Of a stretch of 64,000 nt of DNA, positions 1 through 64,000 are shown in pieces. The notes beneath the pieces are model-generated. The model ran no database searches and had not been told where the DNA came from. It was given only the letters and a program-made list of their open reading frames with translations. The DNA is from a virus: the IMG/VR virus record IMGVR_UViG_3300042879_006196, positions 1-64,000 of that record. One strand, given 5' to 3'. The first letter of the stretch is position 1. Each line of letters opens with the position of its first letter. A program made the position numbers and the translations under genes.

Positions 1-207
1 ATGGAATACATTGTAAAAGTAACTGGCTTGGCTCAGGTCGAACAGTTTTTAAAAATGGATGCAGAATCCGAAGAAGAAGCAATAATTGAAGTGAATAAGT
101 ATGAACTCTGGAATGATGGTGTTTGGAAATTCGTTCAACTTAACGATATTGATAGTGTTGATTTATTTCAACACCTCAACACTATCAATGGTGTTGAAAT
201 AAAATGA
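1..207 (+). CDS. DpnD/PcfM-like small acidic protein
   Basis: 68-aa protein with the pattern of DpnD/PcfM-like small proteins: a short beta-strand (IVKVTG), an acidic 'ESEEEAIIEV' stretch near residue 22, then ELWNDGVW near residue 36. Paralogues in this window lie at 38130, 40059, 47825, 48013, 48429 and 54947. Function is unknown. The start is the first base of the window, so the promoter and any longer N-terminus cannot be seen. It overlaps the next gene by ATGA, suggesting translational coupling. Confidence 0.7.
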   Translation: MEYIVKVTGLAQVEQFLKMDAESEEEAIIEVNKYELWNDGVWKFVQLNDIDSVDLFQHLNTINGVEIK

Positions 208-599
208 AAACTGAAGAGTCACTGGAAAAATCCAGAATAATCGAACAAGTCAAGCAACTTACCTATGAAGAAATCAAAGAACATAGCTGCACAAGTTATG
301 AACAAAAACAGATAAAACTACTCAATCGTATTGCTGATGATGTGGCTTTGAGAATTTCAGAATACATGAATGGAGGAGAGTATGATCCTTCGTATAAAGT
401 TGGTAAATGCCTTGTAAATCCAAAGAAACTTGAAGAACATTTGAACAGTGTATTTAATGTAGAGTTTAGGGTTGAATTTTTTGATGGCAATTATTGTTAT
501 GCCGCTCCCCCTTTGCCTCCAAGATATTATATACGCTTCAAAGCCGATGTTTCGAAACCTAAGTGGTGGAAGGCTTGGTTCCAACGTAAAAATAAATAG
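204..599 (+). CDS. Hypothetical protein, 131 aa
   Basis: Not recognised. The first half is charged and probably helical; the C-terminus is basic and aromatic (KPKWWKAWFQRKNK). The start overlaps the stop of the preceding DpnD-like gene by 4 nt, so the two are probably co-translated. Confidence 0.65.
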   Translation: MKTEESLEKSRIIEQVKQLTYEEIKEHSCTSYEQKQIKLLNRIADDVALRISEYMNGGEYDPSYKVGKCLVNPKKLEEHLNSVFNVEFRVEFFDGNYCYAAPPLPPRYYIRFKADVSKPKWWKAWFQRKNK

Positions 600-600
600 A

Positions 601-822
601 CATCAAATACTAATGAGAAAATAATGAAAAGAAGTTTTACAAAAAAACTACTAGATAAAATAGGTATAGTTCTGCTTGGAGCTTTAGTTGCGCCTATTAT
701 TACAGTTTTATCATCAAATACTAATGAGAAAATAATGAAAAGAAGTTTTACAAAAAAACTACTAGATAAAATAGGTATAGTTCTGCTTGGAGCTTTAGTT
801 GCGCCTATTATTACAGTTTTAT
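601..822 (+). repeat. Perfect 111-bp tandem duplication
   Basis: Bases 601-711 and 712-822 are identical. The unit length is 37 codons, so the duplication stays in frame inside the membrane-protein gene at 624 and repeats its start codon (624 and 735). It is either very recent or an assembly artefact. Confidence 0.9.
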
Positions 823-926
823 ATTTAGCTCTACTGTTTAATGAAATCAGAACTTATTTTTATTTTAAAAAAGCATTAAAGAAAGCTAAGCAAAAACATC
901 AAAATGGAATATGTGAAAGTGATTAA
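624..926 (+). CDS. Small membrane protein with duplicated N-terminal half
   Basis: 100 aa. A basic N-terminus is followed by a hydrophobic helix (IVLLGALVAPIITVL), and this 37-residue block is present twice because of the tandem duplication. The tail is basic (KKALKKAKQKHQ). The ancestral protein was probably about 63 aa starting at the second ATG (735). Function unknown; likely inner membrane. Confidence 0.6.
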   Translation: MKRSFTKKLLDKIGIVLLGALVAPIITVLSSNTNEKIMKRSFTKKLLDKIGIVLLGALVAPIITVLYLALLFNEIRTYFYFKKALKKAKQKHQNGICESD

Positions 927-981
927 AAATATTACAATTTTAAAATAATAAGAAATGAGATTGCAATTCTTACAATTCTTA

Positions 982-994
982 CGTACATATAAAT
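982..994 (+). promoter_or_regulatory. Probable class B promoter
   Basis: CG followed by TACATATAAAT directly before the ATG at 995; resembles the CGTATAAT class. Confidence 0.45.
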
Positions 995-1180
995 ATGACA
1001 GTAAAAGAACTAATAGAAAAGCTGCAAGTGATTGAAGACAAAAGCCAAGAATGTATAGTTAATGACGGTGACAACTTCTGGGACATTTGGTCGTTGTGTG
1101 AAGGAGAAGACGATGCTGGTGTTGTGTGGGGATATGAGAAAGAAAGCTATGTTGAAATCAGAATTTTTAGTGACATTTGA
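995..1180 (+). CDS. MTVKELIEKLQ-family small protein
   Basis: 61 aa. The N-terminus MTVKELIEKLQ..EDKS is shared with short proteins at 38549, 58159, 58729 and 59712. In each an N-terminal helix is followed by a D-rich turn (NDGD) and one or two predicted strands. Similar N-termini are common in phage hypotheticals, but no function is known to me. Confidence 0.65.
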   Translation: MTVKELIEKLQVIEDKSQECIVNDGDNFWDIWSLCEGEDDAGVVWGYEKESYVEIRIFSDI

Positions 1181-1200
1181 ATATTCTTCTAGTATCCCCC

Positions 1201-1254
1201 GACATGTGGCTGTCAGATTGTGTTTTTCCAGGTTTAACATTTTTAAAGTATAAT
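1201..1254 (+). promoter_or_regulatory. Class A promoter with upstream hairpin
   Basis: GACA/TGTC hairpin at 1201-1214, CAGATTGTGT, then TTTTTCCAGGTTTAACA and TATAAT 1249-1254. The ATG at 1261 lies 6 nt later. The same hairpin precedes the promoter at 38712. Confidence 0.8.
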
Positions 1255-1260
1255 AAATGT

Positions 1261-1470
1261 ATGAAAGAAAATGATCGAAAAAATGTAAACTCGTCAATGG
1301 GCTTTTTTGGCTGGTTGACTCTCCTATTCATTGGCTTGAAGCTGACAAACTATATTACCTGGGATTGGGTATGGGTTCTTTCACCTTTGTGGGTTCCATT
1401 TACTCTTATGATTGGCATTTTGATATTGTTGAAAATTCTTGTCAAATCTGATAAAAAGACAAACAAATGA
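1261..1470 (+). CDS. Small two-helix membrane protein
   Basis: 69 aa. The start at 1261 is chosen because it directly follows the promoter; the open frame extends upstream but through the promoter. Two hydrophobic segments (GFFGWLTLLFIGL and FTLMIGILILLKIL) suggest a hairpin inner-membrane protein. It overlaps yidD by ATGA and is followed by another small membrane protein, forming a membrane-themed mini-operon. Confidence 0.65.
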   Translation: MKENDRKNVNSSMGFFGWLTLLFIGLKLTNYITWDWVWVLSPLWVPFTLMIGILILLKILVKSDKKTNK

Positions 1471-1688
1471 ACTTCAAACAAAAATCTGTTGCTTTCATAG
1501 AGAGATATCAAAGAGAAATGTCTCCAAGAAAGCCTAAATATTGCATGTGTAAGTATACCCCATCGTGTTCGGAGTATACCAAGCAAGCTATTTCAAAACA
1601 TGGTGCTTTTATTGGCTGGATCATGGGAGCTTGGAGAATACTAAGGTGCAATCCAATGTCTAAAGGAGGCTTTGACCCTGTAAAATGA
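1467..1688 (+). CDS. yidD: YidD-like membrane protein insertion efficiency factor
   Basis: 73 aa, the usual size of YidD (PF01809). Family motifs are visible: YQREMSP near the N-terminus, C.YTPSCSEY with conserved cysteines near residue 30, the AISKHGAFIG block, and the end motif RCNP..KGGFDPV. In bacteria YidD is a small membrane-associated protein that helps YidC-dependent insertion of inner-membrane proteins. It sits between two small membrane-protein genes and overlaps both by 4 nt. It may assist insertion of those or other phage membrane proteins (inference). YidD is unusual in a phage. Confidence 0.9.
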   Translation: MNFKQKSVAFIERYQREMSPRKPKYCMCKYTPSCSEYTKQAISKHGAFIGWIMGAWRILRCNPMSKGGFDPVK

Positions 1689-1864
1689 TAGATGTTTTTG
1701 TAAATATTTTGAATTTTATTTCACAAGCAATTGCTTGGTTATTTCTAATTTGTTGTGTATCTTATTTCATTTTATTATTTATCTTTGATGAAGAAACTCG
1801 ACTCTATTGCTGTCTTGGTGCATTAGTTGGTTTTCTTTTAAGTGATTTTTCTGATAAAGATTAA
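1685..1864 (+). CDS. Small hydrophobic protein, 59 aa
   Basis: Starts ATGA-overlapped with the yidD stop. Two hydrophobic stretches (IAWLFLICCVSYFILLFIF and a shorter GALVGFLL segment) indicate a membrane protein. Not recognised; the context with yidD suggests an envelope role. Confidence 0.6.
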   Translation: MIDVFVNILNFISQAIAWLFLICCVSYFILLFIFDEETRLYCCLGALVGFLLSDFSDKD

Positions 1865-1887
1865 GCAAGATTTTTTTAGATATTTTT

Positions 1888-1895
1888 CGTATAAA
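1888..1895 (+). promoter_or_regulatory. Class B promoter (CGTATAAA)
   Basis: CG plus TATAAA, 5 nt before the ATG at 1901; drives the IF-3 operon and predicts a leaderless transcript. Confidence 0.6.
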
Positions 1896-1900
1896 TAACT

Positions 1901-2050
1901 ATGAATATTAATTTGCAAAAAATAGATAGATTGCAAAAAGAATACGAAAGATTAATCTCTTTAGAGAGATATGATGAAGCACAAATGGTAAAATCACAAT
2001 TAGAAACTGAAAAAAATCATTCTTTGAATGAGGATCATGTCGGGCAATGA
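1901..2050 (+). CDS. Small coiled-coil-like protein before IF-3
   Basis: 49 aa, highly charged (LQKIDRLQKEYERLISLERYDEA pattern, split here by description), probably one helix. First gene behind the class B promoter. Its stop overlaps the infC start by ATGA, so it may couple IF-3 translation. Residues ERYDEA..VKSQLE recall UvrB/UVR-type helices, but this is weak. Confidence 0.6.
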   Translation: MNINLQKIDRLQKEYERLISLERYDEAQMVKSQLETEKNHSLNEDHVGQ

Positions 2051-2559
2051 AAAAAACTTTCATTTTACTTAATGAAAAAGTTCTCAAGTTCAGAGAAGCT
2101 TTGGTTATAGGTAGTGACGGTAAGCCTCTTGGTGTAATAAATACTAGAGAAGCCTTGAATATTGCAAAAAACGAGGGTTTGGATTTATTTGCTGTAAATA
2201 CAAACGTTTCTCCAGTGGTTTGCAAAATCGTTGACTATGGTCGCATGAAATATGAAGAAGATAAAAGAGAGCGAGCCAACCATAAAGCTAAACAAGAAAC
2301 TAAAGAAATAAAAATTTCCCCACGTATTCAGCAAAACGATCTCAATACTTTTACAAAAAGAGCAATTGAATTTTTGGAGCATAATGATAAAGTAAAAATC
2401 ACTTGTGTTTTCAAACATCGTGAATTAGAACACTCTGAGCTTGGATTGAATAAAATCGAGATTATGCTAAAGAATTTGGAAGATTATTGCTCTTATGAGG
2501 GCAAACCTATTCTCAACGGCAAATACATGTCCATAACTGTAAACCCAAAGAAAAAATGA
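2047..2559 (+). CDS. infC: Translation initiation factor IF-3
   Basis: 170 aa, full length for bacterial IF-3. The N-domain has VIGSDGKPLGVI and REALNIAKNEGLDL (about residues 20-55), followed by VCKIVDYGRMKYE at the start of the linker and a basic linker (about 75-90). The C-domain has EIKISPRI, then AIEFLEHNDKVKI and FKHRELEHSELG. IF-3 binds the 30S subunit, keeps it free of 50S and proofreads start codon and tRNA. It is rare in phages outside large genomes. Host IF-3 is known to disfavour leaderless mRNAs, which this genome appears to use widely, so a phage-specific IF-3 may retune start selection (inference). Preceded and followed by ATGA overlaps. Confidence 0.95.
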   Translation: MKKTFILLNEKVLKFREALVIGSDGKPLGVINTREALNIAKNEGLDLFAVNTNVSPVVCKIVDYGRMKYEEDKRERANHKAKQETKEIKISPRIQQNDLNTFTKRAIEFLEHNDKVKITCVFKHRELEHSELGLNKIEIMLKNLEDYCSYEGKPILNGKYMSITVNPKKK

Positions 2560-3458
2560 TCTTAGAAGAATTACATAAATTGGGATATGATAATGTATTT
2601 CAAAAATCTAAGTATACAATGCATGTGCTTGTTAATGACAAAAATCGAGTGAGTGAATTACAAAAAATTGCACACAATCTCAATGGAGTGTATGATTCTA
2701 CACCAACAAGCAGTAGTAGTGTGGGTAAAGTTAAAGTTGATAAGTATACCATTTTTGTCAAACCTATGAATAAACAAGGTGATGATTCTTATGGAAGGCA
2801 AAACGAACAGTTTTTCGTAGAAATGCTTAATAAGTATGCCGATAAAATTGATTTTATTGTATTTAATGCCTTAAACGCAACAAAAACTATTTCTTATACT
2901 AAGCATGAAGATGTCTCGAAAACTAAAACAAAAATACGAAACAAAGCTGATGTTAAAATTATTGGTAAAGTGGATGTAAATTTAATATCCATAAAACAAG
3001 AAAATGCTCAAATTTGGGAATCTGCTGACACCTATGCAAAAACTTTGGTTAAATTGTATGTTCAAAAAATGTTGATGGATAATCTTGTTACTCTTGAATT
3101 TGAAAATGGAGTGTATAAAATTTTTCCTAATATTGCCATAGAGTGTACAGACGATGAAGCAAAAGATGTGGTTTTTGGTGATGATATTTTGAACAATGGT
3201 TTTATATGTATTAAAAATTTCGAAGAGAGTGATTTTGTTTTAGAAAAAAATATATTGTTCATCAGATGTGATCAGATTGTGTTTAATATGAAAGACCTAA
3301 AAGACTATCAAAAACCTTTTTTTTTAATCAGAAATGACAGCACTAGAAACTGTGCATATAAAGGTTTGAGAATTCTTGCATGTTATGCGAGCAGAATTAA
3401 TAAAAACGTGCATACAATTTATATGAAAGACAGAATAGATTTTCCAGGTTTAACATAA
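2556..3458 (+). CDS. Hypothetical protein, possible PD-(D/E)XK nuclease fold
   Basis: 300 aa. Near residues 130-150 the order KADVKI..KVDVNLISIKQ resembles the D...xxK core of restriction-type nucleases, and the gene is downstream of IF-3 and upstream of a DNA repair gene. The assignment rests on this short motif only. The last residues FPGLT are encoded by the class A promoter of the next gene, so coding and promoter sequence are shared. Confidence 0.5.
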   Translation: MILEELHKLGYDNVFQKSKYTMHVLVNDKNRVSELQKIAHNLNGVYDSTPTSSSSVGKVKVDKYTIFVKPMNKQGDDSYGRQNEQFFVEMLNKYADKIDFIVFNALNATKTISYTKHEDVSKTKTKIRNKADVKIIGKVDVNLISIKQENAQIWESADTYAKTLVKLYVQKMLMDNLVTLEFENGVYKIFPNIAIECTDDEAKDVVFGDDILNNGFICIKNFEESDFVLEKNILFIRCDQIVFNMKDLKDYQKPFFLIRNDSTRNCAYKGLRILACYASRINKNVHTIYMKDRIDFPGLT

Positions 3459-3470
3459 TCTTGTTATAAT
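3440..3470 (+). promoter_or_regulatory. Class A promoter
   Basis: TTTTCCAGGTTTAACA and TATAAT 3465-3470, 4 nt before the ATG at 3475; lies within the end of the upstream gene. Confidence 0.8.
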
Positions 3471-3474
3471 TATC

Positions 3475-4080
3475 ATGCAAGTATTTATGCCCTATGCGGA
3501 TTTTGAAAAAAGTGTTCAAGCACTTGATGACTCGCGGCTTAGAAAACAAGCCTTAGAATCAACTCAATTATTAGACATCATGTTCAATATACCAACAAAA
3601 ACAGGAAAACCTCGCAAAGGTTGGATGACACACCCTGCTTTGATAGCTTGGCAAAGCACTCCTGGTGCCTTGATAGAACATTTAATTCACAATGTAATTG
3701 AAATTGAAAAGAGAGGATTCAAAACTGACTACGCAACAGCTAAAATCAAGCAATATGCAACATTCACGACAAGCCTGTTACGCCCAATTTGGCTAGGTGA
3801 CGAAGCAATACACTCTTCACACAGAATCAGATTATTGCAAAAAGGCTTCGAAGAGAAATTCAAAGACAGTAAGAAAGCTGACGAAACAATAAAATGGTAT
3901 TCACAGTTTAGCTGGGATGAAATGAATCATGATGATTTTTTTAATCAAGAATATTTTTGGGCTACAAACATTACTAGCAATTCTTATGATTTGTCTCAAC
4001 GTGTAGAAAAAAATACATTGAAGCTGAAAAAGGACTTAATCGAAAAATTTGGCACAAATCCTTTTGTTTCTAGCGTATAA
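3475..4080 (+). CDS. MSMEG_6728-family / pyrimidine dimer DNA glycosylase-like protein
   Basis: 201 aa. The N-terminus MQVFMPYADFEKSVQALDDSRLRKQ..E..Q (described in parts) matches the family annotated as MSMEG_6728 or pyrimidine dimer DNA glycosylase (PF03013-like). It continues with GWMTHPALIAWQ near residue 50 and a HLIHNVIEIEKRGF segment. Relatives are thought to excise UV pyrimidine dimers, which would fit a phage of a phototrophic host. The C-terminal third is less conserved to my eye. Leaderless start. Confidence 0.7.
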   Translation: MQVFMPYADFEKSVQALDDSRLRKQALESTQLLDIMFNIPTKTGKPRKGWMTHPALIAWQSTPGALIEHLIHNVIEIEKRGFKTDYATAKIKQYATFTTSLLRPIWLGDEAIHSSHRIRLLQKGFEEKFKDSKKADETIKWYSQFSWDEMNHDDFFNQEYFWATNITSNSYDLSQRVEKNTLKLKKDLIEKFGTNPFVSSV

Positions 4081-4081
4081 T
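4074..4081 (+). promoter_or_regulatory. Class B promoter (CGTATAAT)
   Basis: TATAAT 4076-4081 preceded by CG, 9 nt before the thioredoxin ATG at 4091; lies over the upstream stop codon. Confidence 0.55.
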
Positions 4082-4090
4082 TATATTGTT

Positions 4091-4384
4091 ATGAATGTAG
4101 AAAAATTTAAAAATCTTGTCTCTTCAGGCGAAAAGTGTGTGGTTAAACTCGGTGCCTCATGGTGTTCTCCATGTAAAGCTCTAGACAAAGAAATTGATCT
4201 TCTTTTATCTGAACATCCAGAAGTGGAAACCAAAATCTTTAAAGTAGATATTGATGATAGCCCTGAGCTTGCTCAAGAACTAAATATTATGTCTGTCCCA
4301 GTTTGTGTTTTTATTGGCGACAACACTTACACAATCAAAAAAGGACTTTTGGCAAGACAGGGAATTTTCGAGTGGATTAAATAA
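4091..4384 (+). CDS. Thioredoxin-like protein
   Basis: 97 aa with the active-site motif WCSPC at residues 24-28 and a cis-proline region SVPVCVF near residue 74. Thioredoxin-fold disulfide reductase; could reduce ribonucleotide reductase or act as a redox partner in the infected cell. Slightly shorter than E. coli thioredoxin (about 108 aa). The start at 4091 follows the promoter; an upstream in-frame extension would overlap the previous gene. Confidence 0.9.
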   Translation: MNVEKFKNLVSSGEKCVVKLGASWCSPCKALDKEIDLLLSEHPEVETKIFKVDIDDSPELAQELNIMSVPVCVFIGDNTYTIKKGLLARQGIFEWIK

Positions 4385-4442
4385 TTTATTTATTGCCGCT
4401 TACTGAGATTGTGTTTTTAATTTTAAAAAAAGAGAAAAAAAA

Positions 4443-4850
4443 ATGAGTATGGATTTAAATTGTGTATATAAGGAAGTTTTTACGAGTAAGTTTAACAAAG
4501 AATTAACATTTGTAGATGCTTTGCATTTACCCCAACAGCCATCAGGCACTGATGCTTATTTCATTATGTACTGGTCTGATGATTGGAAAGTACAAATACC
4601 AAATAAGACGAATCAACAAATATTTGATTCTTACTGTAAATATATTGTAGAGAAAAATCCTTCTTTATTTGAGATTAGGGCTTTTGCTACAGATTTTAGT
4701 GAATCTGTAAAATTGGCATTAGGTGCATTAGACCCTGAGGATTGCAAAACTGTTTATTATAAAAGCTCTTACGATTTCTTTTTAGAAGAAGCGAATAATT
4801 TTTTTGAGAAATATGGCGGGATAGAGAATGTGGAGTTTTATGTTAATTAA
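4443..4850 (+). CDS. Hypothetical protein, 135 aa
   Basis: Not recognised. Aromatic and acidic, with a YWSDDWKVQI segment. An A-rich leader with GAGAAAA precedes the start; ATG 4449 is an alternative. The downstream hairpin at 4897 separates it from a convergent operon. Confidence 0.6.
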   Translation: MSMDLNCVYKEVFTSKFNKELTFVDALHLPQQPSGTDAYFIMYWSDDWKVQIPNKTNQQIFDSYCKYIVEKNPSLFEIRAFATDFSESVKLALGALDPEDCKTVYYKSSYDFFLEEANNFFEKYGGIENVEFYVN

Positions 4851-4896
4851 ACTTTAACACAATCTGATACACAATCTGAAACCTGAAGACACACTA

Positions 4897-4917
4897 TCGC
4901 CTCAATTTCTGAGGCGA
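4897..4917. terminator. Bidirectional hairpin between convergent genes
   Basis: TCGCCTCA/TGAGGCGA perfect 8-bp stem with a 5-nt loop, between the + gene ending at 4850 and the - gene ending at 4969. Flanked by several ACACAATCTG copies. Confidence 0.7.
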
Positions 4918-4968
4918 ATAAATCAACTAATCGCCTCAGAACACACAGCAAACACTCAGATTGTGTGT

Positions 4969-5142
4969 TTATTTTTTAAGCACTAAAAATAATGTGAGCA
5001 GAGAAAGTAAAAGCGAAGCTAAGCCAACAAATGCACCAAAGATTGTGCCGAATGTATTCCAGAAAGCCATTTTTGTAGTCCAGCCTGTGTTTACCACCAC
5101 TTGCTTTGCATTTATCTCAACATCATGTTCTTCGCTTTCCAT
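4969..5142 (-). CDS. Small single-helix membrane protein
   Basis: 57 aa on the minus strand. Acidic N-terminus (MESEEHDVEI) followed by a C-terminal hydrophobic helix with LASLLLSLLTLFLVL. A strong AGGAGG lies 5 nt before the ATG. Last gene of the only minus-strand operon in the window. Function unknown. Confidence 0.7.
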   Translation of the reverse strand: MESEEHDVEINAKQVVVNTGWTTKMAFWNTFGTIFGAFVGLASLLLSLLTLFLVLKK

Positions 5143-5151
5143 TCCTGCCTC

Positions 5152-5397
5152 CTAATCTGTAAACTTTTGTAATTTTTTTGCTGTATTTAATGAAGTATAC
5201 ATTTCTGGGCTCACACCCTCAGGTAAATCACCCAGCAATCCTAATTTAGAAATCAATACTGGTTTATCCTCTGTTAAAACATTGGAAAATTCACTCGGAT
5301 CAAATTCAGATTGTGTTTGTTTTGAAATTAAATCTTGTGCCATTTTCGTAACAAAAGAAATTTCAAACTGTGATTTACCTAAAGGAGTGATTTTCAT
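5152..5397 (-). CDS. Hypothetical protein, 81 aa
   Basis: Not recognised. Middle gene of the minus-strand operon; a GAGGA motif in the end of the preceding small gene serves as its ribosome site. No membrane segment; proline- and leucine-rich C-terminal half. Confidence 0.65.
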   Translation of the reverse strand: MKITPLGKSQFEISFVTKMAQDLISKQTQSEFDPSEFSNVLTEDKPVLISKLGLLGDLPEGVSPEMYTSLNTAKKLQKFTD

Positions 5398-5400
5398 AAG

Positions 5401-5484
5401 TTATTCCTCAAATTTTATATGACCGAACAAAGTGTTGAACATTTCAGTGTAAAAATCTATGATCGCTTTTTCAAATTTCTTCAT
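5401..5484 (-). CDS. Leader peptide-sized ORF, 27 aa
   Basis: MKKFEKAIIDFYTEMF.. with a strong AGGAGG 11 nt upstream. First ORF of the minus operon, directly before 5397. Unlike most genes here it depends on a long leader and Shine-Dalgarno. Could be a coupling or leader peptide. Confidence 0.5.
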   Translation of the reverse strand: MKKFEKAIIDFYTEMFNTLFGHIKFEE

Positions 5485-5549
5485 GTAGTGTATTACCTCC
5501 TATTACACAATCTTTGTGTTTTTTGAAGCACTACTTTGAGCTACATTTA

Positions 5550-5557
5550 ATTATACG
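5550..5557 (-). promoter_or_regulatory. Class B promoter for minus operon
   Basis: Read on the minus strand as CGTATAAT. A leader of about 60 nt follows, with an ACACAA/TTGTGT inverted repeat and then the AGGAGG of the first ORF. Confidence 0.55.
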
Positions 5558-5612
5558 GTTTTTTAATTACAAAAACCTGTTGAAAATTATGAAACTATTG
5601 ATTAGTAACTCT

Positions 5613-5620
5613 CGTATAAA
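5613..5620 (+). promoter_or_regulatory. Class B promoter (CGTATAAA)
   Basis: TATAAA 5615-5620, 5 nt before the ATG at 5626; divergent from the minus-operon promoter. Confidence 0.6.
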
Positions 5621-5625
5621 TTATT

Positions 5626-6111
5626 ATGGCTATAATATCACTAGCGAAGGCTTTAAAAATAAAAAATCGAATCACAAGTAAAATTACATCTATCAAAAAA
5701 GAAATTTCTGCACATAATGCTTACTTGGTTGACAAAGATATTCCTGTTGATGAAATTAAACTACAAGTTGATGTAAATAATTCAATTAAAGAATTGGAAA
5801 AACTCACAGCATTTCTTGTAAAGGTCAAAGCAGAAATCAATAAAAGTAATTCGGATTCTGCTGATCTAATTTTTGAGCTTTCTGAGACTAAAGGATTGAT
5901 TGCTTTTTACGAAAACTTAGATTGTTCACAAAATTTATCGTCTTATTATAGACCACAATCTAACGATATAAAAAGGGTTCAAATTGATGTAATTCAACAA
6001 AACTTAATTGTAAAAACTTTAATCAAAAAGTCTGAAAAATTACAAGATCAGTTGGATGAATTCAATGCAGTTAAAAAAGTAGTTATTGATGATGAAATTT
6101 TAGAGCTGTAA
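5626..6111 (+). CDS. DIP1984-family-like helical protein
   Basis: 161 aa, mostly helical and charged. The layout (LAKALKIKNRITSKI, a central NKSN segment, DIKRVQIDVIQQN..IKKSEKLQDQLDEFN) resembles the DIP1984 family of small coiled-coil proteins, whose function is unknown. Leaderless start behind a class B promoter. Confidence 0.6.
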   Translation: MAIISLAKALKIKNRITSKITSIKKEISAHNAYLVDKDIPVDEIKLQVDVNNSIKELEKLTAFLVKVKAEINKSNSDSADLIFELSETKGLIAFYENLDCSQNLSSYYRPQSNDIKRVQIDVIQQNLIVKTLIKKSEKLQDQLDEFNAVKKVVIDDEILEL

Positions 6112-6374
6112 CATTTTGCTCCTTTGGGGGCAAAGAGGCAATCTGACAGAAATATTTTATTTCTGTGAGCAAAAAAAAACACTGTATGTTGAAAAACAGT
6201 TTATTGAAAAAGAAGAAGATGTGGTCAAAATTCACGAAAAATAACCATTGTCAAAATTCATTGATATAAAACTTAAAATTGACAACTCAAACCTTTTCTG
6301 CTCTTTACAGATTGTCTCATTTTTTTATAACAAAACATCAGCAGAAGCCAAATAAACTTCAGCTAACAAAATCG
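6112..6374. other. Intergenic, no gene seen
   Basis: About 260 bp. It holds a CAGAAATA/TATTTCTG-type hairpin near 6141-6166 followed by an A-run, then AT-rich sequence. The stretch from about 6350 (CTTCAGCTAAC) through the terminator is repeated near 8285. Confidence 0.5.
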
Positions 6375-6428
6375 CCCATCTTTTCGGAGGTGGGTTTTTT
6401 TCCAGATTTAACAATCTGAGAGTATAAT
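6375..6428 (+). promoter_or_regulatory. Terminator-promoter cassette (class A)
   Basis: CCCATC/GGTGGG hairpin, then TTTTTTTCCAGATTTAACA and TATAAT 6423-6428, 4 nt before ATG 6433. A near copy lies at 8303. Confidence 0.85.
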
Positions 6429-6432
6429 TGGC

Positions 6433-7545
6433 ATGACATCATTTGATACACTTTATCACAAAGGCAAAAACGGAGAACTTCGACAATGGCGCACTTGGGC
6501 AGACGGAGATTCTATTTATACTGAGTATGGCTTAGTTAATGGAGCTTTACAAACCTCCAGAAAAACATGCACTCCTAAAAACATTGGAAAGAAAAACTTC
6601 ACCACAGCATCTGAGCAAGCTATTGCTGAGTCCAAATCTCTGCATAAATTCAAAATAGAGAGGAAATACTCAGCCACAAAAGAAGAGGCACAAATGCCTC
6701 TATTGTTACCGATGCTTGCTGGCAAATATGATGCTAAAAAACATAATTCACATTATTTTTGCCAGCCTAAGCTAGATGGTGTACGATGTATTGCCAGATG
6801 GGAAGGAGATTCTGTTGTCTTGTATTCAAGGCAAGGCAAGATTTACGATGTTAAGCACATTTCCGAGCAATTAAAAGATGTACTTGGTAAAGATGATGTC
6901 TTTGATGGTGAAATCTACATTCATGGATTGTCTTTACAATCTTTAATTTCATTGGTTAAAAAACCACAATCTGATTCATTGAAGTTAGAGTATCACATCT
7001 ATGATTATCCTGTTGTTAATGGCAATGAAGACCTCACCACTCAGGAAAGACTAGAATTACTAGCTGATATTAATATTAGTAATAAGCAAAGCTTACAGAT
7101 TGTGTGTGGGTATGATATTGGTTATGACAAAAACGCTATTACAGACTATCAAAGCAAGTTTTTAGCCAATGGCTATGAAGGTCTAATGCTTAGAGAAAAA
7201 GACAGTAAGTATCTTTGGGGTTATCGCTCTAATGATTTGCTCAAAGTAAAAACTTTCCAAGATTCTGAATTTCTTGTGGTAGACATCATTGAAGGAGAAG
7301 GAAAAATGGAAGGACATGCTGTTGTTATCTGCAAGAATGATTTAACAGATGATACTTTCAAAGTAACACCTAAAACCACAATGGAATCAAGAAAAGAAAT
7401 CTATGATAATAAATCAGATTATGTGGGAAGAATGTACACAGTAAAGTATTTCGATAGAACTGATGATTTAATTCCAAGATTTCATGTTGGTATTGCTTTT
7501 CGAGAGGATTTAGATTTTCCAGAAAATTCCACATTGCATAATTAA
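6433..7545 (+). CDS. ATP-dependent DNA ligase with N-terminal WGR-like domain
   Basis: 370 aa. Residues 1-78 look like a WGR-type DNA-binding domain (EYGLVNGALQTSRKT). The adenylation domain follows, with motif I PKLDGVR (nucleophile K113), motif III DGEIYIHG, motif IV EGLMLREKD and motif V LLKVKTF. The remainder is a small OB-fold domain. It seals nicks by ATP-dependent adenylyl transfer and would serve phage replication and repair. Leaderless start after a terminator-promoter cassette; monocistronic. Confidence 0.93.
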   Translation: MTSFDTLYHKGKNGELRQWRTWADGDSIYTEYGLVNGALQTSRKTCTPKNIGKKNFTTASEQAIAESKSLHKFKIERKYSATKEEAQMPLLLPMLAGKYDAKKHNSHYFCQPKLDGVRCIARWEGDSVVLYSRQGKIYDVKHISEQLKDVLGKDDVFDGEIYIHGLSLQSLISLVKKPQSDSLKLEYHIYDYPVVNGNEDLTTQERLELLADINISNKQSLQIVCGYDIGYDKNAITDYQSKFLANGYEGLMLREKDSKYLWGYRSNDLLKVKTFQDSEFLVVDIIEGEGKMEGHAVVICKNDLTDDTFKVTPKTTMESRKEIYDNKSDYVGRMYTVKYFDRTDDLIPRFHVGIAFREDLDFPENSTLHN

Positions 7546-7603
7546 GTATATTCAGATTGTGTGGAAAAGTTTGATTCACTTTATAAAAAACTTAAATATC
7601 GAG

Positions 7604-7611
7604 CGTATATA
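7604..7611 (+). promoter_or_regulatory. Class B promoter (CGTATATA)
   Basis: TATATA 7606-7611, 6 nt before ATG 7618. This stretch through ATGAAGAAATTAA is repeated at 8133-8161. Confidence 0.55.
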
Positions 7612-7617
7612 TAATTG

Positions 7618-8145
7618 ATGAAGAAATTAACTCAAAAACAATACAACATAGATAGGCAAGTAATTGAAATTGATAATTCCTATGGCGAAGTTTTCTTTCC
7701 AGTAAAATTGAAAGAAGCATATTCTGTTTTTGACAATCATTTAAAAGTAAATTATATTGTCAAACAAATACATTTGAACCCAATTTACAAACATACAATC
7801 AAAGTGAACGATGAAGGTTTGACAGTTTTGGAAATTAAGGGTGCCAAAAGTCCTTTTTTGGTTGAATTCATTTTAGACGTAAGTCTTGAAGAATTCAAAC
7901 GAATTGCACATCTTGCTTTGACAAAATTTGAAGAAAATTTTGAATTTGACCGTAAAAAAGACTATTTTATTTGTAAATTGTATCCTTGTAAATTAAAAGA
8001 TTTTCAGCATCGAAAAGAAATAGAAAAACACTACAAAGGAACACGTTATGACGGTCGTATTTACCAAAGCTTTTGTCAAGATACAAATTCTTTACAAAAA
8101 GAAATAATGCTTTGTGAAAATAATCCTAATCAAGCGTATATATAA
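7618..8145 (+). CDS. Hypothetical protein, 175 aa
   Basis: Not recognised. Lysine- and glutamate-rich; C-terminal half has RKKDYFICKLYPCKLKDF. The last residues (QAYI) are encoded by the class B promoter of the lipoprotein gene. The start at 7618 is preferred over 7615 from promoter spacing. Confidence 0.65.
   Translation: MKKLTQKQYNIDRQVIEIDNSYGEVFFPVKLKEAYSVFDNHLKVNYIVKQIHLNPIYKHTIKVNDEGLTVLEIKGAKSPFLVEFILDVSLEEFKRIAHLALTKFEENFEFDRKKDYFICKLYPCKLKDFQHRKEIEKHYKGTRYDGRIYQSFCQDTNSLQKEIMLCENNPNQAYI
8135..8142 (+). promoter_or_regulatory. Class B promoter (CGTATATA)
   Basis: TATATA 8137-8142 before ATG 8149; overlaps the end of the upstream gene. Confidence 0.55.
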
Positions 8146-8148
8146 TTG

Positions 8149-8283
8149 ATGAAGAAATTAATCTCTCTCGCACTCGTCGTTATGGCACTTTCGATGGTAG
8201 CATGCAATTCTACCACCACTGCCACCGAAACCAATGCCCCAGCACCTGTTGCCGAAGGCAATGCACCAGCAAAAGCTAAGTAA
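8149..8283 (+). CDS. Small lipoprotein, entericidin-like in size
   Basis: 44 aa. Signal peptide MKKLISLALVVMALSM followed by the lipobox VAC at about residue 19, then a short T/A/P-rich tail (TTTATET, NAPAPVAEGNAPAKAK). After lipidation only about 26 residues remain. Codon use is visibly richer in GC (GCC, ACC, GTC) than its neighbours, which suggests separate acquisition. Phage lipoproteins of this size act in superinfection exclusion or lysis; which one is not determinable here. Followed by a hairpin terminator. Confidence 0.85.
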   Translation: MKKLISLALVVMALSMVACNSTTTATETNAPAPVAEGNAPAKAK

Positions 8284-8302
8284 GCTTCAGCTAACGAAAT
8301 CG

Positions 8303-8356
8303 CCCATCTTTTCGAAGGTGGGTTTTTTTCCAGATTTAACATTAACGAAGTATATT
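8303..8356 (+). promoter_or_regulatory. Terminator-promoter cassette (class A)
   Basis: CCCATC/GGTGGG hairpin, TTTTTTTCCAGATTTAACA, TATATT 8351-8356, 4 nt before ATG 8361. Confidence 0.85.
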
Positions 8357-8360
8357 AGAT

Positions 8361-9869
8361 ATGAATAATTTTATTAAAACACCATTCGAAATTACGGACG
8401 CATACAAGCTTTCTCACTGGAGACAATATCCAGAAGGAACCACTGGTGTGTACTCCAACTTTACACCTAGAAAATCACGAAGACCAGGAATTGACAAGTT
8501 TGTTTTCTTTGGAATGCAAGCTTTTTTACAAGAACTTAATGAGCAATTTGACAAAAATTTCTTTTCATTAACAACAGAAGAAGCTGTTCAAAGATTTGAT
8601 GCTTTTTACATTGGATTCTTCGGATTATCAAATCCACACAGCAATGAACAAGTTGGTAAACTTCACCAACTAGGCTATTTGCCGATTAGGATAAAAGCTT
8701 TACCTGAAGGCTCTGTGGTTAATCATAACATTCCTGTGGCAACTATGCAATCTACACACGAAGATTTCTTTTGGTTTACACAATGGATCGAAACTTGGAT
8801 GTCAGATTCAATTTGGAAACCATCCACTTCGGCAACCACTTCTTTTTATTATCGAAAAATATTCAATTTTTACAATAAACTTACATCCGATAATGATTGG
8901 TTTGTAGATTGGCAAGGACATGATTTTTCTATGAGAGGCATGTCAAATGTGCTTGACGCATGTGCTTCTGGAGCAGGACATTTGCTCAGCTTCAAAGGTA
9001 CAGACACTTGCCCTTCACTTTCATGGATTAATGAATATTATCCTGGTGAAAATGGTTTGCTTGGAAGTTCTGTCCCAGCTACAGAACACTCTGTACAAAC
9101 TGCATTTTTGCCTGAAGTAAGTAACGATACAGATGTTTGTGACGAACAGTACACGGCTCATACTCTTGAGCTTTATCCAGAAGGGATTGTATCTCAAGTA
9201 AGTGATGGATATGATTTTTGGCGATTCGTAACTGTCATTTTGCCTAAGTTCAAGGAACAAATCATGTCTAGAGATGGTAAATTTGTCATCAGACCTGATT
9301 CTTCTCCTAAAACTCCTGTTGAGGTTATCATCGGTGACTCAGAGGCTCCAGAAGGCACACCTGAAAACAAAGGATTAATTGAATGTCTGTATGAAATTTT
9401 TGGTGGTACTTTCAATTCAAAAGGCTATAAAGTATTGGATTCGCATATCGGTGCAATTTATGGTGATTCTATCACGCTGGAATACGCTGAAGCTATTCTT
9501 TCTGGTCTTGAAAAGAAAGGATATTCTTCTGACAATATTGTGCTCGGCATAGGGTCATTCACTTATCAATATGTTACAAGAGACACTCATGGCATAGCAA
9601 TTAAAGCCACTGCTGTTTCTTCTGGTCGCGGAGAAGATCAAAAGTGGAGAGCTACTTACAAAGACCCCAAAACAGACAACTCAGGTAAGAAATCAGCTAA
9701 AGGTTTCTTAAGAGTGGATATGTTTGATGGAGATTATGTTCTTTCACAAAATGTCACACAAGAAGAAGAAGGCGGCGCATTGGAACTTGTCTACGAAAAT
9801 AGCAAGATTCTCAGATCGGAATCCTTCGCAGAAGTTCGACAAACACTCTCTGGGTTTTTACCCAACTAA
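8361..9869 (+). CDS. Nicotinamide phosphoribosyltransferase (NAMPT)
   Basis: 502 aa, normal NAMPT length. N-terminus ITDAYKLSHWRQYPEGT is typical. SFKGTD (D215) matches the nicotinamide-binding Asp region, VPATEHS holds the phospho-accepting His (H243), and FVIRPDS matches the ribose/phosphate region. It joins nicotinamide and PRPP to give NMN. With the Prs gene immediately downstream it forms a PRPP-to-NMN branch that would replenish NAD+ during infection, a pairing known from other large phages. Confidence 0.95.
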   Translation: MNNFIKTPFEITDAYKLSHWRQYPEGTTGVYSNFTPRKSRRPGIDKFVFFGMQAFLQELNEQFDKNFFSLTTEEAVQRFDAFYIGFFGLSNPHSNEQVGKLHQLGYLPIRIKALPEGSVVNHNIPVATMQSTHEDFFWFTQWIETWMSDSIWKPSTSATTSFYYRKIFNFYNKLTSDNDWFVDWQGHDFSMRGMSNVLDACASGAGHLLSFKGTDTCPSLSWINEYYPGENGLLGSSVPATEHSVQTAFLPEVSNDTDVCDEQYTAHTLELYPEGIVSQVSDGYDFWRFVTVILPKFKEQIMSRDGKFVIRPDSSPKTPVEVIIGDSEAPEGTPENKGLIECLYEIFGGTFNSKGYKVLDSHIGAIYGDSITLEYAEAILSGLEKKGYSSDNIVLGIGSFTYQYVTRDTHGIAIKATAVSSGRGEDQKWRATYKDPKTDNSGKKSAKGFLRVDMFDGDYVLSQNVTQEEEGGALELVYENSKILRSESFAEVRQTLSGFLPN

Positions 9870-9874
9870 TTGAC

Positions 9875-9896
9875 ATCGGGCGAGAAATCGCCCGAT
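9875..9896 (+). terminator. Hairpin terminator after NAMPT
   Basis: ATCGGGCGA/TCGCCCGAT perfect stem followed by TCT; the same GGGC/GCCC hairpin type recurs at 13179 and 38095. Confidence 0.7.
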
Positions 9897-9913
9897 TCTA
9901 CCAATACTATATT

Positions 9914-10732
9914 ATGAAAGCAAACGATCCAAACATACTATCACTGATGCAAATCAAAGACCAACATGGAACTATCATCCCTTGGGAATACAATCTCTTT
10001 CCAGATGGTCAAGTGCAATTTAAAATCAAAAAGAGTTATTTAGAAAATCAAGGACTGAGTTTAGAAGTAAAAGCATCCTTGTGTAATCCAACTATTTTAG
10101 ATTTATTTAATCAACTAAAATTCACTTTACCCTTTTGCTCGTTTAATATAAATTACTACTATGGAGCCAGATGTGATAAAAGTTCAACAGACGAATATAT
10201 TGTTTGCAATGTTGCACAACAACATGCCTCCACTGAGTATAGTACATCGTTTTTAGCACCACATTGTAACAAATTGCTTGAAAGTGATATGTACAAATAT
10301 TACATTCCAGATTGCATCAATTTAAATGATTATCATTTAATTGTCTGCCCTGATGAATCAGCTTTTGAAAGATACGAAGAATTCATTGAAAATCACAATT
10401 GTATGATCTGTGAGAAAGAAAGAGATCAAGATACAGGTAGAATTATTTCACACAAAATTCCAAATTTCTCGCCAAATTTCAGAAAAGTGTTAGTAATTGA
10501 TGATCTTTGTGATGGAGGTAATACCTTTATGTCTGTTGCAGATAGTATGCCTTCAGAAACAGAAAAACATCTATTCATTTTTCATGGTGTATTTAGTAAT
10601 AATGCTTTGGAAAAATTAACAGAAAAATTTGACAAGATATTCGTTTCTAATTCTTTACCAAATTACAAAGAACAAATGGCTAGAATTCCAAATTTTGAAG
10701 ATAAAGTGGTGGTTTTCGATGTCTGGAATTGA
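9914..10732 (+). CDS. prs: Ribose-phosphate pyrophosphokinase (PRPP synthetase)
   Basis: 272 aa, shorter than cellular Prs (about 310). The PRPP-binding loop is clear: VLVIDDLCDGGNTF near residue 196. FPDGQ near residue 30 matches the family F-DGE region. It makes PRPP from ribose 5-phosphate and ATP, the substrate of the NAMPT encoded just upstream. The -10 is unclear (TACTAT or TATATT directly before ATG), so it may be weakly transcribed or read through the hairpin. Confidence 0.9.
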   Translation: MKANDPNILSLMQIKDQHGTIIPWEYNLFPDGQVQFKIKKSYLENQGLSLEVKASLCNPTILDLFNQLKFTLPFCSFNINYYYGARCDKSSTDEYIVCNVAQQHASTEYSTSFLAPHCNKLLESDMYKYYIPDCINLNDYHLIVCPDESAFERYEEFIENHNCMICEKERDQDTGRIISHKIPNFSPNFRKVLVIDDLCDGGNTFMSVADSMPSETEKHLFIFHGVFSNNALEKLTEKFDKIFVSNSLPNYKEQMARIPNFEDKVVVFDVWN

Positions 10733-11102
10733 TTTTTCTCTCTCTGCAAGACAAATTGCAGAGATGATACACTCTGTTACGTGCCAAATCCCAAGAATGG
10801 ATGGGTCTGTTGTATTAAAATGGGAAAAGTTGTCTGAGGATGAAAAAGTATTAGCAGAAAAAGCTGTGATTGATTTGTATTCCAATCCACCTAGAACTGC
10901 TGAAGAAAATCACGAACTTTGGATGGATTTTAAATTGAAAGATGGTTGGACTTTAGGTGATTTTGATTACAATAACAAAAAACATCCATGTCTTATTCAT
11001 TTCAAAGATTTGCCTCCCTCAGAAGTGTGTAAAGATATTGTTTGGGAACATTTAATCAATGCCTTTCGCTCATTTTATTCTGAGAATTCTAACTCAAATT
11101 GA
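10719..11102 (+). CDS. RyR-domain protein
   Basis: 127 aa. The start at 10719 overlaps the prs stop by 14 nt. Residues about 50-105 fit the RyR domain (PF02026): PRTAEENHELWM, DGWTLGDFDYNNKKHPCL and FKDLPPSEVCKD. RyR domains occur in ryanodine receptors and in bacterial and phage proteins, where a role in binding nucleotide-derived ligands such as ADP-ribose-type molecules has been proposed. Placement next to NAD-salvage genes makes NAD metabolism or signalling plausible (inference). Confidence 0.75.
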   Translation: MSGIDFSLSARQIAEMIHSVTCQIPRMDGSVVLKWEKLSEDEKVLAEKAVIDLYSNPPRTAEENHELWMDFKLKDGWTLGDFDYNNKKHPCLIHFKDLPPSEVCKDIVWEHLINAFRSFYSENSNSN

Positions 11103-11113
11103 ATTACCTCTAA

Positions 11114-11121
11114 CGTATATA
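11114..11121 (+). promoter_or_regulatory. Class B promoter (CGTATATA)
   Basis: TATATA 11116-11121, 5 nt before ATG 11127. Confidence 0.6.
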
Positions 11122-11126
11122 AATTA

Positions 11127-11993
11127 ATGAGAGATTATTCAGAAAAACATTGTTGGCAGTATGACATCAGATTGAAAAATTTTGATCTTGATTTGAAAGA
11201 GGCTAATTTTACTGAAAACTATACACACAATCTCACTGTAAATGATTTCGAATACAAACATGTTGTAGATACAAAAGAAAAACAAGAACTTAAAAAATTT
11301 ATCGAACGACATGAATGGCTTGGTAATTTGTCACAAATGACAACACATTGGTTTGGTGCCTATCACAATGGAAAACTAGCTGGTGGCATTTTGTTCAATA
11401 TGCCAAATGCTTTTAGTAAGATTCTTGGAGAAAACACACCTGATTTAGAAAGACTTATCAGCAGAGGGGCATGCATTTCATGGTCGCCAAAATGTTTGGC
11501 ATCGTCTTTTATGATGTGGTGTATTAATTGGATGGTAAAAAACACTCAATATAGATTGTTCACAGCTTATTCTGATCCTGAAGCAAAAGAACTAGGAACA
11601 ATTTATCAAGCGTGTAATTTTTACTATCTTGGAAAAAATTCAGGAACTTTGACCAGATACATTAACCCCTACTCTGGTAAGATTGTGTCAGATAGATATT
11701 TTAGAACTACTTCAGCATATAAAAAATATGCCAAAGAGCTAGGCATTCAATGGCAGAAGTCGTGGAATAAACCAAATGGCAGAATAAATATATCTGCCGT
11801 CCCGAAAGAAATCATGGATCAATTAAGAAAAAAATCTAAAGAAAAAATATCTGAAACTCAACCAATCATTTCAACGTATAAACATAAATACGTGTATGTT
11901 TTAGGTGAAAATAAAAAAGAAACCAAAAAACTCAGAAAAGAATTTGAACTTAGAAATAAAACTTATCCTTATCCTAAAGAGAGAGGGCAGTAA
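11127..11993 (+). CDS. Mom-like DNA adenine modification protein
   Basis: 288 aa. GNAT-like layout typical of phage Mom proteins: HEWLGNLSQMTTHWFGAYHNGKL-type start (in parts), GGILF, LERLISRGACISWSPK, SSFMMWCINWMV, then TAYSDPEAKELGTIYQ and YFRTTSAYKK. Mu Mom adds a carbamoylmethyl group to adenine N6 in DNA and blocks host restriction. The tail beyond residue 215 is basic and longer than in Mu Mom (about 240 aa). Likely protects phage DNA. Class B promoter, leaderless start. Confidence 0.82.
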   Translation: MRDYSEKHCWQYDIRLKNFDLDLKEANFTENYTHNLTVNDFEYKHVVDTKEKQELKKFIERHEWLGNLSQMTTHWFGAYHNGKLAGGILFNMPNAFSKILGENTPDLERLISRGACISWSPKCLASSFMMWCINWMVKNTQYRLFTAYSDPEAKELGTIYQACNFYYLGKNSGTLTRYINPYSGKIVSDRYFRTTSAYKKYAKELGIQWQKSWNKPNGRINISAVPKEIMDQLRKKSKEKISETQPIISTYKHKYVYVLGENKKETKKLRKEFELRNKTYPYPKERGQ

Positions 11994-12024
11994 TTTTCCA
12001 GGTTTAACAAAAACGGAATATAAT
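11994..12024 (+). promoter_or_regulatory. Class A promoter
   Basis: TTTTCCAGGTTTAACA, TATAAT 12019-12024, 4 nt before ATG 12029. Confidence 0.85.
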
Positions 12025-12028
12025 CAAT

Positions 12029-13171
12029 ATGAACAATAATTCAAACAATCAACGAAGTGCTCCATCTGCTAAAATTATTAGACTTGGTGAAGGAGCATTT
12101 ATCACTGTCGTTATGGATGGTGAATCTTTGACTTTAAGAGCATCTGACTCTCAAGAATCATTTGACAAAGCATTAGAGGCTTGCAAAGCTGAAGACTGGG
12201 ACTTGCTTTATACTTGCATGAGACCTGTGAAAAAATATGTCTCTGAAATCAAAGGTGTCGAAATTAATGAAAATGGTGTGTTTTACAATGGTGAAATTAT
12301 TAACAACACTTTGTCAAAGAGAATTTTGGACTTTGCATTGTCTGGTCTTGATTCAAAACCATTGTGTAAGTTTTTAGAAAAACTCATGAATAATCCTTCT
12401 AGAAGAGCAGTGAATGAGCTTTACACATTCTTGGAACATCAAAACCTACCAATCACTGATAATGGTAATTTTCTTGCCTATAAGGGTTTGCTTTCAAATT
12501 ATTACTCAATCACCTCTGGTAGTGCACAACTTATCCAAGGAACAGTTAAAAGTGGCAGTATTTACAATGGTATTGGTGAAGTCATTGAAATGAAGCGTAA
12601 TGATGTTGATGATGATAAAGACAGAGGTTGCTCTTATGGGCTACATGCTGGAACTATGGAATATGCAAGTGGTTTTGCACAAGGAAAATGCGTGATTGTT
12701 GAAATTAATCCTGCTGATGTTGTAAGCATTCCTGTAGATTGTAATTTCCAAAAGCTGAGAACATGTAAATATAAGGTGGTTGGAGAATACGAAGCACCTC
12801 TTGTTGAACCACTCTATGCATCAAATTGGATTGAAGATGATATTGGATGTGATTGCACAGATTGTGATTGTGTAGAAACTACTGAGACTACAGAAGCCTC
12901 TGAGATTACCTTAGACACATCTAGCAATCCAATTGAAGTTTTTGCATTCGATACACCTAATTCAAGCTGGATTGATTTTGTTGAATGGGGAGTGAATGAA
13001 GAACTAGATCGTGTATTATCGGTGGTGCTTGGAACTGGTGAATCAATGGATTTCATTCATGTCCCACTGTGGCAATTCAGTCAATTCCAGAAATCTGTTG
13101 AATCAGGACAATCTGCTGGTAAGTTTTTCCACCAATTTATCAAATCAGTGTATGAGCAAATTCAGTATTGA
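12029..13171 (+). CDS. rIIB: rIIB-like protein
   Basis: 380 aa. The central part matches phage rIIB-type proteins: FLEKLMNNPSRRAVNELYTFL (in parts), LPITDNGNFLAYKGL near residue 148, then the YGLHAGTMEYASGF block and CVIVEINPADVVSIP. T4 rIIB acts with rIIA at the membrane in lysis timing and exclusion by prophages. A Cys-rich insert (CDCTDCDCVETTE) near residue 273 contains the CAGATTGTG repeat. Unlike T4, it is about 5 kb from the rIIA-like gene (18063), with tRNAs and array 1 between them. Confidence 0.85.
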   Translation: MNNNSNNQRSAPSAKIIRLGEGAFITVVMDGESLTLRASDSQESFDKALEACKAEDWDLLYTCMRPVKKYVSEIKGVEINENGVFYNGEIINNTLSKRILDFALSGLDSKPLCKFLEKLMNNPSRRAVNELYTFLEHQNLPITDNGNFLAYKGLLSNYYSITSGSAQLIQGTVKSGSIYNGIGEVIEMKRNDVDDDKDRGCSYGLHAGTMEYASGFAQGKCVIVEINPADVVSIPVDCNFQKLRTCKYKVVGEYEAPLVEPLYASNWIEDDIGCDCTDCDCVETTETTEASEITLDTSSNPIEVFAFDTPNSSWIDFVEWGVNEELDRVLSVVLGTGESMDFIHVPLWQFSQFQKSVESGQSAGKFFHQFIKSVYEQIQY

Positions 13172-13178
13172 AAATGAA

Positions 13179-13231
13179 ATCGGGCAAAATCTGCCCGATT
13201 TTTTCCAGCTTTAACATAACCTGATTATTAT
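13179..13231 (+). promoter_or_regulatory. Terminator-promoter cassette (class A)
   Basis: ATCGGGCA/TGCCCGAT hairpin 13179-13199 with T-run into TTTTTTCCAGCTTTAACA; TATTAT 13226-13231, 4 nt before ATG 13236. Confidence 0.85.
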
Positions 13232-13235
13232 AGAT

Positions 13236-13628
13236 ATGAAAGAATTCGGAAGTTTAGTAAATTACATCAAAACTGTGGCTACCAAAGGTATGCCAGCACC
13301 CCAAGTGGGAATGGGCGCAACCCTTCTTTGCTACACAGATAGACACGCTTGCACTGTCACAAAAGTATTCGAATTGAATAAAAAACTTTATGTTGAGATA
13401 CAGCAAGATTTTGCCTTTCGTATAGATGGAAATGGCATGAGTGAATGTCAAAAATATGATTTCAAACCTAATCCAAATGGATGCACTTACACTTATAGAT
13501 GGTGTGAAAAAAAGCAAAGATGGCTTAAAGTGTTCTTCAACGAAGAAACTAACAGATACAATTTAATTCAAAATGCATTTGGTTTATCTATTGGTAAAAG
13601 AGATGAATATTATGATTTTTGTTTTTAA
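13236..13628 (+). CDS. Hypothetical protein, 130 aa
   Basis: Not recognised. Contains VGMGATLLCYTDRHACTV near residue 24 and Cys/aromatic-rich central strands; probably a small beta-rich fold. Leaderless start, monocistronic. Confidence 0.65.
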   Translation: MKEFGSLVNYIKTVATKGMPAPQVGMGATLLCYTDRHACTVTKVFELNKKLYVEIQQDFAFRIDGNGMSECQKYDFKPNPNGCTYTYRWCEKKQRWLKVFFNEETNRYNLIQNAFGLSIGKRDEYYDFCF

Positions 13629-13633
13629 TTTAG

Positions 13634-13641
13634 CGTATAAT
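13634..13641 (+). promoter_or_regulatory. Class B promoter for tRNA-Leu
   Basis: CGTATAAT with TATAAT 13636-13641, about 24 nt before the mature tRNA 5' end. Confidence 0.65.
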
Positions 13642-13664
13642 AGATTGTAATTGAAAATTAAATA

Positions 13665-13963
13665 TCGGGGTGTGGTGAAATCGGTAGACACAACAGACTT
13701 GAAGTAAATTTGAGTGCTTGCATGACCCTTTTAGTGCGAGTAGAACCAGTCAAACTCGGTGAAGGCTTTGAAATGCTAATACCGAGCCAAGCCTAGAAAT
13801 AGGAAGGTGTAGAGACTAGACGGCTGGGCGATAAAGGAAATAAAAAAATCGCAAGGTATAGTCCAGAGTACAAACAAGAAAAATCTTGGTGGTGAAAACC
13901 ATAGTGCTACGAAAATCTGTCGGTAGCAATACTGTGAGGGTTCAAGTCCCTCTGCCCCGACCA
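13665..13963 (+). tRNA. trnL(UAA): tRNA-Leu(UAA) interrupted by a group I intron
   Basis: Exons 13665-13700 and 13912-13963 join to an 88-nt class II tRNA with encoded CCA. Acceptor TCGGGGT pairs with GCCCCGA. The anticodon stem ACAGA/TCTGT closes the loop CTTAAAA, which gives UAA. The T arm is GAGGG-TTCAAGT-CCCTC. The intron splits U34 from A35, exactly as in cyanobacterial and plastid tRNA-Leu(UAA). Confidence 0.93.
13701..13911 (+). ncRNA. Group I intron in tRNA-Leu(UAA)
   Basis: 211 nt. P1 forms between exon ACTT and intron GAGT with the splice-site U.G pair. Core motifs include TGTAGAGACTAGACGG and AAGGTATAGTCC, and the intron ends in G. No homing endonuclease ORF. Best fit is the IC3 type of cyanobacteria. 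Confidence 0.92.
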
Positions 13964-13967
13964 ATCA

Positions 13968-14042
13968 GGGCTTATAGCTTAATGGTAAAGCGCTCGGCTC
14001 ATAACCGAAGGAGTGTAGGTTCAATCCCTACTGAGCCCACCA
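13968..14042 (+). tRNA. tRNA with CAU anticodon (Met or Ile2)
   Basis: 75 nt with CCA. Acceptor GGGCTTA/TGAGCCC, anticodon stem CTCGG/CCGAA with loop CTCATAA, T arm GTAGG-TTCAATC-CCTAC. CAU could be elongator Met or lysidine-modified Ile. The GGCTTA acceptor does not decide it. Confidence 0.93.
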
Positions 14043-14074
14043 ATCACACAATCTTAATTCAATAATTTGCCCGA

Positions 14075-14107
14075 TTTTTTCCAGATTTAACACAATCTGA
14101 TTATAAT
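14075..14107 (+). promoter_or_regulatory. Class A promoter
   Basis: TTTTTTCCAGATTTAACACA, TATAAT 14102-14107, 4 nt before ATG 14112. Also the only promoter visible upstream of array 1. Confidence 0.85.
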
Positions 14108-14111
14108 AAAA

Positions 14112-14477
14112 ATGACATTTTTTGAAAACTTAATGATAGCACATTTTATTGGAGATTGGATTCTCCAACCTTCATCAATGGGAATACAAAAATCTTCCAA
14201 TTGGAAAATTAGATTTTTGCATTGCTTAATTTACACCGCTTGTTTTTTCTGGCTTAACTGGATTGCCTGTTTGTGGATTTTTATAACCCATTTTATCATT
14301 GACTCGTATATGCCTCTATTTTGGTTTAGAAAATTAAGAGGTGATTTTAAAACCATTGAAGAATTTAAAACTTCTTTTAACACACCTGCTGGCTTTTTTA
14401 TAAATGTTGTACTTGATCAAATTTTTCACATTATCACATTTTTGCCTGTAATTTTGTCCGTAAATTACAATAAATAA
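14112..14477 (+). CDS. DUF3307-like membrane protein
   Basis: 121 aa. The N-terminus MIAHFIGDWILQPSSMGIQK fits DUF3307 (AHxIGDFxLQ...). It is followed by hydrophobic helices around HCLIYTACFFWLNWIACLW (two segments) and a C-terminal helix. Integral membrane protein of unknown function. Array 1 starts 2 nt after its stop, so it probably leads the array-1 transcript. Confidence 0.75.
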   Translation: MTFFENLMIAHFIGDWILQPSSMGIQKSSNWKIRFLHCLIYTACFFWLNWIACLWIFITHFIIDSYMPLFWFRKLRGDFKTIEEFKTSFNTPAGFFINVVLDQIFHIITFLPVILSVNYNK

Positions 14478-14478
14478 A

Positions 14479-14649
14479 ATGATTAATACAGATTGTGTGA
14501 AAATATATGAGGAAGAATATCAGGTGAGCAAGCAGGTGAGCCATCAGCAGGTGATGGATCGGGTGATGACTCTAGTGTGGTATCAGATTCGCCACGAGGT
14601 AGAGGATCAGGTATTAAGTGAGGTGTGGCTTAAGGTGTGGTATGATTAA
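14479..14649 (+). CDS. Array 1 unit 1
   Basis: 56 aa, MINTDCVKIYEEEYQV start, ends VWYD; 8-nt overlap with the next unit. Confidence 0.75.
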   Translation: MINTDCVKIYEEEYQVSKQVSHQQVMDRVMTLVWYQIRHEVEDQVLSEVWLKVWYD

Positions 14650-14809
14650 TACAGATTGTGTGGAAGTAAAAAAACAGGCACATAATCAGCTAAGGAATCA
14701 GGTGTTGAATCACGTGCGGTATCAGGTGTTGAATCACGTGCGGTATCAGGTGCTGAATCAGGTGTGGTATCTGGGGAGGGATCAGGTGTGGGTTAAGGTG
14801 TTTAGATGA
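14642..14809 (+). CDS. Array 1 unit 2
   Basis: 55 aa, ends KVFR; contains LNHVRYQV repeated twice. Confidence 0.75.
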   Translation: MINTDCVEVKKQAHNQLRNQVLNHVRYQVLNHVRYQVLNQVWYLGRDQVWVKVFR

Positions 14810-14994
14810 TTAATACAGATTGTGTGGAGATAAAAGATTGGGGTCATATAGAGGATCACGTGGAATATCAAACTTCGATTCAGGTATCAAATGAGGTGTG
14901 GAAGCAGGTGTATCTTCATCTGAGGAATCGAATGAAGAAAGAGATGTATTTCTACTTAAGGTGGGAGGTGTGGTTTAAGGTGTGGTTTGATTAA
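14806..14994 (+). CDS. Array 1 unit 3
   Basis: 62 aa, MINTDCVEIKDWGH start, ends VWFD; close paralogue of unit 4. Confidence 0.75.
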   Translation: MINTDCVEIKDWGHIEDHVEYQTSIQVSNEVWKQVYLHLRNRMKKEMYFYLRWEVWFKVWFD

Positions 14995-15175
14995 TACAGA
15001 TTGTGTGGAGATAAAAGATTGGGGTCATATATTGGATCATGTGGAATATCAAATTTCGACTCAGGTGTCAAGTGAGGTGTGGAAGCAGGTGTATTCGCAG
15101 GTGAGAAATCAAACGATGGATGAAATGTATTTCTACGAGAGAAAACAGGTGTGGCTTAAGGTGTGGTTTGATTAA
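14987..15175 (+). CDS. Array 1 unit 4 (TTG start)
   Basis: 62 aa; TTGATTAA overlap gives a TTG start; ends VWFD. Confidence 0.72.
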   Translation: MINTDCVEIKDWGHILDHVEYQISTQVSSEVWKQVYSQVRNQTMDEMYFYERKQVWLKVWFD

Positions 15176-15323
15176 TACAGATTGTGTGGAGATGTATGAG
15201 ATTAAAGATCAGGTGTGGGATAAGGTGGAGTATGAGGTTTCGATTCAAGTGAGGGATCAGGTGTGGGGTTATTTGTATTCCCTCATAAGGTACGAGGTGA
15301 GGCTTAAGGTGTGGTTTGATTAA
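15168..15323 (+). CDS. Array 1 unit 5 (TTG start)
   Basis: 51 aa, ends VWFD; TTG start in an 8-nt overlap. Confidence 0.72.
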   Translation: MINTDCVEMYEIKDQVWDKVEYEVSIQVRDQVWGYLYSLIRYEVRLKVWFD

Positions 15324-15507
15324 TACAGATTGTGTGGAGATAAAAGCGATTAGATATCAGGAGAGAAAACAGGTATGTGATCAGGTGAGAAATCAGGTGG
15401 GGAATGAGGTGAGGAATGAGGTGTGGCATCAGGTAGAGTATCAGGTGTGGGCAAAGGTGTGGTGGTCAGGTGAGGGGAATCACTTGAGTGATCGGATTTT
15501 CAAATGA
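15316..15507 (+). CDS. Array 1 unit 6 (TTG start)
   Basis: 63 aa; regular QVRNQVGNEVRNEV tract; ends in a divergent SDRIFK. Confidence 0.72.
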   Translation: MINTDCVEIKAIRYQERKQVCDQVRNQVGNEVRNEVWHQVEYQVWAKVWWSGEGNHLSDRIFK

Positions 15508-15653
15508 TTAATACAGATTGTTTAAAGGTGAAGGTTGAAGATCAGGTGCAGAATCAGGTGTATAATCTCCTAAGGATTCATGTGAAGCTCCAGTTGGACT
15601 ATCAGGTGTGGGATCGTTTGTTTTGGGAAATGCGGTGGAAGGTGTTCAAATGA
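15504..15653 (+). CDS. Array 1 unit 7
   Basis: 49 aa, MINTDCLKVKVEDQV start, ends WKVFK. Confidence 0.72.
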   Translation: MINTDCLKVKVEDQVQNQVYNLLRIHVKLQLDYQVWDRLFWEMRWKVFK

Positions 15654-15790
15654 TTAATACAGATTGTGTGGAGATATTTGAGATTGAAAGTAAGGCGTAT
15701 GATCAGGTTATGGAACTGGTCTATTATCAGGTTTGGGAACAGGGGTGGTCGAGGGTAAGAGTGTATATGTGTCGTGAGGTGTTCAGATGA
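15650..15790 (+). CDS. Array 1 unit 8
   Basis: 46 aa, ends CREVFR; few regular repeats. Confidence 0.72.
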   Translation: MINTDCVEIFEIESKAYDQVMELVYYQVWEQGWSRVRVYMCREVFR

Positions 15791-15951
15791 TTAATACAGA
15801 TTGTGTGGAGATATTTAACATTAAAGATCGAGTGGGGGAGCAGGTGATATTTGAGGTGAGGATTAAGGTGGTGGATAAGGTGTTGTGGAAGGTGTATGAT
15901 TGGGCGAGGGATCAGGTAAAGGGTAAGGTAAGAGTGAAGGTGTTCAGATGA
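15787..15951 (+). CDS. Array 1 unit 9
   Basis: 54 aa, MINTDCVEIFNIKDRV start, ends VKVFR. Confidence 0.72.
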   Translation: MINTDCVEIFNIKDRVGEQVIFEVRIKVVDKVLWKVYDWARDQVKGKVRVKVFR

Positions 15952-16106
15952 TTAATACAGATTGTGTGGAAGTGAAGAATCAGGTGAAGAATCAAATGAG
16001 GAATCATGTACAGTATCATGTGCAGACTCAGGTGTATGAAAAGGTAGATTATCAGGTGTGGGATAAGGTGTGGTATCTAATGAGGAATAAGGTGATAAAT
16101 GATTGA
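15948..16106 (+). CDS. Array 1 unit 10
   Basis: 52 aa, ends NKVIND with a TGA stop; near copy of the unit at 25724. Confidence 0.72.
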   Translation: MINTDCVEVKNQVKNQMRNHVQYHVQTQVYEKVDYQVWDKVWYLMRNKVIND

Positions 16107-16287
16107 TATAGATTGTGTGGAGATATTTGAGATTAGAGATCGGGTGAAAAATCAGGTGGTGGATAAGGTGTTGTGGAAGGTGTGGTATCTGGCGAGGAAT
16201 CAGGTGAGGGGTCAGGTGTATCTAAAGGTGTGGGATAAGGTGTGTGATCAAGTTGTGTGTCAGGTGTGGCTTAAGGTGCTCAAATGA
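16099..16287 (+). CDS. Array 1 unit 11
   Basis: 62 aa, variant start MIDIDCVEIF; ends VLK. Confidence 0.72.
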   Translation: MIDIDCVEIFEIRDRVKNQVVDKVLWKVWYLARNQVRGQVYLKVWDKVCDQVVCQVWLKVLK

Positions 16288-16502
16288 TTAATACAGATTG
16301 TATGGTAGTGAAGAATCAGGTGAAGAATCAGGTGTTGGATCAGGTGAGTTATCAGGTGTGGGATCAGGTGCTGTATCAGATGTGGCATCAGGTGTATCAT
16401 CACGTGAGGGATCAGGTGTGGTATCAAGTGGAGGATCAGGTGTATGATAAGGTGTGGCATCCTGTGAAATATCGGGTAAAGGGTCAGGTGTTCGATGATT
16501 AA
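16284..16502 (+). CDS. Array 1 unit 12
   Basis: 72 aa, one of the most regular tetrad tracts (DQVSYQVWDQVLYQ); ends VFDD. Confidence 0.78.
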   Translation: MINTDCMVVKNQVKNQVLDQVSYQVWDQVLYQMWHQVYHHVRDQVWYQVEDQVYDKVWHPVKYRVKGQVFDD

Positions 16503-16578
16503 TACAGATTGTTTGAAGGTGAAACATCAATTTAAGAAAGTGGAATCTCAGGTGTGGGATCAGGTGATAGATGATTAA
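16495..16578 (+). CDS. Array 1 unit 13 (short)
   Basis: 27 aa, MINTDCLKVKHQ to QVIDD; a contracted unit. Confidence 0.6.
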   Translation: MINTDCLKVKHQFKKVESQVWDQVIDD

Positions 16579-16729
16579 TACAGATTGTGTTGGAGTAAAT
16601 CATAAAGTATTTTTTGAGAATGTGTCCTTTGAATTGTGGCATCAGACGAGGAATAATCTAAGGTGGCAGGTGAGGAACCAGGTGTGGTTTAAGGTGTATC
16701 TTCAGGTATGGCATAAGGTGTTCAGATGA
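16571..16729 (+). CDS. Array 1 unit 14
   Basis: 52 aa, MINTDCVGVNHKVFF start, ends HKVFR. Confidence 0.72.
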   Translation: MINTDCVGVNHKVFFENVSFELWHQTRNNLRWQVRNQVWFKVYLQVWHKVFR

Positions 16730-16845
16730 TTAATACAGATTGTGTGGAGATATTTGAGAATCGAAATCAGGTGATAACTCAGTTGAGTGATCAGGTGAGT
16801 TCGAATCTGGTGCATAGTCAGGTGTGGTTTAAGGTGTTCAGATGA
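16726..16845 (+). CDS. Array 1 unit 15 (short)
   Basis: 39 aa, ends FKVFR. Confidence 0.68.
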   Translation: MINTDCVEIFENRNQVITQLSDQVSSNLVHSQVWFKVFR

Positions 16846-17018
16846 TTAATACAGATTGTGTGGAGATATTTGAGAATCTAAATCGGGTAGAGGGTAAGGT
16901 GAGGCATCAGGCAAGAGATCAGGTGAGTAATCATGTGTGGTATAAGTTGCGGGATAAGGTGTGGTGGGAGATGTGGTGCTACGTAAGAGTGAAGGCGTGG
17001 AGGAAAATGTTCGAATGA
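16842..17018 (+). CDS. Array 1 unit 16
   Basis: 58 aa, ends RKMFE. Confidence 0.72.
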   Translation: MINTDCVEIFENLNRVEGKVRHQARDQVSNHVWYKLRDKVWWEMWCYVRVKAWRKMFE

Positions 17019-17194
17019 TTAATACAGATTGTGTGGAGATGTATGATAATATTGAGTTATGGTGGAAGGTGACAGATAAAGTGTATGCTGTGGCGAGGAG
17101 TCAGGTGCAGAATCAGGTATTGTTTCATACAAAGACTCATCCTAAGGTGAAACTGAAGGTGAAAGATCAGGTATATTATGAGGTGCTCAGATGA
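17015..17194 (+). CDS. Array 1 unit 17
   Basis: 59 aa, MINTDCVEMYDNIELW start, ends YEVLR. Confidence 0.72.
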   Translation: MINTDCVEMYDNIELWWKVTDKVYAVARSQVQNQVLFHTKTHPKVKLKVKDQVYYEVLR

Positions 17195-17394
17195 TTAATA
17201 CAGATTGTGTGGAGATATTTGAGATTGAAGATCAGGGTTGGGATCAGGTGAGTGATCAGGTGAGTGATCAGGTGGAGTATCAGGTGTGGGAGCAGGTGTG
17301 GTGGAAGGTGTGGGATCAGGTGTGGTATCAGGTGTGGTATCAGGTGTGGTATCTGGCGTGGGATAAGGCGTGGGATGAGGTGATAAATGATTAA
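17191..17394 (+). CDS. Array 1 unit 18
   Basis: 67 aa, very regular (DQVSDQVSDQVEYQVW); ends VIND. Confidence 0.78.
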   Translation: MINTDCVEIFEIEDQGWDQVSDQVSDQVEYQVWEQVWWKVWDQVWYQVWYQVWYLAWDKAWDEVIND

Positions 17395-17551
17395 TACAGA
17401 TTGTGTGGAGATGTATGAGATTGAAAATCAGGTGTGGGATCAGGTGAGTGATCAGGTGGAGCATCAAGTGTGGTATCAAGTGGAGCATCCTTTGTATGCT
17501 CAGGCGAGGGATCAAGTGATGAACCAGGTGTGGCTCAAGGTGTTCAGATGA
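17387..17551 (+). CDS. Array 1 unit 19
   Basis: 54 aa, shares its first 25 residues closely with unit 18; ends LKVFR. Confidence 0.75.
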   Translation: MINTDCVEMYEIENQVWDQVSDQVEHQVWYQVEHPLYAQARDQVMNQVWLKVFR

Positions 17552-17712
17552 TTAATACAGATTGTGTTGAGATATTTGAGATTGAAGATCAGGCGTTGGA
17601 TCAGGTGAGTGATCAGGTGGAGTGGGAGGTGTGGCATCATGTGGAATATAAGGTGTGGTATAATGTGAGTAATCAGGTGAAAAACCCAGTGTGGTTTAAG
17701 GTGTTCGTATGA
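17548..17712 (+). CDS. Array 1 unit 20
   Basis: 54 aa, ends KNPVWFKVFV; its end is duplicated in unit 21. Confidence 0.75.
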   Translation: MINTDCVEIFEIEDQALDQVSDQVEWEVWHHVEYKVWYNVSNQVKNPVWFKVFV

Positions 17713-17864
17713 TTAATACAGATTGTGTGGATGTGAAGGTTGAGGATCAGATTTGGCGTCAGGTGAGTTATCAGGTGGAGTGGGATACGCGGCATCATGT
17801 GGAGGTGTGGTATAATGTGAGTAAGCAGGTGAAAAACCCAGTGTGGTTTAAGGTGTTCGTATGA
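17709..17864 (+). CDS. Array 1 unit 21
   Basis: 51 aa, ends KNPVWFKVFV as unit 20. Confidence 0.75.
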   Translation: MINTDCVDVKVEDQIWRQVSYQVEWDTRHHVEVWYNVSKQVKNPVWFKVFV

Positions 17865-18082
17865 TTAATACAGATTGTGTGGGTGTGAAGGTTGAGGATC
17901 AGATTTGGTGTCAAGTGGAAAATCAGGTGGAGTGTCAGTTGTCGTACTGGGTATGTGATGAGGTGAGATTTGATGCGGTTGATACAGTTTGGCATGAAGT
18001 GGGGTATAAGTTGTATGATCACATGGTTTTTCCAGGTTTAACATTACCCGATTATACTGGATATGATTCAAAAAAAAGATGA
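17861..18082 (+). CDS. Array 1 unit 22 (last)
   Basis: 73 aa. Repeats degenerate in the second half. The C-terminus (VFPGLTLPDYTGYDSKKR) is encoded by the rIIA promoter and the first codons of rIIA, a 20-nt overlap. Confidence 0.7.
   Translation: MINTDCVGVKVEDQIWCQVENQVECQLSYWVCDEVRFDAVDTVWHEVGYKLYDHMVFPGLTLPDYTGYDSKKR
18027..18058 (+). promoter_or_regulatory. Class A promoter for rIIA-like gene
   Basis: TTTTTCCAGGTTTAACA, TATACT 18053-18058, 4 nt before ATG 18063. Confidence 0.85.
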
Positions 18083-20204
18083 CTTTGTAATCGACATGAA
18101 TTCCTCATTTGCACAACGAAAGTTCTCAGTTAAAACTGAGAATCTTGCTCATTTGTTCGACATAATGAGAAATTACATTTACTCAAACAAAATTCTTGCA
18201 GTTATTAGAGAGTACTCTACAAATGCAATTGATGCAAACATAAAAAATAACTTTGCATCTAGACCAATTTCAATCACATTGCCTACGTACTTCGAACCTA
18301 CATTTTCTGTAAGAGACTATGGCGCAGGTTTGAGCGAAGAAGAAATTTTTGAAATTTATTCTAGTTATGGAGAATCCACTAAAAGAGAAAGCAATGAATA
18401 CATTGGTAATCTTGGTATTGGAAGCAAATCTGGCTTCGCTTATTCTGATTCATTTACCATTACTTCATTCCATAATGGAACAAAAAAAATCTATGAAGCT
18501 TTCATTGATGAATCACAAATTGGTACAATTGCAAAAATTCATGAAGAAAAAAATGACAGTGAAAGCGGATTGTTAATATCTATTTCTGTTAATAAAAATG
18601 ACATCAATTATTTCAAAATTGAAGCAGAAAAGTTTTTCATGTGGTGGGATGTTACACCTGAATTTATTGGTGTCCAACCTGATTTTATGTCTCAATTTTC
18701 AACATACAAAAATGAATATTCTTCTAGTATTTGTCAAATCTTTTCAAAAAGATATTCTGAAACTTCAATTTCAGTTAAAATGGGTAATATTCTTTATCCA
18801 GTTACAAATTTTGATAAAATTGATTGTGATTGGTTGAAAGGTTTGTCTGTTGTCATTAAAGTAGGGCTTGGAGAAGTAAGTCACTCCGCTTCAAGAGAAT
18901 CTCTTGAAATGAATAGTTTAACTGTAGATACAATTAATACATATCTTCAAAAAATAAGAGAGACACTTACAGCACATTTCCTGAAGCAAATTGATGATTG
19001 CAAAACACCTTGGGGCGCAATCATAGAATATCATAATATGTCTTTTTTCGCTCAACAAACGATTGGTAAAAAAATATCTTGGAAAGGTAAAACTCTATCA
19101 ACGCAGTTACCGTCTAGTTTTCAATATTGTTTCTTTGATACATACTACAAAAAATGGAAGAAAAATGTAACTGTTCGATACTCCGCTGGAGACAGTGTGG
19201 CTTTTATTTTGAATGATGGAGGTTTTCCAGCGTCACAAACTAGAGCAAGGCTTCTAGCCGCACGTGATAAACTCAACAAGACAAACCTTTACACAAGTAT
19301 CATTTACATAAAAGGTTCAATCTCAGACACAAATGATTTACTAAAAAGTGACGAATTGATTGGATCAAATTATGTCAAGCTTTCAACGGTATTAGCAATT
19401 CCTACTAAAAATAAAAGTAAAAAAGCTGTTGCTGGAAAGATTCTTGAATGGAATTCCACAACAACATTTCCATACTCTACTTGCTGGGACTCTGTAGATA
19501 TACCAGACAGTGATGAAGAAATGATTTATGTTGAGATTGAAAAATTTGTGCCTGTCATGAGCAATTTTAATAACAGTAGCCGAGCGAGGTTTTATGATCT
19601 TAAAAATTGTTTGAATTTGATTCGTGATGTGGATAATAAAGTTTTCAAAATTTACGGAGTAAAAGCTGGTCAAAAATTACCTAAAAATTTTATTAGTCTG
19701 CATGATTACATGGAAAGGATGATTGTAAAATTCATTAAAACAGACGATTTTGTTGATAGTTATGTTCAACATGCAATTAGTCAAGTTAATTTAAGAACAT
19801 CATTCTTGAGTAGTGCAAGAACTCTAATGCAAACATTTGATACTGATATAATGAACAAATTCAATGATGTAAAATGCGAAAAGCTCAAGGCAATGTTTTA
19901 CTTTACTAAGCCTATGATGAATAAATTTTATCATCTTTTGACGAACATAAAAAACATTTCATTTCATTTTCCTAAAATAACCACTGCCTTGTCAGAGTTG
20001 GATGATTTGAAAGACAAAAGATTACAAGTTTGGAATCAAAACAAAAATTATTGTTTGGAAAATTATCCAATGATTGAATTTCATTATTCTCCAAACACTA
20101 TGGCTTTGACAAAAATGTTTGAATATGTAAATTCAATTCACGCAACACAAAACACTGAGAGGCACAAAAAGCCAATCAAAATTTCATCAAAAATTAATGT
20201 TTGA
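18063..20204 (+). CDS. rIIA: rIIA-like protein with GHKL ATPase domain
   Basis: 713 aa, about the size of T4 rIIA (725). N-terminal GHKL ATP-binding elements: REYSTNAIDA (E/N box, about residue 54), VRDYGAGLS (G1, about 86) and YIGNLGIGSKSGF (G2, about 119). The rest matches phage rIIA-type layout without recognised catalytic motifs. In T4, rIIA/rIIB are membrane-associated and affect lysis inhibition and Rex exclusion. The gene sits between arrays 1 and 2. Confidence 0.9.
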   Translation: MIQKKDDFVIDMNSSFAQRKFSVKTENLAHLFDIMRNYIYSNKILAVIREYSTNAIDANIKNNFASRPISITLPTYFEPTFSVRDYGAGLSEEEIFEIYSSYGESTKRESNEYIGNLGIGSKSGFAYSDSFTITSFHNGTKKIYEAFIDESQIGTIAKIHEEKNDSESGLLISISVNKNDINYFKIEAEKFFMWWDVTPEFIGVQPDFMSQFSTYKNEYSSSICQIFSKRYSETSISVKMGNILYPVTNFDKIDCDWLKGLSVVIKVGLGEVSHSASRESLEMNSLTVDTINTYLQKIRETLTAHFLKQIDDCKTPWGAIIEYHNMSFFAQQTIGKKISWKGKTLSTQLPSSFQYCFFDTYYKKWKKNVTVRYSAGDSVAFILNDGGFPASQTRARLLAARDKLNKTNLYTSIIYIKGSISDTNDLLKSDELIGSNYVKLSTVLAIPTKNKSKKAVAGKILEWNSTTTFPYSTCWDSVDIPDSDEEMIYVEIEKFVPVMSNFNNSSRARFYDLKNCLNLIRDVDNKVFKIYGVKAGQKLPKNFISLHDYMERMIVKFIKTDDFVDSYVQHAISQVNLRTSFLSSARTLMQTFDTDIMNKFNDVKCEKLKAMFYFTKPMMNKFYHLLTNIKNISFHFPKITTALSELDDLKDKRLQVWNQNKNYCLENYPMIEFHYSPNTMALTKMFEYVNSIHATQNTERHKKPIKISSKINV

Positions 20205-20238
20205 ATGACTTAGTTACCAACATGCAGAAAATTTAATC

Positions 20239-20364
20239 ATGAAGTTTTTCAATAAATTCTTCTCACTGATTCAGATTGTGTGCATGTTGGTAATTTTGCC
20301 TTTTGCATTCTTTTACTTAACTATTTTAGATTTTTTGGATTACCAAAAATCAAAAAAAATGTAA
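20239..20364 (+). CDS. Tiny membrane protein, 41 aa
   Basis: MKFFNKFFSLIQIVCMLV followed by ILPFAFFYLTIL, one or two membrane passes, basic end. Contains the CAGATTGTGT 10-mer inside the helix-coding part. Follows rIIA by 34 nt. Confidence 0.55.
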   Translation: MKFFNKFFSLIQIVCMLVILPFAFFYLTILDFLDYQKSKKM

Positions 20365-20437
20365 CTATTCTTGAATAGTTATCGTAAATAAAATTGTATT
20401 ATAGATTGAATCTTTTATAGAATTAGTGTGTAATACA

Positions 20438-20470
20438 TTTTTTCCAGGTTTAACAAAACAGGATTATAAT
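20438..20470 (+). promoter_or_regulatory. Class A promoter
   Basis: TTTTTTCCAGGTTTAACA, TATAAT 20465-20470, 4 nt before ATG 20475. Confidence 0.85.
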
Positions 20471-20474
20471 TAAC

Positions 20475-21569
20475 ATGGTTGAACAATTAACACAAGAACA
20501 AATAGACAGTTTTCCACGATTCAGAGATAAGTGGACAAACATCGGACGATCCACTGGCAGAGCTGACCTTTCAGTTGTAAAGCCAATTATCAACAAAATT
20601 TATGAGCAGAAAGATCTTGAAGCTCCAAAGTACTTCTTCCATTTTGGCAATCCGATGGATATGCTCAATGGACGAGTGATTTGCAGAATGCTCAACAGTT
20701 TTGATCCAAAAAATTATCAGAAAGATACAATCAATCTTGATAATGACTTCATGCGTATCTTTGATATGACCTATCAAATGTATTCTGAACAATTCGATTT
20801 GAAATCTGCACATGGTGTGGATTGGAGCGAAGACATCAAGCTTGGAATGCTTTCACATTGCCAAAATCTTTTGAAGTCTAAAAACATGCTTGCATACAGA
20901 AAAGAACTGGAAACTGATGTTCTTTATGGCAACCATGAAGCACACAATCTGGCTTACTACGAATTCTGGGACGAATGGTTCAAATTTGACTTCTTAAAGC
21001 CAATGCATGCATTTTTTGAACTCGCTAACCATCTTGGATGGTGGTGTGCTGAAAAAGAAGTGGCATATTTGTCAGACAAACCTGATGAAGTGCACGTGGA
21101 TGAACTAGGTAGACTTCACAACACCGCAGGACCAGCTGTCAAATACAGAGATGAATTCTCAATCTACTGCATCGAAAGCCATAGCGTTCCTGCCCACGTG
21201 GTAGAGGCACCAGACACAATTACAGTTGAAGAAATTGATTCTCAAACAAACGCTGAAGTTAGAAGAATTTTTATGACACAATTTGGATTCGAAAGATATT
21301 TCCAAGAAGCAAATTGTCAAATTATTGACCAGGATTTTACTGTTGTTGATTATAACAAACAAGAATCTATGCCAAGAATGCTCGTAAAAACTAAATTTGA
21401 TGATGTGTATTTGATCGGAACTGATGGCTCCACAAATCGTGTTTACTACATGCCAATTGGTAATGTAACCACAATCAAAGAAAGATTGGGTGTGAACATC
21501 AAAACCTGTAAGCAAGCACATGAAATCATTTCAGGTGTGAAAGAATCAAATATCATTTCGCAAAGCTAA
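20475..21569 (+). CDS. DUF6745-like protein
   Basis: 364 aa. The core around residues 180-270 fits DUF6745: GWWCAEKEVAYLSDKP, HVDELGRLHNTAGPAV, YCIESHSVPAHVVEAPD and ITVEEIDSQTNAEVRRIF. Function unknown. Its 31-bp downstream spacing to the next gene and a separate TATAAT there suggest a two-gene unit. Confidence 0.75.
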   Translation: MVEQLTQEQIDSFPRFRDKWTNIGRSTGRADLSVVKPIINKIYEQKDLEAPKYFFHFGNPMDMLNGRVICRMLNSFDPKNYQKDTINLDNDFMRIFDMTYQMYSEQFDLKSAHGVDWSEDIKLGMLSHCQNLLKSKNMLAYRKELETDVLYGNHEAHNLAYYEFWDEWFKFDFLKPMHAFFELANHLGWWCAEKEVAYLSDKPDEVHVDELGRLHNTAGPAVKYRDEFSIYCIESHSVPAHVVEAPDTITVEEIDSQTNAEVRRIFMTQFGFERYFQEANCQIIDQDFTVVDYNKQESMPRMLVKTKFDDVYLIGTDGSTNRVYYMPIGNVTTIKERLGVNIKTCKQAHEIISGVKESNIISQS

Positions 21570-21573
21570 TATG

Positions 21574-21579
21574 TATAAT
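21574..21579 (+). promoter_or_regulatory. TATAAT with leader and Shine-Dalgarno
   Basis: TATAAT 21574-21579, then AACAAGGATAAA before ATG 21600: a leadered start using AAGGA, unlike class A starts. Confidence 0.5.
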
Positions 21580-21599
21580 AAATAACAAGGATAAAAAAA

Positions 21600-22037
21600 A
21601 TGACAAAAACCATTAAAAAAACCAAAGCTCAGAATAACCTTTCTGAAATTCAACAATTCGCCACTAAATCTAGCAACGATTGTCGCATCATTGACAAAAT
21701 TGAAGTGGGGCAGTGCGTGAGACAAGGGGATGTTTACATCACCCGAATCGAAAACTTCTCGAAAGTGGGATGCACTAAAGCAGGGCAAAAACTTGCTCCT
21801 GGTGACACCCCTGGCTCAAGACATTTTGTAGATGCACACGTTACTACTTGGCAAAATGAAAACACTGGAAAAGTTGTGCGAAATGAAGTGGGATTCACAT
21901 GTAAAGGATTGCTCCTTGAATGCGATAGAAGCTTCAAGGTCACACACCCTGAACATGCCCATTTCTATCTCCCTGCTGGCTCTTATGAAGTGAGCTATCA
22001 AGTTAACACCAAAGAAATGGCTAGAGTACTTGATTAA
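21600..22037 (+). CDS. Hypothetical protein, 145 aa
   Basis: Not recognised by family name. Lysine-rich N-terminus, then VRQGDVYITRIENF near residue 40, PGSRHFVDAH near 78 and HPEHAHFYLPAGSYEVSYQ near 120; probably a compact beta fold. Higher GC than neighbours. Has its own Shine-Dalgarno and a strong terminator. Confidence 0.7.
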   Translation: MTKTIKKTKAQNNLSEIQQFATKSSNDCRIIDKIEVGQCVRQGDVYITRIENFSKVGCTKAGQKLAPGDTPGSRHFVDAHVTTWQNENTGKVVRNEVGFTCKGLLLECDRSFKVTHPEHAHFYLPAGSYEVSYQVNTKEMARVLD

Positions 22038-22080
22038 AATCTAAAAACAACACACTCACATCTTTTCCAAAAACACCGAA

Positions 22081-22104
22081 GAGGACAATTCAAATATTGT
22101 CCTC
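22081..22104 (+). terminator. Intrinsic terminator
   Basis: GAGGACAAT/ATTGTCCTC perfect 9-bp stem, 6-nt loop, followed by TTTATTTTT. Confidence 0.9.
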
Positions 22105-22127
22105 TTTATTTTTCAATTTTTGCCCGA

Positions 22128-22160
22128 TTTTTTCCAGATTTAACAATTATTATTTATATT
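22128..22160 (+). promoter_or_regulatory. Class A promoter of array 2
   Basis: TTTTTTCCAGATTTAACA, TATATT 22155-22160, 4 nt before the ATG of the first array-2 unit. Confidence 0.85.
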
Positions 22161-22164
22161 AAAA

Positions 22165-22317
22165 ATGATCAACACAGATTGTGCGGAAGTAAATGAAAAA
22201 GTGAATCCTATACAGCATCATGCAATTAATCAAGTACAGTATGAATTGGAGATTGAAGTTTGGGATATGGTAAAATGTAAGGTATCAGGTGAGGTAAGTT
22301 GTCAGGTGTTCGATTGA
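22165..22317 (+). CDS. Array 2 unit 1
   Basis: 50 aa, MINTDCAEVNEKV start, degenerate repeats, leaderless; ends QVFD. Confidence 0.75.
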   Translation: MINTDCAEVNEKVNPIQHHAINQVQYELEIEVWDMVKCKVSGEVSCQVFD

Positions 22318-22469
22318 TTAATACAGATTGTGTGAAAGTGGAACATCCAGTGTGGACTCAAGTGCGAGATCAGCTGTTCTCTCAGGTGCAGTGGAAGGTG
22401 TGCCATAACGTGCTGACTCAGGTGGAGTGGAAGATGCATGATCAGGTGTGGTGGAAGGTGTTCGATTGA
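22314..22469 (+). CDS. Array 2 unit 2 (TTG start)
   Basis: 51 aa, ends KVFD; TTGA overlap. Confidence 0.72.
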   Translation: MINTDCVKVEHPVWTQVRDQLFSQVQWKVCHNVLTQVEWKMHDQVWWKVFD

Positions 22470-22618
22470 TTAATACAGATTGTGTTAAGGTGTGGGAGAA
22501 AAAGGATAAGGTGAGGGGTCAGGTGTGTTATCAAGTGATGGGTCAGGTAGAAGATCAGGTGCATGGTCCTTTGTTTCGGGAAATGTGGTGGCAGGTGTGG
22601 TTTGAGGTTTTCAAATGA
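22466..22618 (+). CDS. Array 2 unit 3 (TTG start)
   Basis: 50 aa, ends EVFK. Confidence 0.72.
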   Translation: MINTDCVKVWEKKDKVRGQVCYQVMGQVEDQVHGPLFREMWWQVWFEVFK

Positions 22619-22794
22619 TAAATACAGATTGTGTGAAGGTGAGGGAGAAAAAGATTCAGGAGTGCGATCAGGTGTATGAGCAGGTGTATGAGCAGGTGTA
22701 TTGTCAGGTGAGTAATCATGTGGAGTATCAGGTGTGGGAGCAGGTGTGGTGCAAGGTATGTAAAAAAGTGTGGTTTAAGGTCTATAATGATTAA
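22615..22794 (+). CDS. Array 2 unit 4
   Basis: 59 aa; regular DQVYEQVYEQVYCQV tract; ends VYND. Confidence 0.75.
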   Translation: MINTDCVKVREKKIQECDQVYEQVYEQVYCQVSNHVEYQVWEQVWCKVCKKVWFKVYND

Positions 22795-22963
22795 TACAGA
22801 TTGTGTGGAGGTGAGGGAGAAAAAGAATCAGGCGACTGAGCAGGTGTATGAGCAGGTGTGTGAGCAGGTGGGGTGGAATGTGGAGTATCAGGTGTGGGAG
22901 CAGGTAGAAGATCAGGTGTGGGATCGTTTGTTTTGGTACTCGCGCTTTGAGGTGTTCAAATGA
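22787..22963 (+). CDS. Array 2 unit 5
   Basis: 58 aa, EQVYEQVCEQV tract, ends FEVFK. Confidence 0.75.
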   Translation: MINTDCVEVREKKNQATEQVYEQVCEQVGWNVEYQVWEQVEDQVWDRLFWYSRFEVFK

Positions 22964-23148
22964 TTAATACAGATTGTGTGGTGAAGAAGCAGGTGTGGGA
23001 GTATGTAGAAAGTCAGGTGTTGTGGAAGGTGTATGATTGGGTGAGTGAGCAGGTGAATTGGCAAGTGGAGATTCAGTTGTGGGATAAGCTGTTTGCTCAG
23101 GAAAGACATCAGGTACGGCATCAGGTAAAAGTGAAGGTGTTCAAATGA
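22960..23148 (+). CDS. Array 2 unit 6
   Basis: 62 aa, MINTDCVVKKQVWEYV start, ends VKVFK. Confidence 0.75.
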   Translation: MINTDCVVKKQVWEYVESQVLWKVYDWVSEQVNWQVEIQLWDKLFAQERHQVRHQVKVKVFK

Positions 23149-23288
23149 TTAATACAGATTGTGTGGAAGTTGAAAGCCATGTGAAGAATCAGGGGTTTGA
23201 TCAGGTGTGGAATCAGGTGGAACTTCAGGTGTGGGGTCAGGTGTGGGATTATTTGTGGTGGAAGGTGTGGCTTGAGGTGTTCGAATGA
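23145..23288 (+). CDS. Array 2 unit 7
   Basis: 47 aa, ends LEVFE. Confidence 0.72.
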   Translation: MINTDCVEVESHVKNQGFDQVWNQVELQVWGQVWDYLWWKVWLEVFE

Positions 23289-23461
23289 TTAATACAGATT
23301 GTGTGTATGATTGGGTGAGTGGTGATTGGGTGAGTGATCAGGTGGAGCTTCATGTGAGGAATCAAGTGCGGGGTCAGGTGTGGGGTCAGGTGTGGGATAA
23401 GGTGCGGGATCAGGTGGAGTATCAGGTGTGGGAGCAGGTGTGGTTTGAGGTGCTCAGATGA
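23285..23461 (+). CDS. Array 2 unit 8
   Basis: 58 aa, GQVWGQVWDKVRDQV tract, ends FEVLR. Confidence 0.75.
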   Translation: MINTDCVYDWVSGDWVSDQVELHVRNQVRGQVWGQVWDKVRDQVEYQVWEQVWFEVLR

Positions 23462-23634
23462 TTAATACAGATTGTGTGGAAGATCAGGTGGAGTATCAGG
23501 TGGAGTATCAGGTGGAGCTTCAGAAGTGGGGTCAGGTGTGGGATGAGGTGTGGTGGAAGGTGTGGCTTGAGGTAAGTGATCAAGTAAGGGATCAGGTGTT
23601 TTATAAGGTGTGGTTTGAGGTGTTCTATGATTAA
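23458..23634 (+). CDS. Array 2 unit 9
   Basis: 58 aa, DQVEYQVEYQVELQ tract, ends EVFYD. Confidence 0.75.
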   Translation: MINTDCVEDQVEYQVEYQVELQKWGQVWDEVWWKVWLEVSDQVRDQVFYKVWFEVFYD

Positions 23635-23818
23635 TACAGATTATGTGGTAAATAAGCAGGTGTGGTGGCATGCAGAAGATCAGGTGTTTTCGAATATGCG
23701 TGATTGGGTGTGGTGGCATGTAGAAGATCAGGTGTATGATCAGGTAAGGATATTGGTGCAGATTCATGTGTGGGATCAGGTGGGGGGTCAGGTGTATGAC
23801 CAGGTGTTCTATGATTAA
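23627..23818 (+). CDS. Array 2 unit 10
   Basis: 63 aa, Cys of the motif replaced (MINTDYVV), ends QVFYD. Confidence 0.75.
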   Translation: MINTDYVVNKQVWWHAEDQVFSNMRDWVWWHVEDQVYDQVRILVQIHVWDQVGGQVYDQVFYD

Positions 23819-23981
23819 TACAGATTGTGTGAAGGTAAAGAAGCAGGTGTGGGAGCATGTAGAAAATCAGGTGTGGTTTGAGGTGTATGATTGGGTGAGT
23901 GAGCAGGTGAATTGGCAAGTGGAGATTCAGTTGTGGGATGAGGTGTTGTATCAGGTGTTGTGGATTAAGGTGTTTAGATGA
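23811..23981 (+). CDS. Array 2 unit 11
   Basis: 56 aa, shares VSEQVNWQVEIQLWD with unit 6; ends IKVFR. Confidence 0.75.
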   Translation: MINTDCVKVKKQVWEHVENQVWFEVYDWVSEQVNWQVEIQLWDEVLYQVLWIKVFR

Positions 23982-24157
23982 TTAATACAGATTGTGTGAA
24001 GATAAAAAATCAAATGTATGATCAGGTGGAGTGGAAGGTGTATGATCAGGAGTGGTGGTATCGGGTGAGCATTCTAGTGTTGGATCAGTTGGAGTATAAG
24101 GTGTGTAATCAGGTGTGGTGGGAGGTGTATAAGGGTGTGTGGCAGGTGTTAAAATGA
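23978..24157 (+). CDS. Array 2 unit 12
   Basis: 59 aa, ends WQVLK. Confidence 0.72.
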   Translation: MINTDCVKIKNQMYDQVEWKVYDQEWWYRVSILVLDQLEYKVCNQVWWEVYKGVWQVLK

Positions 24158-24342
24158 TTAATACAGATTGTGTGGAAGATCAGGTGTGGGATCAGGTGGA
24201 GCTTCAGGTGTGTAATCATGTGTGGTATCATGTGAGGTATCAGGCGTCTCAGCAGTTGGGGGTTAAGGTGAGAGGTCAGGTGAAATACAAGGTGAGGTAT
24301 CATGTGAGAGATCAAGTGGTGTGTGAGGTGTGGTATGATTAA
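24154..24342 (+). CDS. Array 2 unit 13
   Basis: 62 aa, MINTDCVEDQVWDQVELQV start, ends CEVWYD. Confidence 0.75.
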   Translation: MINTDCVEDQVWDQVELQVCNHVWYHVRYQASQQLGVKVRGQVKYKVRYHVRDQVVCEVWYD

Positions 24343-24412
24343 TACAGATTGTGTCAAGGTGAGGGAGCAAGATAAGGTGTGGGATCAGGTGTGGTGGAAG
24401 GTGCTCAAATGA
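24335..24412 (+). CDS. Array 2 unit 14 (short)
   Basis: 25 aa, ends WKVLK; contracted unit. Confidence 0.6.
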   Translation: MINTDCVKVREQDKVWDQVWWKVLK

Positions 24413-24603
24413 TTAAAACAGATATTGTGAAAGTGAAACGTGAAAATCAAATGTGTTTTAAGATTTATCACAATTTGGAACAACAAGTGCACTGGAATAT
24501 ACTTTATCTGGTGAAAGCTCAAACGAAAAATAGACTTTTTGCACAGAAGAATCTGCTGGGTAGGATTGTAGATCGCGAGATCAAAAGGCGCTCAAATGAT
24601 TAA
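24409..24603 (+). CDS. Array 2 unit 15 (divergent)
   Basis: 64 aa, MIKTDIVKVKRENQ start with little tetrad repeat; related to the last unit at 27233 (CFKIY block). Confidence 0.72.
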   Translation: MIKTDIVKVKRENQMCFKIYHNLEQQVHWNILYLVKAQTKNRLFAQKNLLGRIVDREIKRRSND

Positions 24604-24679
24604 TACAGATTGTGTGGTTGTGTGGAATCAGGTGAGACATCAGGTACGGCATCAGGTAAAAGTGAAGGTGTTCAAATGA
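24596..24679 (+). CDS. Array 2 unit 16 (short)
   Basis: 27 aa, ends VKVFK. Confidence 0.6.
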   Translation: MINTDCVVVWNQVRHQVRHQVKVKVFK

Positions 24680-24909
24680 TTAATACAGATTGTGTGGAGG
24701 TATGTGAGATTAATCATGTATGGACTCAGGTGAATTATAAGGTGACACATCAGGTGAAGAGAGTGGCATCTCAGGTTCACTCTGAGGTGAGACATCAGGT
24801 ACGGCATCAGGTGTGGTGTGAGGTAGAGGATCAGGTGGAGTGGAATGTGTGGAATAAGGTGCTGGGTCAGGTGTGGAATCAGGTGAGGATTCAGGTGTGG
24901 TATGATTAA
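24676..24909 (+). CDS. Array 2 unit 17
   Basis: 77 aa, MINTDCVEVCEINHVW start, shared with 29654; ends IQVWYD. Confidence 0.75.
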   Translation: MINTDCVEVCEINHVWTQVNYKVTHQVKRVASQVHSEVRHQVRHQVWCEVEDQVEWNVWNKVLGQVWNQVRIQVWYD

Positions 24910-25072
24910 TACAGATTGTGTGGAAGATCAGGTGTGGGATCAGGTGGAGCTTCAGGTGTGTAATCAGGTGAGGTATCAGGTGAGGTATCAGGTGAGGGTT
25001 CAGGTGTGTGATAAGGTGAGGGGGAGGTGGTGCTACGTAAGAGTGAAGGTGTTGTTTAAGGTGTTCAGATGA
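24902..25072 (+). CDS. Array 2 unit 18
   Basis: 56 aa; DQVWDQVELQVCNQV start shared with units 13 and 19; then a GRWCYVRVKV segment where the tetrad phase breaks; ends KVFR. Confidence 0.72.
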   Translation: MINTDCVEDQVWDQVELQVCNQVRYQVRYQVRVQVCDKVRGRWCYVRVKVLFKVFR

Positions 25073-25257
25073 TTAATACAGATTGTGTGGAAGATCAGGT
25101 GTGGGATCAGGTGGAGCTTCAGGTGTGTAATCAGGCGAGGTATCAGGTGAGGTATCAGGTGAGGGAGGAGGTGTCTGATAAGGTGAGGGGTCAGGTGAGA
25201 TATAAGGTGAGGCATCATGTGAGAGATCAGGTGGTGTGTGAGGTGTTCTATGATTAA
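25069..25257 (+). CDS. Array 2 unit 19
   Basis: 62 aa, near duplicate of unit 13; ends CEVFYD. Confidence 0.75.
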   Translation: MINTDCVEDQVWDQVELQVCNQARYQVRYQVREEVSDKVRGQVRYKVRHHVRDQVVCEVFYD

Positions 25258-25399
25258 TACAGATTGTGTAAAGGTGAGGGAGCAAGATAAGGTGTGGAAT
25301 CAGGTGCAGGATCATGTGTGGTTTGAGTTGTGGTATAAGGTGCGGGATCAGGTGAAGATTGAGGTGAGGTTTCAGGTGTGGGTTCAGGTGTTCAAATGA
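25250..25399 (+). CDS. Array 2 unit 20
   Basis: 49 aa; its DHVWFELWYKVRDQVK block recurs in unit 24. Confidence 0.72.
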   Translation: MINTDCVKVREQDKVWNQVQDHVWFELWYKVRDQVKIEVRFQVWVQVFK

Positions 25400-25560
25400 T
25401 AAATACAGATTGTGTGGAAGTGGAAGATGATTCAAATTTGACTAAAATGAAACATGTGTTGACTCATGTGCGCGATAGGGTGGAGGTTAGGGTGTGGTTT
25501 GCGGTGTCGGCTCTTGTGGAATGTCGGTATTGGTATGAAGTAAGAGATAATGTGTTCTAA
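25396..25560 (+). CDS. Array 2 unit 21
   Basis: 54 aa, starts ATGATAAATACAG; ends RDNVF with TAATG overlap. Confidence 0.72.
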   Translation: MINTDCVEVEDDSNLTKMKHVLTHVRDRVEVRVWFAVSALVECRYWYEVRDNVF

Positions 25561-25724
25561 TGATTAATACAGATTGTGTGGAAGTGAAACATCCAGTGTG
25601 GGGTGAGGTGAGGGAACAGGCAAGGGTTACAATAGTTTATCATTTGTGGCATCAGGTGTGGTACCAGGTTGCGTGGGATGTAGAGGATCAGGTGTTGGAT
25701 CAGGTGTGGAATCAGGTGTTCTAA
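25560..25724 (+). CDS. Array 2 unit 22
   Basis: 54 aa, ends NQVF; TAATG 1-nt overlap on both sides. Confidence 0.72.
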   Translation: MINTDCVEVKHPVWGEVREQARVTIVYHLWHQVWYQVAWDVEDQVLDQVWNQVF

Positions 25725-25891
25725 TGATTAATACAGATTGTGTGGTAGCGAAGAATCTGGTGCGGAATCAAATGAGGAATCATGTACAGTATCAGGTGCA
25801 GACTCAGGTGTATGAAAAGGTAGATTATCAGGTGTGGGATAAGGTGCGATGGAAGGTGTATGCTCAGGTGCGGGATAAGGTGTTTAGATGA
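25724..25891 (+). CDS. Array 2 unit 23
   Basis: 55 aa, near copy of array 1 unit 10 (NQMRNHVQYQVQTQVYEK). Confidence 0.75.
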   Translation: MINTDCVVAKNLVRNQMRNHVQYQVQTQVYEKVDYQVWDKVRWKVYAQVRDKVFR

Positions 25892-26061
25892 TTAATACAG
25901 ATTGTGTGGAAGTGAGGGAGCGGGATCAGGCGTGGAAAAAAGTGCAGAATCATGTGTGGAATCAGGTGCAGGATCATGTGTGGTTTGAGTTGTGGTATAA
26001 GGTGCGGGATCAGGTGAAGATTGAGGTGTGGAATAGGGTGTGGTGGAAGGTGTTCAAATGA
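25888..26061 (+). CDS. Array 2 unit 24
   Basis: 57 aa, ends WKVFK. Confidence 0.72.
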   Translation: MINTDCVEVRERDQAWKKVQNHVWNQVQDHVWFELWYKVRDQVKIEVWNRVWWKVFK

Positions 26062-26231
26062 TAAATACAGATTGTGTGAAAGATCAGGTGTGGAATCAGG
26101 TGTGGAATAAGGTGTTGAATCAGGCGTGGGGTCAGGTGGAGTATCAGGTGGAGATTCAGGTGTGGGATCAGGTATGGATTCAGGTATGGAAGGTGTGTTG
26201 TAAAATACAGAATCAGGTGTGGCATGATTAA
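26058..26231 (+). CDS. Array 2 unit 25
   Basis: 57 aa, MINTDCVKDQVWNQVWNKV start, ends VWHD. Confidence 0.75.
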   Translation: MINTDCVKDQVWNQVWNKVLNQAWGQVEYQVEIQVWDQVWIQVWKVCCKIQNQVWHD

Positions 26232-26409
26232 TACAGATTGTGTGGATGTATGTGATAATAATTATCAGTTTTGGTATGTAGTGTCTCAGGTTCAGGTTGA
26301 GGCAAATCAGGTGGAGATTCAGGTGTTTAGACAAGTGAGGAAACTAACGTGGGCTCAGGTAAGATATCAGGTGACACACAAGGTAATTGATCAGGTGTGG
26401 TATGATTAA
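26224..26409 (+). CDS. Array 2 unit 26
   Basis: 61 aa, MINTDCVDVCDNNYQFW start, ends QVWYD. Confidence 0.75.
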   Translation: MINTDCVDVCDNNYQFWYVVSQVQVEANQVEIQVFRQVRKLTWAQVRYQVTHKVIDQVWYD

Positions 26410-26575
26410 TACAGATTGTGTGAAAGATCAGGTGTGGAATAAGGCGCTGGATCAGAAGTGGGGTCAGGTGAGGAAACAGGTGTGTGAGCATGTATGGGAT
26501 CAGGTGTGGAATAAGGTGTGGGATCGTTTGTTTTGGGTAAGATTCAAGGTGAAGTATCAGGTGTGGCATGATTAA
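26402..26575 (+). CDS. Array 2 unit 27
   Basis: 57 aa, ends YQVWHD. Confidence 0.75.
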   Translation: MINTDCVKDQVWNKALDQKWGQVRKQVCEHVWDQVWNKVWDRLFWVRFKVKYQVWHD

Positions 26576-26765
26576 TACAGATTGTGTGAAAGTGAGTGAG
26601 TGTGATAAGGTGCAGGATCAGGTGAGACAGCAGATGCGGGATCAGGTGAAAGATCAGGCGTTGAAGGGGTTTATTCAGGTATATTGGCAGGTGAGTAATC
26701 AGGTGGAGTATAAGGTGTGGGAGAAGGTGATCAAACAGGTACGACTTCAGGTGTGGTATGATTAA
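26568..26765 (+). CDS. Array 2 unit 28
   Basis: 65 aa, MINTDCVKVSECDKV start, ends LQVWYD. Confidence 0.75.
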   Translation: MINTDCVKVSECDKVQDQVRQQMRDQVKDQALKGFIQVYWQVSNQVEYKVWEKVIKQVRLQVWYD

Positions 26766-26928
26766 TACAGATTGTGTGAAAGAGCAGGTGTGGAATAAGG
26801 TGCTGGGTCAGGTGAGATACAAGGTGAGGTATCAGGTAGAGGATAAGGTGGAGTGGAAGGTGTTAAATCAGGTATATGATAAGGTGTTTAAATTGAATTA
26901 TAAGGTGTTGAAAAAGGTGTTCAGATGA
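26758..26928 (+). CDS. Array 2 unit 29
   Basis: 56 aa, ends KKVFR. Confidence 0.72.
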   Translation: MINTDCVKEQVWNKVLGQVRYKVRYQVEDKVEWKVLNQVYDKVFKLNYKVLKKVFR

Positions 26929-27080
26929 TTAATACAGATTGTATAGAGATATTTGAGATTGAAGATCAGGCGTTGGATCAGGTGAGTGATCAGGTGGAGA
27001 TGGAGGTGAGGTATCAGGTGAGATATAAGGTGAGGCATCATGTGAGAGATCAGGTGTGGTGTGAGGTGTTCTATGATTAA
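26925..27080 (+). CDS. Array 2 unit 30
   Basis: 51 aa, MINTDCIEIFEIEDQAL start identical to unit 31; ends EVFYD. Confidence 0.75.
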   Translation: MINTDCIEIFEIEDQALDQVSDQVEMEVRYQVRYKVRHHVRDQVWCEVFYD

Positions 27081-27240
27081 TACAGATTGTATAGAGATAT
27101 TTGAGATTGAAGATCAGGCGTTGGATCAGGTGAGTGATCAGGTGGAGATGGAGGTGTGGCATCATGTGTTGGATCAAGTTGTGGGTGAGGTGTGGTATCA
27201 GGTGTGGTATCAGGTGAATTATCAGGTGTGGTATGATTAA
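27073..27240 (+). CDS. Array 2 unit 31
   Basis: 55 aa, first 28 residues as unit 30, then different repeats; a clear junction of duplication. Confidence 0.75.
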   Translation: MINTDCIEIFEIEDQALDQVSDQVEMEVWHHVLDQVVGEVWYQVWYQVNYQVWYD

Positions 27241-27430
27241 TACAGATTGTGTGAAAGTGAAACGTGAAGATCAATTGTGTTTTAAGATTTATTATAATTT
27301 CGATCATAAAATGCACTGGGAGATGATGTATCAAGCGCATTACAAACCCCAATATCAAGCAGAATATTATTTATGCTGTAATATTTACAATAAAGGATGG
27401 AAGCAGATAACAGAGCAGATATTCAAATGA
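27233..27430 (+). CDS. Array 2 unit 32 (last, divergent)
   Basis: 65 aa, MINTDCVKVKRED start; tetrad repeats lost, aromatic and Cys-rich instead; ends EQIFK. Confidence 0.72.
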   Translation: MINTDCVKVKREDQLCFKIYYNFDHKMHWEMMYQAHYKPQYQAEYYLCCNIYNKGWKQITEQIFK

Positions 27431-27900
27431 TGAATCACTTCAAAGATTCCTTTTTTATGAAACATCCCACTGGACTCCGCGACAAAAAATGATCCCTCTT
27501 TAATGCAGAATAAAACACCTTTTCATCACCCTTTTTGTACCCCACACCTGACCAAAAACAAGGCTTCACACACACTAATTTATATGCCTTTCTGTTCATT
27601 TTTTACTCTATGAATTCCTATATGAACACACAATCTGAAACACGATCTCTATATCCCTAATACAATTAAGATACAATTAAAAAATCACATATTCATTATG
27701 CATTTTTTTCACCTTCCACCACCTCAAATGATAAAAAAAAAATTACACAAGATATATATGATTTTTTTCAATTTTTTCTACTCTATGAAAAATTAATGAG
27801 ATTTTTTGTCAAATCATTTTTCATCTCTGAAAAAATCATATCATTTTCTCTTTCTATTTTTTTCTGATTTTCGCCCGATTTTTCCTCATCAATTTTGCCC
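27431..27900. other. Intergenic, AT-rich and pyrimidine-skewed
   Basis: About 470 bp with no gene on either strand. The + strand is rich in T and C, opposite to the G/T-rich arrays on both sides. Contains one ACACAATCTG (near 27629), long A and T runs, and two GCCCGATTTTT stretches before the next promoter. Confidence 0.6.
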
Positions 27901-27902
27901 GA

Positions 27903-27935
27903 TTTTTTCCAGTTTTAACATTTTCTTTTTATAAT
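27903..27935 (+). promoter_or_regulatory. Class A promoter of array 3
   Basis: TTTTTTCCAGTTTTAACA, TATAAT 27930-27935; the first ATG is 33 nt on, so this transcript has a short leader. Confidence 0.8.
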
Positions 27936-27968
27936 GTTTCCAAGACAAATTTCGTAGAATGTAGTGGT

Positions 27969-28136
27969 ATGATTAATATACATAATGTAGAATTGAATGA
28001 CAAGGATTACATAAAAATAAAAGATTTCATTTCTTCCCATGTAAATGAAAATGTCTGGTTTCGTGTGAATGATCAAGTGAGGAAATATTTCTGCCATAAA
28101 CACAGAGGTAAAATTTATAAGAGGATGTTCAAATGA
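27969..28136 (+). CDS. Array 3 unit 1 (divergent)
   Basis: 55 aa, MINIHNVELNDKDY start, almost no tetrad repeats; ends RMFK. Confidence 0.7.
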   Translation: MINIHNVELNDKDYIKIKDFISSHVNENVWFRVNDQVRKYFCHKHRGKIYKRMFK

Positions 28137-28324
28137 TTAATATAGATTGTGTGAAGGTATTTGATATGAAACAGGTGTGGGATGAGCTGACTTTTCAAGT
28201 GAGTGATCCAGTGGATAAGCATGTGCTGTCTGACGTGTGGTATCAAGTGAGGGATAAGGTGTGGATTCAGGTACGATTTAAGGTGTGGATTAGGGTGTTG
28301 TTATGGTTAATACAGATTGTGTGA
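28133..28324 (+). CDS. Array 3 unit 2 (read-through end)
   Basis: 63 aa, MINIDCVKVFDM start. The frame runs through the next start and ends WLIQIV, giving a 22-nt overlap. Confidence 0.7.
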   Translation: MINIDCVKVFDMKQVWDELTFQVSDPVDKHVLSDVWYQVRDKVWIQVRFKVWIRVLLWLIQIV

Positions 28325-28491
28325 AGGTGAGGGTGCTGAATCAGGTGAGTGATCAGGTGCGGGATCAAGTGAACTATCCAGAGGCAAATCATGTGCTGTC
28401 TGACGTGTGGCATCAAGTGAGGGATCAGGTGTGGATTCAGGTACGATTTAAGGTGTGGATTAGGGTGTTATGGTTAATACAGATTGTGTGA
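28303..28491 (+). CDS. Array 3 unit 3 (read-through end)
   Basis: 62 aa, MVNTDCVKV start, close copy of unit 2, also ends WLIQIV through the next start. Confidence 0.7.
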   Translation: MVNTDCVKVRVLNQVSDQVRDQVNYPEANHVLSDVWHQVRDQVWIQVRFKVWIRVLWLIQIV

Positions 28492-28637
28492 AGGTATTTA
28501 ACCTAATACAAGCGTGGGATGAACTAACAACTTATCAGGTAAGGTATTCAGTGAAATATCATGTGCTGCATAATCTCTGGTATGAAGTGGGGGCTGGGGT
28601 GAAGATTGAGGTGAGGCATAAGGTGTGGTTTGATTAA
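28470..28637 (+). CDS. Array 3 unit 4
   Basis: 55 aa, MVNTDCVKVFNLIQ start, ends KVWFD. Confidence 0.72.
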   Translation: MVNTDCVKVFNLIQAWDELTTYQVRYSVKYHVLHNLWYEVGAGVKIEVRHKVWFD

Positions 28638-28784
28638 TACAGATTGTTTGAAGTAAAAGTGATTAGATATCAGGTAAGTGATAAGTTGTGGGAGTTGGTG
28701 ATCAGACAGGTATGGAATCAGGTGAGGTATAATGGTCGGTGGCATCAGGTAGAGGGGAGGGTGCGGGATCGGTTGTTCAAATGA
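28630..28784 (+). pseudogene. Array 3 unit 5, frameshifted
   Basis: TTG start then MINTDCLK and stop. Relative to intact units one base is missing in GTGTGGAA (here GTTTGAA). Beyond it the other frame continues V-K-V-I-R-Y-Q-V and ends DRLFK. Confidence 0.75.
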
Positions 28785-28957
28785 TTAATACAGATTGTGT
28801 GGAAGTGAATTATAGGGGGTGGATTCAGGTACGATTTAAGGTGTGGTTTGAGGTGAGAGATCGGGTGTGGCTTGAGGTAAGTGAACATCCAGTGTGGAGT
28901 CAAATTTTTTTCCATCAGGTGTTTGAAAAGGTGGAGTGCGAAGTGTGGTATGATTAA
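28781..28957 (+). CDS. Array 3 unit 6
   Basis: 58 aa, MINTDCVEVNYRGW start, ends CEVWYD. Confidence 0.73.
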   Translation: MINTDCVEVNYRGWIQVRFKVWFEVRDRVWLEVSEHPVWSQIFFHQVFEKVECEVWYD

Positions 28958-29153
28958 TATAGATTATGTGAGGGTGAGGAATCAGGTGGGTGAGCAGGTG
29001 AGCTGTCAGGTGTGGAATCAGGTGTTTGAGCATTTAGAAGATCAGGTAGAGTATCAAGTGTATAATCAGATTTTGTCTGAGTTGCATGATCAGTTGTATT
29101 ATAAGGACTGGGAGGTGTGTTATAAAATACGGCAAAAGGTGTGGTATGATTAA
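28950..29153 (+). CDS. Array 3 unit 7
   Basis: 67 aa, MINIDYVRVRNQV start, ends QKVWYD. Confidence 0.73.
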   Translation: MINIDYVRVRNQVGEQVSCQVWNQVFEHLEDQVEYQVYNQILSELHDQLYYKDWEVCYKIRQKVWYD

Positions 29154-29289
29154 TACAGATTGTGTGAAAGTGGAGAATCATGGTTGTTGGCAGTTTAGGG
29201 ATCAGGTGTGGTATCAAGTGGAGCAACAGGTGTGGCACAAGGTGTCTAATGGGGTTCGGGATAGGGTGTGGATTAAGGTGTTCAGATGA
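29146..29289 (+). CDS. Array 3 unit 8
   Basis: 47 aa, ends IKVFR. Confidence 0.73.
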   Translation: MINTDCVKVENHGCWQFRDQVWYQVEQQVWHKVSNGVRDRVWIKVFR

Positions 29290-29474
29290 TTAATACAGAT
29301 TGTGTGAAGGTATTTGAACTAAATCAATTGTGGAATCAAGTGAGTGATCAGGTGGAGTGGAAGGTGCGTGATGAGGTAGAGTATAAGGTGTGGCTTCAGG
29401 TAAGATACAAGGTGTGGGATCAGGTGCAGTTTTGGGTAAGATTCAAGGTGAAGTATCAGGTGTGGCATGATTAA
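29286..29474 (+). CDS. Array 3 unit 9
   Basis: 62 aa, MINTDCVKVFELNQLW start; ends RFKVKYQVWHD as array 2 unit 27. Confidence 0.75.
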   Translation: MINTDCVKVFELNQLWNQVSDQVEWKVRDEVEYKVWLQVRYKVWDQVQFWVRFKVKYQVWHD

Positions 29475-29661
29475 TACAGATTGTGTGGAAGTGAAACATC
29501 CAGTGTGGACTCAGGTGCAGAATCAGGTATATTGGCAGGTGAGTAAACAGGCATGTCATAAGGTGGAGTGGAAGGTGTGGCATAAGGTGTGTAGTGGGGT
29601 GCGGGAATGGGTTGTGTATCAGGTGTGGGATCGGGTTGTGTATCTAACGTTAAATGATTAA
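29467..29661 (+). CDS. Array 3 unit 10
   Basis: 64 aa, MINTDCVEVKHPVWTQV start, ends YLTLND. Confidence 0.75.
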   Translation: MINTDCVEVKHPVWTQVQNQVYWQVSKQACHKVEWKVWHKVCSGVREWVVYQVWDRVVYLTLND

Positions 29662-29830
29662 TACAGATTGCGTGAAGGTATGTGAGATTAATCATGTATG
29701 GACTCAGGTGAATTATAAGGTGACACATCAGGTGAAAAGAGTGGCATCTCAGGTTCGCTTTGAGGTGATGAGTCAGGTGTGGGATCAGGTGTATTGGATG
29801 ATGTGGCAAAAGGTGGTGTGGTATGATTAA
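29654..29830 (+). CDS. Array 3 unit 11
   Basis: 58 aa, first half nearly identical to array 2 unit 17; ends VVWYD. Confidence 0.75.
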   Translation: MINTDCVKVCEINHVWTQVNYKVTHQVKRVASQVRFEVMSQVWDQVYWMMWQKVVWYD

Positions 29831-29966
29831 TACAGATTGTGTGGAAGTGGAACATAAAGTGTTGGAGACGATGTGGTATCATATGTGGGAAAAGGTGTGC
29901 TATGGGCTGATATTTCAGGTATGTAGTGAAGTGAGGCTTAAAGTGAGGCTTAAGGTTTTTGTTTGA
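29823..29966 (+). CDS. Array 3 unit 12 (early stop)
   Basis: 47 aa, ends KVFV 8 nt before the next start rather than overlapping it. Confidence 0.68.
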   Translation: MINTDCVEVEHKVLETMWYHMWEKVCYGLIFQVCSEVRLKVRLKVFV

Positions 29967-29974
29967 GGTGTGGT

Positions 29975-30157
29975 ATGATTAATACAGATTGTGTGGAGAT
30001 GGTGCGTCCAGTGTGGACTCAGGTTCGAAATCAACTGTTTACTCAGGTGCAGAATCAGGTAGATCATAAGGTGAGGGCTCAGGTGTTCTTGAACGTGTGG
30101 TCTAAGGTGTGGGATCAGGGGTGGTATCAGGCGTGGGATAAGGTGATAAATGATTAA
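29975..30157 (+). CDS. Array 3 unit 13
   Basis: 60 aa, MINTDCVEMVRPVW start, ends VIND. Confidence 0.74.
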   Translation: MINTDCVEMVRPVWTQVRNQLFTQVQNQVDHKVRAQVFLNVWSKVWDQGWYQAWDKVIND

Positions 30158-30368
30158 TACAGATTTTGTGGAAGTGAAAAATCAAATGTGGGGTGAGGTG
30201 AGGGATCATGCGTGGTTGAAGGTGTGGTATCTGGCGAGGAATCAGGTGAGGAACCAGGTAAATGATCAGGTAAGTGGTGAGGTGATTAGTCTGCTTGTGT
30301 ATCAGGTGTGGCATCAGGTGTTGTATCAGTTGACTGATATGGTTTGGAATAAGGTGATAAATGATTAA
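30150..30368 (+). CDS. Array 3 unit 14
   Basis: 72 aa, MINTDFVEVKNQMW start, ends VIND. Confidence 0.74.
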   Translation: MINTDFVEVKNQMWGEVRDHAWLKVWYLARNQVRNQVNDQVSGEVISLLVYQVWHQVLYQLTDMVWNKVIND

Positions 30369-30576
30369 TACAGATTGTGTGGAAGTGAAAAATCATCCAC
30401 ATATGCAGGTAAGACAGCAGATGAGACACAGGGCGTGGTTTCAGGTGTGGAATCAGTTGGTTCCTATGGTTTGTGATCATGTGTGGAAGCACATGTATAT
30501 TCAGGTGCAAATTCAAGTGTTGGATAAAGTGATGTATGGATTGTATGAAGAAGGTGAACAATCAGGTGTGGCATGA
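30361..30576 (+). CDS. Array 3 unit 15
   Basis: 71 aa, MINTDCVEVKNHPHMQ start; ends EQSGVA, a tail out of the usual phase. Confidence 0.72.
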   Translation: MINTDCVEVKNHPHMQVRQQMRHRAWFQVWNQLVPMVCDHVWKHMYIQVQIQVLDKVMYGLYEEGEQSGVA

Positions 30577-30719
30577 TTAATACAGATTATGTGGGCTTAC
30601 TCGGAGCGGCAAAAACTCAGGCTCAAAATGAAATTAACAGTATTGTGCAACTTGAAGTGTGGGAGAAGGTGATCAGTCAGGCATGGCTTAACACGTGGCA
30701 AAAGGTGTGGTATGATTAA
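30573..30719 (+). CDS. Array 3 unit 16
   Basis: 48 aa, MINTDYVGLLGAAKTQ start, ends KVWYD. Confidence 0.72.
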   Translation: MINTDYVGLLGAAKTQAQNEINSIVQLEVWEKVISQAWLNTWQKVWYD

Positions 30720-30888
30720 TACAGATTGTGTGAAAGTGGGGAATCCAGTGGGGAATCAGTTGGGGTTTGAGGTGAATTTTCAGGCGAGGTGGCAAGTGAT
30801 GTCTCATGTGGAATATGTGGTGCGGCATGATGTGAGGGATCAGCTGGAGTGCAAAGTTTGGTATATGTGGTGGAAGGTGTGCAAATGA
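30712..30888 (+). CDS. Array 3 unit 17
   Basis: 58 aa, MINTDCVKVGNPVGNQ start, ends KVCK. Confidence 0.73.
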   Translation: MINTDCVKVGNPVGNQLGFEVNFQARWQVMSHVEYVVRHDVRDQLECKVWYMWWKVCK

Positions 30889-31088
30889 TTAATACAGATT
30901 GTGTGAAAGTGGAAAATCAAGTGTTTAATGAGGTGCAGAATCAGGTGTGGTGGAAGGTACATGCTCAGGTGTTCCGTAAGCTGAGAGGTAAGGAATGGTT
31001 GGCTGAGTTGTGGCAACAGAAAACATATGTTGTCACGTATCAGAATCAGGTTCTACTTAAAGTAAAACTTCAGGTGTGGTATGATTAA
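30885..31088 (+). CDS. Array 3 unit 18
   Basis: 67 aa, ends LQVWYD. Confidence 0.74.
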   Translation: MINTDCVKVENQVFNEVQNQVWWKVHAQVFRKLRGKEWLAELWQQKTYVVTYQNQVLLKVKLQVWYD

Positions 31089-31260
31089 TACAGATTGTGT
31101 GGAATTGTATAATGAGGTTTCGAATCAAGTGAGGGATCAGGCGTGGGCTCATGGACTTCAGGCGTGGTGGCAAGTGAGGAATAAGATAAGGTATCAGCCT
31201 TGGCATCAAATTAGTAGGAAGGTGAGAAAACAGGTATGGTATGAGGTGTGGTATGATTAA
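31081..31260 (+). CDS. Array 3 unit 19
   Basis: 59 aa, MINTDCVELYNEVSNQV start; its ISRKVRKQVW end is shared with unit 20. Confidence 0.74.
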   Translation: MINTDCVELYNEVSNQVRDQAWAHGLQAWWQVRNKIRYQPWHQISRKVRKQVWYEVWYD

Positions 31261-31504
31261 TACAGATTGTGTGAAAGTGTATAATGAGGTGCAGAATCAA
31301 GTGAGGGATCATGTGTGGATTAATACAGATTGTGTTAATACAGATTATGTTGAATTGTATTATGAGGTTTCGATTCAAGTGAGGGATCAGGTGTGGTATC
31401 AGGCGTGGGATAAGGTTTGGGATCAAGTGAGGAATAAGATGAAGTATCAGGCTTGGCATCAAATTAGTAGGAAGGTTAGAAAACAGGTATGGTTTGAGGT
31501 GTAG
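31253..31504 (+). CDS. Array 3 unit 20 (fused units)
   Basis: 83 aa, longest unit. Contains internal WINTDCVNTDYVELYY, the remains of two further starts, so it is an in-frame fusion of two or three units. Confidence 0.74.
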   Translation: MINTDCVKVYNEVQNQVRDHVWINTDCVNTDYVELYYEVSIQVRDQVWYQAWDKVWDQVRNKMKYQAWHQISRKVRKQVWFEV

Positions 31505-31505
31505 T

Positions 31506-31676
31506 ATGATTAATACAGATTTTGTGAAAGTGGAAATTTGGGTGTGGGATCAGCTAAAGAATCATGTGAAAAATGAATTTAGTAGTGAAGTGTGGCAACA
31601 GGTAAATGTTAGGATGTGCGATCAGGTGTGGGAGAAGGTGATCAGACAGGTACGATATAAGGTGTGGTATGATTAA
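31506..31676 (+). CDS. Array 3 unit 21
   Basis: 56 aa, MINTDFVKVEIWVW start, ends YKVWYD. Confidence 0.73.
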   Translation: MINTDFVKVEIWVWDQLKNHVKNEFSSEVWQQVNVRMCDQVWEKVIRQVRYKVWYD

Positions 31677-31833
31677 TACAGATTGTGTGAAGATATATAA
31701 TAGTAAAAATCCAATGATTGATCATATGTGGGATCTAGTGACAACCCAATCGTTTTATGAGTTTTTGAATTATGTGCTTTTCAAGGTAAAGAGACAGATA
31801 TGGAATAAGGTGTGGCTTGAGGTGTTCAAATGA
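31669..31833 (+). CDS. Array 3 unit 22
   Basis: 54 aa, degenerate repeats, ends LEVFK. Confidence 0.72.
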   Translation: MINTDCVKIYNSKNPMIDHMWDLVTTQSFYEFLNYVLFKVKRQIWNKVWLEVFK

Positions 31834-32003
31834 TTAATACAGATTGTGTGGAATTGAGCCATCACGCGCTGGATCAAGTGAGCAACAATACGCGGTATCA
31901 GCTGGAGTGGAAGGTATGGGCTCATGTGGATCATGCGGTAAAACAGATTGGTTTGCCGTTTAAGGTAAAGTTGCAGGTATGGAATAAGGTGATAAATGAT
32001 TAA
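31830..32003 (+). CDS. Array 3 unit 23
   Basis: 57 aa, MINTDCVELSHHAL start, ends VIND. Confidence 0.72.
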   Translation: MINTDCVELSHHALDQVSNNTRYQLEWKVWAHVDHAVKQIGLPFKVKLQVWNKVIND

Positions 32004-32193
32004 TACAGATTGTGTAAGGAATAAGATGAAGCAGAAGCACTTGGATTTTAGACATCAAACGCAAAAGTATGTATGGGCTAACTTTATATTAGGGCTTGAG
32101 TATCGTGTGAGACTTAATGTCTGTAGTAAGCTTACGAGTCAGATATATTATCAGGTGAGTGTATATATTTATAATAAGGTGTATGATGATTAA
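31996..32193 (+). CDS. Array 3 unit 24
   Basis: 65 aa, MINTDCVRNKMKQ start, tetrads lost; ends VYDD. Confidence 0.72.
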   Translation: MINTDCVRNKMKQKHLDFRHQTQKYVWANFILGLEYRVRLNVCSKLTSQIYYQVSVYIYNKVYDD

Positions 32194-32350
32194 TACAGAT
32201 TGTGTGCAGATAAATGATGATGAATATCAGGTAAAAAGTCAGAAGTATAAACATATATCTAATGAGATGTATCTTGAGGTGTGGTATGAGATGTCTCAAA
32301 AAGTATTATATTTTTCTGTGCGTGAGTTGTGCATTAAGGTGTTTAGATGA
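32186..32350 (+). CDS. Array 3 unit 25
   Basis: 54 aa, MINTDCVQINDDEYQV start, ends IKVFR. Confidence 0.72.
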   Translation: MINTDCVQINDDEYQVKSQKYKHISNEMYLEVWYEMSQKVLYFSVRELCIKVFR

Positions 32351-32499
32351 TTAAAATAGATTGTGTGGAGATTAAGGTTCAACATCACATTTGTCTTGTG
32401 CACATTCATGTTTCTAATCAGGCTTATCAGGTGTGGGACAAGAATTGTAAAGGAGTGTGTTTTCCAAGGCGTCAGTTGTGGTTTGAGGTGTTTAGATGA
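32347..32499 (+). CDS. Array 3 unit 26
   Basis: 50 aa, MIKIDCVEIKVQHH start, ends FEVFR. Confidence 0.7.
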   Translation: MIKIDCVEIKVQHHICLVHIHVSNQAYQVWDKNCKGVCFPRRQLWFEVFR

Positions 32500-32669
32500 T
32501 TAAAACAAATTGTGTGGAGATTAAGGTTCAAGATCAGATTTGGTTTGTGGATCATTATTTGTCCAATGAAATGTGGTGTCAGGCTTTGAACAATACAGTG
32601 CTTTGGGCAATTCCTAATGTGGTAATTTATAATGTGCGCGATAAAGCTTGGATCAAGGTGTTTAGATGA
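32496..32669 (+). CDS. Array 3 unit 27
   Basis: 57 aa, MIKTNCVEIKVQDQIW start, ends IKVFR. Confidence 0.7.
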   Translation: MIKTNCVEIKVQDQIWFVDHYLSNEMWCQALNNTVLWAIPNVVIYNVRDKAWIKVFR

Positions 32670-32824
32670 TTAACACAGATTGTGTGAGAGTGGACAGTCT
32701 TGAAATAAAGCATGAAGTTGTTTTTGAGATGAGGAATAAAGTGTGGAATCAAATATATTATCATGTGTCTTGTAAGGTTTGGAGGCTGGTAAAGCTTCAG
32801 GTGTTTGGGTGTTCAGATGATTAA
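32666..32824 (+). CDS. Array 3 unit 28
   Basis: 52 aa, MINTDCVRVDSLEIKH start; ends GCSDD. Confidence 0.7.
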   Translation: MINTDCVRVDSLEIKHEVVFEMRNKVWNQIYYHVSCKVWRLVKLQVFGCSDD

Positions 32825-32975
32825 TACAGATCGTGTGGATTTGAAAAATCATGATAATCTACATTATCATCTTACTAATTCACCAAGATGGTATGTGTGG
32901 GATCAAATTAATCTTCAAGTGAGGAATCATGTTTCTAAGGTAAGGTTTAAGTTGTGGGATGAGATGTTAAAATGA
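32817..32975 (+). CDS. Array 3 unit 29
   Basis: 52 aa, MINTDRVDLKNHDN start (Cys changed to Arg), ends DEMLK. Confidence 0.7.
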   Translation: MINTDRVDLKNHDNLHYHLTNSPRWYVWDQINLQVRNHVSKVRFKLWDEMLK

Positions 32976-33178
32976 TTAATACAGACTGTGTGAATATAAG
33001 GAATGGTGAAAAAATCCAAATGGATTTGCAGAACCATGTGGATATAGTTGATATCCATTCTGTTCGAAATTCTATTTATTATCAAGTAAGAAGATTAAGT
33101 AATGTAACTTTGATAAGATATAAATTACAAAAGATTTTTTTTGATTATTTGTCTTATGATTTATGTGGGATATTGTGA
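32972..33178 (+). CDS. Array 3 unit 30 (last)
   Basis: 68 aa, MINTDCVNIRNGEK start, no tetrad repeats; ends LCGIL just before the iterons. Confidence 0.7.
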   Translation: MINTDCVNIRNGEKIQMDLQNHVDIVDIHSVRNSIYYQVRRLSNVTLIRYKLQKIFFDYLSYDLCGIL

Positions 33179-33184
33179 AAAAAA

Positions 33185-33350
33185 GTGGGAATCAGATTGT
33201 GTTAGATTGTGGTAAATTTATGGATAAAAAGTGGGAATTAGATTGTGTTAGATTGTGGTAAATTTATGGATAAAAAGTGGGAATTAGATTGTGTTAGATT
33301 GTGGTAAATTTATGGATAAAAAGTGGGAATTAGATTGTGTTAGATTGTGT
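33185..33350 (+). repeat. 46-bp iterons, about 3.6 copies
   Basis: Repeat starts at 33185, 33231, 33277 and 33323. Each contains AGATTGTGTTAGATTGTGGT and TTTATGGATAA, one base from a DnaA-box core (TGTGGATAA). Placed at the end of array 3, next to AT-rich and GC hairpin DNA; candidate replication origin or partition site. Confidence 0.9.
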
Positions 33351-33638
33351 TTTTATCGTTGCTCCTGCACACTCACCCCTCACACAATCTGAATTACTAT
33401 ATGAAGCCGATACACAATCTGAGTAATACTGGGGGTCATGGCTCCACAGACGTGCGGTTAAAAACTAAAATCAGATTGTGTATTTACGATCTGAATCAGA
33501 TTGTGTGTTTAGTTTTCGAGCAAATTTTTTTTCGAGCAAATGCCCGCATTAACGGGCGGGCAAATTTTTCGAGGAAATGCCCGCATTCGCGGGCGGGCAA
33601 AAATAAAAAAAAATCTGAAACTTTTCGAGATTGTGTAT
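33351..33638. other. Non-coding segment with 10-mers and GC hairpins
   Basis: Four CAGATTGTGT/ACACAATCTG copies between 33383 and 33500, then two similar hairpins at 33541-33562 and 33578-33599. The second is GCCCGC/GCGGGC with loop ATTC, followed by A-runs. Open frames here are not convincing genes. Confidence 0.65.
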
Positions 33639-33646
33639 CGTATAAT
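33639..33646 (+). promoter_or_regulatory. Class B promoter (CGTATAAT)
   Basis: TATAAT 33641-33646; predicted start near 33653, at the head of a noncoding structured segment. Confidence 0.6.
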
Positions 33647-33649
33647 AAT

Positions 33650-33943
33650 ATGGAGGTTAAGCTTTTTCACTCTTCTGAACTTTGCTACGAGTAAATGTGC
33701 ACTGCAAGAAAGAAGTGTAGGAAGAATAAGTTTACCTTCTCCGCATCATCTACCAAGTTGTAGAAGGAGCTAGTAACTGCCTTAGGTTTAGGTCGTTGCT
33801 TTTAAGACACAGGTCTAATAGAACAGACACCATCTGCGGGTGGGGAAGTGAGGGGCAGAACCTTGCGTGTCATATACAATAAAATCAATGTGAGTTAATC
33901 GCCACGTTGAAAGTTGGAAGGGGGGTTGATTACCCCCTTTTTT
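33650..33943 (+). ncRNA. Probable structured RNA, about 290 nt
   Basis: Promoter at the 5' end, intrinsic terminator at the 3' end (GGGGGT/ACCCCC with T6, 33921-33943). Hairpins between include CACT/AGTG near 33698 and a nested CTAC/GTAG helix near 33750. Only a 13-codon ORF opens it. I do not recognise a family. Confidence 0.5.
33921..33943 (+). terminator. Intrinsic terminator
   Basis: GGGGGT-TGATT-ACCCCC stem then six T. Confidence 0.9.
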
Positions 33944-33946
33944 ATT

Positions 33947-34225
33947 ATGAACGATTTCGAGGCTATTGACAGTATAGATTTTAATCACTCTTTTGAGATT
34001 TGGGAAGAGGGTGTGACTTTTTTGTTACCTGGTGATCACATGTTATTTGTAAAGCATGAGGAGCTAGATTATCTCAATGGAAATTCAGATTGTGTTTCAA
34101 AGATTGTTGATTCAGAAAATTTAAATTTCTTTATGGAATTGTTTGCGAAGGCATTTGAGGTTCGTGAGCAGAAGAGGAAAATTTTTCGAGCGAATTTGAG
34201 GCTAATCACACAATCTGGAAAGTAG
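33947..34225 (+). CDS. Hypothetical acidic protein, 92 aa
   Basis: Start at 33947, only 3 nt past the terminator T-run. Not recognised; acidic first half, basic tail (EQKRKIFRANLR). Two CAGATTGTGT-type 10-mers fall inside the coding part (NSDCVSK and LITQSGK). Confidence 0.55.
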   Translation: MNDFEAIDSIDFNHSFEIWEEGVTFLLPGDHMLFVKHEELDYLNGNSDCVSKIVDSENLNFFMELFAKAFEVREQKRKIFRANLRLITQSGK

Positions 34226-34226
34226 G

Positions 34227-34259
34227 TTTTTTCCAGGTTTAACACAATCTGATTATAAT
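34227..34259 (+). promoter_or_regulatory. Class A promoter
   Basis: TTTTTTCCAGGTTTAACACA, TATAAT 34254-34259, 4 nt before ATG 34264. Confidence 0.88.
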
Positions 34260-34263
34260 AGTC

Positions 34264-34542
34264 ATGGCTGATGTTGAATCATACAAAGTTGTGAAGGATT
34301 TCGAGGGCAATGGTTTTCGAGTATCTAAGGGTGTGATCATGCGCAACACTTTTATTGATTCTGGATCAGATTGTGTATCAGTGGTTGGTTCTTCAGTATT
34401 TGTAAACATTCCAAAAGATTGTTTAGAGAAAATCGAAGAGAAGAAATTCGAGAAAAAAATTCGAAAAAAGAAAAAAGAATCAGTGGTGCAATCAAGTTCT
34501 GCAAGAATTTCGAGCAGACCAGACTTATTGAAGAAAGAATGA
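34264..34542 (+). CDS. Hypothetical protein with Lys/Glu-rich tail
   Basis: 92 aa. Beta-like N-terminal half with VVGSSVFVNIPKDCLEKI, then a highly charged KKFEKKIRKKKKESV segment. Could bind nucleic acid through the tail; no family seen. Confidence 0.65.
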   Translation: MADVESYKVVKDFEGNGFRVSKGVIMRNTFIDSGSDCVSVVGSSVFVNIPKDCLEKIEEKKFEKKIRKKKKESVVQSSSARISSRPDLLKKE

Positions 34543-34564
34543 AACAATTTGCTTTCAAATTTCG

Positions 34565-34570
34565 TATATT
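34565..34570 (+). promoter_or_regulatory. Class B-like promoter (CGTATATT)
   Basis: TATATT preceded by CG, 3 nt before an in-frame GTG at 34574 that would extend the KTSC-like protein by 23 residues. Confidence 0.4.
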
Positions 34571-34591
34571 AAAGTGAAGAACAAAATCTGG

Positions 34592-34624
34592 TTTTTTCCA
34601 GGTTTAACAAAAACCAAATATAAT
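34592..34624 (+). promoter_or_regulatory. Class A promoter, leadered
   Basis: TTTTTTCCAGGTTTAACA, TATAAT 34619-34624; ATG 34643 is 18 nt on, after AGTAAAGAAAAC. Confidence 0.8.
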
Positions 34625-34642
34625 CAAAGTAAAGAAAACACT

Positions 34643-35104
34643 ATGAGTAGTAAAACAAAACAAACTAACAGTGGCGCAACTGCCACCAATCGTCAAACTA
34701 TGGTCTACGCTCGCGATTCTCGCGGTAGATTCGCAAGTCCAAGTGCAGTGGTAAAGAGCAGCAATAAGAAGAAGGCAACTTCCTCTACTACATCTACTAC
34801 TAGCATTGTGCGAGACAGCAAGGGTCGGTTTTCGAGCAATCGAAATCAATCTGTACCTTCGAAGGCATCTAATGCTAAGAATGGTGGTCTTCCTACATCA
34901 AGTTTCATTAAGACAATCAATATTAATGAAGACAACACTGTTGAAGTGGTCATGACAAAAAATCCTAAGACTGTGTATAAGTATAAGCCCACTTTGAAGG
35001 GATTGTCAAGTCTTCGTTCGACATTGAAGCGTGGCGAAAGCCTTGGCGGTGCTTACAACAAGCACTTGCGTGGTCGAGAGATTTCTCGCACCATCTTCCG
35101 ATAA
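34643..35104 (+). CDS. KTSC-domain-like basic protein
   Basis: 153 aa from ATG 34643. Two RDSRGRF/RDSKGRF motifs (about residues 25 and 60) in a Ser/Thr/Lys-rich, probably disordered N-terminal half. The C-terminus (TVYKYKPTLKGL, RGESLGGAYNKHLRGRE) fits the KTSC fold. Likely nucleic-acid binding (inference). An alternative GTG start at 34574 would read through the class A promoter. Confidence 0.7.
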   Translation: MSSKTKQTNSGATATNRQTMVYARDSRGRFASPSAVVKSSNKKKATSSTTSTTSIVRDSKGRFSSNRNQSVPSKASNAKNGGLPTSSFIKTININEDNTVEVVMTKNPKTVYKYKPTLKGLSSLRSTLKRGESLGGAYNKHLRGREISRTIFR

Positions 35105-35212
35105 GATTTTCGAGCTCAGCTCGAAATAAGTTGAGAATAGAGTAAGAGGAGAACTCTTAACAAGGATCATCGGTTGTAATATTTGTTCCTCCTTGAACAC
35201 TCAACAAAACGT
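35105..35212 (+). ncRNA. Structured repeat RNA, copy 1
   Basis: 108 nt, repeated at 35361 with two differences. Hairpin TTCGAGC/GCTCGAA, closing stem TTGAG/CTCAA, hairpin AGAG/CTCT and helix CAAGGA/TCCTTG. The unit contains CCTCCTT, the anti-Shine-Dalgarno core, after TTGTT. Confidence 0.55.
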
Positions 35213-35360
35213 TCTATCTCGAATCGTTCAGCAATGAGCTTCGGAAACATCTCTTCCCAGTAATGGTTAGGAAGTAATAAGAGTAAAGAAACAGTGCAGA
35301 CCCCGTTTGAAATAACAACGTAATTGCACCCTGGTACAAGTCCTACCACCGAAGATAGAA
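35213..35360. other. Spacer between structured repeats
   Basis: 148 bp, no gene; moderately GC, may belong to the same RNA as the two flanking repeats. Confidence 0.5.
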
Positions 35361-35468
35361 GATTTTCGAGCTCAGCTCGAAATAAGTTGAGAATAGAGTA
35401 AGAGGAGAGCTCTTAACAAGGATCATCGGTTGTAATATTTGTTCCTCCTTGAAGACTCAACAAAACGT
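35361..35468 (+). ncRNA. Structured repeat RNA, copy 2
   Basis: 108 nt, 106 identical to copy 1. Both substitutions fall at helix edges and leave the stems intact. Followed by further structured sequence and a terminator at 35559. Confidence 0.55.
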
Positions 35469-35558
35469 CATACACTCTGTGTCAGTGCCAGGTGTTAAGC
35501 TTTAGCCTGGTTTAAACCAAATAAAGTGGTGCTGTGTGTTTATTGATTAGTATATAAA

Positions 35559-35583
35559 AGCCTCGGATTTCGAGGCTTTTTCT
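35559..35583 (+). terminator. Intrinsic terminator
   Basis: AGCCTCG/CGAGGCT stem followed by a T-run; ends the repeat-RNA region just before the gene at 35588. Confidence 0.85.
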
Positions 35584-35587
35584 ATTT

Positions 35588-35926
35588 ATGAGAATGAAAA
35601 ATTTATCGAATAAAGAATTGAATAGATTGTTAATGAACAAAAAAGATGAAAATTTATTTCTAAAAAGAAATATTGATCACAGCATTAATCAAATTAGAGA
35701 ATTGAGTGAAGCATCCTCAAATCATTTGAGAGAAATTACTAGTTTGCAAAAAAACATACACAATCTCACCACAGACAAAGAAACTATTGAGGAGAAAAAT
35801 GAAAGCATTGAAAATGAGATTGAGGAAATCGAGGCTGAAATTGATATGAGAGATAGGGAAGGCATTGTGATCAATAGTTATGCAGAGCTAGAGGAAGCTG
35901 GTCAGATGGTGTTTGAAGTTTATTGA
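35588..35926 (+). CDS. Coiled-coil protein, 112 aa
   Basis: Residues about 5-95 form a continuous charged coiled coil (KELNRLLMNKKDEN, EEKNESIENEIEEIEAEID). No catalytic motif. Unknown role. No class A promoter; transcription may come through the TATATAAAAG upstream of the terminator. Confidence 0.65.
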   Translation: MRMKNLSNKELNRLLMNKKDENLFLKRNIDHSINQIRELSEASSNHLREITSLQKNIHNLTTDKETIEEKNESIENEIEEIEAEIDMRDREGIVINSYAELEEAGQMVFEVY

Positions 35927-35981
35927 TCAGATTGTGTTTTGGATGAAATTTCGAGTAAATTAGATACGTAGAAGATTGTGT

Positions 35982-36389
35982 ATGAAAATTATTTTCAAAG
36001 AAAATGATAATGGATTGATGTGTTTATTTGACACACGATCTGAAAAGTTTTTTCCCCAAACTGTAGTGGGATGTTGTGTTAGAGACATTGATTCCCCTAA
36101 TGCAAAAGACCTTTTAGATTTAGCAAATCAGATTGCTAGAAAGCCTTTCAAAAATATTTTAGAGTTAGCGCAAAGTATGGTATATCAAGACAATGGATAT
36201 CTTGAGTGTTTATTTGCCAAAGCTTATGTTCAGATTAATCCAGATTTGAAAGAAAAGGTATTAGAGAAATTAAACAAGCCGAAGGTCAATAAGAAGATGG
36301 AGATCAAAGGGAAGAAGGTTAGGAAGCCAAAAGCTGCAATTGAATTTTCGGGTACCAGGAAAAGGGGCAGACCAAAGAAGATTGTGTAA
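35982..36389 (+). CDS. Protein with AT-hook-like C-terminus
   Basis: 135 aa from ATG 35982 (an upstream TTG at 35976 is less likely). Globular first 90 residues, then a very basic tail ending KRGRPKKIV, a classic AT-hook (RGRP). Probable minor-groove DNA binding. The final codons overlap AGATTGTGT. Confidence 0.7.
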   Translation: MKIIFKENDNGLMCLFDTRSEKFFPQTVVGCCVRDIDSPNAKDLLDLANQIARKPFKNILELAQSMVYQDNGYLECLFAKAYVQINPDLKEKVLEKLNKPKVNKKMEIKGKKVRKPKAAIEFSGTRKRGRPKKIV

Positions 36390-36398
36390 AAAGCGCGG

Positions 36399-36430
36399 TT
36401 TTTCCAGCTTTAACAAATTTCGAATATATT
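36399..36430 (+). promoter_or_regulatory. Class A promoter before a GTG start
   Basis: TTTTTCCAGCTTTAACA, TATATT 36425-36430, 4 nt before GTG 36435. Confidence 0.8.
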
Positions 36431-36434
36431 GATT

Positions 36435-36644
36435 GTGAAAATATTAAAATTAGCAACAGGCATAATTATATTATCAACAATCATTATGATGATAATGAAA
36501 TTATGCGGGGTAAATATTAGTTGGGATGTAGTCTTTTCTCCAATTGCTTTTACCTTATTCACCCTCACAGGTTTTGCATGGTTAGTGGTGATATCACTCT
36601 TCCTTCTTGTTGTGAGTGATTCTGGTTCAAGGAGCAAGAAATAA
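36435..36644 (+). CDS. Two-helix membrane protein (GTG start)
   Basis: 69 aa. GTG at the canonical distance from the promoter is taken as start. Helices TGIIILSTIIMMIMKL and FTLFTLTGFAWLVVISLFLL (described separately); ends in a basic GSRSKK. Overlaps the next gene by TAATG. Confidence 0.65.
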   Translation: MKILKLATGIIILSTIIMMIMKLCGVNISWDVVFSPIAFTLFTLTGFAWLVVISLFLLVVSDSGSRSKK

Positions 36645-37213
36645 TGACAGAAATAATCTTTAATAGAAGTTACATTGAAACACTTTATAGTGCTAACTAT
36701 TTCGGTAGTACTACAGACTATAGCGAAGAGGAAATCGAGCGAAATAAAGAGCGATGGATTGAAGAAATGAAATTGCTTGGCTGGAACCTTGGAGACACAA
36801 TCTTTCTTGAGTATGACTATGTATCCAAAGATATATTAAATGATGAATCTGATGAAGATGAAATTGACAAAGAAGATGAATTTGAAAAGGCTTGTGAGAA
36901 GGCATTAGAAAAAATATCTAGACCTGATGAATCTGAAGAATTTCAATATGAAGAGGGGGTGCCTTACACAGGCGACGAAATCCATTTCACAAATGGAACT
37001 ATCTGGTCATTGCTATTATTTTCTGATTTGTATCCATTATTAACAATGGAAGGCGGCGAAAAAGAGGTGATTCTTATACCTATGTCTTTTGAGCAAATGA
37101 GAGAACAAGGTTTTGTTAAAGATTATTATTTTTTGAATGATGTAGAAGGAGTGCTTAAAGATGCTTTGAAGGGTGGGGCTAAGATTGTGAGAGGAGTGGG
37201 AGTAGCAAAATGA
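36644..37213 (+). CDS. Hypothetical acidic protein, 189 aa
   Basis: Not recognised. A strongly acidic middle (DESDEDEIDKEDEFEKA near residue 70) divides an N-terminal helical part (YSEEEIERNKERWIEEM) from a C-terminal domain. Part of a three-gene overlapping unit 36435-37422. Confidence 0.65.
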   Translation: MTEIIFNRSYIETLYSANYFGSTTDYSEEEIERNKERWIEEMKLLGWNLGDTIFLEYDYVSKDILNDESDEDEIDKEDEFEKACEKALEKISRPDESEEFQYEEGVPYTGDEIHFTNGTIWSLLLFSDLYPLLTMEGGEKEVILIPMSFEQMREQGFVKDYYFLNDVEGVLKDALKGGAKIVRGVGVAK

Positions 37214-37422
37214 CCACTGAGAAAATGCTTGAGAAAATCGAGGCTAAAAATGACTTCTCAGATTGTGTGTTATTGGTGGGTTCTTTTGCTTCTTTGAAAT
37301 TTAATTTGGCATGTGTTGGAGATCAAGTGTGGGGTACTGGTCCTCGCGGCGATGAAATTGATACCACACGATCTGAGATGATGTCTGATTATGAGGGGTG
37401 CGCTTGGATTTTCCAGGTTTAA
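37210..37422 (+). CDS. Small protein, paralogue of 38771
   Basis: 70 aa. Shares TTEKMLEKIE..(D/N)..DCV, LACVGDQVWGTGPRGDEI and the DYEGCAW end with the gene at 38771. The last residues (IFQV) come from the next promoter. Function unknown. Confidence 0.65.
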   Translation: MTTEKMLEKIEAKNDFSDCVLLVGSFASLKFNLACVGDQVWGTGPRGDEIDTTRSEMMSDYEGCAWIFQV

Positions 37423-37439
37423 CAGATTGTGTGTATATT
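37409..37439 (+). promoter_or_regulatory. Class A promoter
   Basis: TTTTCCAGGTTTAACAGATTG, with the -10 TATATT 37434-37439; overlaps the upstream stop codon. Confidence 0.75.
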
Positions 37440-37444
37440 AAATG

Positions 37445-38089
37445 ATGAAATATCTTGTTACTTTGAGCAAATACGACCCCAAAACTGAATCATGTCCCAG
37501 TTTAACAGAAATTCGTAATCATTTGGAGAAGATTTCTTGTCTTCCATATCTGATTGAAAACCAAACACACAATCTGGAAGGATACAAATACAGAATTAGT
37601 GTTCATGATGATTACACATTCGAGTGTGAAATCATGGATGGTGATTCTAAGATTCTTGGATATGTGAATGCAAATTTCGAGGTAGATGATGTTGAAAAAT
37701 ATTACATGGAGAAAATTATCAATGACAGTGATTATGTAGTCAAGACTATTCAAGATTTTGTTCATTATGTTCTTACGGATGACAACAGAGGTGAACGCTT
37801 GAAAATCGAGGTTCATACAATGGGATGGCTTGACCTCAGTTATTATGACACACTTCATAAGCACAGATTTGTTTTTGTAACACAAAATGCATCTAAAGAA
37901 GATTGTGTGGAAAAGCTTTATTCAAAAGCTTTTGATAAAGCTTGGGAACTTGAGATGAATCATAATTGTAATCGCACATGGGATTGTCATGGTTCTCTCA
38001 AGCATCAATTAGAAAATTGTTCTTTCATGATGGATGATAGCCAGATTGATTATTTCAAGAATAGATTGCAGATTTTAATGAATGCTTAA
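37445..38089 (+). CDS. Hypothetical protein, 214 aa
   Basis: ATG 37445 fits promoter spacing better than ATG 37442. Not recognised. Contains THNLEGYKYRISVHDDY near residue 40 and a C-terminal HNCNRTWDCHGSLKHQLENC stretch (Cys/His-rich, possible metal site). A GGGCGAA hairpin terminator follows at 38095. Confidence 0.68.
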   Translation: MKYLVTLSKYDPKTESCPSLTEIRNHLEKISCLPYLIENQTHNLEGYKYRISVHDDYTFECEIMDGDSKILGYVNANFEVDDVEKYYMEKIINDSDYVVKTIQDFVHYVLTDDNRGERLKIEVHTMGWLDLSYYDTLHKHRFVFVTQNASKEDCVEKLYSKAFDKAWELEMNHNCNRTWDCHGSLKHQLENCSFMMDDSQIDYFKNRLQILMNA

Positions 38090-38094
38090 TCATA

Positions 38095-38127
38095 TCGGGC
38101 GAAAATTCGCCCGATTTTTCGTATATT
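38095..38127 (+). promoter_or_regulatory. Terminator plus class B promoter
   Basis: ATCGGGCGAA/TTCGCCCGAT hairpin, T-run, then CGTATATT (TATATT 38122-38127) before ATG 38130/38133. Confidence 0.7.
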
Positions 38128-38129
38128 AA

Positions 38130-38507
38130 ATGATGAGATACAGAATAACAGTGACAGGAAATGCATACGTGGCAAATACTATAGAAGTGGATGCTGAATC
38201 AGAAGATGAAGCGGTGGAAAAATGGTATAATTCCAAAAGTGACTGGGAAGTTATTCAAGTTGATGACATGGACTTTGAAGTAGAAGTGCTCAACGATATA
38301 AAAAAATACCAAGTAAAAATAAATGGTTGGACTCCCATAACACATTTAGTAGAGGTGGATGCCAAATCAGAAGAAGAAGCAATCCAAGAAGTGAAAAATC
38401 GAGAGATTAAAAATCGAAATGGTAATAGATATATAGAATCTATCAATGAGGTGGGTGGCGTGGATTTTATTTTAATTGCTAATGAGCAGATTGAAGTAGT
38501 TTCTTAG
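38130..38507 (+). CDS. Tandem DpnD/PcfM-like protein
   Basis: 125 aa made of two copies of the DpnD-like motif: ITVTGNAYVANTIEVDAESEDEA (in parts, residues 5-28) and VKINGWTPITHLVEVDAKSEEEA (residues about 67-90). An internal duplication of the single-motif proteins at 1 and 48429. Confidence 0.72.
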   Translation: MMRYRITVTGNAYVANTIEVDAESEDEAVEKWYNSKSDWEVIQVDDMDFEVEVLNDIKKYQVKINGWTPITHLVEVDAKSEEEAIQEVKNREIKNRNGNRYIESINEVGGVDFILIANEQIEVVS

Positions 38508-38511
38508 ATTG

Positions 38512-38544
38512 TGTTTTCCAGGTTTAACACAATCTGATTATAAT
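38512..38544 (+). promoter_or_regulatory. Class A promoter within an inverted repeat
   Basis: AGATTGTGTT and AACACAATCT flank TTCCAGGTTT; TATAAT 38539-38544, 4 nt before ATG 38549. Confidence 0.88.
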
Positions 38545-38548
38545 AGAT

Positions 38549-38704
38549 ATGACAGTACAAGAATTAATTGAAAAGTTACAAGAAGTTGAAGATAAAAGCA
38601 GAATTTGCTTAGTTGAAGACTCTGATGAGAATTTATGGGAAATTAAACCTGGTGGTATTTACCATTGGTTTTACGAAGGATCGAATGCAATCGTGTTCAG
38701 CTAA
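38549..38704 (+). CDS. MTVQELIEKLQ-family small protein
   Basis: 51 aa, MTVQELIEKLQEVEDKS then CLVEDSDENLWEI. Family member of 995, 58159, 58729 and 59712. Leaderless. Confidence 0.7.
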   Translation: MTVQELIEKLQEVEDKSRICLVEDSDENLWEIKPGGIYHWFYEGSNAIVFS

Positions 38705-38711
38705 TATTCCC

Positions 38712-38766
38712 CGACATGTGGCTGTCAGATTGTGTTTTTCCAGATTTAACACAATCTGATTATAAT
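38712..38766 (+). promoter_or_regulatory. Hairpin plus class A promoter
   Basis: GACATGTGGCTGTC hairpin at 38713-38726, CAGATTGTGT, TATAAT 38761-38766, 4 nt before ATG 38771; upstream copy at 1201. Confidence 0.88.
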
Positions 38767-38770
38767 AGAT

Positions 38771-38995
38771 ATGCTAACAACAATTGAAATGTTAAAGAAA
38801 ATCGAGGGTCACCCAGACTGCCGAGATTGTGTCACAGGTGGGCAGTATTTTACCAGAAGCTACTGGTTAGCCTGTGATGATGAAATGGTTTGGGGTGCAG
38901 ACCCTGATGGGCATGAGATAGAGATGACAAGGGTAGATTTTGAACGGCAATATCAAGGCTATCATTGGGTAACAGAAACAATAGAGGACAAATGA
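38771..38995 (+). CDS. Small protein, paralogue of 37210
   Basis: 74 aa; LACDDEMVWGADPDGHEIEMTR matches LACVGDQVWGTGPRGDEIDTTR in 37210 (compare in parts). ATGA overlap with the next gene. Unknown function. Confidence 0.68.
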   Translation: MLTTIEMLKKIEGHPDCRDCVTGGQYFTRSYWLACDDEMVWGADPDGHEIEMTRVDFERQYQGYHWVTETIEDK

Positions 38996-39207
38996 CAAGA
39001 ACAAGAGATGAAATTATGCGTGACATTTGTGATATTTACGACAGAATGAGTGGTGAAAGAATCTCACATGATGGTGAGCTGTCACTATCAGTTATTAACA
39101 AAAAACGAAAATCATTGGAAAATAAATTGAACAAATTAAAAATCGAACTAAATGAAGATGTAAGCGAATATTCCGCATGGACTTGGTGGTTGGAGAATCA
39201 GCTATGA
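38992..39207 (+). CDS. Small helical protein, 71 aa
   Basis: Charged helical protein (RDEIMRDICDIYDRM, KRKSLENKLNKLKIEL), ending WTWWLENQL. Linked by ATGA overlaps to both neighbours; co-translated with the HNH-like gene. Confidence 0.65.
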   Translation: MTRTRDEIMRDICDIYDRMSGERISHDGELSLSVINKKRKSLENKLNKLKIELNEDVSEYSAWTWWLENQL

Positions 39208-39518
39208 CACTTGACGAAGTAATTTTTGTAGAAGGCAGATGGAGAAAAGTTTGTATTCACGCTAAAGGATTCAAGGTGTTTACAATGAGAGGTGAACTAA
39301 TCTATCTTCATCGTTACATTTTCGAGCAACATCATAAAATTAAAGTAGAACCGCCACATCGCATTATTCACATTGATGGCAATAAAATGAATAATTCAAT
39401 TACAAATTTGAGGTTGAGACGCAGAGTTGAAGGCGGCAAAAGCAAAAAACTTGCTAAGTCTGCCTTAAATCAACACAATGATGATCGTAATTTTTCGCCC
39501 GATTTTTTCCAGGTTTAA
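39204..39518 (+). CDS. HNH endonuclease-like protein
   Basis: 104 aa from ATG 39204 (ATGA overlap). HNH_3-type pattern: YLHRYIFEQHHK near residue 35, then HIDGNKMNNSITNLRL near 60-78, the H...N...N/H core. A small phage HNH nuclease, maybe a homing or nicking enzyme. The end (SPDFFQV) is encoded by the following T-run and promoter. Confidence 0.82.
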   Translation: MTLDEVIFVEGRWRKVCIHAKGFKVFTMRGELIYLHRYIFEQHHKIKVEPPHRIIHIDGNKMNNSITNLRLRRRVEGGKSKKLAKSALNQHNDDRNFSPDFFQV

Positions 39519-39535
39519 CACAATCTGATTATGAT
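39498..39535 (+). promoter_or_regulatory. Class A promoter (TATGAT variant)
   Basis: TTTTTTCCAGGTTTAACACA, TATGAT 39530-39535, 4 nt before ATG 39540. Confidence 0.82.
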
Positions 39536-39539
39536 AGAT

Positions 39540-40025
39540 ATGGGAAAAAGAAAAACTTACAGTTTGACACTTATTCAAGATTTCGAGTGCTTGCAATACG
39601 ACGTAGAAATTCAAGCCACAAGCTTAGATGAGGCAATGGAATTGGCAACAAAACCAGAGAACCGACCAGATTGGGTTAAAGAGGTGATTTCCAAAGCTGA
39701 AGACCTTGGTATTATCGAAGATCGGTGTGAGGTTTGGCAGTTTTGTACTTTAGTAGATGGAGAGGAAGTGGATGAAGATGAATCTGAAGAAGATGAAGAG
39801 GAAACTGTAAGTGTTATTGCCATCAAAAATGGTGTAGTAGAGGAATGTTATAATTTTTCTGGCAAGAACGATGAAATTGCAAAATTAGCTGAGAAGAAAT
39901 TTCTTGAACTATGTAGTGATAAAATTAGCAATTTTGATGAGTACACTCCTGATGACATTACAGCAATCTTGGATGATGGGCTGGCAGAATATGGCGGAGG
40001 ATCAATCAACATCCATTGGTTCTGA
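39540..40025 (+). CDS. DpnD-like N-terminus plus acidic domain
   Basis: 161 aa; start at 39540 fits the promoter. LTLIQDFECLQYDVEIQATSLDEA (in parts) resembles the DpnD motif; a DEDESEEDEEET linker follows near residue 85, then a second small domain ending GGGSINIHWF. Unknown function. Confidence 0.65.
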   Translation: MGKRKTYSLTLIQDFECLQYDVEIQATSLDEAMELATKPENRPDWVKEVISKAEDLGIIEDRCEVWQFCTLVDGEEVDEDESEEDEEETVSVIAIKNGVVEECYNFSGKNDEIAKLAEKKFLELCSDKISNFDEYTPDDITAILDDGLAEYGGGSINIHWF

Positions 40026-40058
40026 AGTTTATTAACAATGAAAAGGAAATAAAAAAAC

Positions 40059-40475
40059 ATGAAAACATATAAAGTATGCGTTATGAAGACAACTAGATAT
40101 CAACAAACGGTATTAGTTCAGGCACATAAAGAAATAGAAGCCGAAGAAAAAGTACAATATGATGAGCTGTGGAACGATGATTCTTGGGAATTCAGAGATA
40201 TGCACTGTGATGTTCTAGATGCAGAGGAAACAGAAGAAGATGAAATTGTAGAATGTATTTTGTCAGAAGCTACGCACTTCTGGAGTAATGGGGTTCTTCA
40301 CGAGATAGATGGGACAGTGGTTAAAATATGGATTGAAAATGAGAAAGATTTTATTGAAAATGGCAAAGCTTTTGGCATTAAAATCTATAATTCGGATAAA
40401 GGTCATCATACCTACATAGATGAACAAAACTTTACATTTTTGGGCATTAAACCAGTTAAAATTTCAATCCGCTAA
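40059..40475 (+). CDS. DpnD-like protein, paralogue of 54947
   Basis: 138 aa. KTYKVCVMKTTRYQQTVLVQA, the ELWNDDSWEF motif and the C-terminal GIKPVKI are shared with 54947. AAAGGAAAT 15 nt upstream may be its ribosome site. Followed by a perfect GCTAACCCT/AGGGTTAGC hairpin. Confidence 0.7.
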   Translation: MKTYKVCVMKTTRYQQTVLVQAHKEIEAEEKVQYDELWNDDSWEFRDMHCDVLDAEETEEDEIVECILSEATHFWSNGVLHEIDGTVVKIWIENEKDFIENGKAFGIKIYNSDKGHHTYIDEQNFTFLGIKPVKISIR

Positions 40476-40531
40476 CCCTAGCAAGGGTTAGCCACCCATT
40501 TTTTCCAGGTTTAACAAAATCTGATTATAAT
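40471..40531 (+). promoter_or_regulatory. Terminator-promoter cassette (class A)
   Basis: GCTAACCCT/AGGGTTAGC hairpin, TTTTTTCCAGGTTTAACA, TATAAT 40526-40531, 5 nt before ATG 40537. Confidence 0.88.
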
Positions 40532-40536
40532 AGACG

Positions 40537-40767
40537 ATGACAATTAAAACTTTCCGTGACCTCCAAGAGGCACTCTCTAAACTAAACGACGACCAACTTA
40601 GCTGTGACCTCATTTTGTACGGAACTCTTGAGGATGATTGGTTCCCTTTCAAGGCAAAACTCAAAATTGCTAATGAAAAAGATATTGACGTGGTTGATGA
40701 CCAACACCCATATTTTGTGTTAGACTTTGAAGGAGACAATGAAGCGAACAATCAAGATATACTTTGA
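40537..40767 (+). CDS. Hypothetical protein, 76 aa
   Basis: MTIKTFRDLQEALSKLNDDQL start, a helix then CDLILYGTLEDDW strands; fold may resemble the MTVQELIE family. Overlaps the next gene by 29 nt. Confidence 0.65.
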   Translation: MTIKTFRDLQEALSKLNDDQLSCDLILYGTLEDDWFPFKAKLKIANEKDIDVVDDQHPYFVLDFEGDNEANNQDIL

Positions 40768-41071
40768 ATTGGTGGTGGAAGCATCAGATGAAACACTAAT
40801 TGCAAGTTCACATACAATAAAAAAAAACCCTCTGGGTTGGGGTGAGCAACTTCATTCTGTATTTTATTTCTATGCAGATAAAAAATTATTGGGAGGAACA
40901 TTAAATAATGCAAAAGATTATACAAACAAAATCATTTCACATAGAATACCAAAATGCGAAGAGATTAGTTATGATGAAACCACAAACTCTACAATAATTA
41001 GAATTTTTGAAGAACATAGACCCAAGGTAAAAGATGAGGACAAAGACAATGAAGAAAATGAAGAAAATTAA
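40739..41071 (+). CDS. Hypothetical protein, 110 aa
   Basis: ATG 40739 follows AAGGAG by 6 nt. Beta-rich N-terminus (TIKIYFELVVEAS), acidic C-terminal tail (DEDKDNEENEEN). Unknown. Confidence 0.65.
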   Translation: MKRTIKIYFELVVEASDETLIASSHTIKKNPLGWGEQLHSVFYFYADKKLLGGTLNNAKDYTNKIISHRIPKCEEISYDETTNSTIIRIFEEHRPKVKDEDKDNEENEEN

Positions 41072-41297
41072 AGTGATTTTAGAAGTGATTTTGGATATCC
41101 CTGAGAAAATGGAGTTGGGAGTGGATGTAAATGACATTCCCTACTACTTTATTGCAACGGATGGTATGGCTAGACCATTGGAACTTCATCCCAATCTAGG
41201 CTTTGATGTTTCCTACGAAAAAGAAATGGCTAGACCATCTGATGAGGGATGCGAAGTGCTTGAAGTGAATACAAAAATCGAGGAATTAAATGGCTAA
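41049..41297 (+). CDS. Hypothetical protein, 82 aa
   Basis: Start chosen at 41049 within the tail of the previous gene (41034 also possible). KKIKVILEVILDIPEKM then YYFIATDGMARPLELHP. MARP occurs twice. Unknown. Confidence 0.6.
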   Translation: MKKMKKIKVILEVILDIPEKMELGVDVNDIPYYFIATDGMARPLELHPNLGFDVSYEKEMARPSDEGCEVLEVNTKIEELNG

Positions 41298-41652
41298 TTG
41301 GATAACAAATACAGTAGAAATTAGAGGTGACAATCAGGAAATCGGTGTCATTCTTGCAATTCTCAATTCTGAAGATTGTGTAATTGATTTTACACAAGTT
41401 GGCGAGAACTTTGAAAATGTAAGGGTAGACCCAGACCCTGCCAATACATTTATTGTTCAAAGAACTGATAATCTTGTGGAATTCGAGGTTGAAACTGCTT
41501 GGCAATCACCTGATGAACCTATCCTTCAACTTTCGAGAGAGTTTCCAAATTGTACGTTTGAGATGTGGAGCCATGATGGTAATCAAGGTTGGCATTCAAT
41601 CTTCAAGGATGGGTTGACCACAGAAATCGAGGGTGAAAATGAACAGTCTTGA
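41290..41652 (+). CDS. Api92-like protein
   Basis: 120 aa. MANWITNTVEIRGDNQEI, ILNSEDCVIDFTQV and the FEVETAWQSPDEPIL / LSREFPNCTFE block match Api92-like (DUF1281, ferredoxin-like) phage and plasmid proteins, which usually start MPNWCxNxxxIxG. Function unknown. ATGG overlap region with the previous gene; a second relative lies at 42816. Confidence 0.75.
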   Translation: MANWITNTVEIRGDNQEIGVILAILNSEDCVIDFTQVGENFENVRVDPDPANTFIVQRTDNLVEFEVETAWQSPDEPILQLSREFPNCTFEMWSHDGNQGWHSIFKDGLTTEIEGENEQS

Positions 41653-41851
41653 ACTTAACACAGATGGTGGCTTAATCAAAGCCACCATGAACGATGACCC
41701 TGATTATCCATGTATTCAAATGGAAATGGATGGTTTGCTCATTGGGGTTTTCGAGTATGATTCATTGAACAAAATGTTAAGATATAGGATTTACAGCGAA
41801 GACCCAGATGTTGAAGAACCTATTATAAACACAAAACTGATAAGCCAATAA
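41639..41851 (+). CDS. Hypothetical protein, 70 aa
   Basis: ATG 41639 overlaps the Api92-like gene by 14 nt. Compact beta-rich sequence (IQMEMDGLLIGVFEYDSLNK). Unknown. Confidence 0.62.
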   Translation: MNSLELNTDGGLIKATMNDDPDYPCIQMEMDGLLIGVFEYDSLNKMLRYRIYSEDPDVEEPIINTKLISQ

Positions 41852-41901
41852 TATTGGCTTATCACAACTAGATCAGATTGTGTTTTTAGGATTTCGAATT
41901 T

Positions 41902-41941
41902 CGCCCGATTTTTTCCAGATTTAACAATTCCCAATTATAAT
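41902..41941 (+). promoter_or_regulatory. Class A promoter
   Basis: GCCCGATTTTTTCCAGATTTAAC, with TATAAT 41936-41941, 4 nt before ATG 41946. Confidence 0.87.
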
Positions 41942-41945
41942 AACC

Positions 41946-42230
41946 ATGAAAGAATTCAAAGTCTTTGACATTAGTGAAATTCCAAAAGAATTTCACTCTG
42001 GAATATCTGAGAAATCAGGATACGGCAACTTCGCTGTTCTTTGGTATAACCATGTTAACTCTAAACCATTAGAACAACATAATGGAGGAGAGATACTTTG
42101 GGATTCTAGGAATGATTCAGGATGTAGTCCCGATTTTCTTCACATTATCGAGCGAGGCGACCATCCTTTGTCAGATTTTTTCATGGACAACGGTGCTAAC
42201 TTCGGTGAAGATGTTTATATTCAGTGGTAA
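41946..42230 (+). CDS. Hypothetical protein, 94 aa
   Basis: Not recognised. Aromatic-rich (GNFAVLWYNHV, ILWDSRNDSG), acidic end. Single-gene transcript. Confidence 0.65.
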   Translation: MKEFKVFDISEIPKEFHSGISEKSGYGNFAVLWYNHVNSKPLEQHNGGEILWDSRNDSGCSPDFLHIIERGDHPLSDFFMDNGANFGEDVYIQW

Positions 42231-42232
42231 TT

Positions 42233-42272
42233 CGCCCGATTTTTTCCAGATTTAACAATTTCCAATTATAAT
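42233..42272 (+). promoter_or_regulatory. Class A promoter
   Basis: GCCCGATTTTTTCCAGATTT region, TATAAT 42267-42272, 4 nt before ATG 42277. Confidence 0.87.
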
Positions 42273-42276
42273 AGAC

Positions 42277-42465
42277 ATGAAACAACACAATCTGCTTGAA
42301 GAAGCATATCAACATTATCAAGACGGTGGAACACCTGCCGTCTGTGATTTCGCTAATAAAGAAAACATCAATGAATGGAGTTTTTGCGAACCATGTGATT
42401 GCGAAACTCCAGTCTTAGAAAACACTTGTTTGGCTTGCGGTCAGACACTAAAAATCGAGCTATAA
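42277..42465 (+). CDS. Small zinc-ribbon-like protein
   Basis: 62 aa. FCEPCDCETP and CLACGQTL give a CxxC...CxxC arrangement near residues 36-58, a probable zinc ribbon. The HNLLEEA start contains ACACAATCTG. Confidence 0.65.
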   Translation: MKQHNLLEEAYQHYQDGGTPAVCDFANKENINEWSFCEPCDCETPVLENTCLACGQTLKIEL

Positions 42466-42467
42466 CC

Positions 42468-42683
42468 ATGAAAATCAAAACAAAAAAACTTTCAGCAATT
42501 GTACCACATAATTCAGATTTTGAGCCAAATGTCCTTCAGATTGGGTATTTGTTAAACAACAGTTGGATTGGAGTACACAACATTTATCGTACAAAAGGTG
42601 GATGGAAGAGTGACAACTACTCTGGTTGGTACAAAACAATCACCGAGTGGAAAGCAAAAACAAAGTGGTGGCTGGAAGATTGA
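42468..42683 (+). CDS. Hypothetical basic protein, 71 aa
   Basis: ATG 42468, 2 nt after the previous stop. Trp/Lys-rich end (WYKTITEWKAKTKWWLED). Unknown. Confidence 0.6.
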   Translation: MKIKTKKLSAIVPHNSDFEPNVLQIGYLLNNSWIGVHNIYRTKGGWKSDNYSGWYKTITEWKAKTKWWLED

Positions 42684-42774
42684 AATAATATTTCCAAAAT
42701 ACCCACTATTTCCAATGTTGGAAAACCCACAAATATTGGAAATACCAATGACAGAGCACTAACAATTAATTCGC

Positions 42775-42811
42775 CCGATTTTTTCCAGATTTAACAATCC
42801 CCAATTATAAT
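42775..42811 (+). promoter_or_regulatory. Class A promoter
   Basis: CCCGATTTTTTCCAGATTTA, TATAAT 42806-42811, 4 nt before ATG 42816. Confidence 0.87.
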
Positions 42812-42815
42812 AACC

Positions 42816-43247
42816 ATGACAACAGTAAACGACATCAAAATTTCAGCAGACAAATCAAAACTCCTAGAAATTGAAGCCTTCCTCAAAAATGAGGATTATA
42901 ATGGCAACACACTAGTACTTGACTTTTCAAAAGTGAGACAATTCCACAATCGGTTTCATGAATTACCCATTTCAGAGTGGACTGTGGATGAAAACGGTTC
43001 CAGCATTTTGTGGTACGCCGCAGATACAGATTCTGAACCTCTTTATTTTGAACTCACCGCATTGGCAGAAGAGTTCCCCGATGCGAAAATCGAATTGATT
43101 TGTGAGGGTTCAGATGTTGAATATTATATGTGGCACAATGGTTCACTCAATGCAAATTTCATGCTTGATTTGGAAGACATGGAAGAATATGACATGGATG
43201 ACCTCTGGGCTGAAGTAAAAAGACTCAAACTGGATGTGGTAAACTGA
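42816..43247 (+). CDS. Api92-like protein, second copy
   Basis: 143 aa. LVLDFSKVRQFHNR, WTVDENGSSILWYAADTD and FELTALAEEFPDAKIEL follow the same plan as 41290 (strand, Trp motif, LSxEFP). Acidic C-terminus. Overlaps the next start by TGATG. Confidence 0.6.
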   Translation: MTTVNDIKISADKSKLLEIEAFLKNEDYNGNTLVLDFSKVRQFHNRFHELPISEWTVDENGSSILWYAADTDSEPLYFELTALAEEFPDAKIELICEGSDVEYYMWHNGSLNANFMLDLEDMEEYDMDDLWAEVKRLKLDVVN

Positions 43248-43675
43248 TGATTGATTTTATTTCTAAAGATGTAGATGAAGCATTTGAGGAGTGGACGAAA
43301 CAACCTTTTTGGAAAGCTTTTGTTGAACACGGATTATCTCTTGAAGATAAAAAAAAGGATTTTTACTGCCAGCATAATTATTATTGGAATAAATTGAGCA
43401 AACTTGGATGTAAACCTGGAGATGAAATCCCTATTGATGAATTTCATAGAATTGCTGGGAAATTATTCGATGACTATAGCAAAGCATTCGAAAATATTCC
43501 TCTCAATACGTGTCTGGAATATCTTGCAGAGGAGGAAAACAAGCCCTTGGATGAATTAAGAGTAAAAGATTTAGATAGGGCTACTTTTGCAGGAGTAGGT
43601 TTGATGTTTGCACTAAGAGATTCAATTCCTTTTCATCTGGTAATGTCATATCTACCAGAGGAGGACACAATCTGA
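43247..43675 (+). CDS. Tandem paralogue pair, first copy
   Basis: 142 aa. SKDVDEAFEEW, KKDFYCQHNYYWN, GDEIPIDE, NIPLNTCLEYL and the end SYLPEEDTI are all shared with 43675. Mostly helical; unknown function. TGATG coupling with both neighbours; GAGGAGG before the next start lies in the shared end. Confidence 0.68.
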   Translation: MIDFISKDVDEAFEEWTKQPFWKAFVEHGLSLEDKKKDFYCQHNYYWNKLSKLGCKPGDEIPIDEFHRIAGKLFDDYSKAFENIPLNTCLEYLAEEENKPLDELRVKDLDRATFAGVGLMFALRDSIPFHLVMSYLPEEDTI

Positions 43676-44121
43676 TGACAGAACTGATAGGACTCAATTT
43701 GGTTTCTAAAGATGTAGATGAAGCATTTGAGGAGTTTTCGAAAATAATTCCTGAAAATAATGTTTTCGAAGGAGTCTCTTTTGAAGATATAAAAAAGGAT
43801 TTTTATTTGTCCCACAATTATGCTCGCAATGAATTAAGAAAACTCGGTTGGAAGCATGGAGATGAAATTCCTATTGATGAAATACCCTGGAATCTTTTCT
43901 GGTATGATTATCACAAAGCTTTCAAAAATATTCCTCTCAATACGTGTTTCGAATATATTACAAAATATACTGCAAAGAAGAAAAACATACCAGCAGATGA
44001 ATTGACAGTAAAAGATTTAGGATGGGGTACTCGTGTAGAAATAGGTTTGATGTTGGCACTAAGATATTCAATTCCTCTTCATGTGGTAATGTCATATCTA
44101 CCAGAGGAGGACACAATCTGA
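43675..44121 (+). CDS. Tandem paralogue pair, second copy
   Basis: 148 aa, paralogue of 43247 with the same motifs. Even the DNA of the ends (AGAGGAGGACACAATCTGATG) is duplicated, including the Shine-Dalgarno of the following gene. Confidence 0.68.
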   Translation: MTELIGLNLVSKDVDEAFEEFSKIIPENNVFEGVSFEDIKKDFYLSHNYARNELRKLGWKHGDEIPIDEIPWNLFWYDYHKAFKNIPLNTCFEYITKYTAKKKNIPADELTVKDLGWGTRVEIGLMLALRYSIPLHVVMSYLPEEDTI

Positions 44122-44354
44122 TGGAGGCAATGACACTTACTAAAAGAGCCATTAAAGATTTGATGGCTCAAGGATATTTTAGTCCCACGCCTCATCATCA
44201 AAAGGGCATCAAAGATCTATGGCTTATTGAAATGCAAAAACGAGGCTGGGATATCGGAACTACTGGAGATGGGAATGATTATGATCTAGCCTGTAAAGAA
44301 TCATTAAGGGTTGCACGAACCAAATATAAGATATCAGTAATTTTCCAGATTTAA
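44121..44354 (+). CDS. Hypothetical protein, 77 aa
   Basis: Start at ATG 44121 after AGGAGG, TGATG overlap. LTKRAIKDLMAQGYFSP and EMQKRGWDIGTTGD; the GW-x(1,2)-G element is also seen in 36644 (LGWNLGD). End encoded by the next promoter (VIFQI). Confidence 0.62.
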   Translation: MEAMTLTKRAIKDLMAQGYFSPTPHHQKGIKDLWLIEMQKRGWDIGTTGDGNDYDLACKESLRVARTKYKISVIFQI

Positions 44355-44371
44355 CAGATTGTGTTTATAAT
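44340..44371 (+). promoter_or_regulatory. Class A promoter
   Basis: TTTTCCAGATTTAACAGATT, TATAAT 44366-44371, 5 nt before ATG 44377. Confidence 0.8.
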
Positions 44372-44376
44372 GTAAG

Positions 44377-44673
44377 ATGATAACAACACCAAAACAAATC
44401 AACACGTTTTTCGACATTCGTGAGTGCGTGAAATTCTACGACATCAAACCCATTAACCCCGATAGATGGAATGAAATTGATGGTTATGATACTCTTCAGG
44501 AATACTATGATGACTACCACCCCAATGTTCTTTTCTTGGATTTTGAAACTGATATCTACGAACTTGAATTAGGAAAACTTGAGAACAGAAACTTTTTAGT
44601 TTTCGAAGGAGAACAAGTATACGACGCACAAACCACGATTCATGTAGTTGAACTTGAAATGCCAAATAAATAA
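44377..44673 (+). CDS. Hypothetical protein, 98 aa
   Basis: Not recognised; DYHPNVLFLDFETDIYELELG centre, acidic. Followed by a strong GAGGGGGAA/TTCCCCCTC terminator. Confidence 0.65.
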   Translation: MITTPKQINTFFDIRECVKFYDIKPINPDRWNEIDGYDTLQEYYDDYHPNVLFLDFETDIYELELGKLENRNFLVFEGEQVYDAQTTIHVVELEMPNK

Positions 44674-44693
44674 ATTTCCAGATTGTGTGTGAG

Positions 44694-44770
44694 GAGGGGG
44701 AATACCTTGTTTCCCCCTCCAAGGGCGGCGCCGAACTAATTTTCCAGGTTTAACATTTTCGAGTTATAAT
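44694..44770 (+). promoter_or_regulatory. Terminator-promoter cassette
   Basis: Perfect 9-bp hairpin 44694-44719, then TTTTCCAGGTTTAACA and TATAAT 44765-44770, 4 nt before ATG 44775. First of the CCCCCTCCAAGG-type cassettes. Confidence 0.88.
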
Positions 44771-44774
44771 AGGT

Positions 44775-45071
44775 ATGATAGAACTAAACCCTAAACAACA
44801 AGAAGATTTTGATGCCATGCTCATCAAATTTGCATCATCGGATGTGCTTTACGATGAGAAGGAGTTTCTCAAATCGTGGAACGATCAAAACGTGGATGAA
44901 GAACAAATTGCTGAAATTGCAAAAGAGTACGTTTGGGAAGCCTATGAGCATTTAGATGGCTATGATATTGTATCAAAAATAGTTGATATAAAAGACGTGA
45001 TGGAACATCGCTTGAAAGACTACCTTGAGTGGCTTGTCAAAGAAAATAAGATTACAATCAACACTGCTTAA
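44775..45071 (+). CDS. Hypothetical protein, 98 aa
   Basis: Not recognised; all-helical and acidic (NPKQQEDFDAMLIKFA, EEQIAEIAKEYVWEAYEHL). Single-gene cassette. Confidence 0.68.
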   Translation: MIELNPKQQEDFDAMLIKFASSDVLYDEKEFLKSWNDQNVDEEQIAEIAKEYVWEAYEHLDGYDIVSKIVDIKDVMEHRLKDYLEWLVKENKITINTA

Positions 45072-45072
45072 T

Positions 45073-45130
45073 CCCCCTCCAAAGGGGAGACAGCCCGTTT
45101 TTTCCAGGTTTAACATTTCCTGATTATAAT
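45073..45130 (+). promoter_or_regulatory. Terminator-promoter cassette
   Basis: CCTCC/GGAG-type hairpin, T-run into class A; TATAAT 45125-45130, ATG 45135. Confidence 0.88.
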
Positions 45131-45134
45131 AGAT

Positions 45135-46010
45135 ATGAAATCAAAAGCACACGAAGCAGTTTTTAATCAAATGATGTCCCTAATGGAGCAAGGTCATATC
45201 CCTTGGAGAAAGCCTTGGAAGAACTCCGCACCTCGCAATGGTTCTACCAACCGCAGATATTCAGGTATCAACTTTTTCATTCTCTCAGCTAGTGGGTATG
45301 CTGATGAACGTTGGCTAACTTACAATCAAGTGAAAGAACTTGGCGGTGATGTCAAGAAAGGCGAAAAGTCTCGTCAGATTGTGTTCTGGAATATCCTTTC
45401 TAAAGAACAAGACGGCAAGAAAAAAAATATTCCAATCCTTAAATACTTCAATGTTTTTAATATTGAGCAAACTGAAGGAATCAAGTTTTCAAAGGAAGAA
45501 CTAGCCAAACTTGAAGAGTTGCGAAAATCTGAAGTTATTGAAGCTGAGGAGATTATCACTAAATACTCTGACAAACCCAAGACATTGTTTAACTATTCTT
45601 TGGCTTGTTATTCTCCAACTCAAGATACTGTGATGATGCCAGACAAAGCAAAGTTTAACACTACTGAGCATTTTTATGCAACATTATTTCATGAATACGC
45701 ACACAGCACAGGACACGCTAACCGCTTAAATCGTAAAGGTATTGCAAACTTTGACGCCTTTGCTTCAGAGCAATATTCTGAGGAAGAGCTTATTGCTGAG
45801 TTCACATCTGCATTTCTGTGCAATTACGCAGGTATTGACAACACCCTTGAGAACTCTACTGCATACATTCAAGGTTGGATGAAAGCCTTCAAAAATAACC
45901 CTGAAATGATTATAAGCTGTGCAAACAAGGCACAAAAGGCTGTAGATTACATTCTAGGAACAAATTCCGCAACTGAATCGCCAATTGTCAAAACAGAGAA
46001 CACTGCATAA
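45135..46010 (+). CDS. ardC: ArdC-like antirestriction protein
   Basis: 291 aa. N-terminal ssDNA-binding ArdC domain: MEQGHIPWRKPW (about residues 17-28), YSGINFFIL, YNQVKELGGDVKKGEKS. The C-terminal zinc metallopeptidase-like domain has HEYAHSTGH (H186, H190, H194) and EELIAEFTSAFL supplying the acidic ligand. ArdC proteins protect incoming DNA from restriction and are common on plasmids and in phages. Shows CGTCAGATTGTGT within the coding part. Its own terminator-promoter cassette allows expression right after entry (inference). Confidence 0.92.
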   Translation: MKSKAHEAVFNQMMSLMEQGHIPWRKPWKNSAPRNGSTNRRYSGINFFILSASGYADERWLTYNQVKELGGDVKKGEKSRQIVFWNILSKEQDGKKKNIPILKYFNVFNIEQTEGIKFSKEELAKLEELRKSEVIEAEEIITKYSDKPKTLFNYSLACYSPTQDTVMMPDKAKFNTTEHFYATLFHEYAHSTGHANRLNRKGIANFDAFASEQYSEEELIAEFTSAFLCNYAGIDNTLENSTAYIQGWMKAFKNNPEMIISCANKAQKAVDYILGTNSATESPIVKTENTA

Positions 46011-46011
46011 T

Positions 46012-46069
46012 CCCCCTCCAAAGGGGAGGCAGACCATATTTTCCAGGTTTAACATAATCTGATTATAAT
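46012..46069 (+). promoter_or_regulatory. Terminator-promoter cassette
   Basis: Hairpin plus class A; TATAAT 46064-46069, ATG 46074. Confidence 0.88.
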
Positions 46070-46073
46070 AGAT

Positions 46074-46724
46074 ATGGCACTTGACACAGTTTTCAACAAT
46101 ATCAGCTCACAAGAAATTAAGCACTACACTAAGTATTGGAAATCTATTCAACCCAAAACAGATGAGGAGATTTTCAAGCGTTGGCTTTTCGCCTACACCT
46201 CTATCCATACAACTTGGCAAGGAAACTTGAGAGGATACAATGCAATCAAAAACTTTGATGAGTGGATTGGTAGCAAGCAGATTCTGTCTGAGAAGTTGTT
46301 TGAATCTAAATGCGGTATGCACAACAAACGCACTGAATTCATTTGGAATTTTGCCCAAGATTTTTTCGCTAATACCAAAGATTTTCACAAGCAAAAAAAC
46401 GAGAGTTGGATTGATTTTCGTAATCGCTTAGTTAAAAAGTGTAATGGGATTGGTATTGCAAAAGTAAGTTTCACTTTAGAAATGTGCTTCCCAACACAAG
46501 CTGAAGTGGTATGTCTTGATGTTCATATGTTAAGACTATATGAAATTCCAATATTAAAGTTTGGTAGTAAAAAAGATATTGAAATTTATCAAAGCCATGA
46601 GCAGGATTGGATTCATCGTAGCAAGGCACTCAGAACGTCACCATACATCTCCAGATGTATTTTTTGGGACAAAAAGCAAAAACAATCTGATTCACGCTAT
46701 TGGAGTTGGGTTCTGGAGGGCTAA
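46074..46724 (+). CDS. HhH-GPD-like DNA glycosylase relative
   Basis: 216 aa, all helical. CNGIGIAKVSFTLEM near residue 124 fits the helix-hairpin-helix, and VVCLDVHMLRLY near 145 resembles the catalytic VDTHV/VDxHV segment of HhH-GPD glycosylases, with D in the right place. Suggests a base-excision or modified-base enzyme, possibly linked to the Mom-like modification; no iron-sulfur cluster motif is visible. Confidence 0.6.
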   Translation: MALDTVFNNISSQEIKHYTKYWKSIQPKTDEEIFKRWLFAYTSIHTTWQGNLRGYNAIKNFDEWIGSKQILSEKLFESKCGMHNKRTEFIWNFAQDFFANTKDFHKQKNESWIDFRNRLVKKCNGIGIAKVSFTLEMCFPTQAEVVCLDVHMLRLYEIPILKFGSKKDIEIYQSHEQDWIHRSKALRTSPYISRCIFWDKKQKQSDSRYWSWVLEG

Positions 46725-46725
46725 T

Positions 46726-46783
46726 CCCCCTCCAAAGGGGTGGCAGAGCATTTTTTCCAGGTTTAACATTTCCCGATTATAAT
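46726..46783 (+). promoter_or_regulatory. Terminator-promoter cassette, leadered
   Basis: TATAAT 46778-46783, then AAATGTAAGATTAAAGGAG: a 23-nt gap with Shine-Dalgarno before ATG 46807. Confidence 0.85.
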
Positions 46784-46806
46784 AAATGTAAGATTAAAGG
46801 AGAAAA

Positions 46807-47115
46807 ATGTTTAACCACACACTTAACAAAATCGCAGTAGACTTCACTTCCCGAACTGGCTCACGAAAGCGAGTCAGAGTCCCTGTCGCTGGTACTCGCC
46901 ACATCGGTTATCAGCCTGGTCAAAAGGTTGCCGTCGTCGCCTCTGACAAGGGTGGAGTAGAAATCTTCCCCGTCAGTGACCCTAAACGCTATGTCAACAC
47001 CTACACTGTTGAGAAGGATGGTGCAATTCGCATCTCAGCAGAAAAGTTCGGGTTGAAGACAGAAGACCTGTCTGTGACCTGTGACAAGCTCACAAACCAC
47101 GTGTTTGTGGCATAA
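46807..47115 (+). CDS. AbrB-like two-lobed protein
   Basis: 102 aa, visibly GC-richer. Two similar halves: KRVRVPVAGTRHIGYQPGQKVAV and YTVEKDGAIRISAEKFGLKTED, each like a swapped-hairpin AbrB/SpoVT half. Likely DNA-binding (inference). One of few genes with a clear Shine-Dalgarno leader, so it may be made by a different initiation route. Confidence 0.6.
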   Translation: MFNHTLNKIAVDFTSRTGSRKRVRVPVAGTRHIGYQPGQKVAVVASDKGGVEIFPVSDPKRYVNTYTVEKDGAIRISAEKFGLKTEDLSVTCDKLTNHVFVA

Positions 47116-47256
47116 GACTCGAAGGGGCAGGTATGGGTTGAACCTGCCCCAGACCTATAACGAGCTATGGTATGTAAGGAGAGCTTACATCGCCTCAAAG
47201 ATAACGGAGGTCATGAAACACTCGTTCCCTCACGGGGGGGGGGGGGGGAACCTTAT
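47116..47256. other. Hairpins and a 15-G tract
   Basis: GGGGCAGGT/ACCTGCCCC hairpin 47124-47150, ATGTAAG/CTTACAT hairpin 47172-47190, an AACGGAGGTCATG sequence, and 15 consecutive G at 47234-47248. No convincing gene. Confidence 0.7.
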
Positions 47257-47314
47257 CCCCCTCCAAGGGCTCCGCCGACCAAATTTTCCAGATTTAACAT
47301 ATTTCGATTATAAT
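47257..47314 (+). promoter_or_regulatory. Terminator-promoter cassette
   Basis: Degenerate hairpin; TATAAT 47309-47314, ATG 47319. Confidence 0.85.
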
Positions 47315-47318
47315 AGAT

Positions 47319-47603
47319 ATGTTAGATTACAAAACTAGAGAAGAAATTGAAAAAATTAATGCCGACACTTCCTTGGATACTCCAAAATCATTTGCTCCAT
47401 TTTTGAAAGCTGATTTGAATGGTTATAGTACCAACAGCTTAAGGTTTGCTACAGTTAAAGAATGTGACGAATTTTTGAGTGATTGTGCTTCTCGGTGGAC
47501 ATTAGTTCTGGATACAATTTCTTGTGTATCCTCAGATGAACCTAATTATATGTTCACTGAAGGTGAATTGAAAGAGTTAAATGAGGTTGGTGAAGATGCC
47601 TAA
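47319..47603 (+). CDS. Hypothetical protein, 94 aa
   Basis: Not recognised; YSTNSLRFATVKECDEFLSDCASRW core (in parts) recalls small phage proteins that read a per-residue pattern, no function. Overlaps the next gene by 8 nt. Confidence 0.65.
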   Translation: MLDYKTREEIEKINADTSLDTPKSFAPFLKADLNGYSTNSLRFATVKECDEFLSDCASRWTLVLDTISCVSSDEPNYMFTEGELKELNEVGEDA

Positions 47604-47754
47604 TCCAAATTCCAGACCATGTGTGTTAAGATTTACTCATAATGGGCATAGCTATCAAATTGAATACCCAAGCATCCAGCAAGGGCAAAAAGCTATGCAG
47701 AGTTGGTTAAAGAAAAGCAAAATTGAAAACGTAAAGATTGTGGTGACCAGATAA
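47596..47754 (+). CDS. Hypothetical basic protein, 52 aa
   Basis: ATGCCTAA overlap with the previous stop. LRFTHNGHSYQIEYPSIQQGQKA; ends in VKIVVTR. Unknown. Confidence 0.6.
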   Translation: MPNPNSRPCVLRFTHNGHSYQIEYPSIQQGQKAMQSWLKKSKIENVKIVVTR

Positions 47755-47762
47755 AGCCAAAT

Positions 47763-47820
47763 CCCCCTCCAAAGGGGAGGCAGACTGTTTTTTCCAGGTT
47801 TAACATTTCGAGATTATAAT
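47763..47820 (+). promoter_or_regulatory. Terminator-promoter cassette
   Basis: Hairpin plus class A; TATAAT 47815-47820, ATG 47825. Confidence 0.88.
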
Positions 47821-47824
47821 AGGT

Positions 47825-48016
47825 ATGAAACAAAAATATAGAGTGGTTCTTAGTACAATGGCTTATATGTCGCAAACTTTGGTAGTAGAAGCTGATTCAG
47901 AGAGTGATGCTGAAGATATTGTTTACGATAACGAGCTTTGGAATGACGGTGTATGGGAATACAATGGTATTACTTCTCAAACACCTGAATTAAATTATGT
48001 TGAGGAGGATAATTGA
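47825..48016 (+). CDS. DpnD/PcfM-like protein
   Basis: 63 aa: KYRVVLSTMAYMSQTLVVEADSESDAEDIV (in parts) then NELWNDGVWEYNG. Its GAGGAGG near the end serves the next gene, which overlaps by TTGA. Confidence 0.7.
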   Translation: MKQKYRVVLSTMAYMSQTLVVEADSESDAEDIVYDNELWNDGVWEYNGITSQTPELNYVEEDN

Positions 48017-48186
48017 AACACAAAGTAAGAGTTACTGGTTGGGCTTATGTTGAGCAATACATAGAAGTGAATGCGGAAACCGAGGATGAAGCAGTGGATA
48101 AAGTAGAAAAAGCAGAGCTTTGGAATGATGGTGTTTGGAACTACATTCAGCTTGACGATATTGATTGTGTGGAGGTGGAGAAATGA
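48013..48186 (+). CDS. DpnD/PcfM-like protein, TTG start
   Basis: 57 aa, TTG start overlapping the previous TGA, 5 nt after GAGGAGG. VRVTGWAYVEQYIEVNAETEDEA (in parts), AELWNDGVWNYIQL, IDCVEVEK. Clearly homologous to 1 and 48429, supporting the TTG start. Confidence 0.72.
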   Translation: MKHKVRVTGWAYVEQYIEVNAETEDEAVDKVEKAELWNDGVWNYIQLDDIDCVEVEK

Positions 48187-48359
48187 AATTCATTGTTGAG
48201 ATAGGTGACGAGGTTGTTGCTGATTTACTTGGAATTGATCATCTAACACCTGAAGAGATAGAAAAATGTTTAAGTGATAGATATGATGAAATTGATGAGG
48301 TTATTCAAACAGGTTGCGACCAAGCATTAGAGATGTACTTTGATGAAGTGAAAGGATAG
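48183..48359 (+). CDS. Hypothetical acidic protein, 58 aa
   Basis: MKFIVEIGDEVVADLLGID then LTPEEIEKCLSDRYDEI. ATGA overlap with the DpnD-like gene. Unknown. Confidence 0.65.
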   Translation: MKFIVEIGDEVVADLLGIDHLTPEEIEKCLSDRYDEIDEVIQTGCDQALEMYFDEVKG

Positions 48360-48366
48360 TTTCAAT

Positions 48367-48424
48367 CCCCCTCCAAAGGGGAGGCAGACTGTTTTTTCCA
48401 GGTTTAACATTTCGAGATTATAAT
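48367..48424 (+). promoter_or_regulatory. Terminator-promoter cassette
   Basis: Hairpin plus class A; TATAAT 48419-48424, ATG 48429. Confidence 0.88.
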
Positions 48425-48428
48425 AGAT

Positions 48429-48632
48429 ATGAAACACAAAGTAAGAGTTACAGGGTGGGGTTATATAGAAAAATACATCGAAGTGGAATCAGAATCCGAA
48501 GAGGAGGCAGTGGAGAAAGTAGAAAGTGGCAAGTTCGATGGAGTGTTCCAACTTTGGAATGGTGGAACTTGGAAATGTATTATACTTGAAAAAATTGATG
48601 TCGTTGAGGTGGAAGATGCTGTTAAAGATTAA
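48429..48632 (+). CDS. DpnD/PcfM-like protein
   Basis: 67 aa: VRVTGWGYIEKYIEVESESEEEA (in parts), then LWNGGTWKCIILEKIDVVEVE. Starts with the same codons as 48013. Confidence 0.7.
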   Translation: MKHKVRVTGWGYIEKYIEVESESEEEAVEKVESGKFDGVFQLWNGGTWKCIILEKIDVVEVEDAVKD

Positions 48633-48846
48633 AACCGCCACCACCTACGACGATGCTCATGAGTTTTTGCAGTGCTGGGGTATTGAGAATCCAGAATCTT
48701 ATGGCATAAATAAAATCTTTTCTTTTGATGATTACGAGTTTGAACTATCTGATTTGGAAATAATTGAAAAGATTCTTGATTTGTGGATTGGGAAGTTTTC
48801 AGTACTTCATAGTGAGATTGGGTATGTGGTTACGGAATTTGAATAA
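48616..48846 (+). CDS. Hypothetical protein, 76 aa
   Basis: ATG 48616 inside the end of the previous gene, after GAGGTGGAAG. TTYDDAHEFLQCWGIENP; acidic helical rest. Unknown. Confidence 0.6.
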   Translation: MLLKIKTATTYDDAHEFLQCWGIENPESYGINKIFSFDDYEFELSDLEIIEKILDLWIGKFSVLHSEIGYVVTEFE

Positions 48847-48847
48847 T

Positions 48848-48905
48848 CCCCCTCCAAAGGGGAGGCAGACTGTTTTTTCCAGGTTTAACATATTATTTTT
48901 ATAAT
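48848..48905 (+). promoter_or_regulatory. Terminator-promoter cassette before tRNAs
   Basis: Hairpin plus class A; TATAAT 48900-48905, no ATG; reads into the tRNA cluster. Confidence 0.85.
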
Positions 48906-48931
48906 ACAAGGAAGATTCAATTTAGATTGTG

Positions 48932-48937
48932 TATAAT
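48932..48937 (+). promoter_or_regulatory. Second TATAAT directly at tRNA-Asp
   Basis: TATAAT in AGATTGTGTATAATTAAAG; the predicted start falls at or next to the mature tRNA 5' end (48946). Confidence 0.5.
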
Positions 48938-48945
48938 TAAAGAGT

Positions 48946-49021
48946 GGCTCATAGGACAACTGGTGGAGTCGCCGCCCTGTCACGGCGGAGATGGAGGGTT
49001 CAATGCCCTCATGGGTCGCCA
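48946..49021 (+). tRNA. trnD(GUC): tRNA-Asp(GUC)
   Basis: 76 nt with CCA. Acceptor GGCTCAT/ATGGGTC with two G.U pairs, G73 discriminator, anticodon loop CTGTCAC, T arm GAGGG-TTCAATG-CCCTC. Confidence 0.94.
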
Positions 49022-49027
49022 ACATAC

Positions 49028-49102
49028 TGACACCTAGCTCAACGGTAGAGCTTTTCGCTGTTAACGAAGGGGTTATAGGTTCGAATCCTATGGTGTCAGC
49101 CA
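49028..49102 (+). tRNA. trnN(GUU): tRNA-Asn(GUU)
   Basis: 75 nt with CCA. Acceptor TGACACC/GGTGTCA, anticodon loop CTGTTAA, T arm ATAGG-TTCGAAT-CCTAT. Confidence 0.94.
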
Positions 49103-49105
49103 TAA

Positions 49106-49180
49106 GCTGGATTAGCTCAGCGATAGAGCAACCGCCTTGTAAGCGGTAGGTCAAGAGTTTGAATCTCTTATCCAGCTCCA
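49106..49180 (+). tRNA. trnT(UGU): tRNA-Thr(UGU)
   Basis: 75 nt with CCA. Acceptor GCTGGAT/ATCCAGC, anticodon loop CTTGTAA, T arm AAGAG-TTTGAAT-CTCTT. Confidence 0.94.
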
Positions 49181-49199
49181 CATCCACACAATCTCACCA

Positions 49200-49231
49200 A
49201 TTTTCCAGGTTTAACACAATCTGATTATAAT
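49200..49231 (+). promoter_or_regulatory. Class A promoter
   Basis: TTTTCCAGGTTTAACACA, TATAAT 49226-49231, ATG 49236. Confidence 0.88.
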
Positions 49232-49235
49232 AGAT

Positions 49236-49940
49236 ATGGAAATCATTTACACAGCTACTGTTGGTTCTAAAATGCATGGTTTGTCAACACCACAATCTGA
49301 CGAAGACACCAGATACATTTACAAACTCTCTCTCAGAGAAGTGATTTCACCATTTGCCACCGATAGAACTAAAACCACTTCTTCCAATGGCGAAGATACC
49401 GAATCTTGGGAGCTAAGAAACTTTGTTAAGCATCTTACCTCAGGCAATCCTACAATGTATGAAGTAATTAAATCACCATTGTATAAAAAAGATGGTGATT
49501 CTGAATTGCTCAGAATAATTCCTAACTATGCTTTTGATGGAAGAAAGATTTTATTGGCTCACATTGGTTATGCTGAGGCACAACTAAAAAGATACTTGAG
49601 AAACTTTAAGCAACCAGCTGAGGCTAACACATTGAAAAGAATACCTAAATCAATTGTTGCCGCTTATAGAGTATTAGCACAGGCTGACCAGCTTCTTAAT
49701 ACAGGAACATTTGAGCCTGTAATAAAAGACTACTCACAATCTTTACATGATAAGCTGATGACAATCAAGTTGATGTCCACTGACGACATCACTTTAGATT
49801 TTGTCAAAGAACATGAGTTAGGTATTGAAAAAGGTATTCAAGATTTGAAGACTATGTTTGAGGATTTGCCAAGTTCAATAAAAGATAAAAAGCCAGATAT
49901 TGATGCCTTAGAGTTACTGCTCATGCAGTTTTACAAGTGA
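49236..49940 (+). CDS. RlaP-like nucleotidyltransferase
   Basis: 234 aa. TVGSKMHGLSTPQSDEDTRYI near the N-terminus is the GSxxHG...SDxDxR core of DNA-polymerase-beta-superfamily RlaP proteins. EVIKSPLY and the C-terminal helical part also fit. These are predicted nucleotidyltransferases; in T4-related phages they are linked to RNA repair by context. Located beside a tRNA cluster, which supports RNA end processing or repair (inference). Confidence 0.85.
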   Translation: MEIIYTATVGSKMHGLSTPQSDEDTRYIYKLSLREVISPFATDRTKTTSSNGEDTESWELRNFVKHLTSGNPTMYEVIKSPLYKKDGDSELLRIIPNYAFDGRKILLAHIGYAEAQLKRYLRNFKQPAEANTLKRIPKSIVAAYRVLAQADQLLNTGTFEPVIKDYSQSLHDKLMTIKLMSTDDITLDFVKEHELGIEKGIQDLKTMFEDLPSSIKDKKPDIDALELLLMQFYK

Positions 49941-49998
49941 CCCCCTCCAAAGGGGAGGCAGATCGTTTTTTCCAGGTTTAACATAATCTGATTATAAT
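49941..49998 (+). promoter_or_regulatory. Terminator-promoter cassette
   Basis: Hairpin plus class A; TATAAT 49993-49998, ATG 50003. Confidence 0.88.
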
Positions 49999-50002
49999 AG
50001 AT

Positions 50003-50245
50003 ATGGATATCAACAACAAGGAGTATATCGAAGATTTAACCTCAATCCGCACAGCTTTTTCTAGTATTTTGTCTGAACTCAAGACTTCGGAAGTCAGAAA
50101 AAAAATCGAATTAAACATTGCTGAACTTACTTTTGCAATTAAAATCTCAGAAATTGAATCTGAAGTTGATGATGAAGAACTGTCAAATGAAGGAGTTCAA
50201 GATTCATTGATAAATGATATTTCTAGTTGTAGTGGTGAAATTTGA
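50003..50245 (+). CDS. Hypothetical helical protein, 80 aa
   Basis: Not recognised; two long helices (LTSIRTAFSSILSELKTSE, IAELTFAIKISEIESEV), acidic end. Confidence 0.65.
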   Translation: MDINNKEYIEDLTSIRTAFSSILSELKTSEVRKKIELNIAELTFAIKISEIESEVDDEELSNEGVQDSLINDISSCSGEI

Positions 50246-50442
50246 GGCAACATTTAGAAAATCACATGATTCATGGAATCAATATTGAAGTAGATTGTGT
50301 AGATGATGGAGATGATACTTATTATGAGCTGTACGATGGCGACGATTGTATCAATCTTGGTGTTCCTTTCTATGAAAAGCCCACAGAGACACAAATCAAA
50401 GAATTTTTGATTAAAGAAAAAATTTTGCAAGACCATGTTTAA
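50242..50442 (+). CDS. Hypothetical acidic protein (TTG start)
   Basis: 66 aa if TTG 50242 (TTGA overlap) is used; ATG 50266 is the alternative. INIEVDCVDDGDDTYYELYDG holds AGATTGTGT. Unknown. Confidence 0.6.
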   Translation: MRQHLENHMIHGINIEVDCVDDGDDTYYELYDGDDCINLGVPFYEKPTETQIKEFLIKEKILQDHV

Positions 50443-50446
50443 TTCT

Positions 50447-50504
50447 CCCCCTCCAAAGGGGAGTCAGATTGTGTTTTCCAGGTTTAACACAATCTGATTA
50501 TAAT
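50447..50504 (+). promoter_or_regulatory. Terminator-promoter cassette with inverted repeat
   Basis: CAGATTGTGTT/AACACAATCTG (50465-50496) flank TTCCAGGTTT; TATAAT 50499-50504, ATG 50509. Confidence 0.9.
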
Positions 50505-50508
50505 AGAT

Positions 50509-50784
50509 ATGAGTCACGATTTAACATCATTACTTATGTGTTGGTTTGACACAGGTACTTTGGATTTTTTGATTATTGATAAAAAAGAAATTTTTGATAC
50601 AACTTTTATTGATATTATCTTTGAAAAAAGAAATTATTTTGAAGATTTTCTAAAATGTGTAAATGGACAGATACCTTCGTGGCTTGAAGACGACCACAAT
50701 ATCTTTGACATTAAACCTTTTGTTGAAGACATATCTTATTCTGATATGATTGTTAGGCTCAAGGCTGGAGGATTGCATCTTTAA
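50509..50784 (+). CDS. Hypothetical protein, 91 aa
   Basis: Not recognised; MCWFDTGTLDFLIIDKKEIFD, acidic and aromatic. Confidence 0.65.
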   Translation: MSHDLTSLLMCWFDTGTLDFLIIDKKEIFDTTFIDIIFEKRNYFEDFLKCVNGQIPSWLEDDHNIFDIKPFVEDISYSDMIVRLKAGGLHL

Positions 50785-50786
50785 TT

Positions 50787-50843
50787 CCCCTCCAAAGGGG
50801 AGTCAGATTGTGTTTTCCAGGTTTAACACAATCTGATTATAAT
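50787..50843 (+). promoter_or_regulatory. Terminator-promoter cassette with inverted repeat
   Basis: As 50447; TATAAT 50838-50843, ATG 50848. Confidence 0.9.
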
Positions 50844-50847
50844 AGAT

Positions 50848-51129
50848 ATGATTCAGGAAGAAAAGAATAACAGCGAAAAATTTCCAATCCACATATCAGA
50901 CATGCCTTACTGGTCAGGCATGCCTTACTGGATAACAGTTTTTGGGAAAGTTATAGGAGAAGCTGTTTACATTGAAGTTCACAGCAGTGTACACAAAACC
51001 AAGGTCTGGACAATGCCAACTGGATTCCAAATTGAATACTGGAATGATTACAACAAAACAGCTATGCAAGATATTTTAACTAAAATTGTTGAAAGATATG
51101 GCTTGGTACAAGTGACCCGCTGGGAATAA
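50848..51129 (+). CDS. Hypothetical protein, 93 aa
   Basis: Contains a small internal duplication DMPYWSG-MPYW near residue 18. EVHSSVHKTKVWTMPTGF follows. Unknown. Confidence 0.65.
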   Translation: MIQEEKNNSEKFPIHISDMPYWSGMPYWITVFGKVIGEAVYIEVHSSVHKTKVWTMPTGFQIEYWNDYNKTAMQDILTKIVERYGLVQVTRWE

Positions 51130-51152
51130 ATTTCAAACTCAATGAAACGAAG

Positions 51153-51209
51153 TGTTCACTAAAATAGCTATATTCACCACGGTGGTAAATATAGCACAAA
51201 CTGTGAACA
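51153..51209. other. Large nested hairpin
   Basis: Outer stem TGTTCAC/GTGAACA, inner stem GCTATATT/AATATAGC with an ACC/GGT top. No T-run, so probably a structured RNA element or protein site rather than a terminator. Confidence 0.7.
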
Positions 51210-51239
51210 GAGAGCAATCCCCTCATAACAATCTCAGCC

Positions 51240-51275
51240 CGTTTTTTTCCAGGTTTAACATAATCTGATTATAAT
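51240..51275 (+). promoter_or_regulatory. Class A promoter
   Basis: TTTTTTTCCAGGTTTAACA, TATAAT 51270-51275, ATG 51280; lacks the usual CCTCC hairpin. Confidence 0.85.
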
Positions 51276-51279
51276 AGAT

Positions 51280-51519
51280 ATGGAAAAGATTACCCTTAAC
51301 CTTCAAAACATTGAAGTAGTACTTACACCTGAAGAATTACAATCTTTCTTTTCTGGCGTTCTCAAGTCAGATTTGCATATGAACAATGATTCAGTTTATA
51401 AGCTATTAAAAGTGCTTGAGTATGCAAAGTACCCTGACCAAGAGTATGTACTTCTTAACCCAGAAGGTTGCTTTACAGGTAAGCAACTAGCCGAAAAGAA
51501 TGGTGTCAAGTTTGGATAA
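51280..51519 (+). CDS. Hypothetical protein, 79 aa
   Basis: ITLNLQNIEVVLTPEELQSFFS start; probably a small alpha/beta fold. Unknown. Confidence 0.65.
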   Translation: MEKITLNLQNIEVVLTPEELQSFFSGVLKSDLHMNNDSVYKLLKVLEYAKYPDQEYVLLNPEGCFTGKQLAEKNGVKFG

Positions 51520-51628
51520 TCACGAAGATATTGATTACGAAGAATTATTTAATCTTAGCGAAGAAGAATTATTCTCTTTGATTCAAATTTGCGAAATTGG
51601 TTTATTAAGTATTTTTGCATGGGAATAA
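51503..51628 (+). CDS. Small acidic protein, 41 aa (GTG start)
   Basis: GTG 51503 inside the previous gene; SSLDNHEDIDYEELFNLSEEELFSL (in parts), ends FAWE. Supported by the clean frame up to the next terminator; no clear ribosome site. Confidence 0.5.
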   Translation: MSSLDNHEDIDYEELFNLSEEELFSLIQICEIGLLSIFAWE

Positions 51629-51686
51629 CCCCCTCCAAAGGGGAGCCAGCCCGTTTTTTCCAGATTTAACAGATTGTGTTTATATT
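51629..51686 (+). promoter_or_regulatory. Terminator-promoter cassette
   Basis: Hairpin, TTTTTTCCAGATTTAACA, TATATT 51681-51686, 7 nt before ATG 51694. Confidence 0.82.
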
Positions 51687-51693
51687 AGATTGT

Positions 51694-51975
51694 ATGATAG
51701 TTAAAACAAAAAACGTTTGGTTTTACAAAAGTTTGGAAGAGTTCCTAGAAGGTTGGTTAGAAGGTTGGTCATTTGACATTGCAATCGAAGACGAAAATGG
51801 CGTAATGCCTATGAGTAACATGAGCAGGAAAGAAATTTTTCAACACTTTGGTACTAACGATGAATTGGAAACTTTTGAAAATGTTCTTGAAAAAACTCCT
51901 GGTAAATATGCTGTGTCTGTACTTTTACCAGTTTCAAAAATGGAATTCATCATATTTCAACTAGATGAAGATTAA
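51694..51975 (+). CDS. Hypothetical protein, 93 aa
   Basis: Start at 51694 is the first ATG after the promoter. NVWFYKSLEEFLEGWLEGW and a PGKYAVSVLLPVSKMEF strand. Unknown. Confidence 0.62.
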   Translation: MIVKTKNVWFYKSLEEFLEGWLEGWSFDIAIEDENGVMPMSNMSRKEIFQHFGTNDELETFENVLEKTPGKYAVSVLLPVSKMEFIIFQLDED

Positions 51976-51981
51976 GTATAA

Positions 51982-52039
51982 CCCCCTCCAAAGGGGAGGC
52001 AGACTGTGTTTTCCAGGTTTAACATTTCCTGATTATAAT
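51982..52039 (+). promoter_or_regulatory. Terminator-promoter cassette
   Basis: Hairpin plus class A; TATAAT 52034-52039, ATG 52044. Confidence 0.88.
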
Positions 52040-52043
52040 AGAT

Positions 52044-52226
52044 ATGGACAGAAATGTATATGTAAACGTAACAACTCGTCTCGTCATTCGTTGTTCAGAA
52101 GGTGAGGACATCGCTCAAGTGTTAGCAAACATGGATTACAACTTCATTGCTAGTGGTTTTGATAATGCTGACATTTTTGAAACTGAAATCCTTGACTGGG
52201 AGATAGTTGACAGCAGATACGACTAA
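52044..52226 (+). CDS. Small protein, 60 aa
   Basis: VYVNVTTRLVIRCSEGEDIAQVLANM then DYNFIAS.. ending EILDWEIVDSRYD. Layout (strand, helix, strand) resembles DpnD-like and other small phage proteins. Unknown. Confidence 0.65.
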   Translation: MDRNVYVNVTTRLVIRCSEGEDIAQVLANMDYNFIASGFDNADIFETEILDWEIVDSRYD

Positions 52227-52243
52227 TAACAAGGAACACAACC

Positions 52244-52480
52244 ATGAAAGAGCCTTTAATAAAAAGAACATTGACCAATAAAAATGAACGCACTGTTGCT
52301 GAAAAAATTCACAAGGATGGCAGACTTGCATATGAACAAGGGTACTGTGAAAACGATAATCCTTATGAAAAATGCTCAGACATTTATTCATTGAAATGGG
52401 TAGCATGGAAAAACTGGGGAAATGGCTGGAGATTTGCTTTGGGGGCTAAGATGCGTTCTGAAAGGGTAGATAGCAAATGA
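52244..52480 (+). CDS. Rmf/CrpP-like small protein
   Basis: 78 aa. KDGRLAYEQGYCENDNPYEKC, then WVAWKNWGNGWRFAL follows the Rmf/CrpP-type order (G..A...G...cPy......W..GW..A). Rmf is a ribosome hibernation factor; here only the pattern supports it. AAGGA Shine-Dalgarno 10 nt upstream. Confidence 0.55.
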   Translation: MKEPLIKRTLTNKNERTVAEKIHKDGRLAYEQGYCENDNPYEKCSDIYSLKWVAWKNWGNGWRFALGAKMRSERVDSK

Positions 52481-52695
52481 AACTCATAACAAGGGATCAC
52501 CCAGATTTCTACAAGTCACTGCCAAACTATGTTTTTATCAGCATAAATGCTGAGATTAACCAAGAAACCAATTTGCCTTTTGATGAAAATCAATACATGA
52601 TAGTTGATATGGATTGGGCATCAGATAATGGTGTTCCGCCTATTGATGATGATGGTTGTGACATGATACTTCATGCAATAGTGGTTAAAGAATAA
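52477..52695 (+). CDS. Hypothetical acidic protein, 72 aa
   Basis: ATGA overlap with 52244. Central DENQYMIVDMDWASDNG. Unknown. Confidence 0.63.
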   Translation: MKLITRDHPDFYKSLPNYVFISINAEINQETNLPFDENQYMIVDMDWASDNGVPPIDDDGCDMILHAIVVKE

Positions 52696-52700
52696 TCTTT

Positions 52701-52758
52701 CCCCCTCCAAAGGGGAGCCAGCCCGTTTTTTCCAGGTTTAACATAATCTGATTATAAT
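52701..52758 (+). promoter_or_regulatory. Terminator-promoter cassette
   Basis: Hairpin plus class A; TATAAT 52753-52758, ATG 52763. Confidence 0.88.
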
Positions 52759-52762
52759 AGAT

Positions 52763-53449
52763 ATGAAACTATTAGGAGTTAATTCTGACGCAAAAACAAC
52801 AAAAGGCACGAAATATGGTTACCTTACTGGGATTCTCTATCTCGCACCTGCGAAGCAATCAGGGTTTGAAGTCTGTCCTTCACGCTCAGTGGGTTGCACT
52901 GAGGCTTGTTTGTACACTAGCGGTCATGGTAGCTTTCAAAATGTTAAAGACGCACGAATAAGAAAAACACAATGGTTATTCAATGACCGACCAGGTTTTT
53001 TACAAGCTCTGCGGGCTGACGTGAAGGCACTTGTAAAGAAAGCTGAAAAACAAGGTTTAGTCCCATGCGTTAGGCTTAATGGGACATCTGACATAGGGTG
53101 GGAAGGTGTAGCGAATGACCTTATGGCTGAATTTAGTAACGTTCAATGGTATGATTATACTAAAATACAAGCCAGAATGATGCGATATCTTGAAGGTAAA
53201 ATGCCTAGCAATTATCATCTCACTTTTAGTAAGAGTGAAAACAATTGGGATAAATGTCTAGAGGTATTGAAACATGGCGGTAACGTAGCCGCAGTATTCA
53301 ATAAACTACCAGAAACATTCATGGGTTATGCCGTCATTGACGGCGATAAATCAGATCTACGCTTCCTAGACCCTTTTAACGTTATTGTGGGCTTAAAAGC
53401 CAAAGGAATGGCAAGAAAAGATAAATCTGGATTCGTAATAACAATTTAG
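52763..53449 (+). CDS. GP88-like phage protein
   Basis: 228 aa. SVGCTEACLYTSGHG near residue 42 with its cysteines, RIRKTQWLFNDRPGFL, VPCVRLNGTSDIGWEG and VQWYDYTKI, then a SDLRFLDP end, fit the GP88-type family (annotated gene product 88 in mycobacteriophages). Unknown biochemical role; conserved Cys suggest metal binding. A relative lies at 56969. Confidence 0.8.
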   Translation: MKLLGVNSDAKTTKGTKYGYLTGILYLAPAKQSGFEVCPSRSVGCTEACLYTSGHGSFQNVKDARIRKTQWLFNDRPGFLQALRADVKALVKKAEKQGLVPCVRLNGTSDIGWEGVANDLMAEFSNVQWYDYTKIQARMMRYLEGKMPSNYHLTFSKSENNWDKCLEVLKHGGNVAAVFNKLPETFMGYAVIDGDKSDLRFLDPFNVIVGLKAKGMARKDKSGFVITI

Positions 53450-53473
53450 TTCTGAATATGAAATTTATTCATT

Positions 53474-53531
53474 CCCCCTCCAAAGGGGCGGCAGCCCGTT
53501 TTTTCCAGGTTTAACATAATCTGATTATAAT
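53474..53531 (+). promoter_or_regulatory. Terminator-promoter cassette
   Basis: Hairpin plus class A; TATAAT 53526-53531, ATG 53536. Confidence 0.88.
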
Positions 53532-53535
53532 AGAT

Positions 53536-54111
53536 ATGACATTATTAGGAATTGACACAGAATCAGGGGGAATTTCATTAGATTATGACTTACTCACGCT
53601 TACTATGTGTATTATAAAGGATTATGAAATTGTAAGAACAATTGATATGAAATTAAAACCAGACCCTATTGATGGTCGTTCCTCATACTATGTTCAAGCT
53701 GAGGCTTTGGGAGTGAATGGCATTAACATTCCAGAACACGATTTGAAAGCTATGCCTTACAAAGAATCAAAACAATTTATTTATGATTGGCTCAAAGATG
53801 CTAAAAATGATTTTGGTAAACTTTTACCTTTTGGCAATGGTGTAAGCAGAGACATTCAACTCATCACTAAATTTACAATCTCACCAAAAACATGGGAGAC
53901 GGTTGTTATGAAAAATCCAATTGAGCTTACTTCTATTGGCAATAACCTTAAAATGCTAGGTCTGATACCTATGGAGCAATCCTTAGCACTTAGCAAAATT
54001 GCCTCATACTTTGGCGTAGAAATTGACGAAGAAAAAGTACACACTGCTGAATACGATGTTTGGCTAGGTACTCAAGTGTTGAAGCACTATAACCAATTGA
54101 TAACAAAATGA
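53536..54111 (+). CDS. DnaQ-like 3'-5' exonuclease (DEDDh)
   Basis: 191 aa. Exo I motif GIDTESGGI (D6, E8), Exo II LPFGNGVSRDIQL near residue 98, Exo III HTAEYDVWLG near 173, i.e. D-E-D-H-D order. Relatives trim 3' ends of RNA or DNA and include oligoribonucleases and proofreading subunits. Leaderless start; overlaps the next ORF by ATGA. Confidence 0.82.
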   Translation: MTLLGIDTESGGISLDYDLLTLTMCIIKDYEIVRTIDMKLKPDPIDGRSSYYVQAEALGVNGINIPEHDLKAMPYKESKQFIYDWLKDAKNDFGKLLPFGNGVSRDIQLITKFTISPKTWETVVMKNPIELTSIGNNLKMLGLIPMEQSLALSKIASYFGVEIDEEKVHTAEYDVWLGTQVLKHYNQLITK

Positions 54112-54281
54112 AAAAATTCAAACTAGGCGACAAATGCCGAATGAAAAATGATAGAATTAAACAACTAACTGATAAAGATTTAGTGGTTGTTAGTGTATGG
54201 GCTGGTAAGTATGAAATCTATACTGTAAGGTTAGATAAACATTACTACAATGTAATGGGTGATTGGCTGGCAACCATGTAA
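54108..54281 (+). CDS. Hypothetical basic protein, 57 aa
   Basis: MKKFKLGDKCRMKND then VVSVWAGKYEIYTVRLDKHYY, a small beta-barrel-like (SH3/KOW-like) pattern. Translationally coupled to the exonuclease. Confidence 0.62.
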   Translation: MKKFKLGDKCRMKNDRIKQLTDKDLVVVSVWAGKYEIYTVRLDKHYYNVMGDWLATM

Positions 54282-54282
54282 T

Positions 54283-54339
54283 CCCCTCCAAAGGGGAGGC
54301 AGCCCGTTTTTTCCAGCTTTAACACAATCTGATTATAAT
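54283..54339 (+). promoter_or_regulatory. Terminator-promoter cassette (GTG start)
   Basis: TATAAT 54334-54339, AGAT, then GTG 54344. Confidence 0.85.
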
Positions 54340-54343
54340 AGAT

Positions 54344-54859
54344 GTGAAGGAAACATTTACAATCAAACTAGGAAACACCGCTCACCTTGCAGACCCTTGC
54401 TACACAACCGAAGACGATTACAACAATGGAGCAGGTACACACTTGTACACGCCTTGCGTGAGTGGAGATTGGGAAATCACTGTGCAAAAAAACGAGCGTG
54501 GCGAACTTGTTGTTTTACGAGGTCAATCGCCTGACGCATCACGCTCTAGCAATGTATGGTATTTTGCTTGGGTATTTTCTGGTCAGTTTGGCATCTTTGA
54601 TAGTACAATCTGGGATGATGTAAAAGAAGTGGATAATCCTGATAACTTCTTTGGCAAAGCTACTAACCTCACTCTCAGTGAACAAGGTTGCGGAGTAATT
54701 GATAACGCTGGTTTTGTAACTGGCACTCCTCATGATATCAGCACTTATAATTTAGTAAAATACTTTAACGCTGAAGGTGAGCTTACAGAATTTGAGCTTA
54801 CAGAATTTGAGCTTGTTTCTGCTGAAGAAGATGAAGAAGATGAAGATTTTTCTGATTGA
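54344..54859 (+). CDS. Phage protein, paralogue of 55406 (GTG start)
   Basis: 171 aa; GTG exactly at the canonical start distance. LGNTAHLADPCYTTED near residue 8 and SGQFGIFDSTIWDD near 80 are shared with 55406. The DPCY motif is seen in phage hypotheticals of unknown function. Acidic C-terminus with a short ELTEFELTEFEL repeat. Confidence 0.7.
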   Translation: MKETFTIKLGNTAHLADPCYTTEDDYNNGAGTHLYTPCVSGDWEITVQKNERGELVVLRGQSPDASRSSNVWYFAWVFSGQFGIFDSTIWDDVKEVDNPDNFFGKATNLTLSEQGCGVIDNAGFVTGTPHDISTYNLVKYFNAEGELTEFELTEFELVSAEEDEEDEDFSD

Positions 54860-54884
54860 AAATTTAACCAAAGTCATTCAGTTT

Positions 54885-54942
54885 CCCCCTCCAAAGGGGA
54901 GGCAGATTGTGTTTTCCAGGTTTAACAATCTGAGAGTATAAT
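54885..54942 (+). promoter_or_regulatory. Terminator-promoter cassette
   Basis: Hairpin, CAGATTGTGTTTTCCAGG, TATAAT 54937-54942, ATG 54947. Confidence 0.87.
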
Positions 54943-54946
54943 AGAT

Positions 54947-55336
54947 ATGAAAACATATAAAGTATTAGTTTATAACACAAGTAGATATTTCCAATGGGTA
55001 TCAGTTCAAGCAAATTCAGAAGAAGAAGCCGAAGAAAAAGTAGAACTTCATGAGCTATGGGACAAAGATTCTTGGTTATTAGATAATGAACACTGTGAAG
55101 TAGATTATGTAGAGACAGAAGAAGAAGAAGTGGCAGTAGACTTGTCAGAAGCTACGCACGTTTGGATTAACGAGACTCTTCACAAGATAGATGATGGGAA
55201 AGGTGTTTTCAAATGGATTGTTGATGGGCAAACACTTGGTATTATAATCACAAATGGGTTTTTTGATTCAAGAATGCATACCAAAATTGATAAAACACTA
55301 TTTGCACTTTTGAGTATTCGACCAGTAAAACTTTAA
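54947..55336 (+). CDS. DpnD-like protein, paralogue of 40059
   Basis: 129 aa: KTYKVLVYNTSRYFQWVSVQANSEEEAEEKV (in parts), ELWDKDSW, SEATHVWINETLHKI, end IRPVKL; colinear with 40059 throughout. Confidence 0.7.
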   Translation: MKTYKVLVYNTSRYFQWVSVQANSEEEAEEKVELHELWDKDSWLLDNEHCEVDYVETEEEEVAVDLSEATHVWINETLHKIDDGKGVFKWIVDGQTLGIIITNGFFDSRMHTKIDKTLFALLSIRPVKL

Positions 55337-55344
55337 TCCGCTAA

Positions 55345-55401
55345 CCCCTCCAAAGGGGAGGCAGCCCGTTTTTTCCAGGTTTAACACAATCTGATTATAA
55401 T
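55345..55401 (+). promoter_or_regulatory. Terminator-promoter cassette
   Basis: Hairpin plus class A; TATAAT 55396-55401, ATG 55406. Confidence 0.88.
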
Positions 55402-55405
55402 AGAT

Positions 55406-55975
55406 ATGGAACATTATTACACTTTCCAACTTGGCGAACTCGCTCATCTTTCAGACCCTTGCTACAGCACACAGGAAGATGGCAATTACTCAAAGTTCAA
55501 CCAACCTTGCCACCCTGGTCTTTGGGATGCAAAGGTTGCCCTAGATGACGGATGCGTGGTTTCGGTAGAATACTGCCATACTAACACCCTCTTGCTTCAC
55601 AAAGCTGAAATGCAAAACTTCCAAGTTGCGGTAGACAGTGGTCAATTTGGCATCTTTGATGCGAGCATTTGGGAAGATGAAAGCGATTTCGAAGCAAGTG
55701 GAAGTTTCTACAGAGAGTGTTGCGATGCCACTTTGAGTGGTTTCATGGTAAGTCCAATTTACAAACAGGAATATGGCAAATTAAGTGAATTTGGTTTCGG
55801 CTTTGTATCTCGCACAGGGTATGGCGATGGCTCATACAATGTAGAAGCCTACTATAATAATGGAAAACTTGTGAAAGCAAAAATTACTTTCATTGAGCAA
55901 GATGAAAATGATGATGATGACTACGATGAATCAGATTATGATTGGGAAGGAGACCCACTTCACTCTGGTTATTGA
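55406..55975 (+). CDS. Phage protein, paralogue of 54344
   Basis: 189 aa; LGELAHLSDPCYSTQED and DSGQFGIFDASIWED; long acidic C-terminus (DENDDDDYDESDYDWEGD). Contains GFVSRTGYGDGSYNVEAYY. Unknown function. Confidence 0.7.
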   Translation: MEHYYTFQLGELAHLSDPCYSTQEDGNYSKFNQPCHPGLWDAKVALDDGCVVSVEYCHTNTLLLHKAEMQNFQVAVDSGQFGIFDASIWEDESDFEASGSFYRECCDATLSGFMVSPIYKQEYGKLSEFGFGFVSRTGYGDGSYNVEAYYNNGKLVKAKITFIEQDENDDDDYDESDYDWEGDPLHSGY

Positions 55976-55979
55976 GTTT

Positions 55980-56037
55980 CCCCCTCCAAGGGGGAGCCAG
56001 ATCGTTTTTTCCAGCTTTAACACAATCTGATTATAAT
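55980..56037 (+). promoter_or_regulatory. Terminator-promoter cassette
   Basis: CCCCCTCCAAGGGGG hairpin plus class A; TATAAT 56032-56037, ATG 56042. Confidence 0.88.
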
Positions 56038-56041
56038 AGAT

Positions 56042-56365
56042 ATGGAATTGTTAAAAATTTACAATGATGACCCAGGATTTTTGGGCTCACCAAAACTCTG
56101 TGCTATATTTGAGTGCCTTGCAAGAATTCCTCAAGATAGTCGAGCGGTCAAGCCAACCATTGGTGGAATAAGTATCACTTCTGATGGGTTCATCATTGCT
56201 GACCAGAACTTTCTTGGCTCAGTAGAAGAACTTGAAACAAACTTGTATGGACTATGCGAACATTTTGGTATAGACACTTCAGAAGCTGACTTGTTGCTTT
56301 CTAACGCCTTAGACTGGAGGCAGGGTGGTAACGCTTACAGTGATGCAAGAATACTTTCTTTCTAA
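56042..56365 (+). CDS. Hypothetical protein, 107 aa
   Basis: Not recognised; PTIGGISITSDGFIIADQ centre, helical C-terminus ending NAYSDARILSF. Confidence 0.65.
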   Translation: MELLKIYNDDPGFLGSPKLCAIFECLARIPQDSRAVKPTIGGISITSDGFIIADQNFLGSVEELETNLYGLCEHFGIDTSEADLLLSNALDWRQGGNAYSDARILSF

Positions 56366-56376
56366 CAATTGCTCAT

Positions 56377-56435
56377 CCCCCCTCCAAAGGGGAATCAGCC
56401 CGTTTTTTCCAGGTTTAACACAATCTGATTATAAT
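56377..56435 (+). promoter_or_regulatory. Terminator-promoter cassette
   Basis: Hairpin plus class A; TATAAT 56430-56435, ATG 56440. Confidence 0.88.
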
Positions 56436-56439
56436 AGAT

Positions 56440-56805
56440 ATGGAAAGTCTGTCTATCATTCAAATCAATCAAATCAAAGATTCACTTAACAGAATAGAAT
56501 CTAAGTTAGATGCTTTGTTGCAAAATACCACAATACCCTTGTCTACTTGCACATACAAAGATATTACAATTGAATGTCGTTATGTGACTGTGCCTTTTGA
56601 ATATGAGGATGGTGAAATCGAGGAAAACGAGTATACCGTGGTTTCAAATCCTATTGCAAAATTAATTTACTGGGGCATTGATAATGAAGAGCCTGAGGCT
56701 TTGGCATGGGATGAAGGTTGCTGGTTTTCTGTTAGCACTCATGAGCTAAAAACATTCACTGATGAAGACTTAATACAAATGATAAGAAAAATAAATTCAT
56801 ATTAA
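56440..56805 (+). CDS. Hypothetical protein, 121 aa
   Basis: N-terminal coiled segment (QIKDSLNRIESKLDALLQN) then a beta-rich domain with YWGIDNEEPEALAWDEG. Unknown. Confidence 0.65.
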   Translation: MESLSIIQINQIKDSLNRIESKLDALLQNTTIPLSTCTYKDITIECRYVTVPFEYEDGEIEENEYTVVSNPIAKLIYWGIDNEEPEALAWDEGCWFSVSTHELKTFTDEDLIQMIRKINSY

Positions 56806-56814
56806 CATTTTTAT

Positions 56815-56822
56815 CGTATAAT
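56815..56822 (+). promoter_or_regulatory. Class B promoter for tRNA-Lys
   Basis: CGTATAAT with TATAAT 56817-56822; the +7 position is the first base of the tRNA (56829). Confidence 0.7.
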
Positions 56823-56828
56823 AGGTTG

Positions 56829-56904
56829 GGGTGCATAACTCAATGGCTAGAGTAACTCGCTTTTAACGAGTAAGTTCTGGGTTCGAGTCCCAGTGCACCC
56901 ACCA
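56829..56904 (+). tRNA. trnK(UUU): tRNA-Lys(UUU)
   Basis: 76 nt with CCA. Acceptor GGGTGCA/TGCACCC, anticodon loop CTTTTAA, T arm CTGGG-TTCGAGT-CCCAG. Confidence 0.95.
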
Positions 56905-56906
56905 AT

Positions 56907-56964
56907 CCCCCTCCAAGAGGGCGGCAGATCGTTTTTTCCAGGTTTAACACAATCTGATTATAAT
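56907..56964 (+). promoter_or_regulatory. Terminator-promoter cassette
   Basis: Hairpin (variant CCTCCAAGAGGGCGG) plus class A; TATAAT 56959-56964, ATG 56969. Confidence 0.87.
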
Positions 56965-56968
56965 AGAT

Positions 56969-57673
56969 ATGATTCTTTATCAAGGACCAAGCGAAATAGA
57001 CGGCAAGCCAATCATTGCAATTATGACTGGTTTCAACTCCAAGTCTCAAAATTCAAAAACTGGCGAAATGCCACAAGTTTGGATTATCAGAGATGGAATT
57101 CATCCCGTAGACGCTTTGAGAACTGGTCAAGATGACAGTATCTGCGGTGATTGTATTCATAGACCAAAATATCTTGGCGATGATGCACTCAGAAAGTGGT
57201 CGAGAACGTGCTATGTCAATACAATGGCATTAAGCCAAGTTTATAAGTCATATTTAGCCAATACTTATGAATTGGTTGACCTTGATGAACTGGCAGTAAA
57301 ATTATCAGGGTTGAATATTCGTTTGGGTGCTTATGGCGACCCGGCCGCGGTTCCGATTCACATTTGGGATAAACTTTGTGCACATTGCAAATCTACTGGC
57401 TATACGCACCAATGGAAACGCTGTGATTCACGTTACGCAGAATATTGCATGGCAAGTTGTGATTCAATTCTTGACGTTGTGCAGTCAACCGCGAAAGGCT
57501 ATCGTGTCTATTTTGTGCAAACTGATAACCAAGTAAAGCAAGTAAGCGATATAAAACTTGCTTGGTGTCCAGCAAGCAAAGAAATGGGCAGAGTTACCAC
57601 GTGTTCAAAGTGTATGGCTTGCTCAGGCACTCGCTCAAACCTTCATTCAAATATCAGCATTATGCTCCACTAG
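56969..57673 (+). CDS. GP88-like protein with extra cysteines
   Basis: 234 aa. SICGDCIHRPKYL near residue 54 and VRLGAYGDPAAVPI-type segment (LNIRLGAYGDPAAVP, near 115), CAHCKSTGYTHQW near 137 and a C-terminal CSKCMACSGT cluster. Shares its plan with 52763. Likely zinc-binding. Unknown activity. Confidence 0.72.
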   Translation: MILYQGPSEIDGKPIIAIMTGFNSKSQNSKTGEMPQVWIIRDGIHPVDALRTGQDDSICGDCIHRPKYLGDDALRKWSRTCYVNTMALSQVYKSYLANTYELVDLDELAVKLSGLNIRLGAYGDPAAVPIHIWDKLCAHCKSTGYTHQWKRCDSRYAEYCMASCDSILDVVQSTAKGYRVYFVQTDNQVKQVSDIKLAWCPASKEMGRVTTCSKCMACSGTRSNLHSNISIMLH

Positions 57674-57699
57674 GGCTTCAAAACGCCCCACAGAGCATT

Positions 57700-57757
57700 C
57701 CCCCTCCAAAGGGGCGGCAGACCATTTTTTCCAGGTTTAACACAATCTGATTATAAT
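57700..57757 (+). promoter_or_regulatory. Terminator-promoter cassette
   Basis: Hairpin plus class A; TATAAT 57752-57757, ATG 57762. Confidence 0.88.
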
Positions 57758-57761
57758 AGAT

Positions 57762-58079
57762 ATGGGAAATATTCTTGACGTAACAGTAAGAGATTATACA
57801 ATCCGCTATCATAAGCTCTACGAAGAAGTAGGCACTTTAACAGATGTAGTCATATCAGATGACTATGATAGGATTGATTTGTCATTGGAAGACGATAGCT
57901 TCAACTGTGAAGACCCGTTCGCCCTGATAGAATGGATTTTTAAGAGAACTAAATACAATTCCGAACTAACTGAACTACTTTTTTTTCATTACAACGTGGC
58001 ACAAGGTGTGAGAATTCACGGTAAGTACTATGTTTTCGAGGATTGGAAAGAACTCTACGAAAAACATATTAGTGATTAA
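57762..58079 (+). CDS. Hypothetical acidic protein, 105 aa
   Basis: Not recognised; DVVISDDYDRIDLSLEDDSF then a basic-aromatic end with RIHGKYYVFEDWKELYEKH. Confidence 0.65.
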   Translation: MGNILDVTVRDYTIRYHKLYEEVGTLTDVVISDDYDRIDLSLEDDSFNCEDPFALIEWIFKRTKYNSELTELLFFHYNVAQGVRIHGKYYVFEDWKELYEKHISD

Positions 58080-58096
58080 ATGATTCACTAATAAAT

Positions 58097-58154
58097 CCCC
58101 CTCCAAAGGGGAGGCAGATTGTGTTTTCCAGGTTTAACACAATCTGATTATAAT
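58097..58154 (+). promoter_or_regulatory. Terminator-promoter cassette with inverted repeat
   Basis: CAGATTGTGTT/AACACAATCTG; TATAAT 58149-58154, ATG 58159. Confidence 0.9.
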
Positions 58155-58158
58155 AGAT

Positions 58159-58299
58159 ATGACAGTACAAGAACTGATAGAAAAGTTGCAAGAGATTGAA
58201 GACAAAAGCAAAATTTGCATGCTTAATGACCCAGAGGGTACATTAGTGAATGAAATTACATGGATTGGTGAGTGGGAGTGTGTTGTAGAAATCAGATAA
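58159..58299 (+). CDS. MTVQELIEKLQ-family small protein
   Basis: 46 aa: MTVQELIEKLQEIEDKSK, CMLNDPEG, ends CVVEIR. The 3' flank (TTCAGACAAGTATTGCTGAG) matches what is coding in 58729 and 59712. Confidence 0.7.
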   Translation: MTVQELIEKLQEIEDKSKICMLNDPEGTLVNEITWIGEWECVVEIR

Positions 58300-58338
58300 A
58301 ATATTCAGACAAGTATTGCTGAGTGTTCTTTTAGCTTT

Positions 58339-58395
58339 CCCCTCCAAAGGGGAGGCAGATTGTGTTTTCCAGGTTTAACACAATCTGATTATAAT
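58339..58395 (+). promoter_or_regulatory. Terminator-promoter cassette with inverted repeat
   Basis: TATAAT 58390-58395, AGATAT, ATG 58402. Confidence 0.88.
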
Positions 58396-58401
58396 AGATA
58401 T

Positions 58402-58668
58402 ATGAGCGAACTTCATGAAATTAAAAACAAATTTGACGTGGGTGATATTTATCTCTACTATACGCCAGTAGATAACCCATATAAGTTCCGCAAAAGTGAA
58501 ATTACCTATGACGAGCGCAAGGAAACTTTTGACTTTCTTAAGGCAAATGACAAACTCCCAGATTATGTCCAAGATGTTTGGTATGCCCCATCAAGTGGAG
58601 GAGCTAAAAAGCTTTCATTATCCACTGTTAAATACACTGGTGCTTTCATCACTGGAATGCCAGTGTAA
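58402..58668 (+). CDS. Hypothetical protein, 88 aa
   Basis: Start after the promoter; FDVGDIYLYYTPVDNPYKFRKS then a helical stretch and SGGAKKLSLSTVKYTGAF. Unknown. Confidence 0.65.
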   Translation: MSELHEIKNKFDVGDIYLYYTPVDNPYKFRKSEITYDERKETFDFLKANDKLPDYVQDVWYAPSSGGAKKLSLSTVKYTGAFITGMPV

Positions 58669-58669
58669 T

Positions 58670-58724
58670 CCCCCAAAGGGGAGGCAGATTGTGTTTTCCA
58701 GGTTTAACACAATCTGATTATAAT
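58670..58724 (+). promoter_or_regulatory. Terminator-promoter cassette (shortened hairpin)
   Basis: CCCCC-AAA-GGGG only; inverted repeat present; TATAAT 58719-58724, ATG 58729. Confidence 0.87.
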
Positions 58725-58728
58725 AGAT

Positions 58729-58896
58729 ATGACTATGACAGTACAAGAACTAATTGAACAACTACAAAAGATTGGTGATAAAAGCAAAATTTGCTTAGTT
58801 GATGACGGAGACGGCGGGGCATTAGGTGAAATTAAATCTGTTTATGATGCACAATATGTAGAAATCAACATAAGATATTCATACAAGTATTGCTGA
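58729..58896 (+). CDS. MTVQELIEQLQ-family small protein
   Basis: 55 aa, MTMTVQELIEQLQKIGDKSK (ATG 58735 also possible); VDDGDGG turn; ends RYSYKYC, colinear with 59712. Confidence 0.7.
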   Translation: MTMTVQELIEQLQKIGDKSKICLVDDGDGGALGEIKSVYDAQYVEINIRYSYKYC

Positions 58897-58911
58897 GTGT
58901 TCTTTTAGCTT

Positions 58912-58969
58912 CCCCCTCCAAAGGGGAGGCAGATTGTGTTTTCCAGGTTTAACATAATCTGATTATAAT
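58912..58969 (+). promoter_or_regulatory. Terminator-promoter cassette
   Basis: TATAAT 58964-58969, AGATAT, ATG 58976. Confidence 0.88.
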
Positions 58970-58975
58970 AGATAT

Positions 58976-59149
58976 ATGGAAGATGAAGCATATTTCTTTT
59001 GGAAAAATTTGGCAGATCTATTGGAGCTTGAATTGATCGGGTGGAGTAATTTTGCAACTGGAACTTTCAGGGACGCCTCACTTAATACAAGCGTTCAAAT
59101 TCAATATTGGTTTGCTAAGAGAATACAGGATAAAATCATAGAATTATGA
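58976..59149 (+). CDS. Hypothetical protein, 57 aa
   Basis: MEDEAYFFWKNLADLLELEL then GWSNFATGTF; ends RIQDKIIEL. Unknown, leaderless. Confidence 0.62.
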   Translation: MEDEAYFFWKNLADLLELELIGWSNFATGTFRDASLNTSVQIQYWFAKRIQDKIIEL

Positions 59150-59159
59150 ATTCTGAAGG

Positions 59160-59165
59160 TATAAT
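59160..59165 (+). promoter_or_regulatory. Isolated TATAAT
   Basis: GGTATAATAGATAT before ATG 59172, without the TTCCAG box; 3' end of the previous gene lies 11 nt upstream. Confidence 0.5.
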
Positions 59166-59171
59166 AGATAT

Positions 59172-59648
59172 ATGAGCCATCTTTACGAGGATTTAGATTC
59201 AGCTTTCTCCGCACTCTATGATTATAGTTGTGAGGGCGGTTCTTACGGGGTTGATGAAGATGATAATTCCAAAAGCCACCATTATAAAAGTGTCGATGGC
59301 ATGATTCTTATGGAATTGAGCAGGGATTGCTTGGTTTCAACAATTACCGTAGGTGATGAATTCCGTGTAGTGCGTAACCTTGACTGGGAAGACTGGTATC
59401 ACTTTGTAACTGGTGACGAAGAAAGTTTCATTGCATTTGTTTCTGAGTTGATTCCACCGCCTAAAAATACATGGCATCATACTTGCGAAAAATGCTACAA
59501 GCAAAACTCTAGTGTTTCAATGATTTATGACCCATTTGAGTATGATATAAATAACCGCGAGGTGGTACTGGCAACATTGTGTTCAGATTGTTTTAGTGAG
59601 GACTATGGTCTTCAACAAGAATTACACAATCTTGCAATGGAAGTGTAA
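59172..59648 (+). CDS. Hypothetical protein with C-terminal zinc ribbon-like motif
   Basis: 158 aa. HTCEKCYKQNSSV near residue 100 and LATLCSDCFSEDYG near 135 form CxxC...CxxC. The N-terminal half is acidic. Unknown function. Confidence 0.65.
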   Translation: MSHLYEDLDSAFSALYDYSCEGGSYGVDEDDNSKSHHYKSVDGMILMELSRDCLVSTITVGDEFRVVRNLDWEDWYHFVTGDEESFIAFVSELIPPPKNTWHHTCEKCYKQNSSVSMIYDPFEYDINNREVVLATLCSDCFSEDYGLQQELHNLAMEV

Positions 59649-59650
59649 TT

Positions 59651-59707
59651 CCCCTCCAAAGGGGAGGCAGATTGTGTTTTCCAGGTTTAACACAATCTGA
59701 TTATAAT
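59651..59707 (+). promoter_or_regulatory. Terminator-promoter cassette with inverted repeat
   Basis: TATAAT 59702-59707, ATG 59712. Confidence 0.9.
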
Positions 59708-59711
59708 AGAT

Positions 59712-59945
59712 ATGACAGTACAAGAACTAATTGAACAACTACAAAAGATTGAAGACAAAAGCAGAGAGTGCATAATAGATGATGGTGGCGGCGGTGCATT
59801 TTATGATGTTGAATCTGTTTTTACTGAGAGAGAGTATGTACTAATCTCAAGATATTCAAGCGAGTATAATAATTCAATATATTCAAACGAGTATAATAAT
59901 TCAACAGTAGTAATGTGTGAAGAATATTCAGACAAGTATTGCTGA
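59712..59945 (+). CDS. MTVQELIEQLQ-family protein with repeat insert
   Basis: 77 aa: MTVQELIEQLQKIEDKSR, DDGGGG; an extra YSSEYNNSIYSNEYNNS repeat absent from relatives, encoded by a duplicated CGAGTATAATAATTCAA; ends EYSDKYC. Confidence 0.7.
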   Translation: MTVQELIEQLQKIEDKSRECIIDDGGGGAFYDVESVFTEREYVLISRYSSEYNNSIYSNEYNNSTVVMCEEYSDKYC

Positions 59946-59961
59946 ATGTTCTTTTAGCTTT

Positions 59962-60018
59962 CCCCTCCAAAAGGGAGGCAGATTGTTTTTTCCAGGTTTA
60001 ACATTTCCTGATTATAAT
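59962..60018 (+). promoter_or_regulatory. Terminator-promoter cassette for an RNA
   Basis: TATAAT 60013-60018 followed by AGATGTAAGAAC with no usable start codon. Confidence 0.85.
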
Positions 60019-60023
60019 AGATG

Positions 60024-60400
60024 TAAGAACATTGAAAAGAGAATAAGAATCGCCCGAATTAAGTATCGGAAAGAGGAGCTGACCCAACAGTGAACTCTAA
60101 AAAACGCTGGGTAATTGGGTAAGACGAGCCACACGTCATAAAGAAAGTGGTGAAGCGGGAAACAAATGAAAGTGAAAGGCTTTCTGGGTTTTTAACTTGG
60201 CATCCGTGTATAAGGGGTATGCTCCCACCGAGGCGATTTTTAATCTTATATCTCTTACAGAATAATGTAAAAAGTTTAGGGGACGCCCTATAGGGACTCA
60301 CGTAACCCGAAATACGTGGTTGAACAATCATGTTCCGATGAGGCAAGTACATCGTTAAATCAATCTGCTAGGGAGGTGGGCTAATTACCCACCCCCGCAT
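60024..60400 (+). ncRNA. Promoter-driven noncoding RNA, about 380 nt
   Basis: No + strand ORF. Inverted repeats include CACGTA/TACGTG near 60300, CGATG/CATCG near 60337, CCCTATAGGG near 60287 and a final GGTGGG/CCCACC hairpin with G/C flanks near 60375-60398, then GTTTTT. GC content is above its neighbours. Family not recognised. Confidence 0.6.
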
Positions 60401-60412
60401 GTTTTTAAGATT

Positions 60413-60470
60413 CCCCCTCCAAAGGGCAGGCAGATCGTGTTTTCCAGGTTTAACATTTTCGAGTTATAAT
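60413..60470 (+). promoter_or_regulatory. Terminator-promoter cassette
   Basis: Hairpin variant plus class A; TATAAT 60465-60470, ATG 60475. Confidence 0.87.
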
Positions 60471-60474
60471 AGGT

Positions 60475-60741
60475 ATGAGCAGACACTCAGCACAAACAAA
60501 AGATGGAAGAAGCATGGTTATCGGTTTTGATGCCCCCTTAAGCGAATACTTTATTCAGGTATATGGGGACAATGATGAGTTGGTGGCTGACTTTTCTTCA
60601 TCAGGAATGTCAATGGTAAAAATGCACCCACCAATGTCAAATTCAAAAATTCTGGAAACTATTCAGTCAATCATGAGCGATGATGACCAGAAGCGACTGG
60701 CTCCTCAGATTGAACTACTATGCTTGGATTTACCTTTCTGA
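60475..60741 (+). CDS. Hypothetical protein, 88 aa
   Basis: Not recognised; DAPLSEYFIQVYGDNDELVADF (in parts) is a compact beta segment, with a helical end. Unknown. Confidence 0.65.
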   Translation: MSRHSAQTKDGRSMVIGFDAPLSEYFIQVYGDNDELVADFSSSGMSMVKMHPPMSNSKILETIQSIMSDDDQKRLAPQIELLCLDLPF

Positions 60742-60748
60742 GCAGATT

Positions 60749-60806
60749 CCCCCTCCAAAGGGGCGGCAGCCCGTTTTTTCCAGGTTTAACACAATCTGAT
60801 TATAAT
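60749..60806 (+). promoter_or_regulatory. Terminator-promoter cassette
   Basis: Hairpin plus class A; TATAAT 60801-60806, ATG 60811. Confidence 0.88.
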
Positions 60807-60810
60807 AGAT

Positions 60811-61209
60811 ATGAGCGAAAAAAACCTAGTTTTTCATGTTTTCGGATTTAACATCATTCAGCGACCAGTTCACAGTTACCTTGATGGCAGAGCGGGAAAG
60901 CTAAGAAGACTTCCACAAATACAAGTAGGTGAAACTGTTAGTTATTATGGGCATTCTCACACAGAGTACGGAAGATGTATAGAAGATGATATTTTTGACA
61001 CAGTAGACGAGGCTTTGGAAGTAGCTAAAACCCGTTTAGAGCATGAAAAATTGTCTTTGGCAGAAAAAATCCAATACCTACAAGAAAAATTAGCAGAGTG
61101 TGAAAATCAAGAAATAAAAATAAAACTTTATGAAGACATTCTGAAGGAAACAGCAATTAAAGAAATGAAAAGACTTGCCAAGGAGAATAACCTTGAAGTT
61201 TCATTTTAA
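60811..61209 (+). CDS. Hypothetical protein with C-terminal coiled coil
   Basis: 132 aa; N-terminal 65 residues globular with a GETVSYYGHSHTEYG loop, then a charged coiled coil (LEHEKLSLAEKIQYLQEKL). Unknown. Confidence 0.67.
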   Translation: MSEKNLVFHVFGFNIIQRPVHSYLDGRAGKLRRLPQIQVGETVSYYGHSHTEYGRCIEDDIFDTVDEALEVAKTRLEHEKLSLAEKIQYLQEKLAECENQEIKIKLYEDILKETAIKEMKRLAKENNLEVSF

Positions 61210-61223
61210 TTAAAAATAAAAAT

Positions 61224-61303
61224 TGGGCATGTTGCATTGTTAAGAATATTTGGAAAATCACCTTTTAGGTTTAAGTGCGGGTTCAAATCCCACTGCTCCA
61301 CCA
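61224..61303 (+). tRNA. Degenerate tRNA-like sequence
   Basis: The 3' half looks like a tRNA (GCGGG-TTCAAAT-CCCAC, TGCTCCA-CCA) but the T stem has a C-A mismatch. The acceptor (TGGG-CA / TG-TCCA) pairs only with a bulge, and the D and anticodon arms are irregular. Probably a decayed tRNA; identity unclear. Confidence 0.4.
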
Positions 61304-61306
61304 ATT

Positions 61307-61364
61307 CCCCCTCCAAGAGGGAGTCAGCCCGTTTTTTCCAGGTTTAACATAATCTGATTATAAT
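61307..61364 (+). promoter_or_regulatory. Terminator-promoter cassette, leadered variant
   Basis: TATAAT 61359-61364 then AGATGTACC; ATG 61367 is only 2 nt away, ATG 61400 follows AAGGAAAAAAAG. Confidence 0.85.
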
Positions 61365-61399
61365 AGATGTACCTACAAGGTAACATCAAGGAAAAAAAG

Positions 61400-61750
61400 A
61401 TGCCAAAATCAGCCCTATATCAATCAGCAATCACAAATCGAAAACTCCTCACTGACCACCTCACGTTAATCGAGGAATATCTTGAAGCAGGAGAAGCGAC
61501 CACAGAAATTTACTTCTATGGTGCGAACAACTCCATCATCAGAAAATACACAAAAACCTCTAAGTGGTCAACATCAATTGGCAAGCAGAGAGTCAGAACA
61601 AGCCATGAGATTTTTGTCTCCATTAATACAGGCTTTCTTCCTCGTGGCACAAAGCGAATGAAGGTGAAAAGCCCATTTGTTGAAAATGAAACCAAGACTG
61701 TTTTGAGTAGTATGCCAGTTACAGTTCAATGCCAATCAATTGCCATCTAG
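61400..61750 (+). CDS. Hypothetical protein, 116 aa
   Basis: Start set at 61400 (Shine-Dalgarno AAGGA); 61367 would add MYLQGNIKEKK. ALYQSAITNRKLLTDHLTLIEEYLE helix, then a Thr/Lys-rich beta part. A perfect ATTGCCATCT/AGATGGCAAT hairpin ends it (61738-61763). Unknown. Confidence 0.62.
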   Translation: MPKSALYQSAITNRKLLTDHLTLIEEYLEAGEATTEIYFYGANNSIIRKYTKTSKWSTSIGKQRVRTSHEIFVSINTGFLPRGTKRMKVKSPFVENETKTVLSSMPVTVQCQSIAI

Positions 61751-61767
61751 TAAGATGGCAATTGATT

Positions 61768-61825
61768 CCCCCTCCAAAGGGGAGGCAGAAAATTTTTTCC
61801 AGGTTTAACATTTCCTGATTATAAT
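61768..61825 (+). promoter_or_regulatory. Terminator-promoter cassette
   Basis: Hairpin plus class A; TATAAT 61820-61825, ATG 61830. Confidence 0.88.
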
Positions 61826-61829
61826 AGAT

Positions 61830-62099
61830 ATGGGTAAGAACCATAAAATCAAAGAAACCTTCGAAGTAGGTAGAAACTTCATCTCAATCTTCCCTGAAGA
61901 ATCCTTCCTTGAGCAACTTGTTCTTGAGGGTGATGTTCTCAAGTTCAAGATGAAATCTGGTGCAAGTGTTTACAGCACTACCATCACTGATACCATGAAG
62001 CGAGAATTGCTCGCTGTTGCCAGAGAAGGTGGCTCAATCGGCACCTTTTACAATACAAGGCTTCGACCCTTGCCTATAACAAAGTCAGATTCTTTCTGA
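61830..62099 (+). CDS. KTSC-like small protein
   Basis: 89 aa. LKFKMKSGASVYSTTIT and EGGSIGTFYNTRLRPL follow the KTSC pattern (strand pair, then S-x-G-x-F/Y-N-x-x-L/I-R). Second KTSC-like gene besides 34643. Confidence 0.6.
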   Translation: MGKNHKIKETFEVGRNFISIFPEESFLEQLVLEGDVLKFKMKSGASVYSTTITDTMKRELLAVAREGGSIGTFYNTRLRPLPITKSDSF

Positions 62100-62101
62100 A
62101 T

Positions 62102-62161
62102 GATAGGGGAATAAAATCCCCTATCTAAAATTTTCCAGGTTTAACAAAACCTGATTATAAT
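62102..62161 (+). promoter_or_regulatory. Terminator-promoter cassette for an RNA
   Basis: GATAGGGG/CCCCTATC hairpin, TTTTCCAGGTTTAACA, TATAAT 62156-62161, then GAATGTAAGAACG with no start codon. Confidence 0.87.
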
Positions 62162-62166
62162 GAATG

Positions 62167-62310
62167 TAAGAACGAAAGTTCTACAAGGTGACGACTCTGC
62201 ACCTTGAGGGGAACGGAATTGCCCCTTGAAACCAGTAGCTCCTGTCAAATGGAGTGACGACATCTATTAAGTGCTTTGGGAATAGTTTCTAGAAAGAGGC
62301 TATTCCCCCT
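62167..62310 (+). ncRNA. Structured small RNA, about 145 nt
   Basis: Consecutive perfect hairpins: AGAAC-GAAA-GTTCT, CAAGGTG/CACCTTG, AGGGG/CCCCT, GCTCC/GGAGT-type, then GGGAATAG/CTATTCCC (62278-62307) as terminator stem. Directly behind a class A promoter; no ORF. Starts with GTAAGAAC like the RNA at 60024. Confidence 0.75.
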
Positions 62311-62362
62311 CCAAGAGCCCCGCCGCCCGCTTTTTCCAGGTTTAACACAATCTGATTATAAT
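62305..62362 (+). promoter_or_regulatory. Class A promoter with decayed hairpin
   Basis: TATAAT 62357-62362, ATG 62367. Confidence 0.86.
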
Positions 62363-62366
62363 AGAT

Positions 62367-62765
62367 ATGACATTAGAACAACTGCAACAAATCTTTCCAG
62401 GTGCTACGGCTGATACTTGGCATCAGCACCCAAACGGTGGTGGATGGGTGCAAAATACTGCAAAGGTATATGAAACTGCTTGGGTTGGCAAAGATGCCGT
62501 AGTGTATGGGGATGCTGTGGTGCTTTGGAATTCTTCTATATCGGGGAATGCTAGGGTGTTGGCTGACGGGTATGGGTCTGGAGGAGAAGAAATGACCTTA
62601 GAAAAAGCGTTGGAGCGGATTGAGTTCCTTGAGAACGCTCTGAACGGAGCGATTGGTTCCTGCATTAAGGATGAGGAATGTGATTTCACGAAAAAGCCAG
62701 AACTGGTGGAATACATTAAGCAAAACTGGTTGAATGCATTAATCAAAGAAATAGATAATGAATAA
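62367..62765 (+). CDS. Hexapeptide-repeat N-terminus fused to MTLEKALERIE domain
   Basis: 132 aa. Residues 15-65 (GGGWVQNTAKVYETAWVG, DAVVYGDAVV, NARV) have left-handed beta-helix spacing. From residue 76 the sequence MTLEKALERIEFLENAL repeats the start of the next gene. ATG 62592 has its own GGAGGAG, so a second, internal product of 57 aa is likely. Confidence 0.68.
   Translation: MTLEQLQQIFPGATADTWHQHPNGGGWVQNTAKVYETAWVGKDAVVYGDAVVLWNSSISGNARVLADGYGSGGEEMTLEKALERIEFLENALNGAIGSCIKDEECDFTKKPELVEYIKQNWLNALIKEIDNE
62592..62765 (+). CDS. Possible internal gene within 62367
   Basis: In-frame ATG after GGAGGAGAAGAA; 57-aa product MTLEKALERIEFLENAL.., paralogue of 62758. Confidence 0.45.
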   Translation: MTLEKALERIEFLENALNGAIGSCIKDEECDFTKKPELVEYIKQNWLNALIKEIDNE

Positions 62766-62964
62766 CATGACATTAGAAGAGGCATTGAAACGGATTGAGT
62801 TCCTTGAGAACGCTTTAGACCAAGCCATTGACTTGGCAGTAATCCGAACTTGGGATTTAGGATATATTGTAGCAGGTTATGGTGGTGATAATGCAACTTA
62901 TGACGTTAGAGAGCCACAAAGAGCTTTTCCTGCTCTAGTGGAATACTTGGAGGGGAAGGAGTGA
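62758..62964 (+). CDS. MTLEEALKRIE-family protein, 68 aa
   Basis: MTLEEALKRIEFLENALDQAI (in parts) is nearly the same as residues 76-96 of 62367, DNA included. Helical N-terminus, then GYIVAGYGGDNATYDV. Overlaps the previous gene by 8 nt. Confidence 0.65.
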   Translation: MNNMTLEEALKRIEFLENALDQAIDLAVIRTWDLGYIVAGYGGDNATYDVREPQRAFPALVEYLEGKE

Positions 62965-62967
62965 AAA

Positions 62968-63025
62968 CCCCCTCCAAGAGTTTCGCTGCCCGCTTTTTCC
63001 AGGTTTAACACAATCTGATTATAAT
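62968..63025 (+). promoter_or_regulatory. Class A promoter (GTG start)
   Basis: Decayed hairpin; TATAAT 63020-63025, AGAT, GTG 63030. Confidence 0.85.
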
Positions 63026-63029
63026 AGAT

Positions 63030-63248
63030 GTGATGTTACCTTACGAATATCTCAACGAAGTGCTTCAAAAGGGCGTTTGCCCAAATTGCAACAAGCCCAG
63101 CAAGTCTATTGACTTCCAATTCTCATATGGCGTGTACGCTGGTGTGATGTGCACTAAATGTGCCATCAATGGCTACAGAGACTCCTGCGGTCACAAGCGA
63201 CCAATGGGCACTAGAGCCGAGTACGAGTCCTTTGGAGAGGATTATTAA
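63030..63248 (+). CDS. Zinc-ribbon-like protein (GTG start)
   Basis: 72 aa from GTG 63030 (ATG 63033 next). VCPNCNKPSKS and VMCTKCAINGYRDSCGHK give two CxxC knuckles. Small nucleic-acid or protein-binding ribbon. Confidence 0.68.
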   Translation: MMLPYEYLNEVLQKGVCPNCNKPSKSIDFQFSYGVYAGVMCTKCAINGYRDSCGHKRPMGTRAEYESFGEDY

Positions 63249-63249
63249 T

Positions 63250-63307
63250 CCCCCTCCAAAGGGGCGGCAGATCGTTTTTTCCAGGTTTAACACAATCTGA
63301 TTATAAT
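63250..63307 (+). promoter_or_regulatory. Terminator-promoter cassette
   Basis: Hairpin plus class A; TATAAT 63302-63307, ATG 63312. Confidence 0.88.
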
Positions 63308-63311
63308 AGAT

Positions 63312-63515
63312 ATGAGCAGTGATACAAAAGAATCGTTGGTTGTACTATCTCTCCTCGGAGGATTTGTTCCGTTGGTCTTTGCAATAGTGTGTCTCCCCAA
63401 GTATACGGAAGCCTCACTTTATTGGCTGAAGTTCGCCATGACCGCTTCAATTGTGTGTCCCGCAGTTGGATTTACAATTGACAGAGTGTGGAGAAAAGTC
63501 ACAAAAAATGACTAG
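63312..63515 (+). CDS. Two-helix membrane protein, 67 aa
   Basis: LVVLSLLGGFVPLVFAIVCL and FAMTASIVCPAVGFTI are two membrane passes; basic ends. Overlaps the next gene by 8 nt. Confidence 0.68.
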   Translation: MSSDTKESLVVLSLLGGFVPLVFAIVCLPKYTEASLYWLKFAMTASIVCPAVGFTIDRVWRKVTKND

Positions 63516-63723
63516 CATCTATGAAGAACTCAAAAACGCTGGTGTGGAAATCTCCAACTGGCAAAGTGACCTTTATTGTCCAAAAAATGCCCAGACTATC
63601 CCAATAGTCAAAAAGTATGAAAAAGAACACTATATTTCTACTTTCAAAAACTTAAACGACGGTCTCACTTGGTATGATGTTGCTTTTGCTTACGACCCTT
63701 ACTGGTCAAAATTAGGAAAGTAA
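63508..63723 (+). CDS. Hypothetical protein, 71 aa
   Basis: ATG 63508 in the overlap. MTSIYEELKNAGVEISNWQSD.. (in parts); conserved-looking SDLYCPKN and GLTWYDVAF. Unknown. Confidence 0.63.
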   Translation: MTSIYEELKNAGVEISNWQSDLYCPKNAQTIPIVKKYEKEHYISTFKNLNDGLTWYDVAFAYDPYWSKLGK

Positions 63724-63725
63724 TT

Positions 63726-63782
63726 CCCCTCCAAGGGGGCGGCAGACCATTTTTTCCAGGTTTAACACAATCTGATTATAAT
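63726..63782 (+). promoter_or_regulatory. Terminator-promoter cassette
   Basis: Hairpin plus class A; TATAAT 63777-63782, ATG 63787. Confidence 0.88.
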
Positions 63783-63786
63783 AAAT

Positions 63787-63981
63787 ATGAGCAATAAAAA
63801 GGCTTCAATCAAAAAACGAATAACAATGAATGGCAAAACATCAATTGTTGAAATAGATGTCTTCCAGCCCACTGGACATATGTCTTACTCAGGATTCGGT
63901 GCTCATGGAAGACAAAATCGAAAATCCGAGCGTCGCCAAAATCGAGCTGAAGCTCGCAACGTAATGAGAGGTGCATTTTAA
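63787..63981 (+). CDS. Basic protein, 64 aa
   Basis: Lys/Arg-rich (KKASIKKRITMNGKTS, RQNRKSERRQNRAEARN); probably RNA- or DNA-binding. Overlaps the next start by TAATG. Confidence 0.65.
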   Translation: MSNKKASIKKRITMNGKTSIVEIDVFQPTGHMSYSGFGAHGRQNRKSERRQNRAEARNVMRGAF

Positions 63982-64000
63982 TGATTGACCCAAATGAATA
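63981..64000 (+). CDS. Start of next gene (partial)
   Basis: ATGATTGACCCAAATGAA opens a frame (MIDPNE) cut by the window end. Confidence 0.45.

Follow-up and report, generated by a model that had tools for sequence, protein, structure and literature searches.

Arrays of overlapping mini-genes from a giant tailed phage (source record 347 kb; the 64,000-nt stretch analysed here is referred to as the window) are read here, with moderate confidence, as encoding a hypervariable set of repeat proteins, which probably serve as exchangeable binding modules partnered with DUF6745. The proteins would be small and built of four-residue repeats, each combining a constant polar-hydrophobic pair (Q-V) with a variable pair. 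The sequences themselves show the open reading frames, the promoters, the link to DUF6745 in cis and in trans, the conservation of the protein across phages and its hypervariability. A shuffled repertoire of small proteins was among the possibilities raised by an earlier, sequence-only reading of this DNA, and it is the one upheld here, by the avoidance of stops, by a protein sequence conserved among phages whose synonymous codons differ, by variation that is exclusively non-synonymous at two residues per tetrad, and by turnover between close relatives.

Layout of the arrays and signs of translation

The three arrays (Table 1) contain exactly the 84 units that had originally been counted. Together they take up ~14 kb of the phage genome. 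The original length range of 25–83 aa describes the units generally and fails for unit 28630 of array 3, an 8-aa ORF that is frameshifted after its head; the same array has degenerate units close to either end. Units start with ATG (78 of the 84) or TTG (6), and a recount of the reported overlaps between neighbours gave 4 nt in 38 cases, 8 nt in 36, 1 nt in two and 22 nt in two, with just three gaps within arrays. The terminal tetrad prefers AAGGTG, a candidate ribosome-binding site for the next unit.

Table 1. Positions in the window of the arrays, their promoters and associated genes
Feature	Position	Strand
Phage promoter (TTCCAGATTTAAC-N10-TATAAT) preceding the DUF3307 gene and array 1	14079..14107	+	
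DUF3307 membrane-protein gene, first cistron of the array 1 operon	14112..14477	+	
Example of the unit head, ATGATTAATACAGATTGTGTG (MINTDCV), which recurs at 84 places and includes CAGATTGTGT	14479..14499	+	
Array 1, 22 overlapping tetrad-repeat mini-genes	14479..18082	+
rIIA promoter, inside the last unit of array 1	18030..18058	+	
DUF6745 gene promoter	20442..20470	+	
DUF6745 gene, 364 aa, free of tetrad repeats; its product is the proposed partner for the mini-proteins	20475..21569	+	
Array 2 promoter	22132..22160	+	
Array 2, 32 mini-genes	22165..27430	+
Array 3 promoter	27907..27935	+	
Array 3, 30 mini-genes	27969..33178	+

A promoter of the phage's own type lies upstream of each array. 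The DUF3307 gene is separated from the first unit of array 1 by a 1-nt gap, the first unit of array 2 starts exactly 33 nt from the start of its promoter motif, and the last unit of array 1 (17861-18082) overlaps rIIA. Between arrays 1 and 2 sits a gene whose product matches the DUF6745 (PF20530) Pfam profile at 98.7 bits (cut-off 27). The sequence-only reading had recorded neither the promoters nor this gene, nor the 10-mer described below.

The bodies of the window units are tetrads of the form x-Q/K/E/H-V/L/I/M/A-x, with Q, K, E or H at position 1 and a hydrophobic residue (V in 70%) at position 2. The reading frame is kept in all units except the frameshifted one; at 10% random divergence, ~76 internal stops would be expected over the units. 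There are 0 changes of CAG to TAG, compared with 63 of CAG to CAA. Translation of the units into protein is almost certain, given the kept frames, the avoidance of stops and the phage's own promoter ahead of each array.

The avoidance of stops is confined to the unit frame, the other five carrying 50–514, and this argues against a function at the level of DNA or RNA, in which the heads would form an array of binding sites (the CAGATTGTGT word), or an AGGTG-rich transcript would bind ribosomes, with translation being secondary. Allowing up to three mismatches, the unit head ATGATTAATACAGATTGTGTG has 84 forward and 0 reverse matches across the genome (0 for a reversed-pattern control). In support of such a function, the 10-mer CAGATTGTGT is ~87-fold over-represented in the genome outside the arrays, with 157 occurrences against 1.8 expected, and 64 more inside. 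Non-synonymous and synonymous changes are roughly equal in frequency in the head, with no bias to synonymous ones, and there is a strong G skew across the arrays. However, other array-bearing phages have unrelated heads of their own and encode the same protein repeat in different DNA, and we consider this explanation most improbable. (The exact head had no match in viral_contigs, and a protein search with MINTDCV gave no relative.) The earlier suggestion that translation is a by-product is disfavoured for the bodies, while the head, with its near-equal frequencies of the two kinds of change and its genome-wide DNA word, can be read either way.

Searches of the units with Pfam, PHROG and defence profiles gave no known family (best E about 0.01, scattered), and a Pfam scan of 28 units gave no match to PF20530. 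PADLOC profiles matched neither the window DUF6745 nor the two units tried, and gave weak scores in the repeat region of fused DUF6745 relatives (best E 0.001). No relative of the units or of DUF6745 was found among solved structures, by sequence or by fold. For one unit, AlphaFold predicted a single helix (H4-71, mean pLDDT 87), which, together with the regular period of four and the variable length, would suit a structural polymer, a filament or scaffold, helical or solenoid, assembled from the tetrad proteins inside the infected cell; a filament or beta-solenoid was also among the ideas of the sequence-only reading. A polymer has no need for random order or for the W/R/G/E diversity, and repeats inside a DUF6745 protein gave low confidence and no confident structure with AlphaFold, making this a very unlikely explanation.

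The same repeats in other phages and their link to DUF6745

The plan had been thought unknown elsewhere. No described system was found in the literature searched, where DUF6745 is not mentioned either, but the arrays are not unique to this phage: at least ten other phage records have them, and tetrads of the type [DNSG]-[QS]-[VL]-[WRGE] recur in dozens of other phages. The repeats occur in two forms, either as tandem arrays of up to 47 mini-genes with their own head sequence, or as 6–85 tetrads within a DUF6745-domain protein, where the string is placed between an N-terminal region and the DUF6745 core. Different phages spell the same protein tetrads with different codons (GTG, GTT, GTA or GTC; CTC in QL tetrads; SL in others; AGG or CGG for the tetrad R), while across phages W/R/G/E predominate at position 3 and D/N/S/G at position 0.

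A DUF6745 gene was found in 10 of the 14 array-bearing records longer than 20 kb, compared with 0 of 28 control viral records; the four lacking it may be fragments. The DUF6745 proteins of array phages are repeat-free (7.5–18 bits), against 44–623 bits in the repeat-bearing fused forms, and this phage is one of at least ten in which separate arrays accompany a repeat-free DUF6745 gene. What we define here as the xQVx tetrad-repeat family has a period-4 scaffold of a polar residue plus V/L with a variable pair and, apart from those four exceptions, DUF6745 either in cis or elsewhere in the record. The fusions, and the co-occurrence of DUF6745 with the arrays, suggest that the repeats work with DUF6745 in cis or in trans.

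What might these proteins do? Pfam gives DUF6745 no function. The neighbouring rII, Mom-like and other accessory genes point to a role in host takeover or counter-defence, and a binding or decoy role of the mini-proteins is plausible. They may be interchangeable modules for binding or specificity that act together with DUF6745, every string displaying its own distinct surface; the physical partnership, the binding and the target are what we infer. Alternatively, the many variable copies could be decoys, either sequestering a host defence factor or imitating a protein of the host or a prophage that has the same repeats, in which case DUF6745 would not be needed. Many diverse small proteins, the accessory-gene neighbourhood and fast turnover between relatives would all fit, but the repeats are fused to phage DUF6745 itself, and there is no clear cellular protein with such repeats among the genome_contigs matches; decoys of this kind are distinctly unlikely. 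A cellular origin was rejected, since those matches were mostly low-complexity reading frames or repeats, or short contigs. The few true ones (L154, L155/L276, L167) are on short MAG contigs, possibly phage.

Rewriting of repeat strings between relatives

Searches based on rIIA and on the promoter gave no close relatives of this phage, and the comparisons between phages rest on repeats in metagenome assemblies. When repeat regions were compared between relatives, strings were found to be rewritten while their flanks were nearly unchanged. L178 and L187 have 0/244 mismatches upstream and 13/1491 bp downstream of completely different strings of 30 and 35 tetrads, and G006 and G014, ~95% identical in DNA, have 6 versus 2 repeat mini-genes. 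In another pair (L180/L195), 29 of 30 mismatches are within the repeat.

Many repeat regions have tetrads that are alike except at the two variable residues, with zero synonymous change, and several have a pS of 0 with a pN of 0.10–0.14 over 24–45 tetrads. This non-synonymous-only signal is absent from the repeat regions of G006, G004 and the fused L059, whose ratios are close to 1 or lower. In the window arrays, pN/pS is ~0.9 over whole units and 1.5 at the variable pair, suggesting that diversifying selection is weaker here than elsewhere. A dN/dS above 1 is not claimed across all window units; it is other phages, and the variable pair, that give the strong non-synonymous-only signal.

Fast rewriting of the strings would come about through selection acting together with tandem recombination or slippage. 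Could the process be neutral? A runaway coding microsatellite, in which slippage and unequal crossing-over amplify and shuffle 12-bp units, tolerated because the frame is kept, would yield mini-proteins of little or no function. Unit length does vary freely, the DNA of the heads appears homogenised, a single dead unit has been tolerated, and the whole-unit ratio in the window is near 1. However, neutral shuffling should spread synonymous variants, of which several repeat regions have none, and simple tandem duplication would leave periodicity, whereas autocorrelation of the variable residues revealed no structural period and their order has no periodicity. The same residue alphabet is found in unrelated phages with different codons, the DUF6745 link and the cis/trans pattern are left unexplained, and the phage would have to retain ~14 kb of such sequence. 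A microsatellite is therefore an unlikely explanation.

More tentatively than the repertoire itself, we propose that the tetrapeptide "alphabet" (W/R/G/E x D/N/S/G, with Q-V, Q-L or S-L as the scaffold) is a rewritable recognition text. Phages would carry it within DUF6745 proteins or in libraries of as many as 84 mini-proteins and diversify it without a retroelement, which would constitute a new class of hypervariable phage repertoire. If this is right, phages have an undescribed route to protein diversity, with the scaffold frozen to the nucleotide and two residues per repeat free, rewritten between near-identical phages. DUF6745 would gain a context, the arrays would offer a natural library of repeat binders, and they could point to the host target that drives diversification.

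Comparison with known systems

Diversity-generating retroelements also produce hypervariable protein positions in phage genes, by variation at the template adenines of one variable region. Such an element was rejected here: PF00078 finds no reverse transcriptase in the 347-kb record, itself possibly incomplete, and the variation lies in tandem tetrads and is not adenine-confined, with T, G and C alternatives at NGG codons. The modular repeat codes of TALE, PUF and PPR proteins resemble the mini-proteins, by analogy only, in having a constant scaffold and two variable residues per repeat. TALE-like repeats, however, are 33–35 residues long and bind DNA through a residue pair, while the repeats described here have four residues and no sequence relation to any of the three. 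Pentapeptide-repeat proteins of the MfpA/Qnr type (A(D/N)LXX, PF00805) likewise have short repeats with a fixed hydrophobic residue, but with a period of five rather than four, and PF00805 had no match in the 28 units scanned.

The closest likeness is to the DUF6745 phage proteins, many of which carry the same tetrad repeat fused, whereas here the repeats form separate mini-genes alongside a repeat-free member. Public examples are gp38 of the M. abscessus prophage prophiGD102-1 and the DUF6745 protein of Manatee Spring phage MW202476, whose DQL(W/R/G) or SSL(W/R/G/E) tetrads occupy the same position in the DUF6745 protein. Both are single fused genes, annotated as hypothetical, with QL or SL instead of QV. 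Such fused versions in public phage records, including the prophage of a cultured bacterium, make the idea testable now.

The arrays and their surroundings

The virus record to which the window belongs is 347,392 bases long and represents a tailed phage, since its genes include those for a DNA polymerase, the large terminase subunit, a portal protein and a RecJ-like exonuclease. The window contains rIIA and DNA ligase genes, together with genes of the rIIB-like, Mom-like and NAD-salvage types. The sequence-only reading had counted three arrays of 22, 32 and 30 tiny overlapping mini-genes, or units, and these counts were exact. (A unit consists of a head of the MINTDCV type and a body of four-residue xQVx repeats, or tetrads.) The head pattern matches 84 times forward and 0 times in reverse, with 0 matches for a control pattern. 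Units start with ATG (78) or TTG (6), and neighbors overlap by 4 nt in 38 cases and by 8 nt in 36. One unit, 28630, has a frameshift after the head. Unit 31253 contains another head within it (INTDCVNTDYV), a recognizable mark left by the fusion or recombination of units. Immediately after array 3, a repeat of roughly 50 bp with GATTGTGTTAGATTGTGG occurs in about four tandem copies. Elsewhere, AAGGTATAGTCC occurs with a tRNA-like 3' half (GGTTCAAGTCCCTCTGCCCCGACCA); ARAGORN and Rfam gave no report for this sequence, which may be an intron-containing tRNA.

Coordinates of features in the window
Feature	Position	Strand
Promoter copies	1226-63782 and beyond	+
tRNA-like sequence	13800-13967	
Array 1	14479-18082	+
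DUF6745 gene (PF20530)	20475-21569	
Array 2	22165-27430	+
Array 3	27969-33178	+
Unit with second head	31253-31504	+
Tandem copies of 50-bp repeat	33180-33345	
10-mer copies outside arrays (examples)	33193-33506, 34086, 34208	

Translation of the units and the separate puzzle of the head

Are the units translated? A promoter of the type TTCCAG(G/A)TTTAAC-N10-TATAAT, present in 77 copies, drives most genes of the region, and each array lies downstream of one. The ATG is usually exactly 33 nt from the start of the motif (TATAAT-N4-ATG), a spacing that suggests near-leaderless transcripts, and array 2 starts exactly at this +33 position. Array 1 is preceded, with a 1-nt gap, by a DUF3307 gene, and the rIIA promoter lies inside the final unit of this array. 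(Beyond about 50 kb, many promoter copies are preceded by a CTCCAAAGGGGAG stem-loop, an arrangement resembling the promoter stem-loops of T4-type phages.) The unit frame has no stops across about 4,700 codons, versus 50 to 514 in the other five frames; units that had diverged at random by 10% should contain about 76 internal stops. CAG is replaced by CAA in 63 cases and by TAG in 0, most changes at the valine position of the tetrads retain a hydrophobic residue, and AAG-GTG, which could be the ribosome-binding site for the next unit, is preferred in the last tetrad ahead of that unit's start. Because of the promoters, the stop-free frame, the CAG changes, the hydrophobic valine position and the AAG-GTG preference, the units are most likely translated. 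AlphaFold predicts a single unit to be one long helix (mean pLDDT 87), which is weak evidence when taken alone.

The head is a puzzle separate from the tetrad bodies, since its non-synonymous changes are about as frequent, per site, as synonymous ones and since it contains the 10-mer CAGATTGTGT. In the whole record, CAGATTGTGT/ACACAATCTG has 157 copies outside the arrays, where 1.8 would be expected. These lie on either strand, within coding and non-coding DNA alike, and 96 of them are away from promoters. Single-base variants mostly occur about as often as expected, with exceptions at position 1 and a few further positions, so the 10-mer looks like a specific tag spread over the genome.

Relatives of the repeats and the link to DUF6745

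The tetrads form a family that extends across phages. Further repeat-bearing phages, found with a DNA pattern for QVxx repeats and then translated, display two repeat forms: tandem mini-genes and tetrads within a DUF6745 protein. In the former, units lie head to tail and the head is phage-specific, as in the 369-kb phage G001 (about 47 units, MNNKLINDQ-type heads) and phages G002 (8 units, MTPIKDQV-type), G003 (6 units, MTLSEEQIQPV), G004 (8 units, MKRE-type) and G005 (about 13 units); some others have smaller sets. In the latter, the protein holds 6 to 85 tetrads; these fused examples were found via the repeat, so their number is no measure of fusion frequency. A Mycobacterium abscessus prophage protein (prophiGD102-1 gp38) has DQL(W/R/G) tetrads and the spring-water phage MW202476 has SSL(W/R/G/E) tetrads, both at the same place as in other DUF6745 fusions. 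(Matches in cellular genomes are mostly low-complexity look-alikes.)

A DUF6745 gene is present in 10 of 14 array-bearing records above 20 kb, usually no more than a few kb from the array, and in 0 of 28 control viral records; in the window's record and in G001 and G005 it lies inside or between arrays. The DUF6745 proteins of array phages, which lack repeats, have tetrad scores of 7.5-18 bits, versus 44-623 bits in fused phages. Being fused in some phages and separate in others is a Rosetta-stone pattern, which suggests from sequence that repeats and DUF6745 work together; decoys acting independently of DUF6745 are the corresponding rival. (Microcystis phage Ma-LMM01 gp174, L278:6947-8083, is a DUF6745 protein without repeats.) The best viral matches of DUF6745 are other DUF6745 proteins, with no match among solved folds, and the open-licence PubMed Central papers searched do not mention DUF6745 or the repeat strings.

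Diversification and comparison with known systems

Between close relatives, all of them metagenome assemblies, the repeats appear to be rewritten. Two sequences with 0/244 mismatches upstream of the repeat and 13/1491 downstream (L178 and L187) carry 30 and 35 tetrads, and these strings are different along nearly their whole length. In the pair L180/L195, there are 30 mismatches, of which 29 fall within the repeat, as do both indels of 12 bp. L187 and L223 are identical over 2,699 bp apart from one base, in a variable codon. The array phages G006 and G014, about 95% identical around the array, have 6 versus 2 repeat mini-genes.

The comparison among phages points to constraint on the protein: the scaffold valine codon differs (GTG, GTT, GTA or GTC), as does the arginine codon (AGG or CGG), yet the variable pair has the same commonest residues, W/R/G/E followed by D/N/S/G. 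More mixed pairs occur in the window and in G001. Several repeat regions have 0 synonymous differences among 24-45 tetrads, with pN 0.10-0.14. Such non-synonymous-only variation occurs, for example, in L031, L208, L224, L245 and the M. abscessus and Manatee (spring-water) phages; it was not seen in the repeat regions of G004, G006 and L059. The signal is weaker in the window arrays, with pN/pS 0.9 over similar unit pairs and 1.5 at the variable pair. The order of the variable residues has no periodicity.

What might such strings be for? Of the explanations considered, the one with the most support is that the repeat proteins form a hypervariable set and would provide a DUF6745 system with exchangeable modules; recombination among 12-bp units would diversify the strings, and selection would keep them diverse. 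Other rivals to this explanation are runaway coding repeats, a filament and a role at the nucleic-acid level. The sequence supports translation, the link to DUF6745 and the hypervariability, whereas binding, partnership with DUF6745 and a target are inferences. The likeness to DGR (diversity-generating retroelement) targets lies in the hypervariable repertoire, and that to TALEs in modular repeats with two variable residues, but the tetrad repeats belong to neither. Compared with the open-licence PubMed Central literature, the arrays and their repeats are rated as new in kind.
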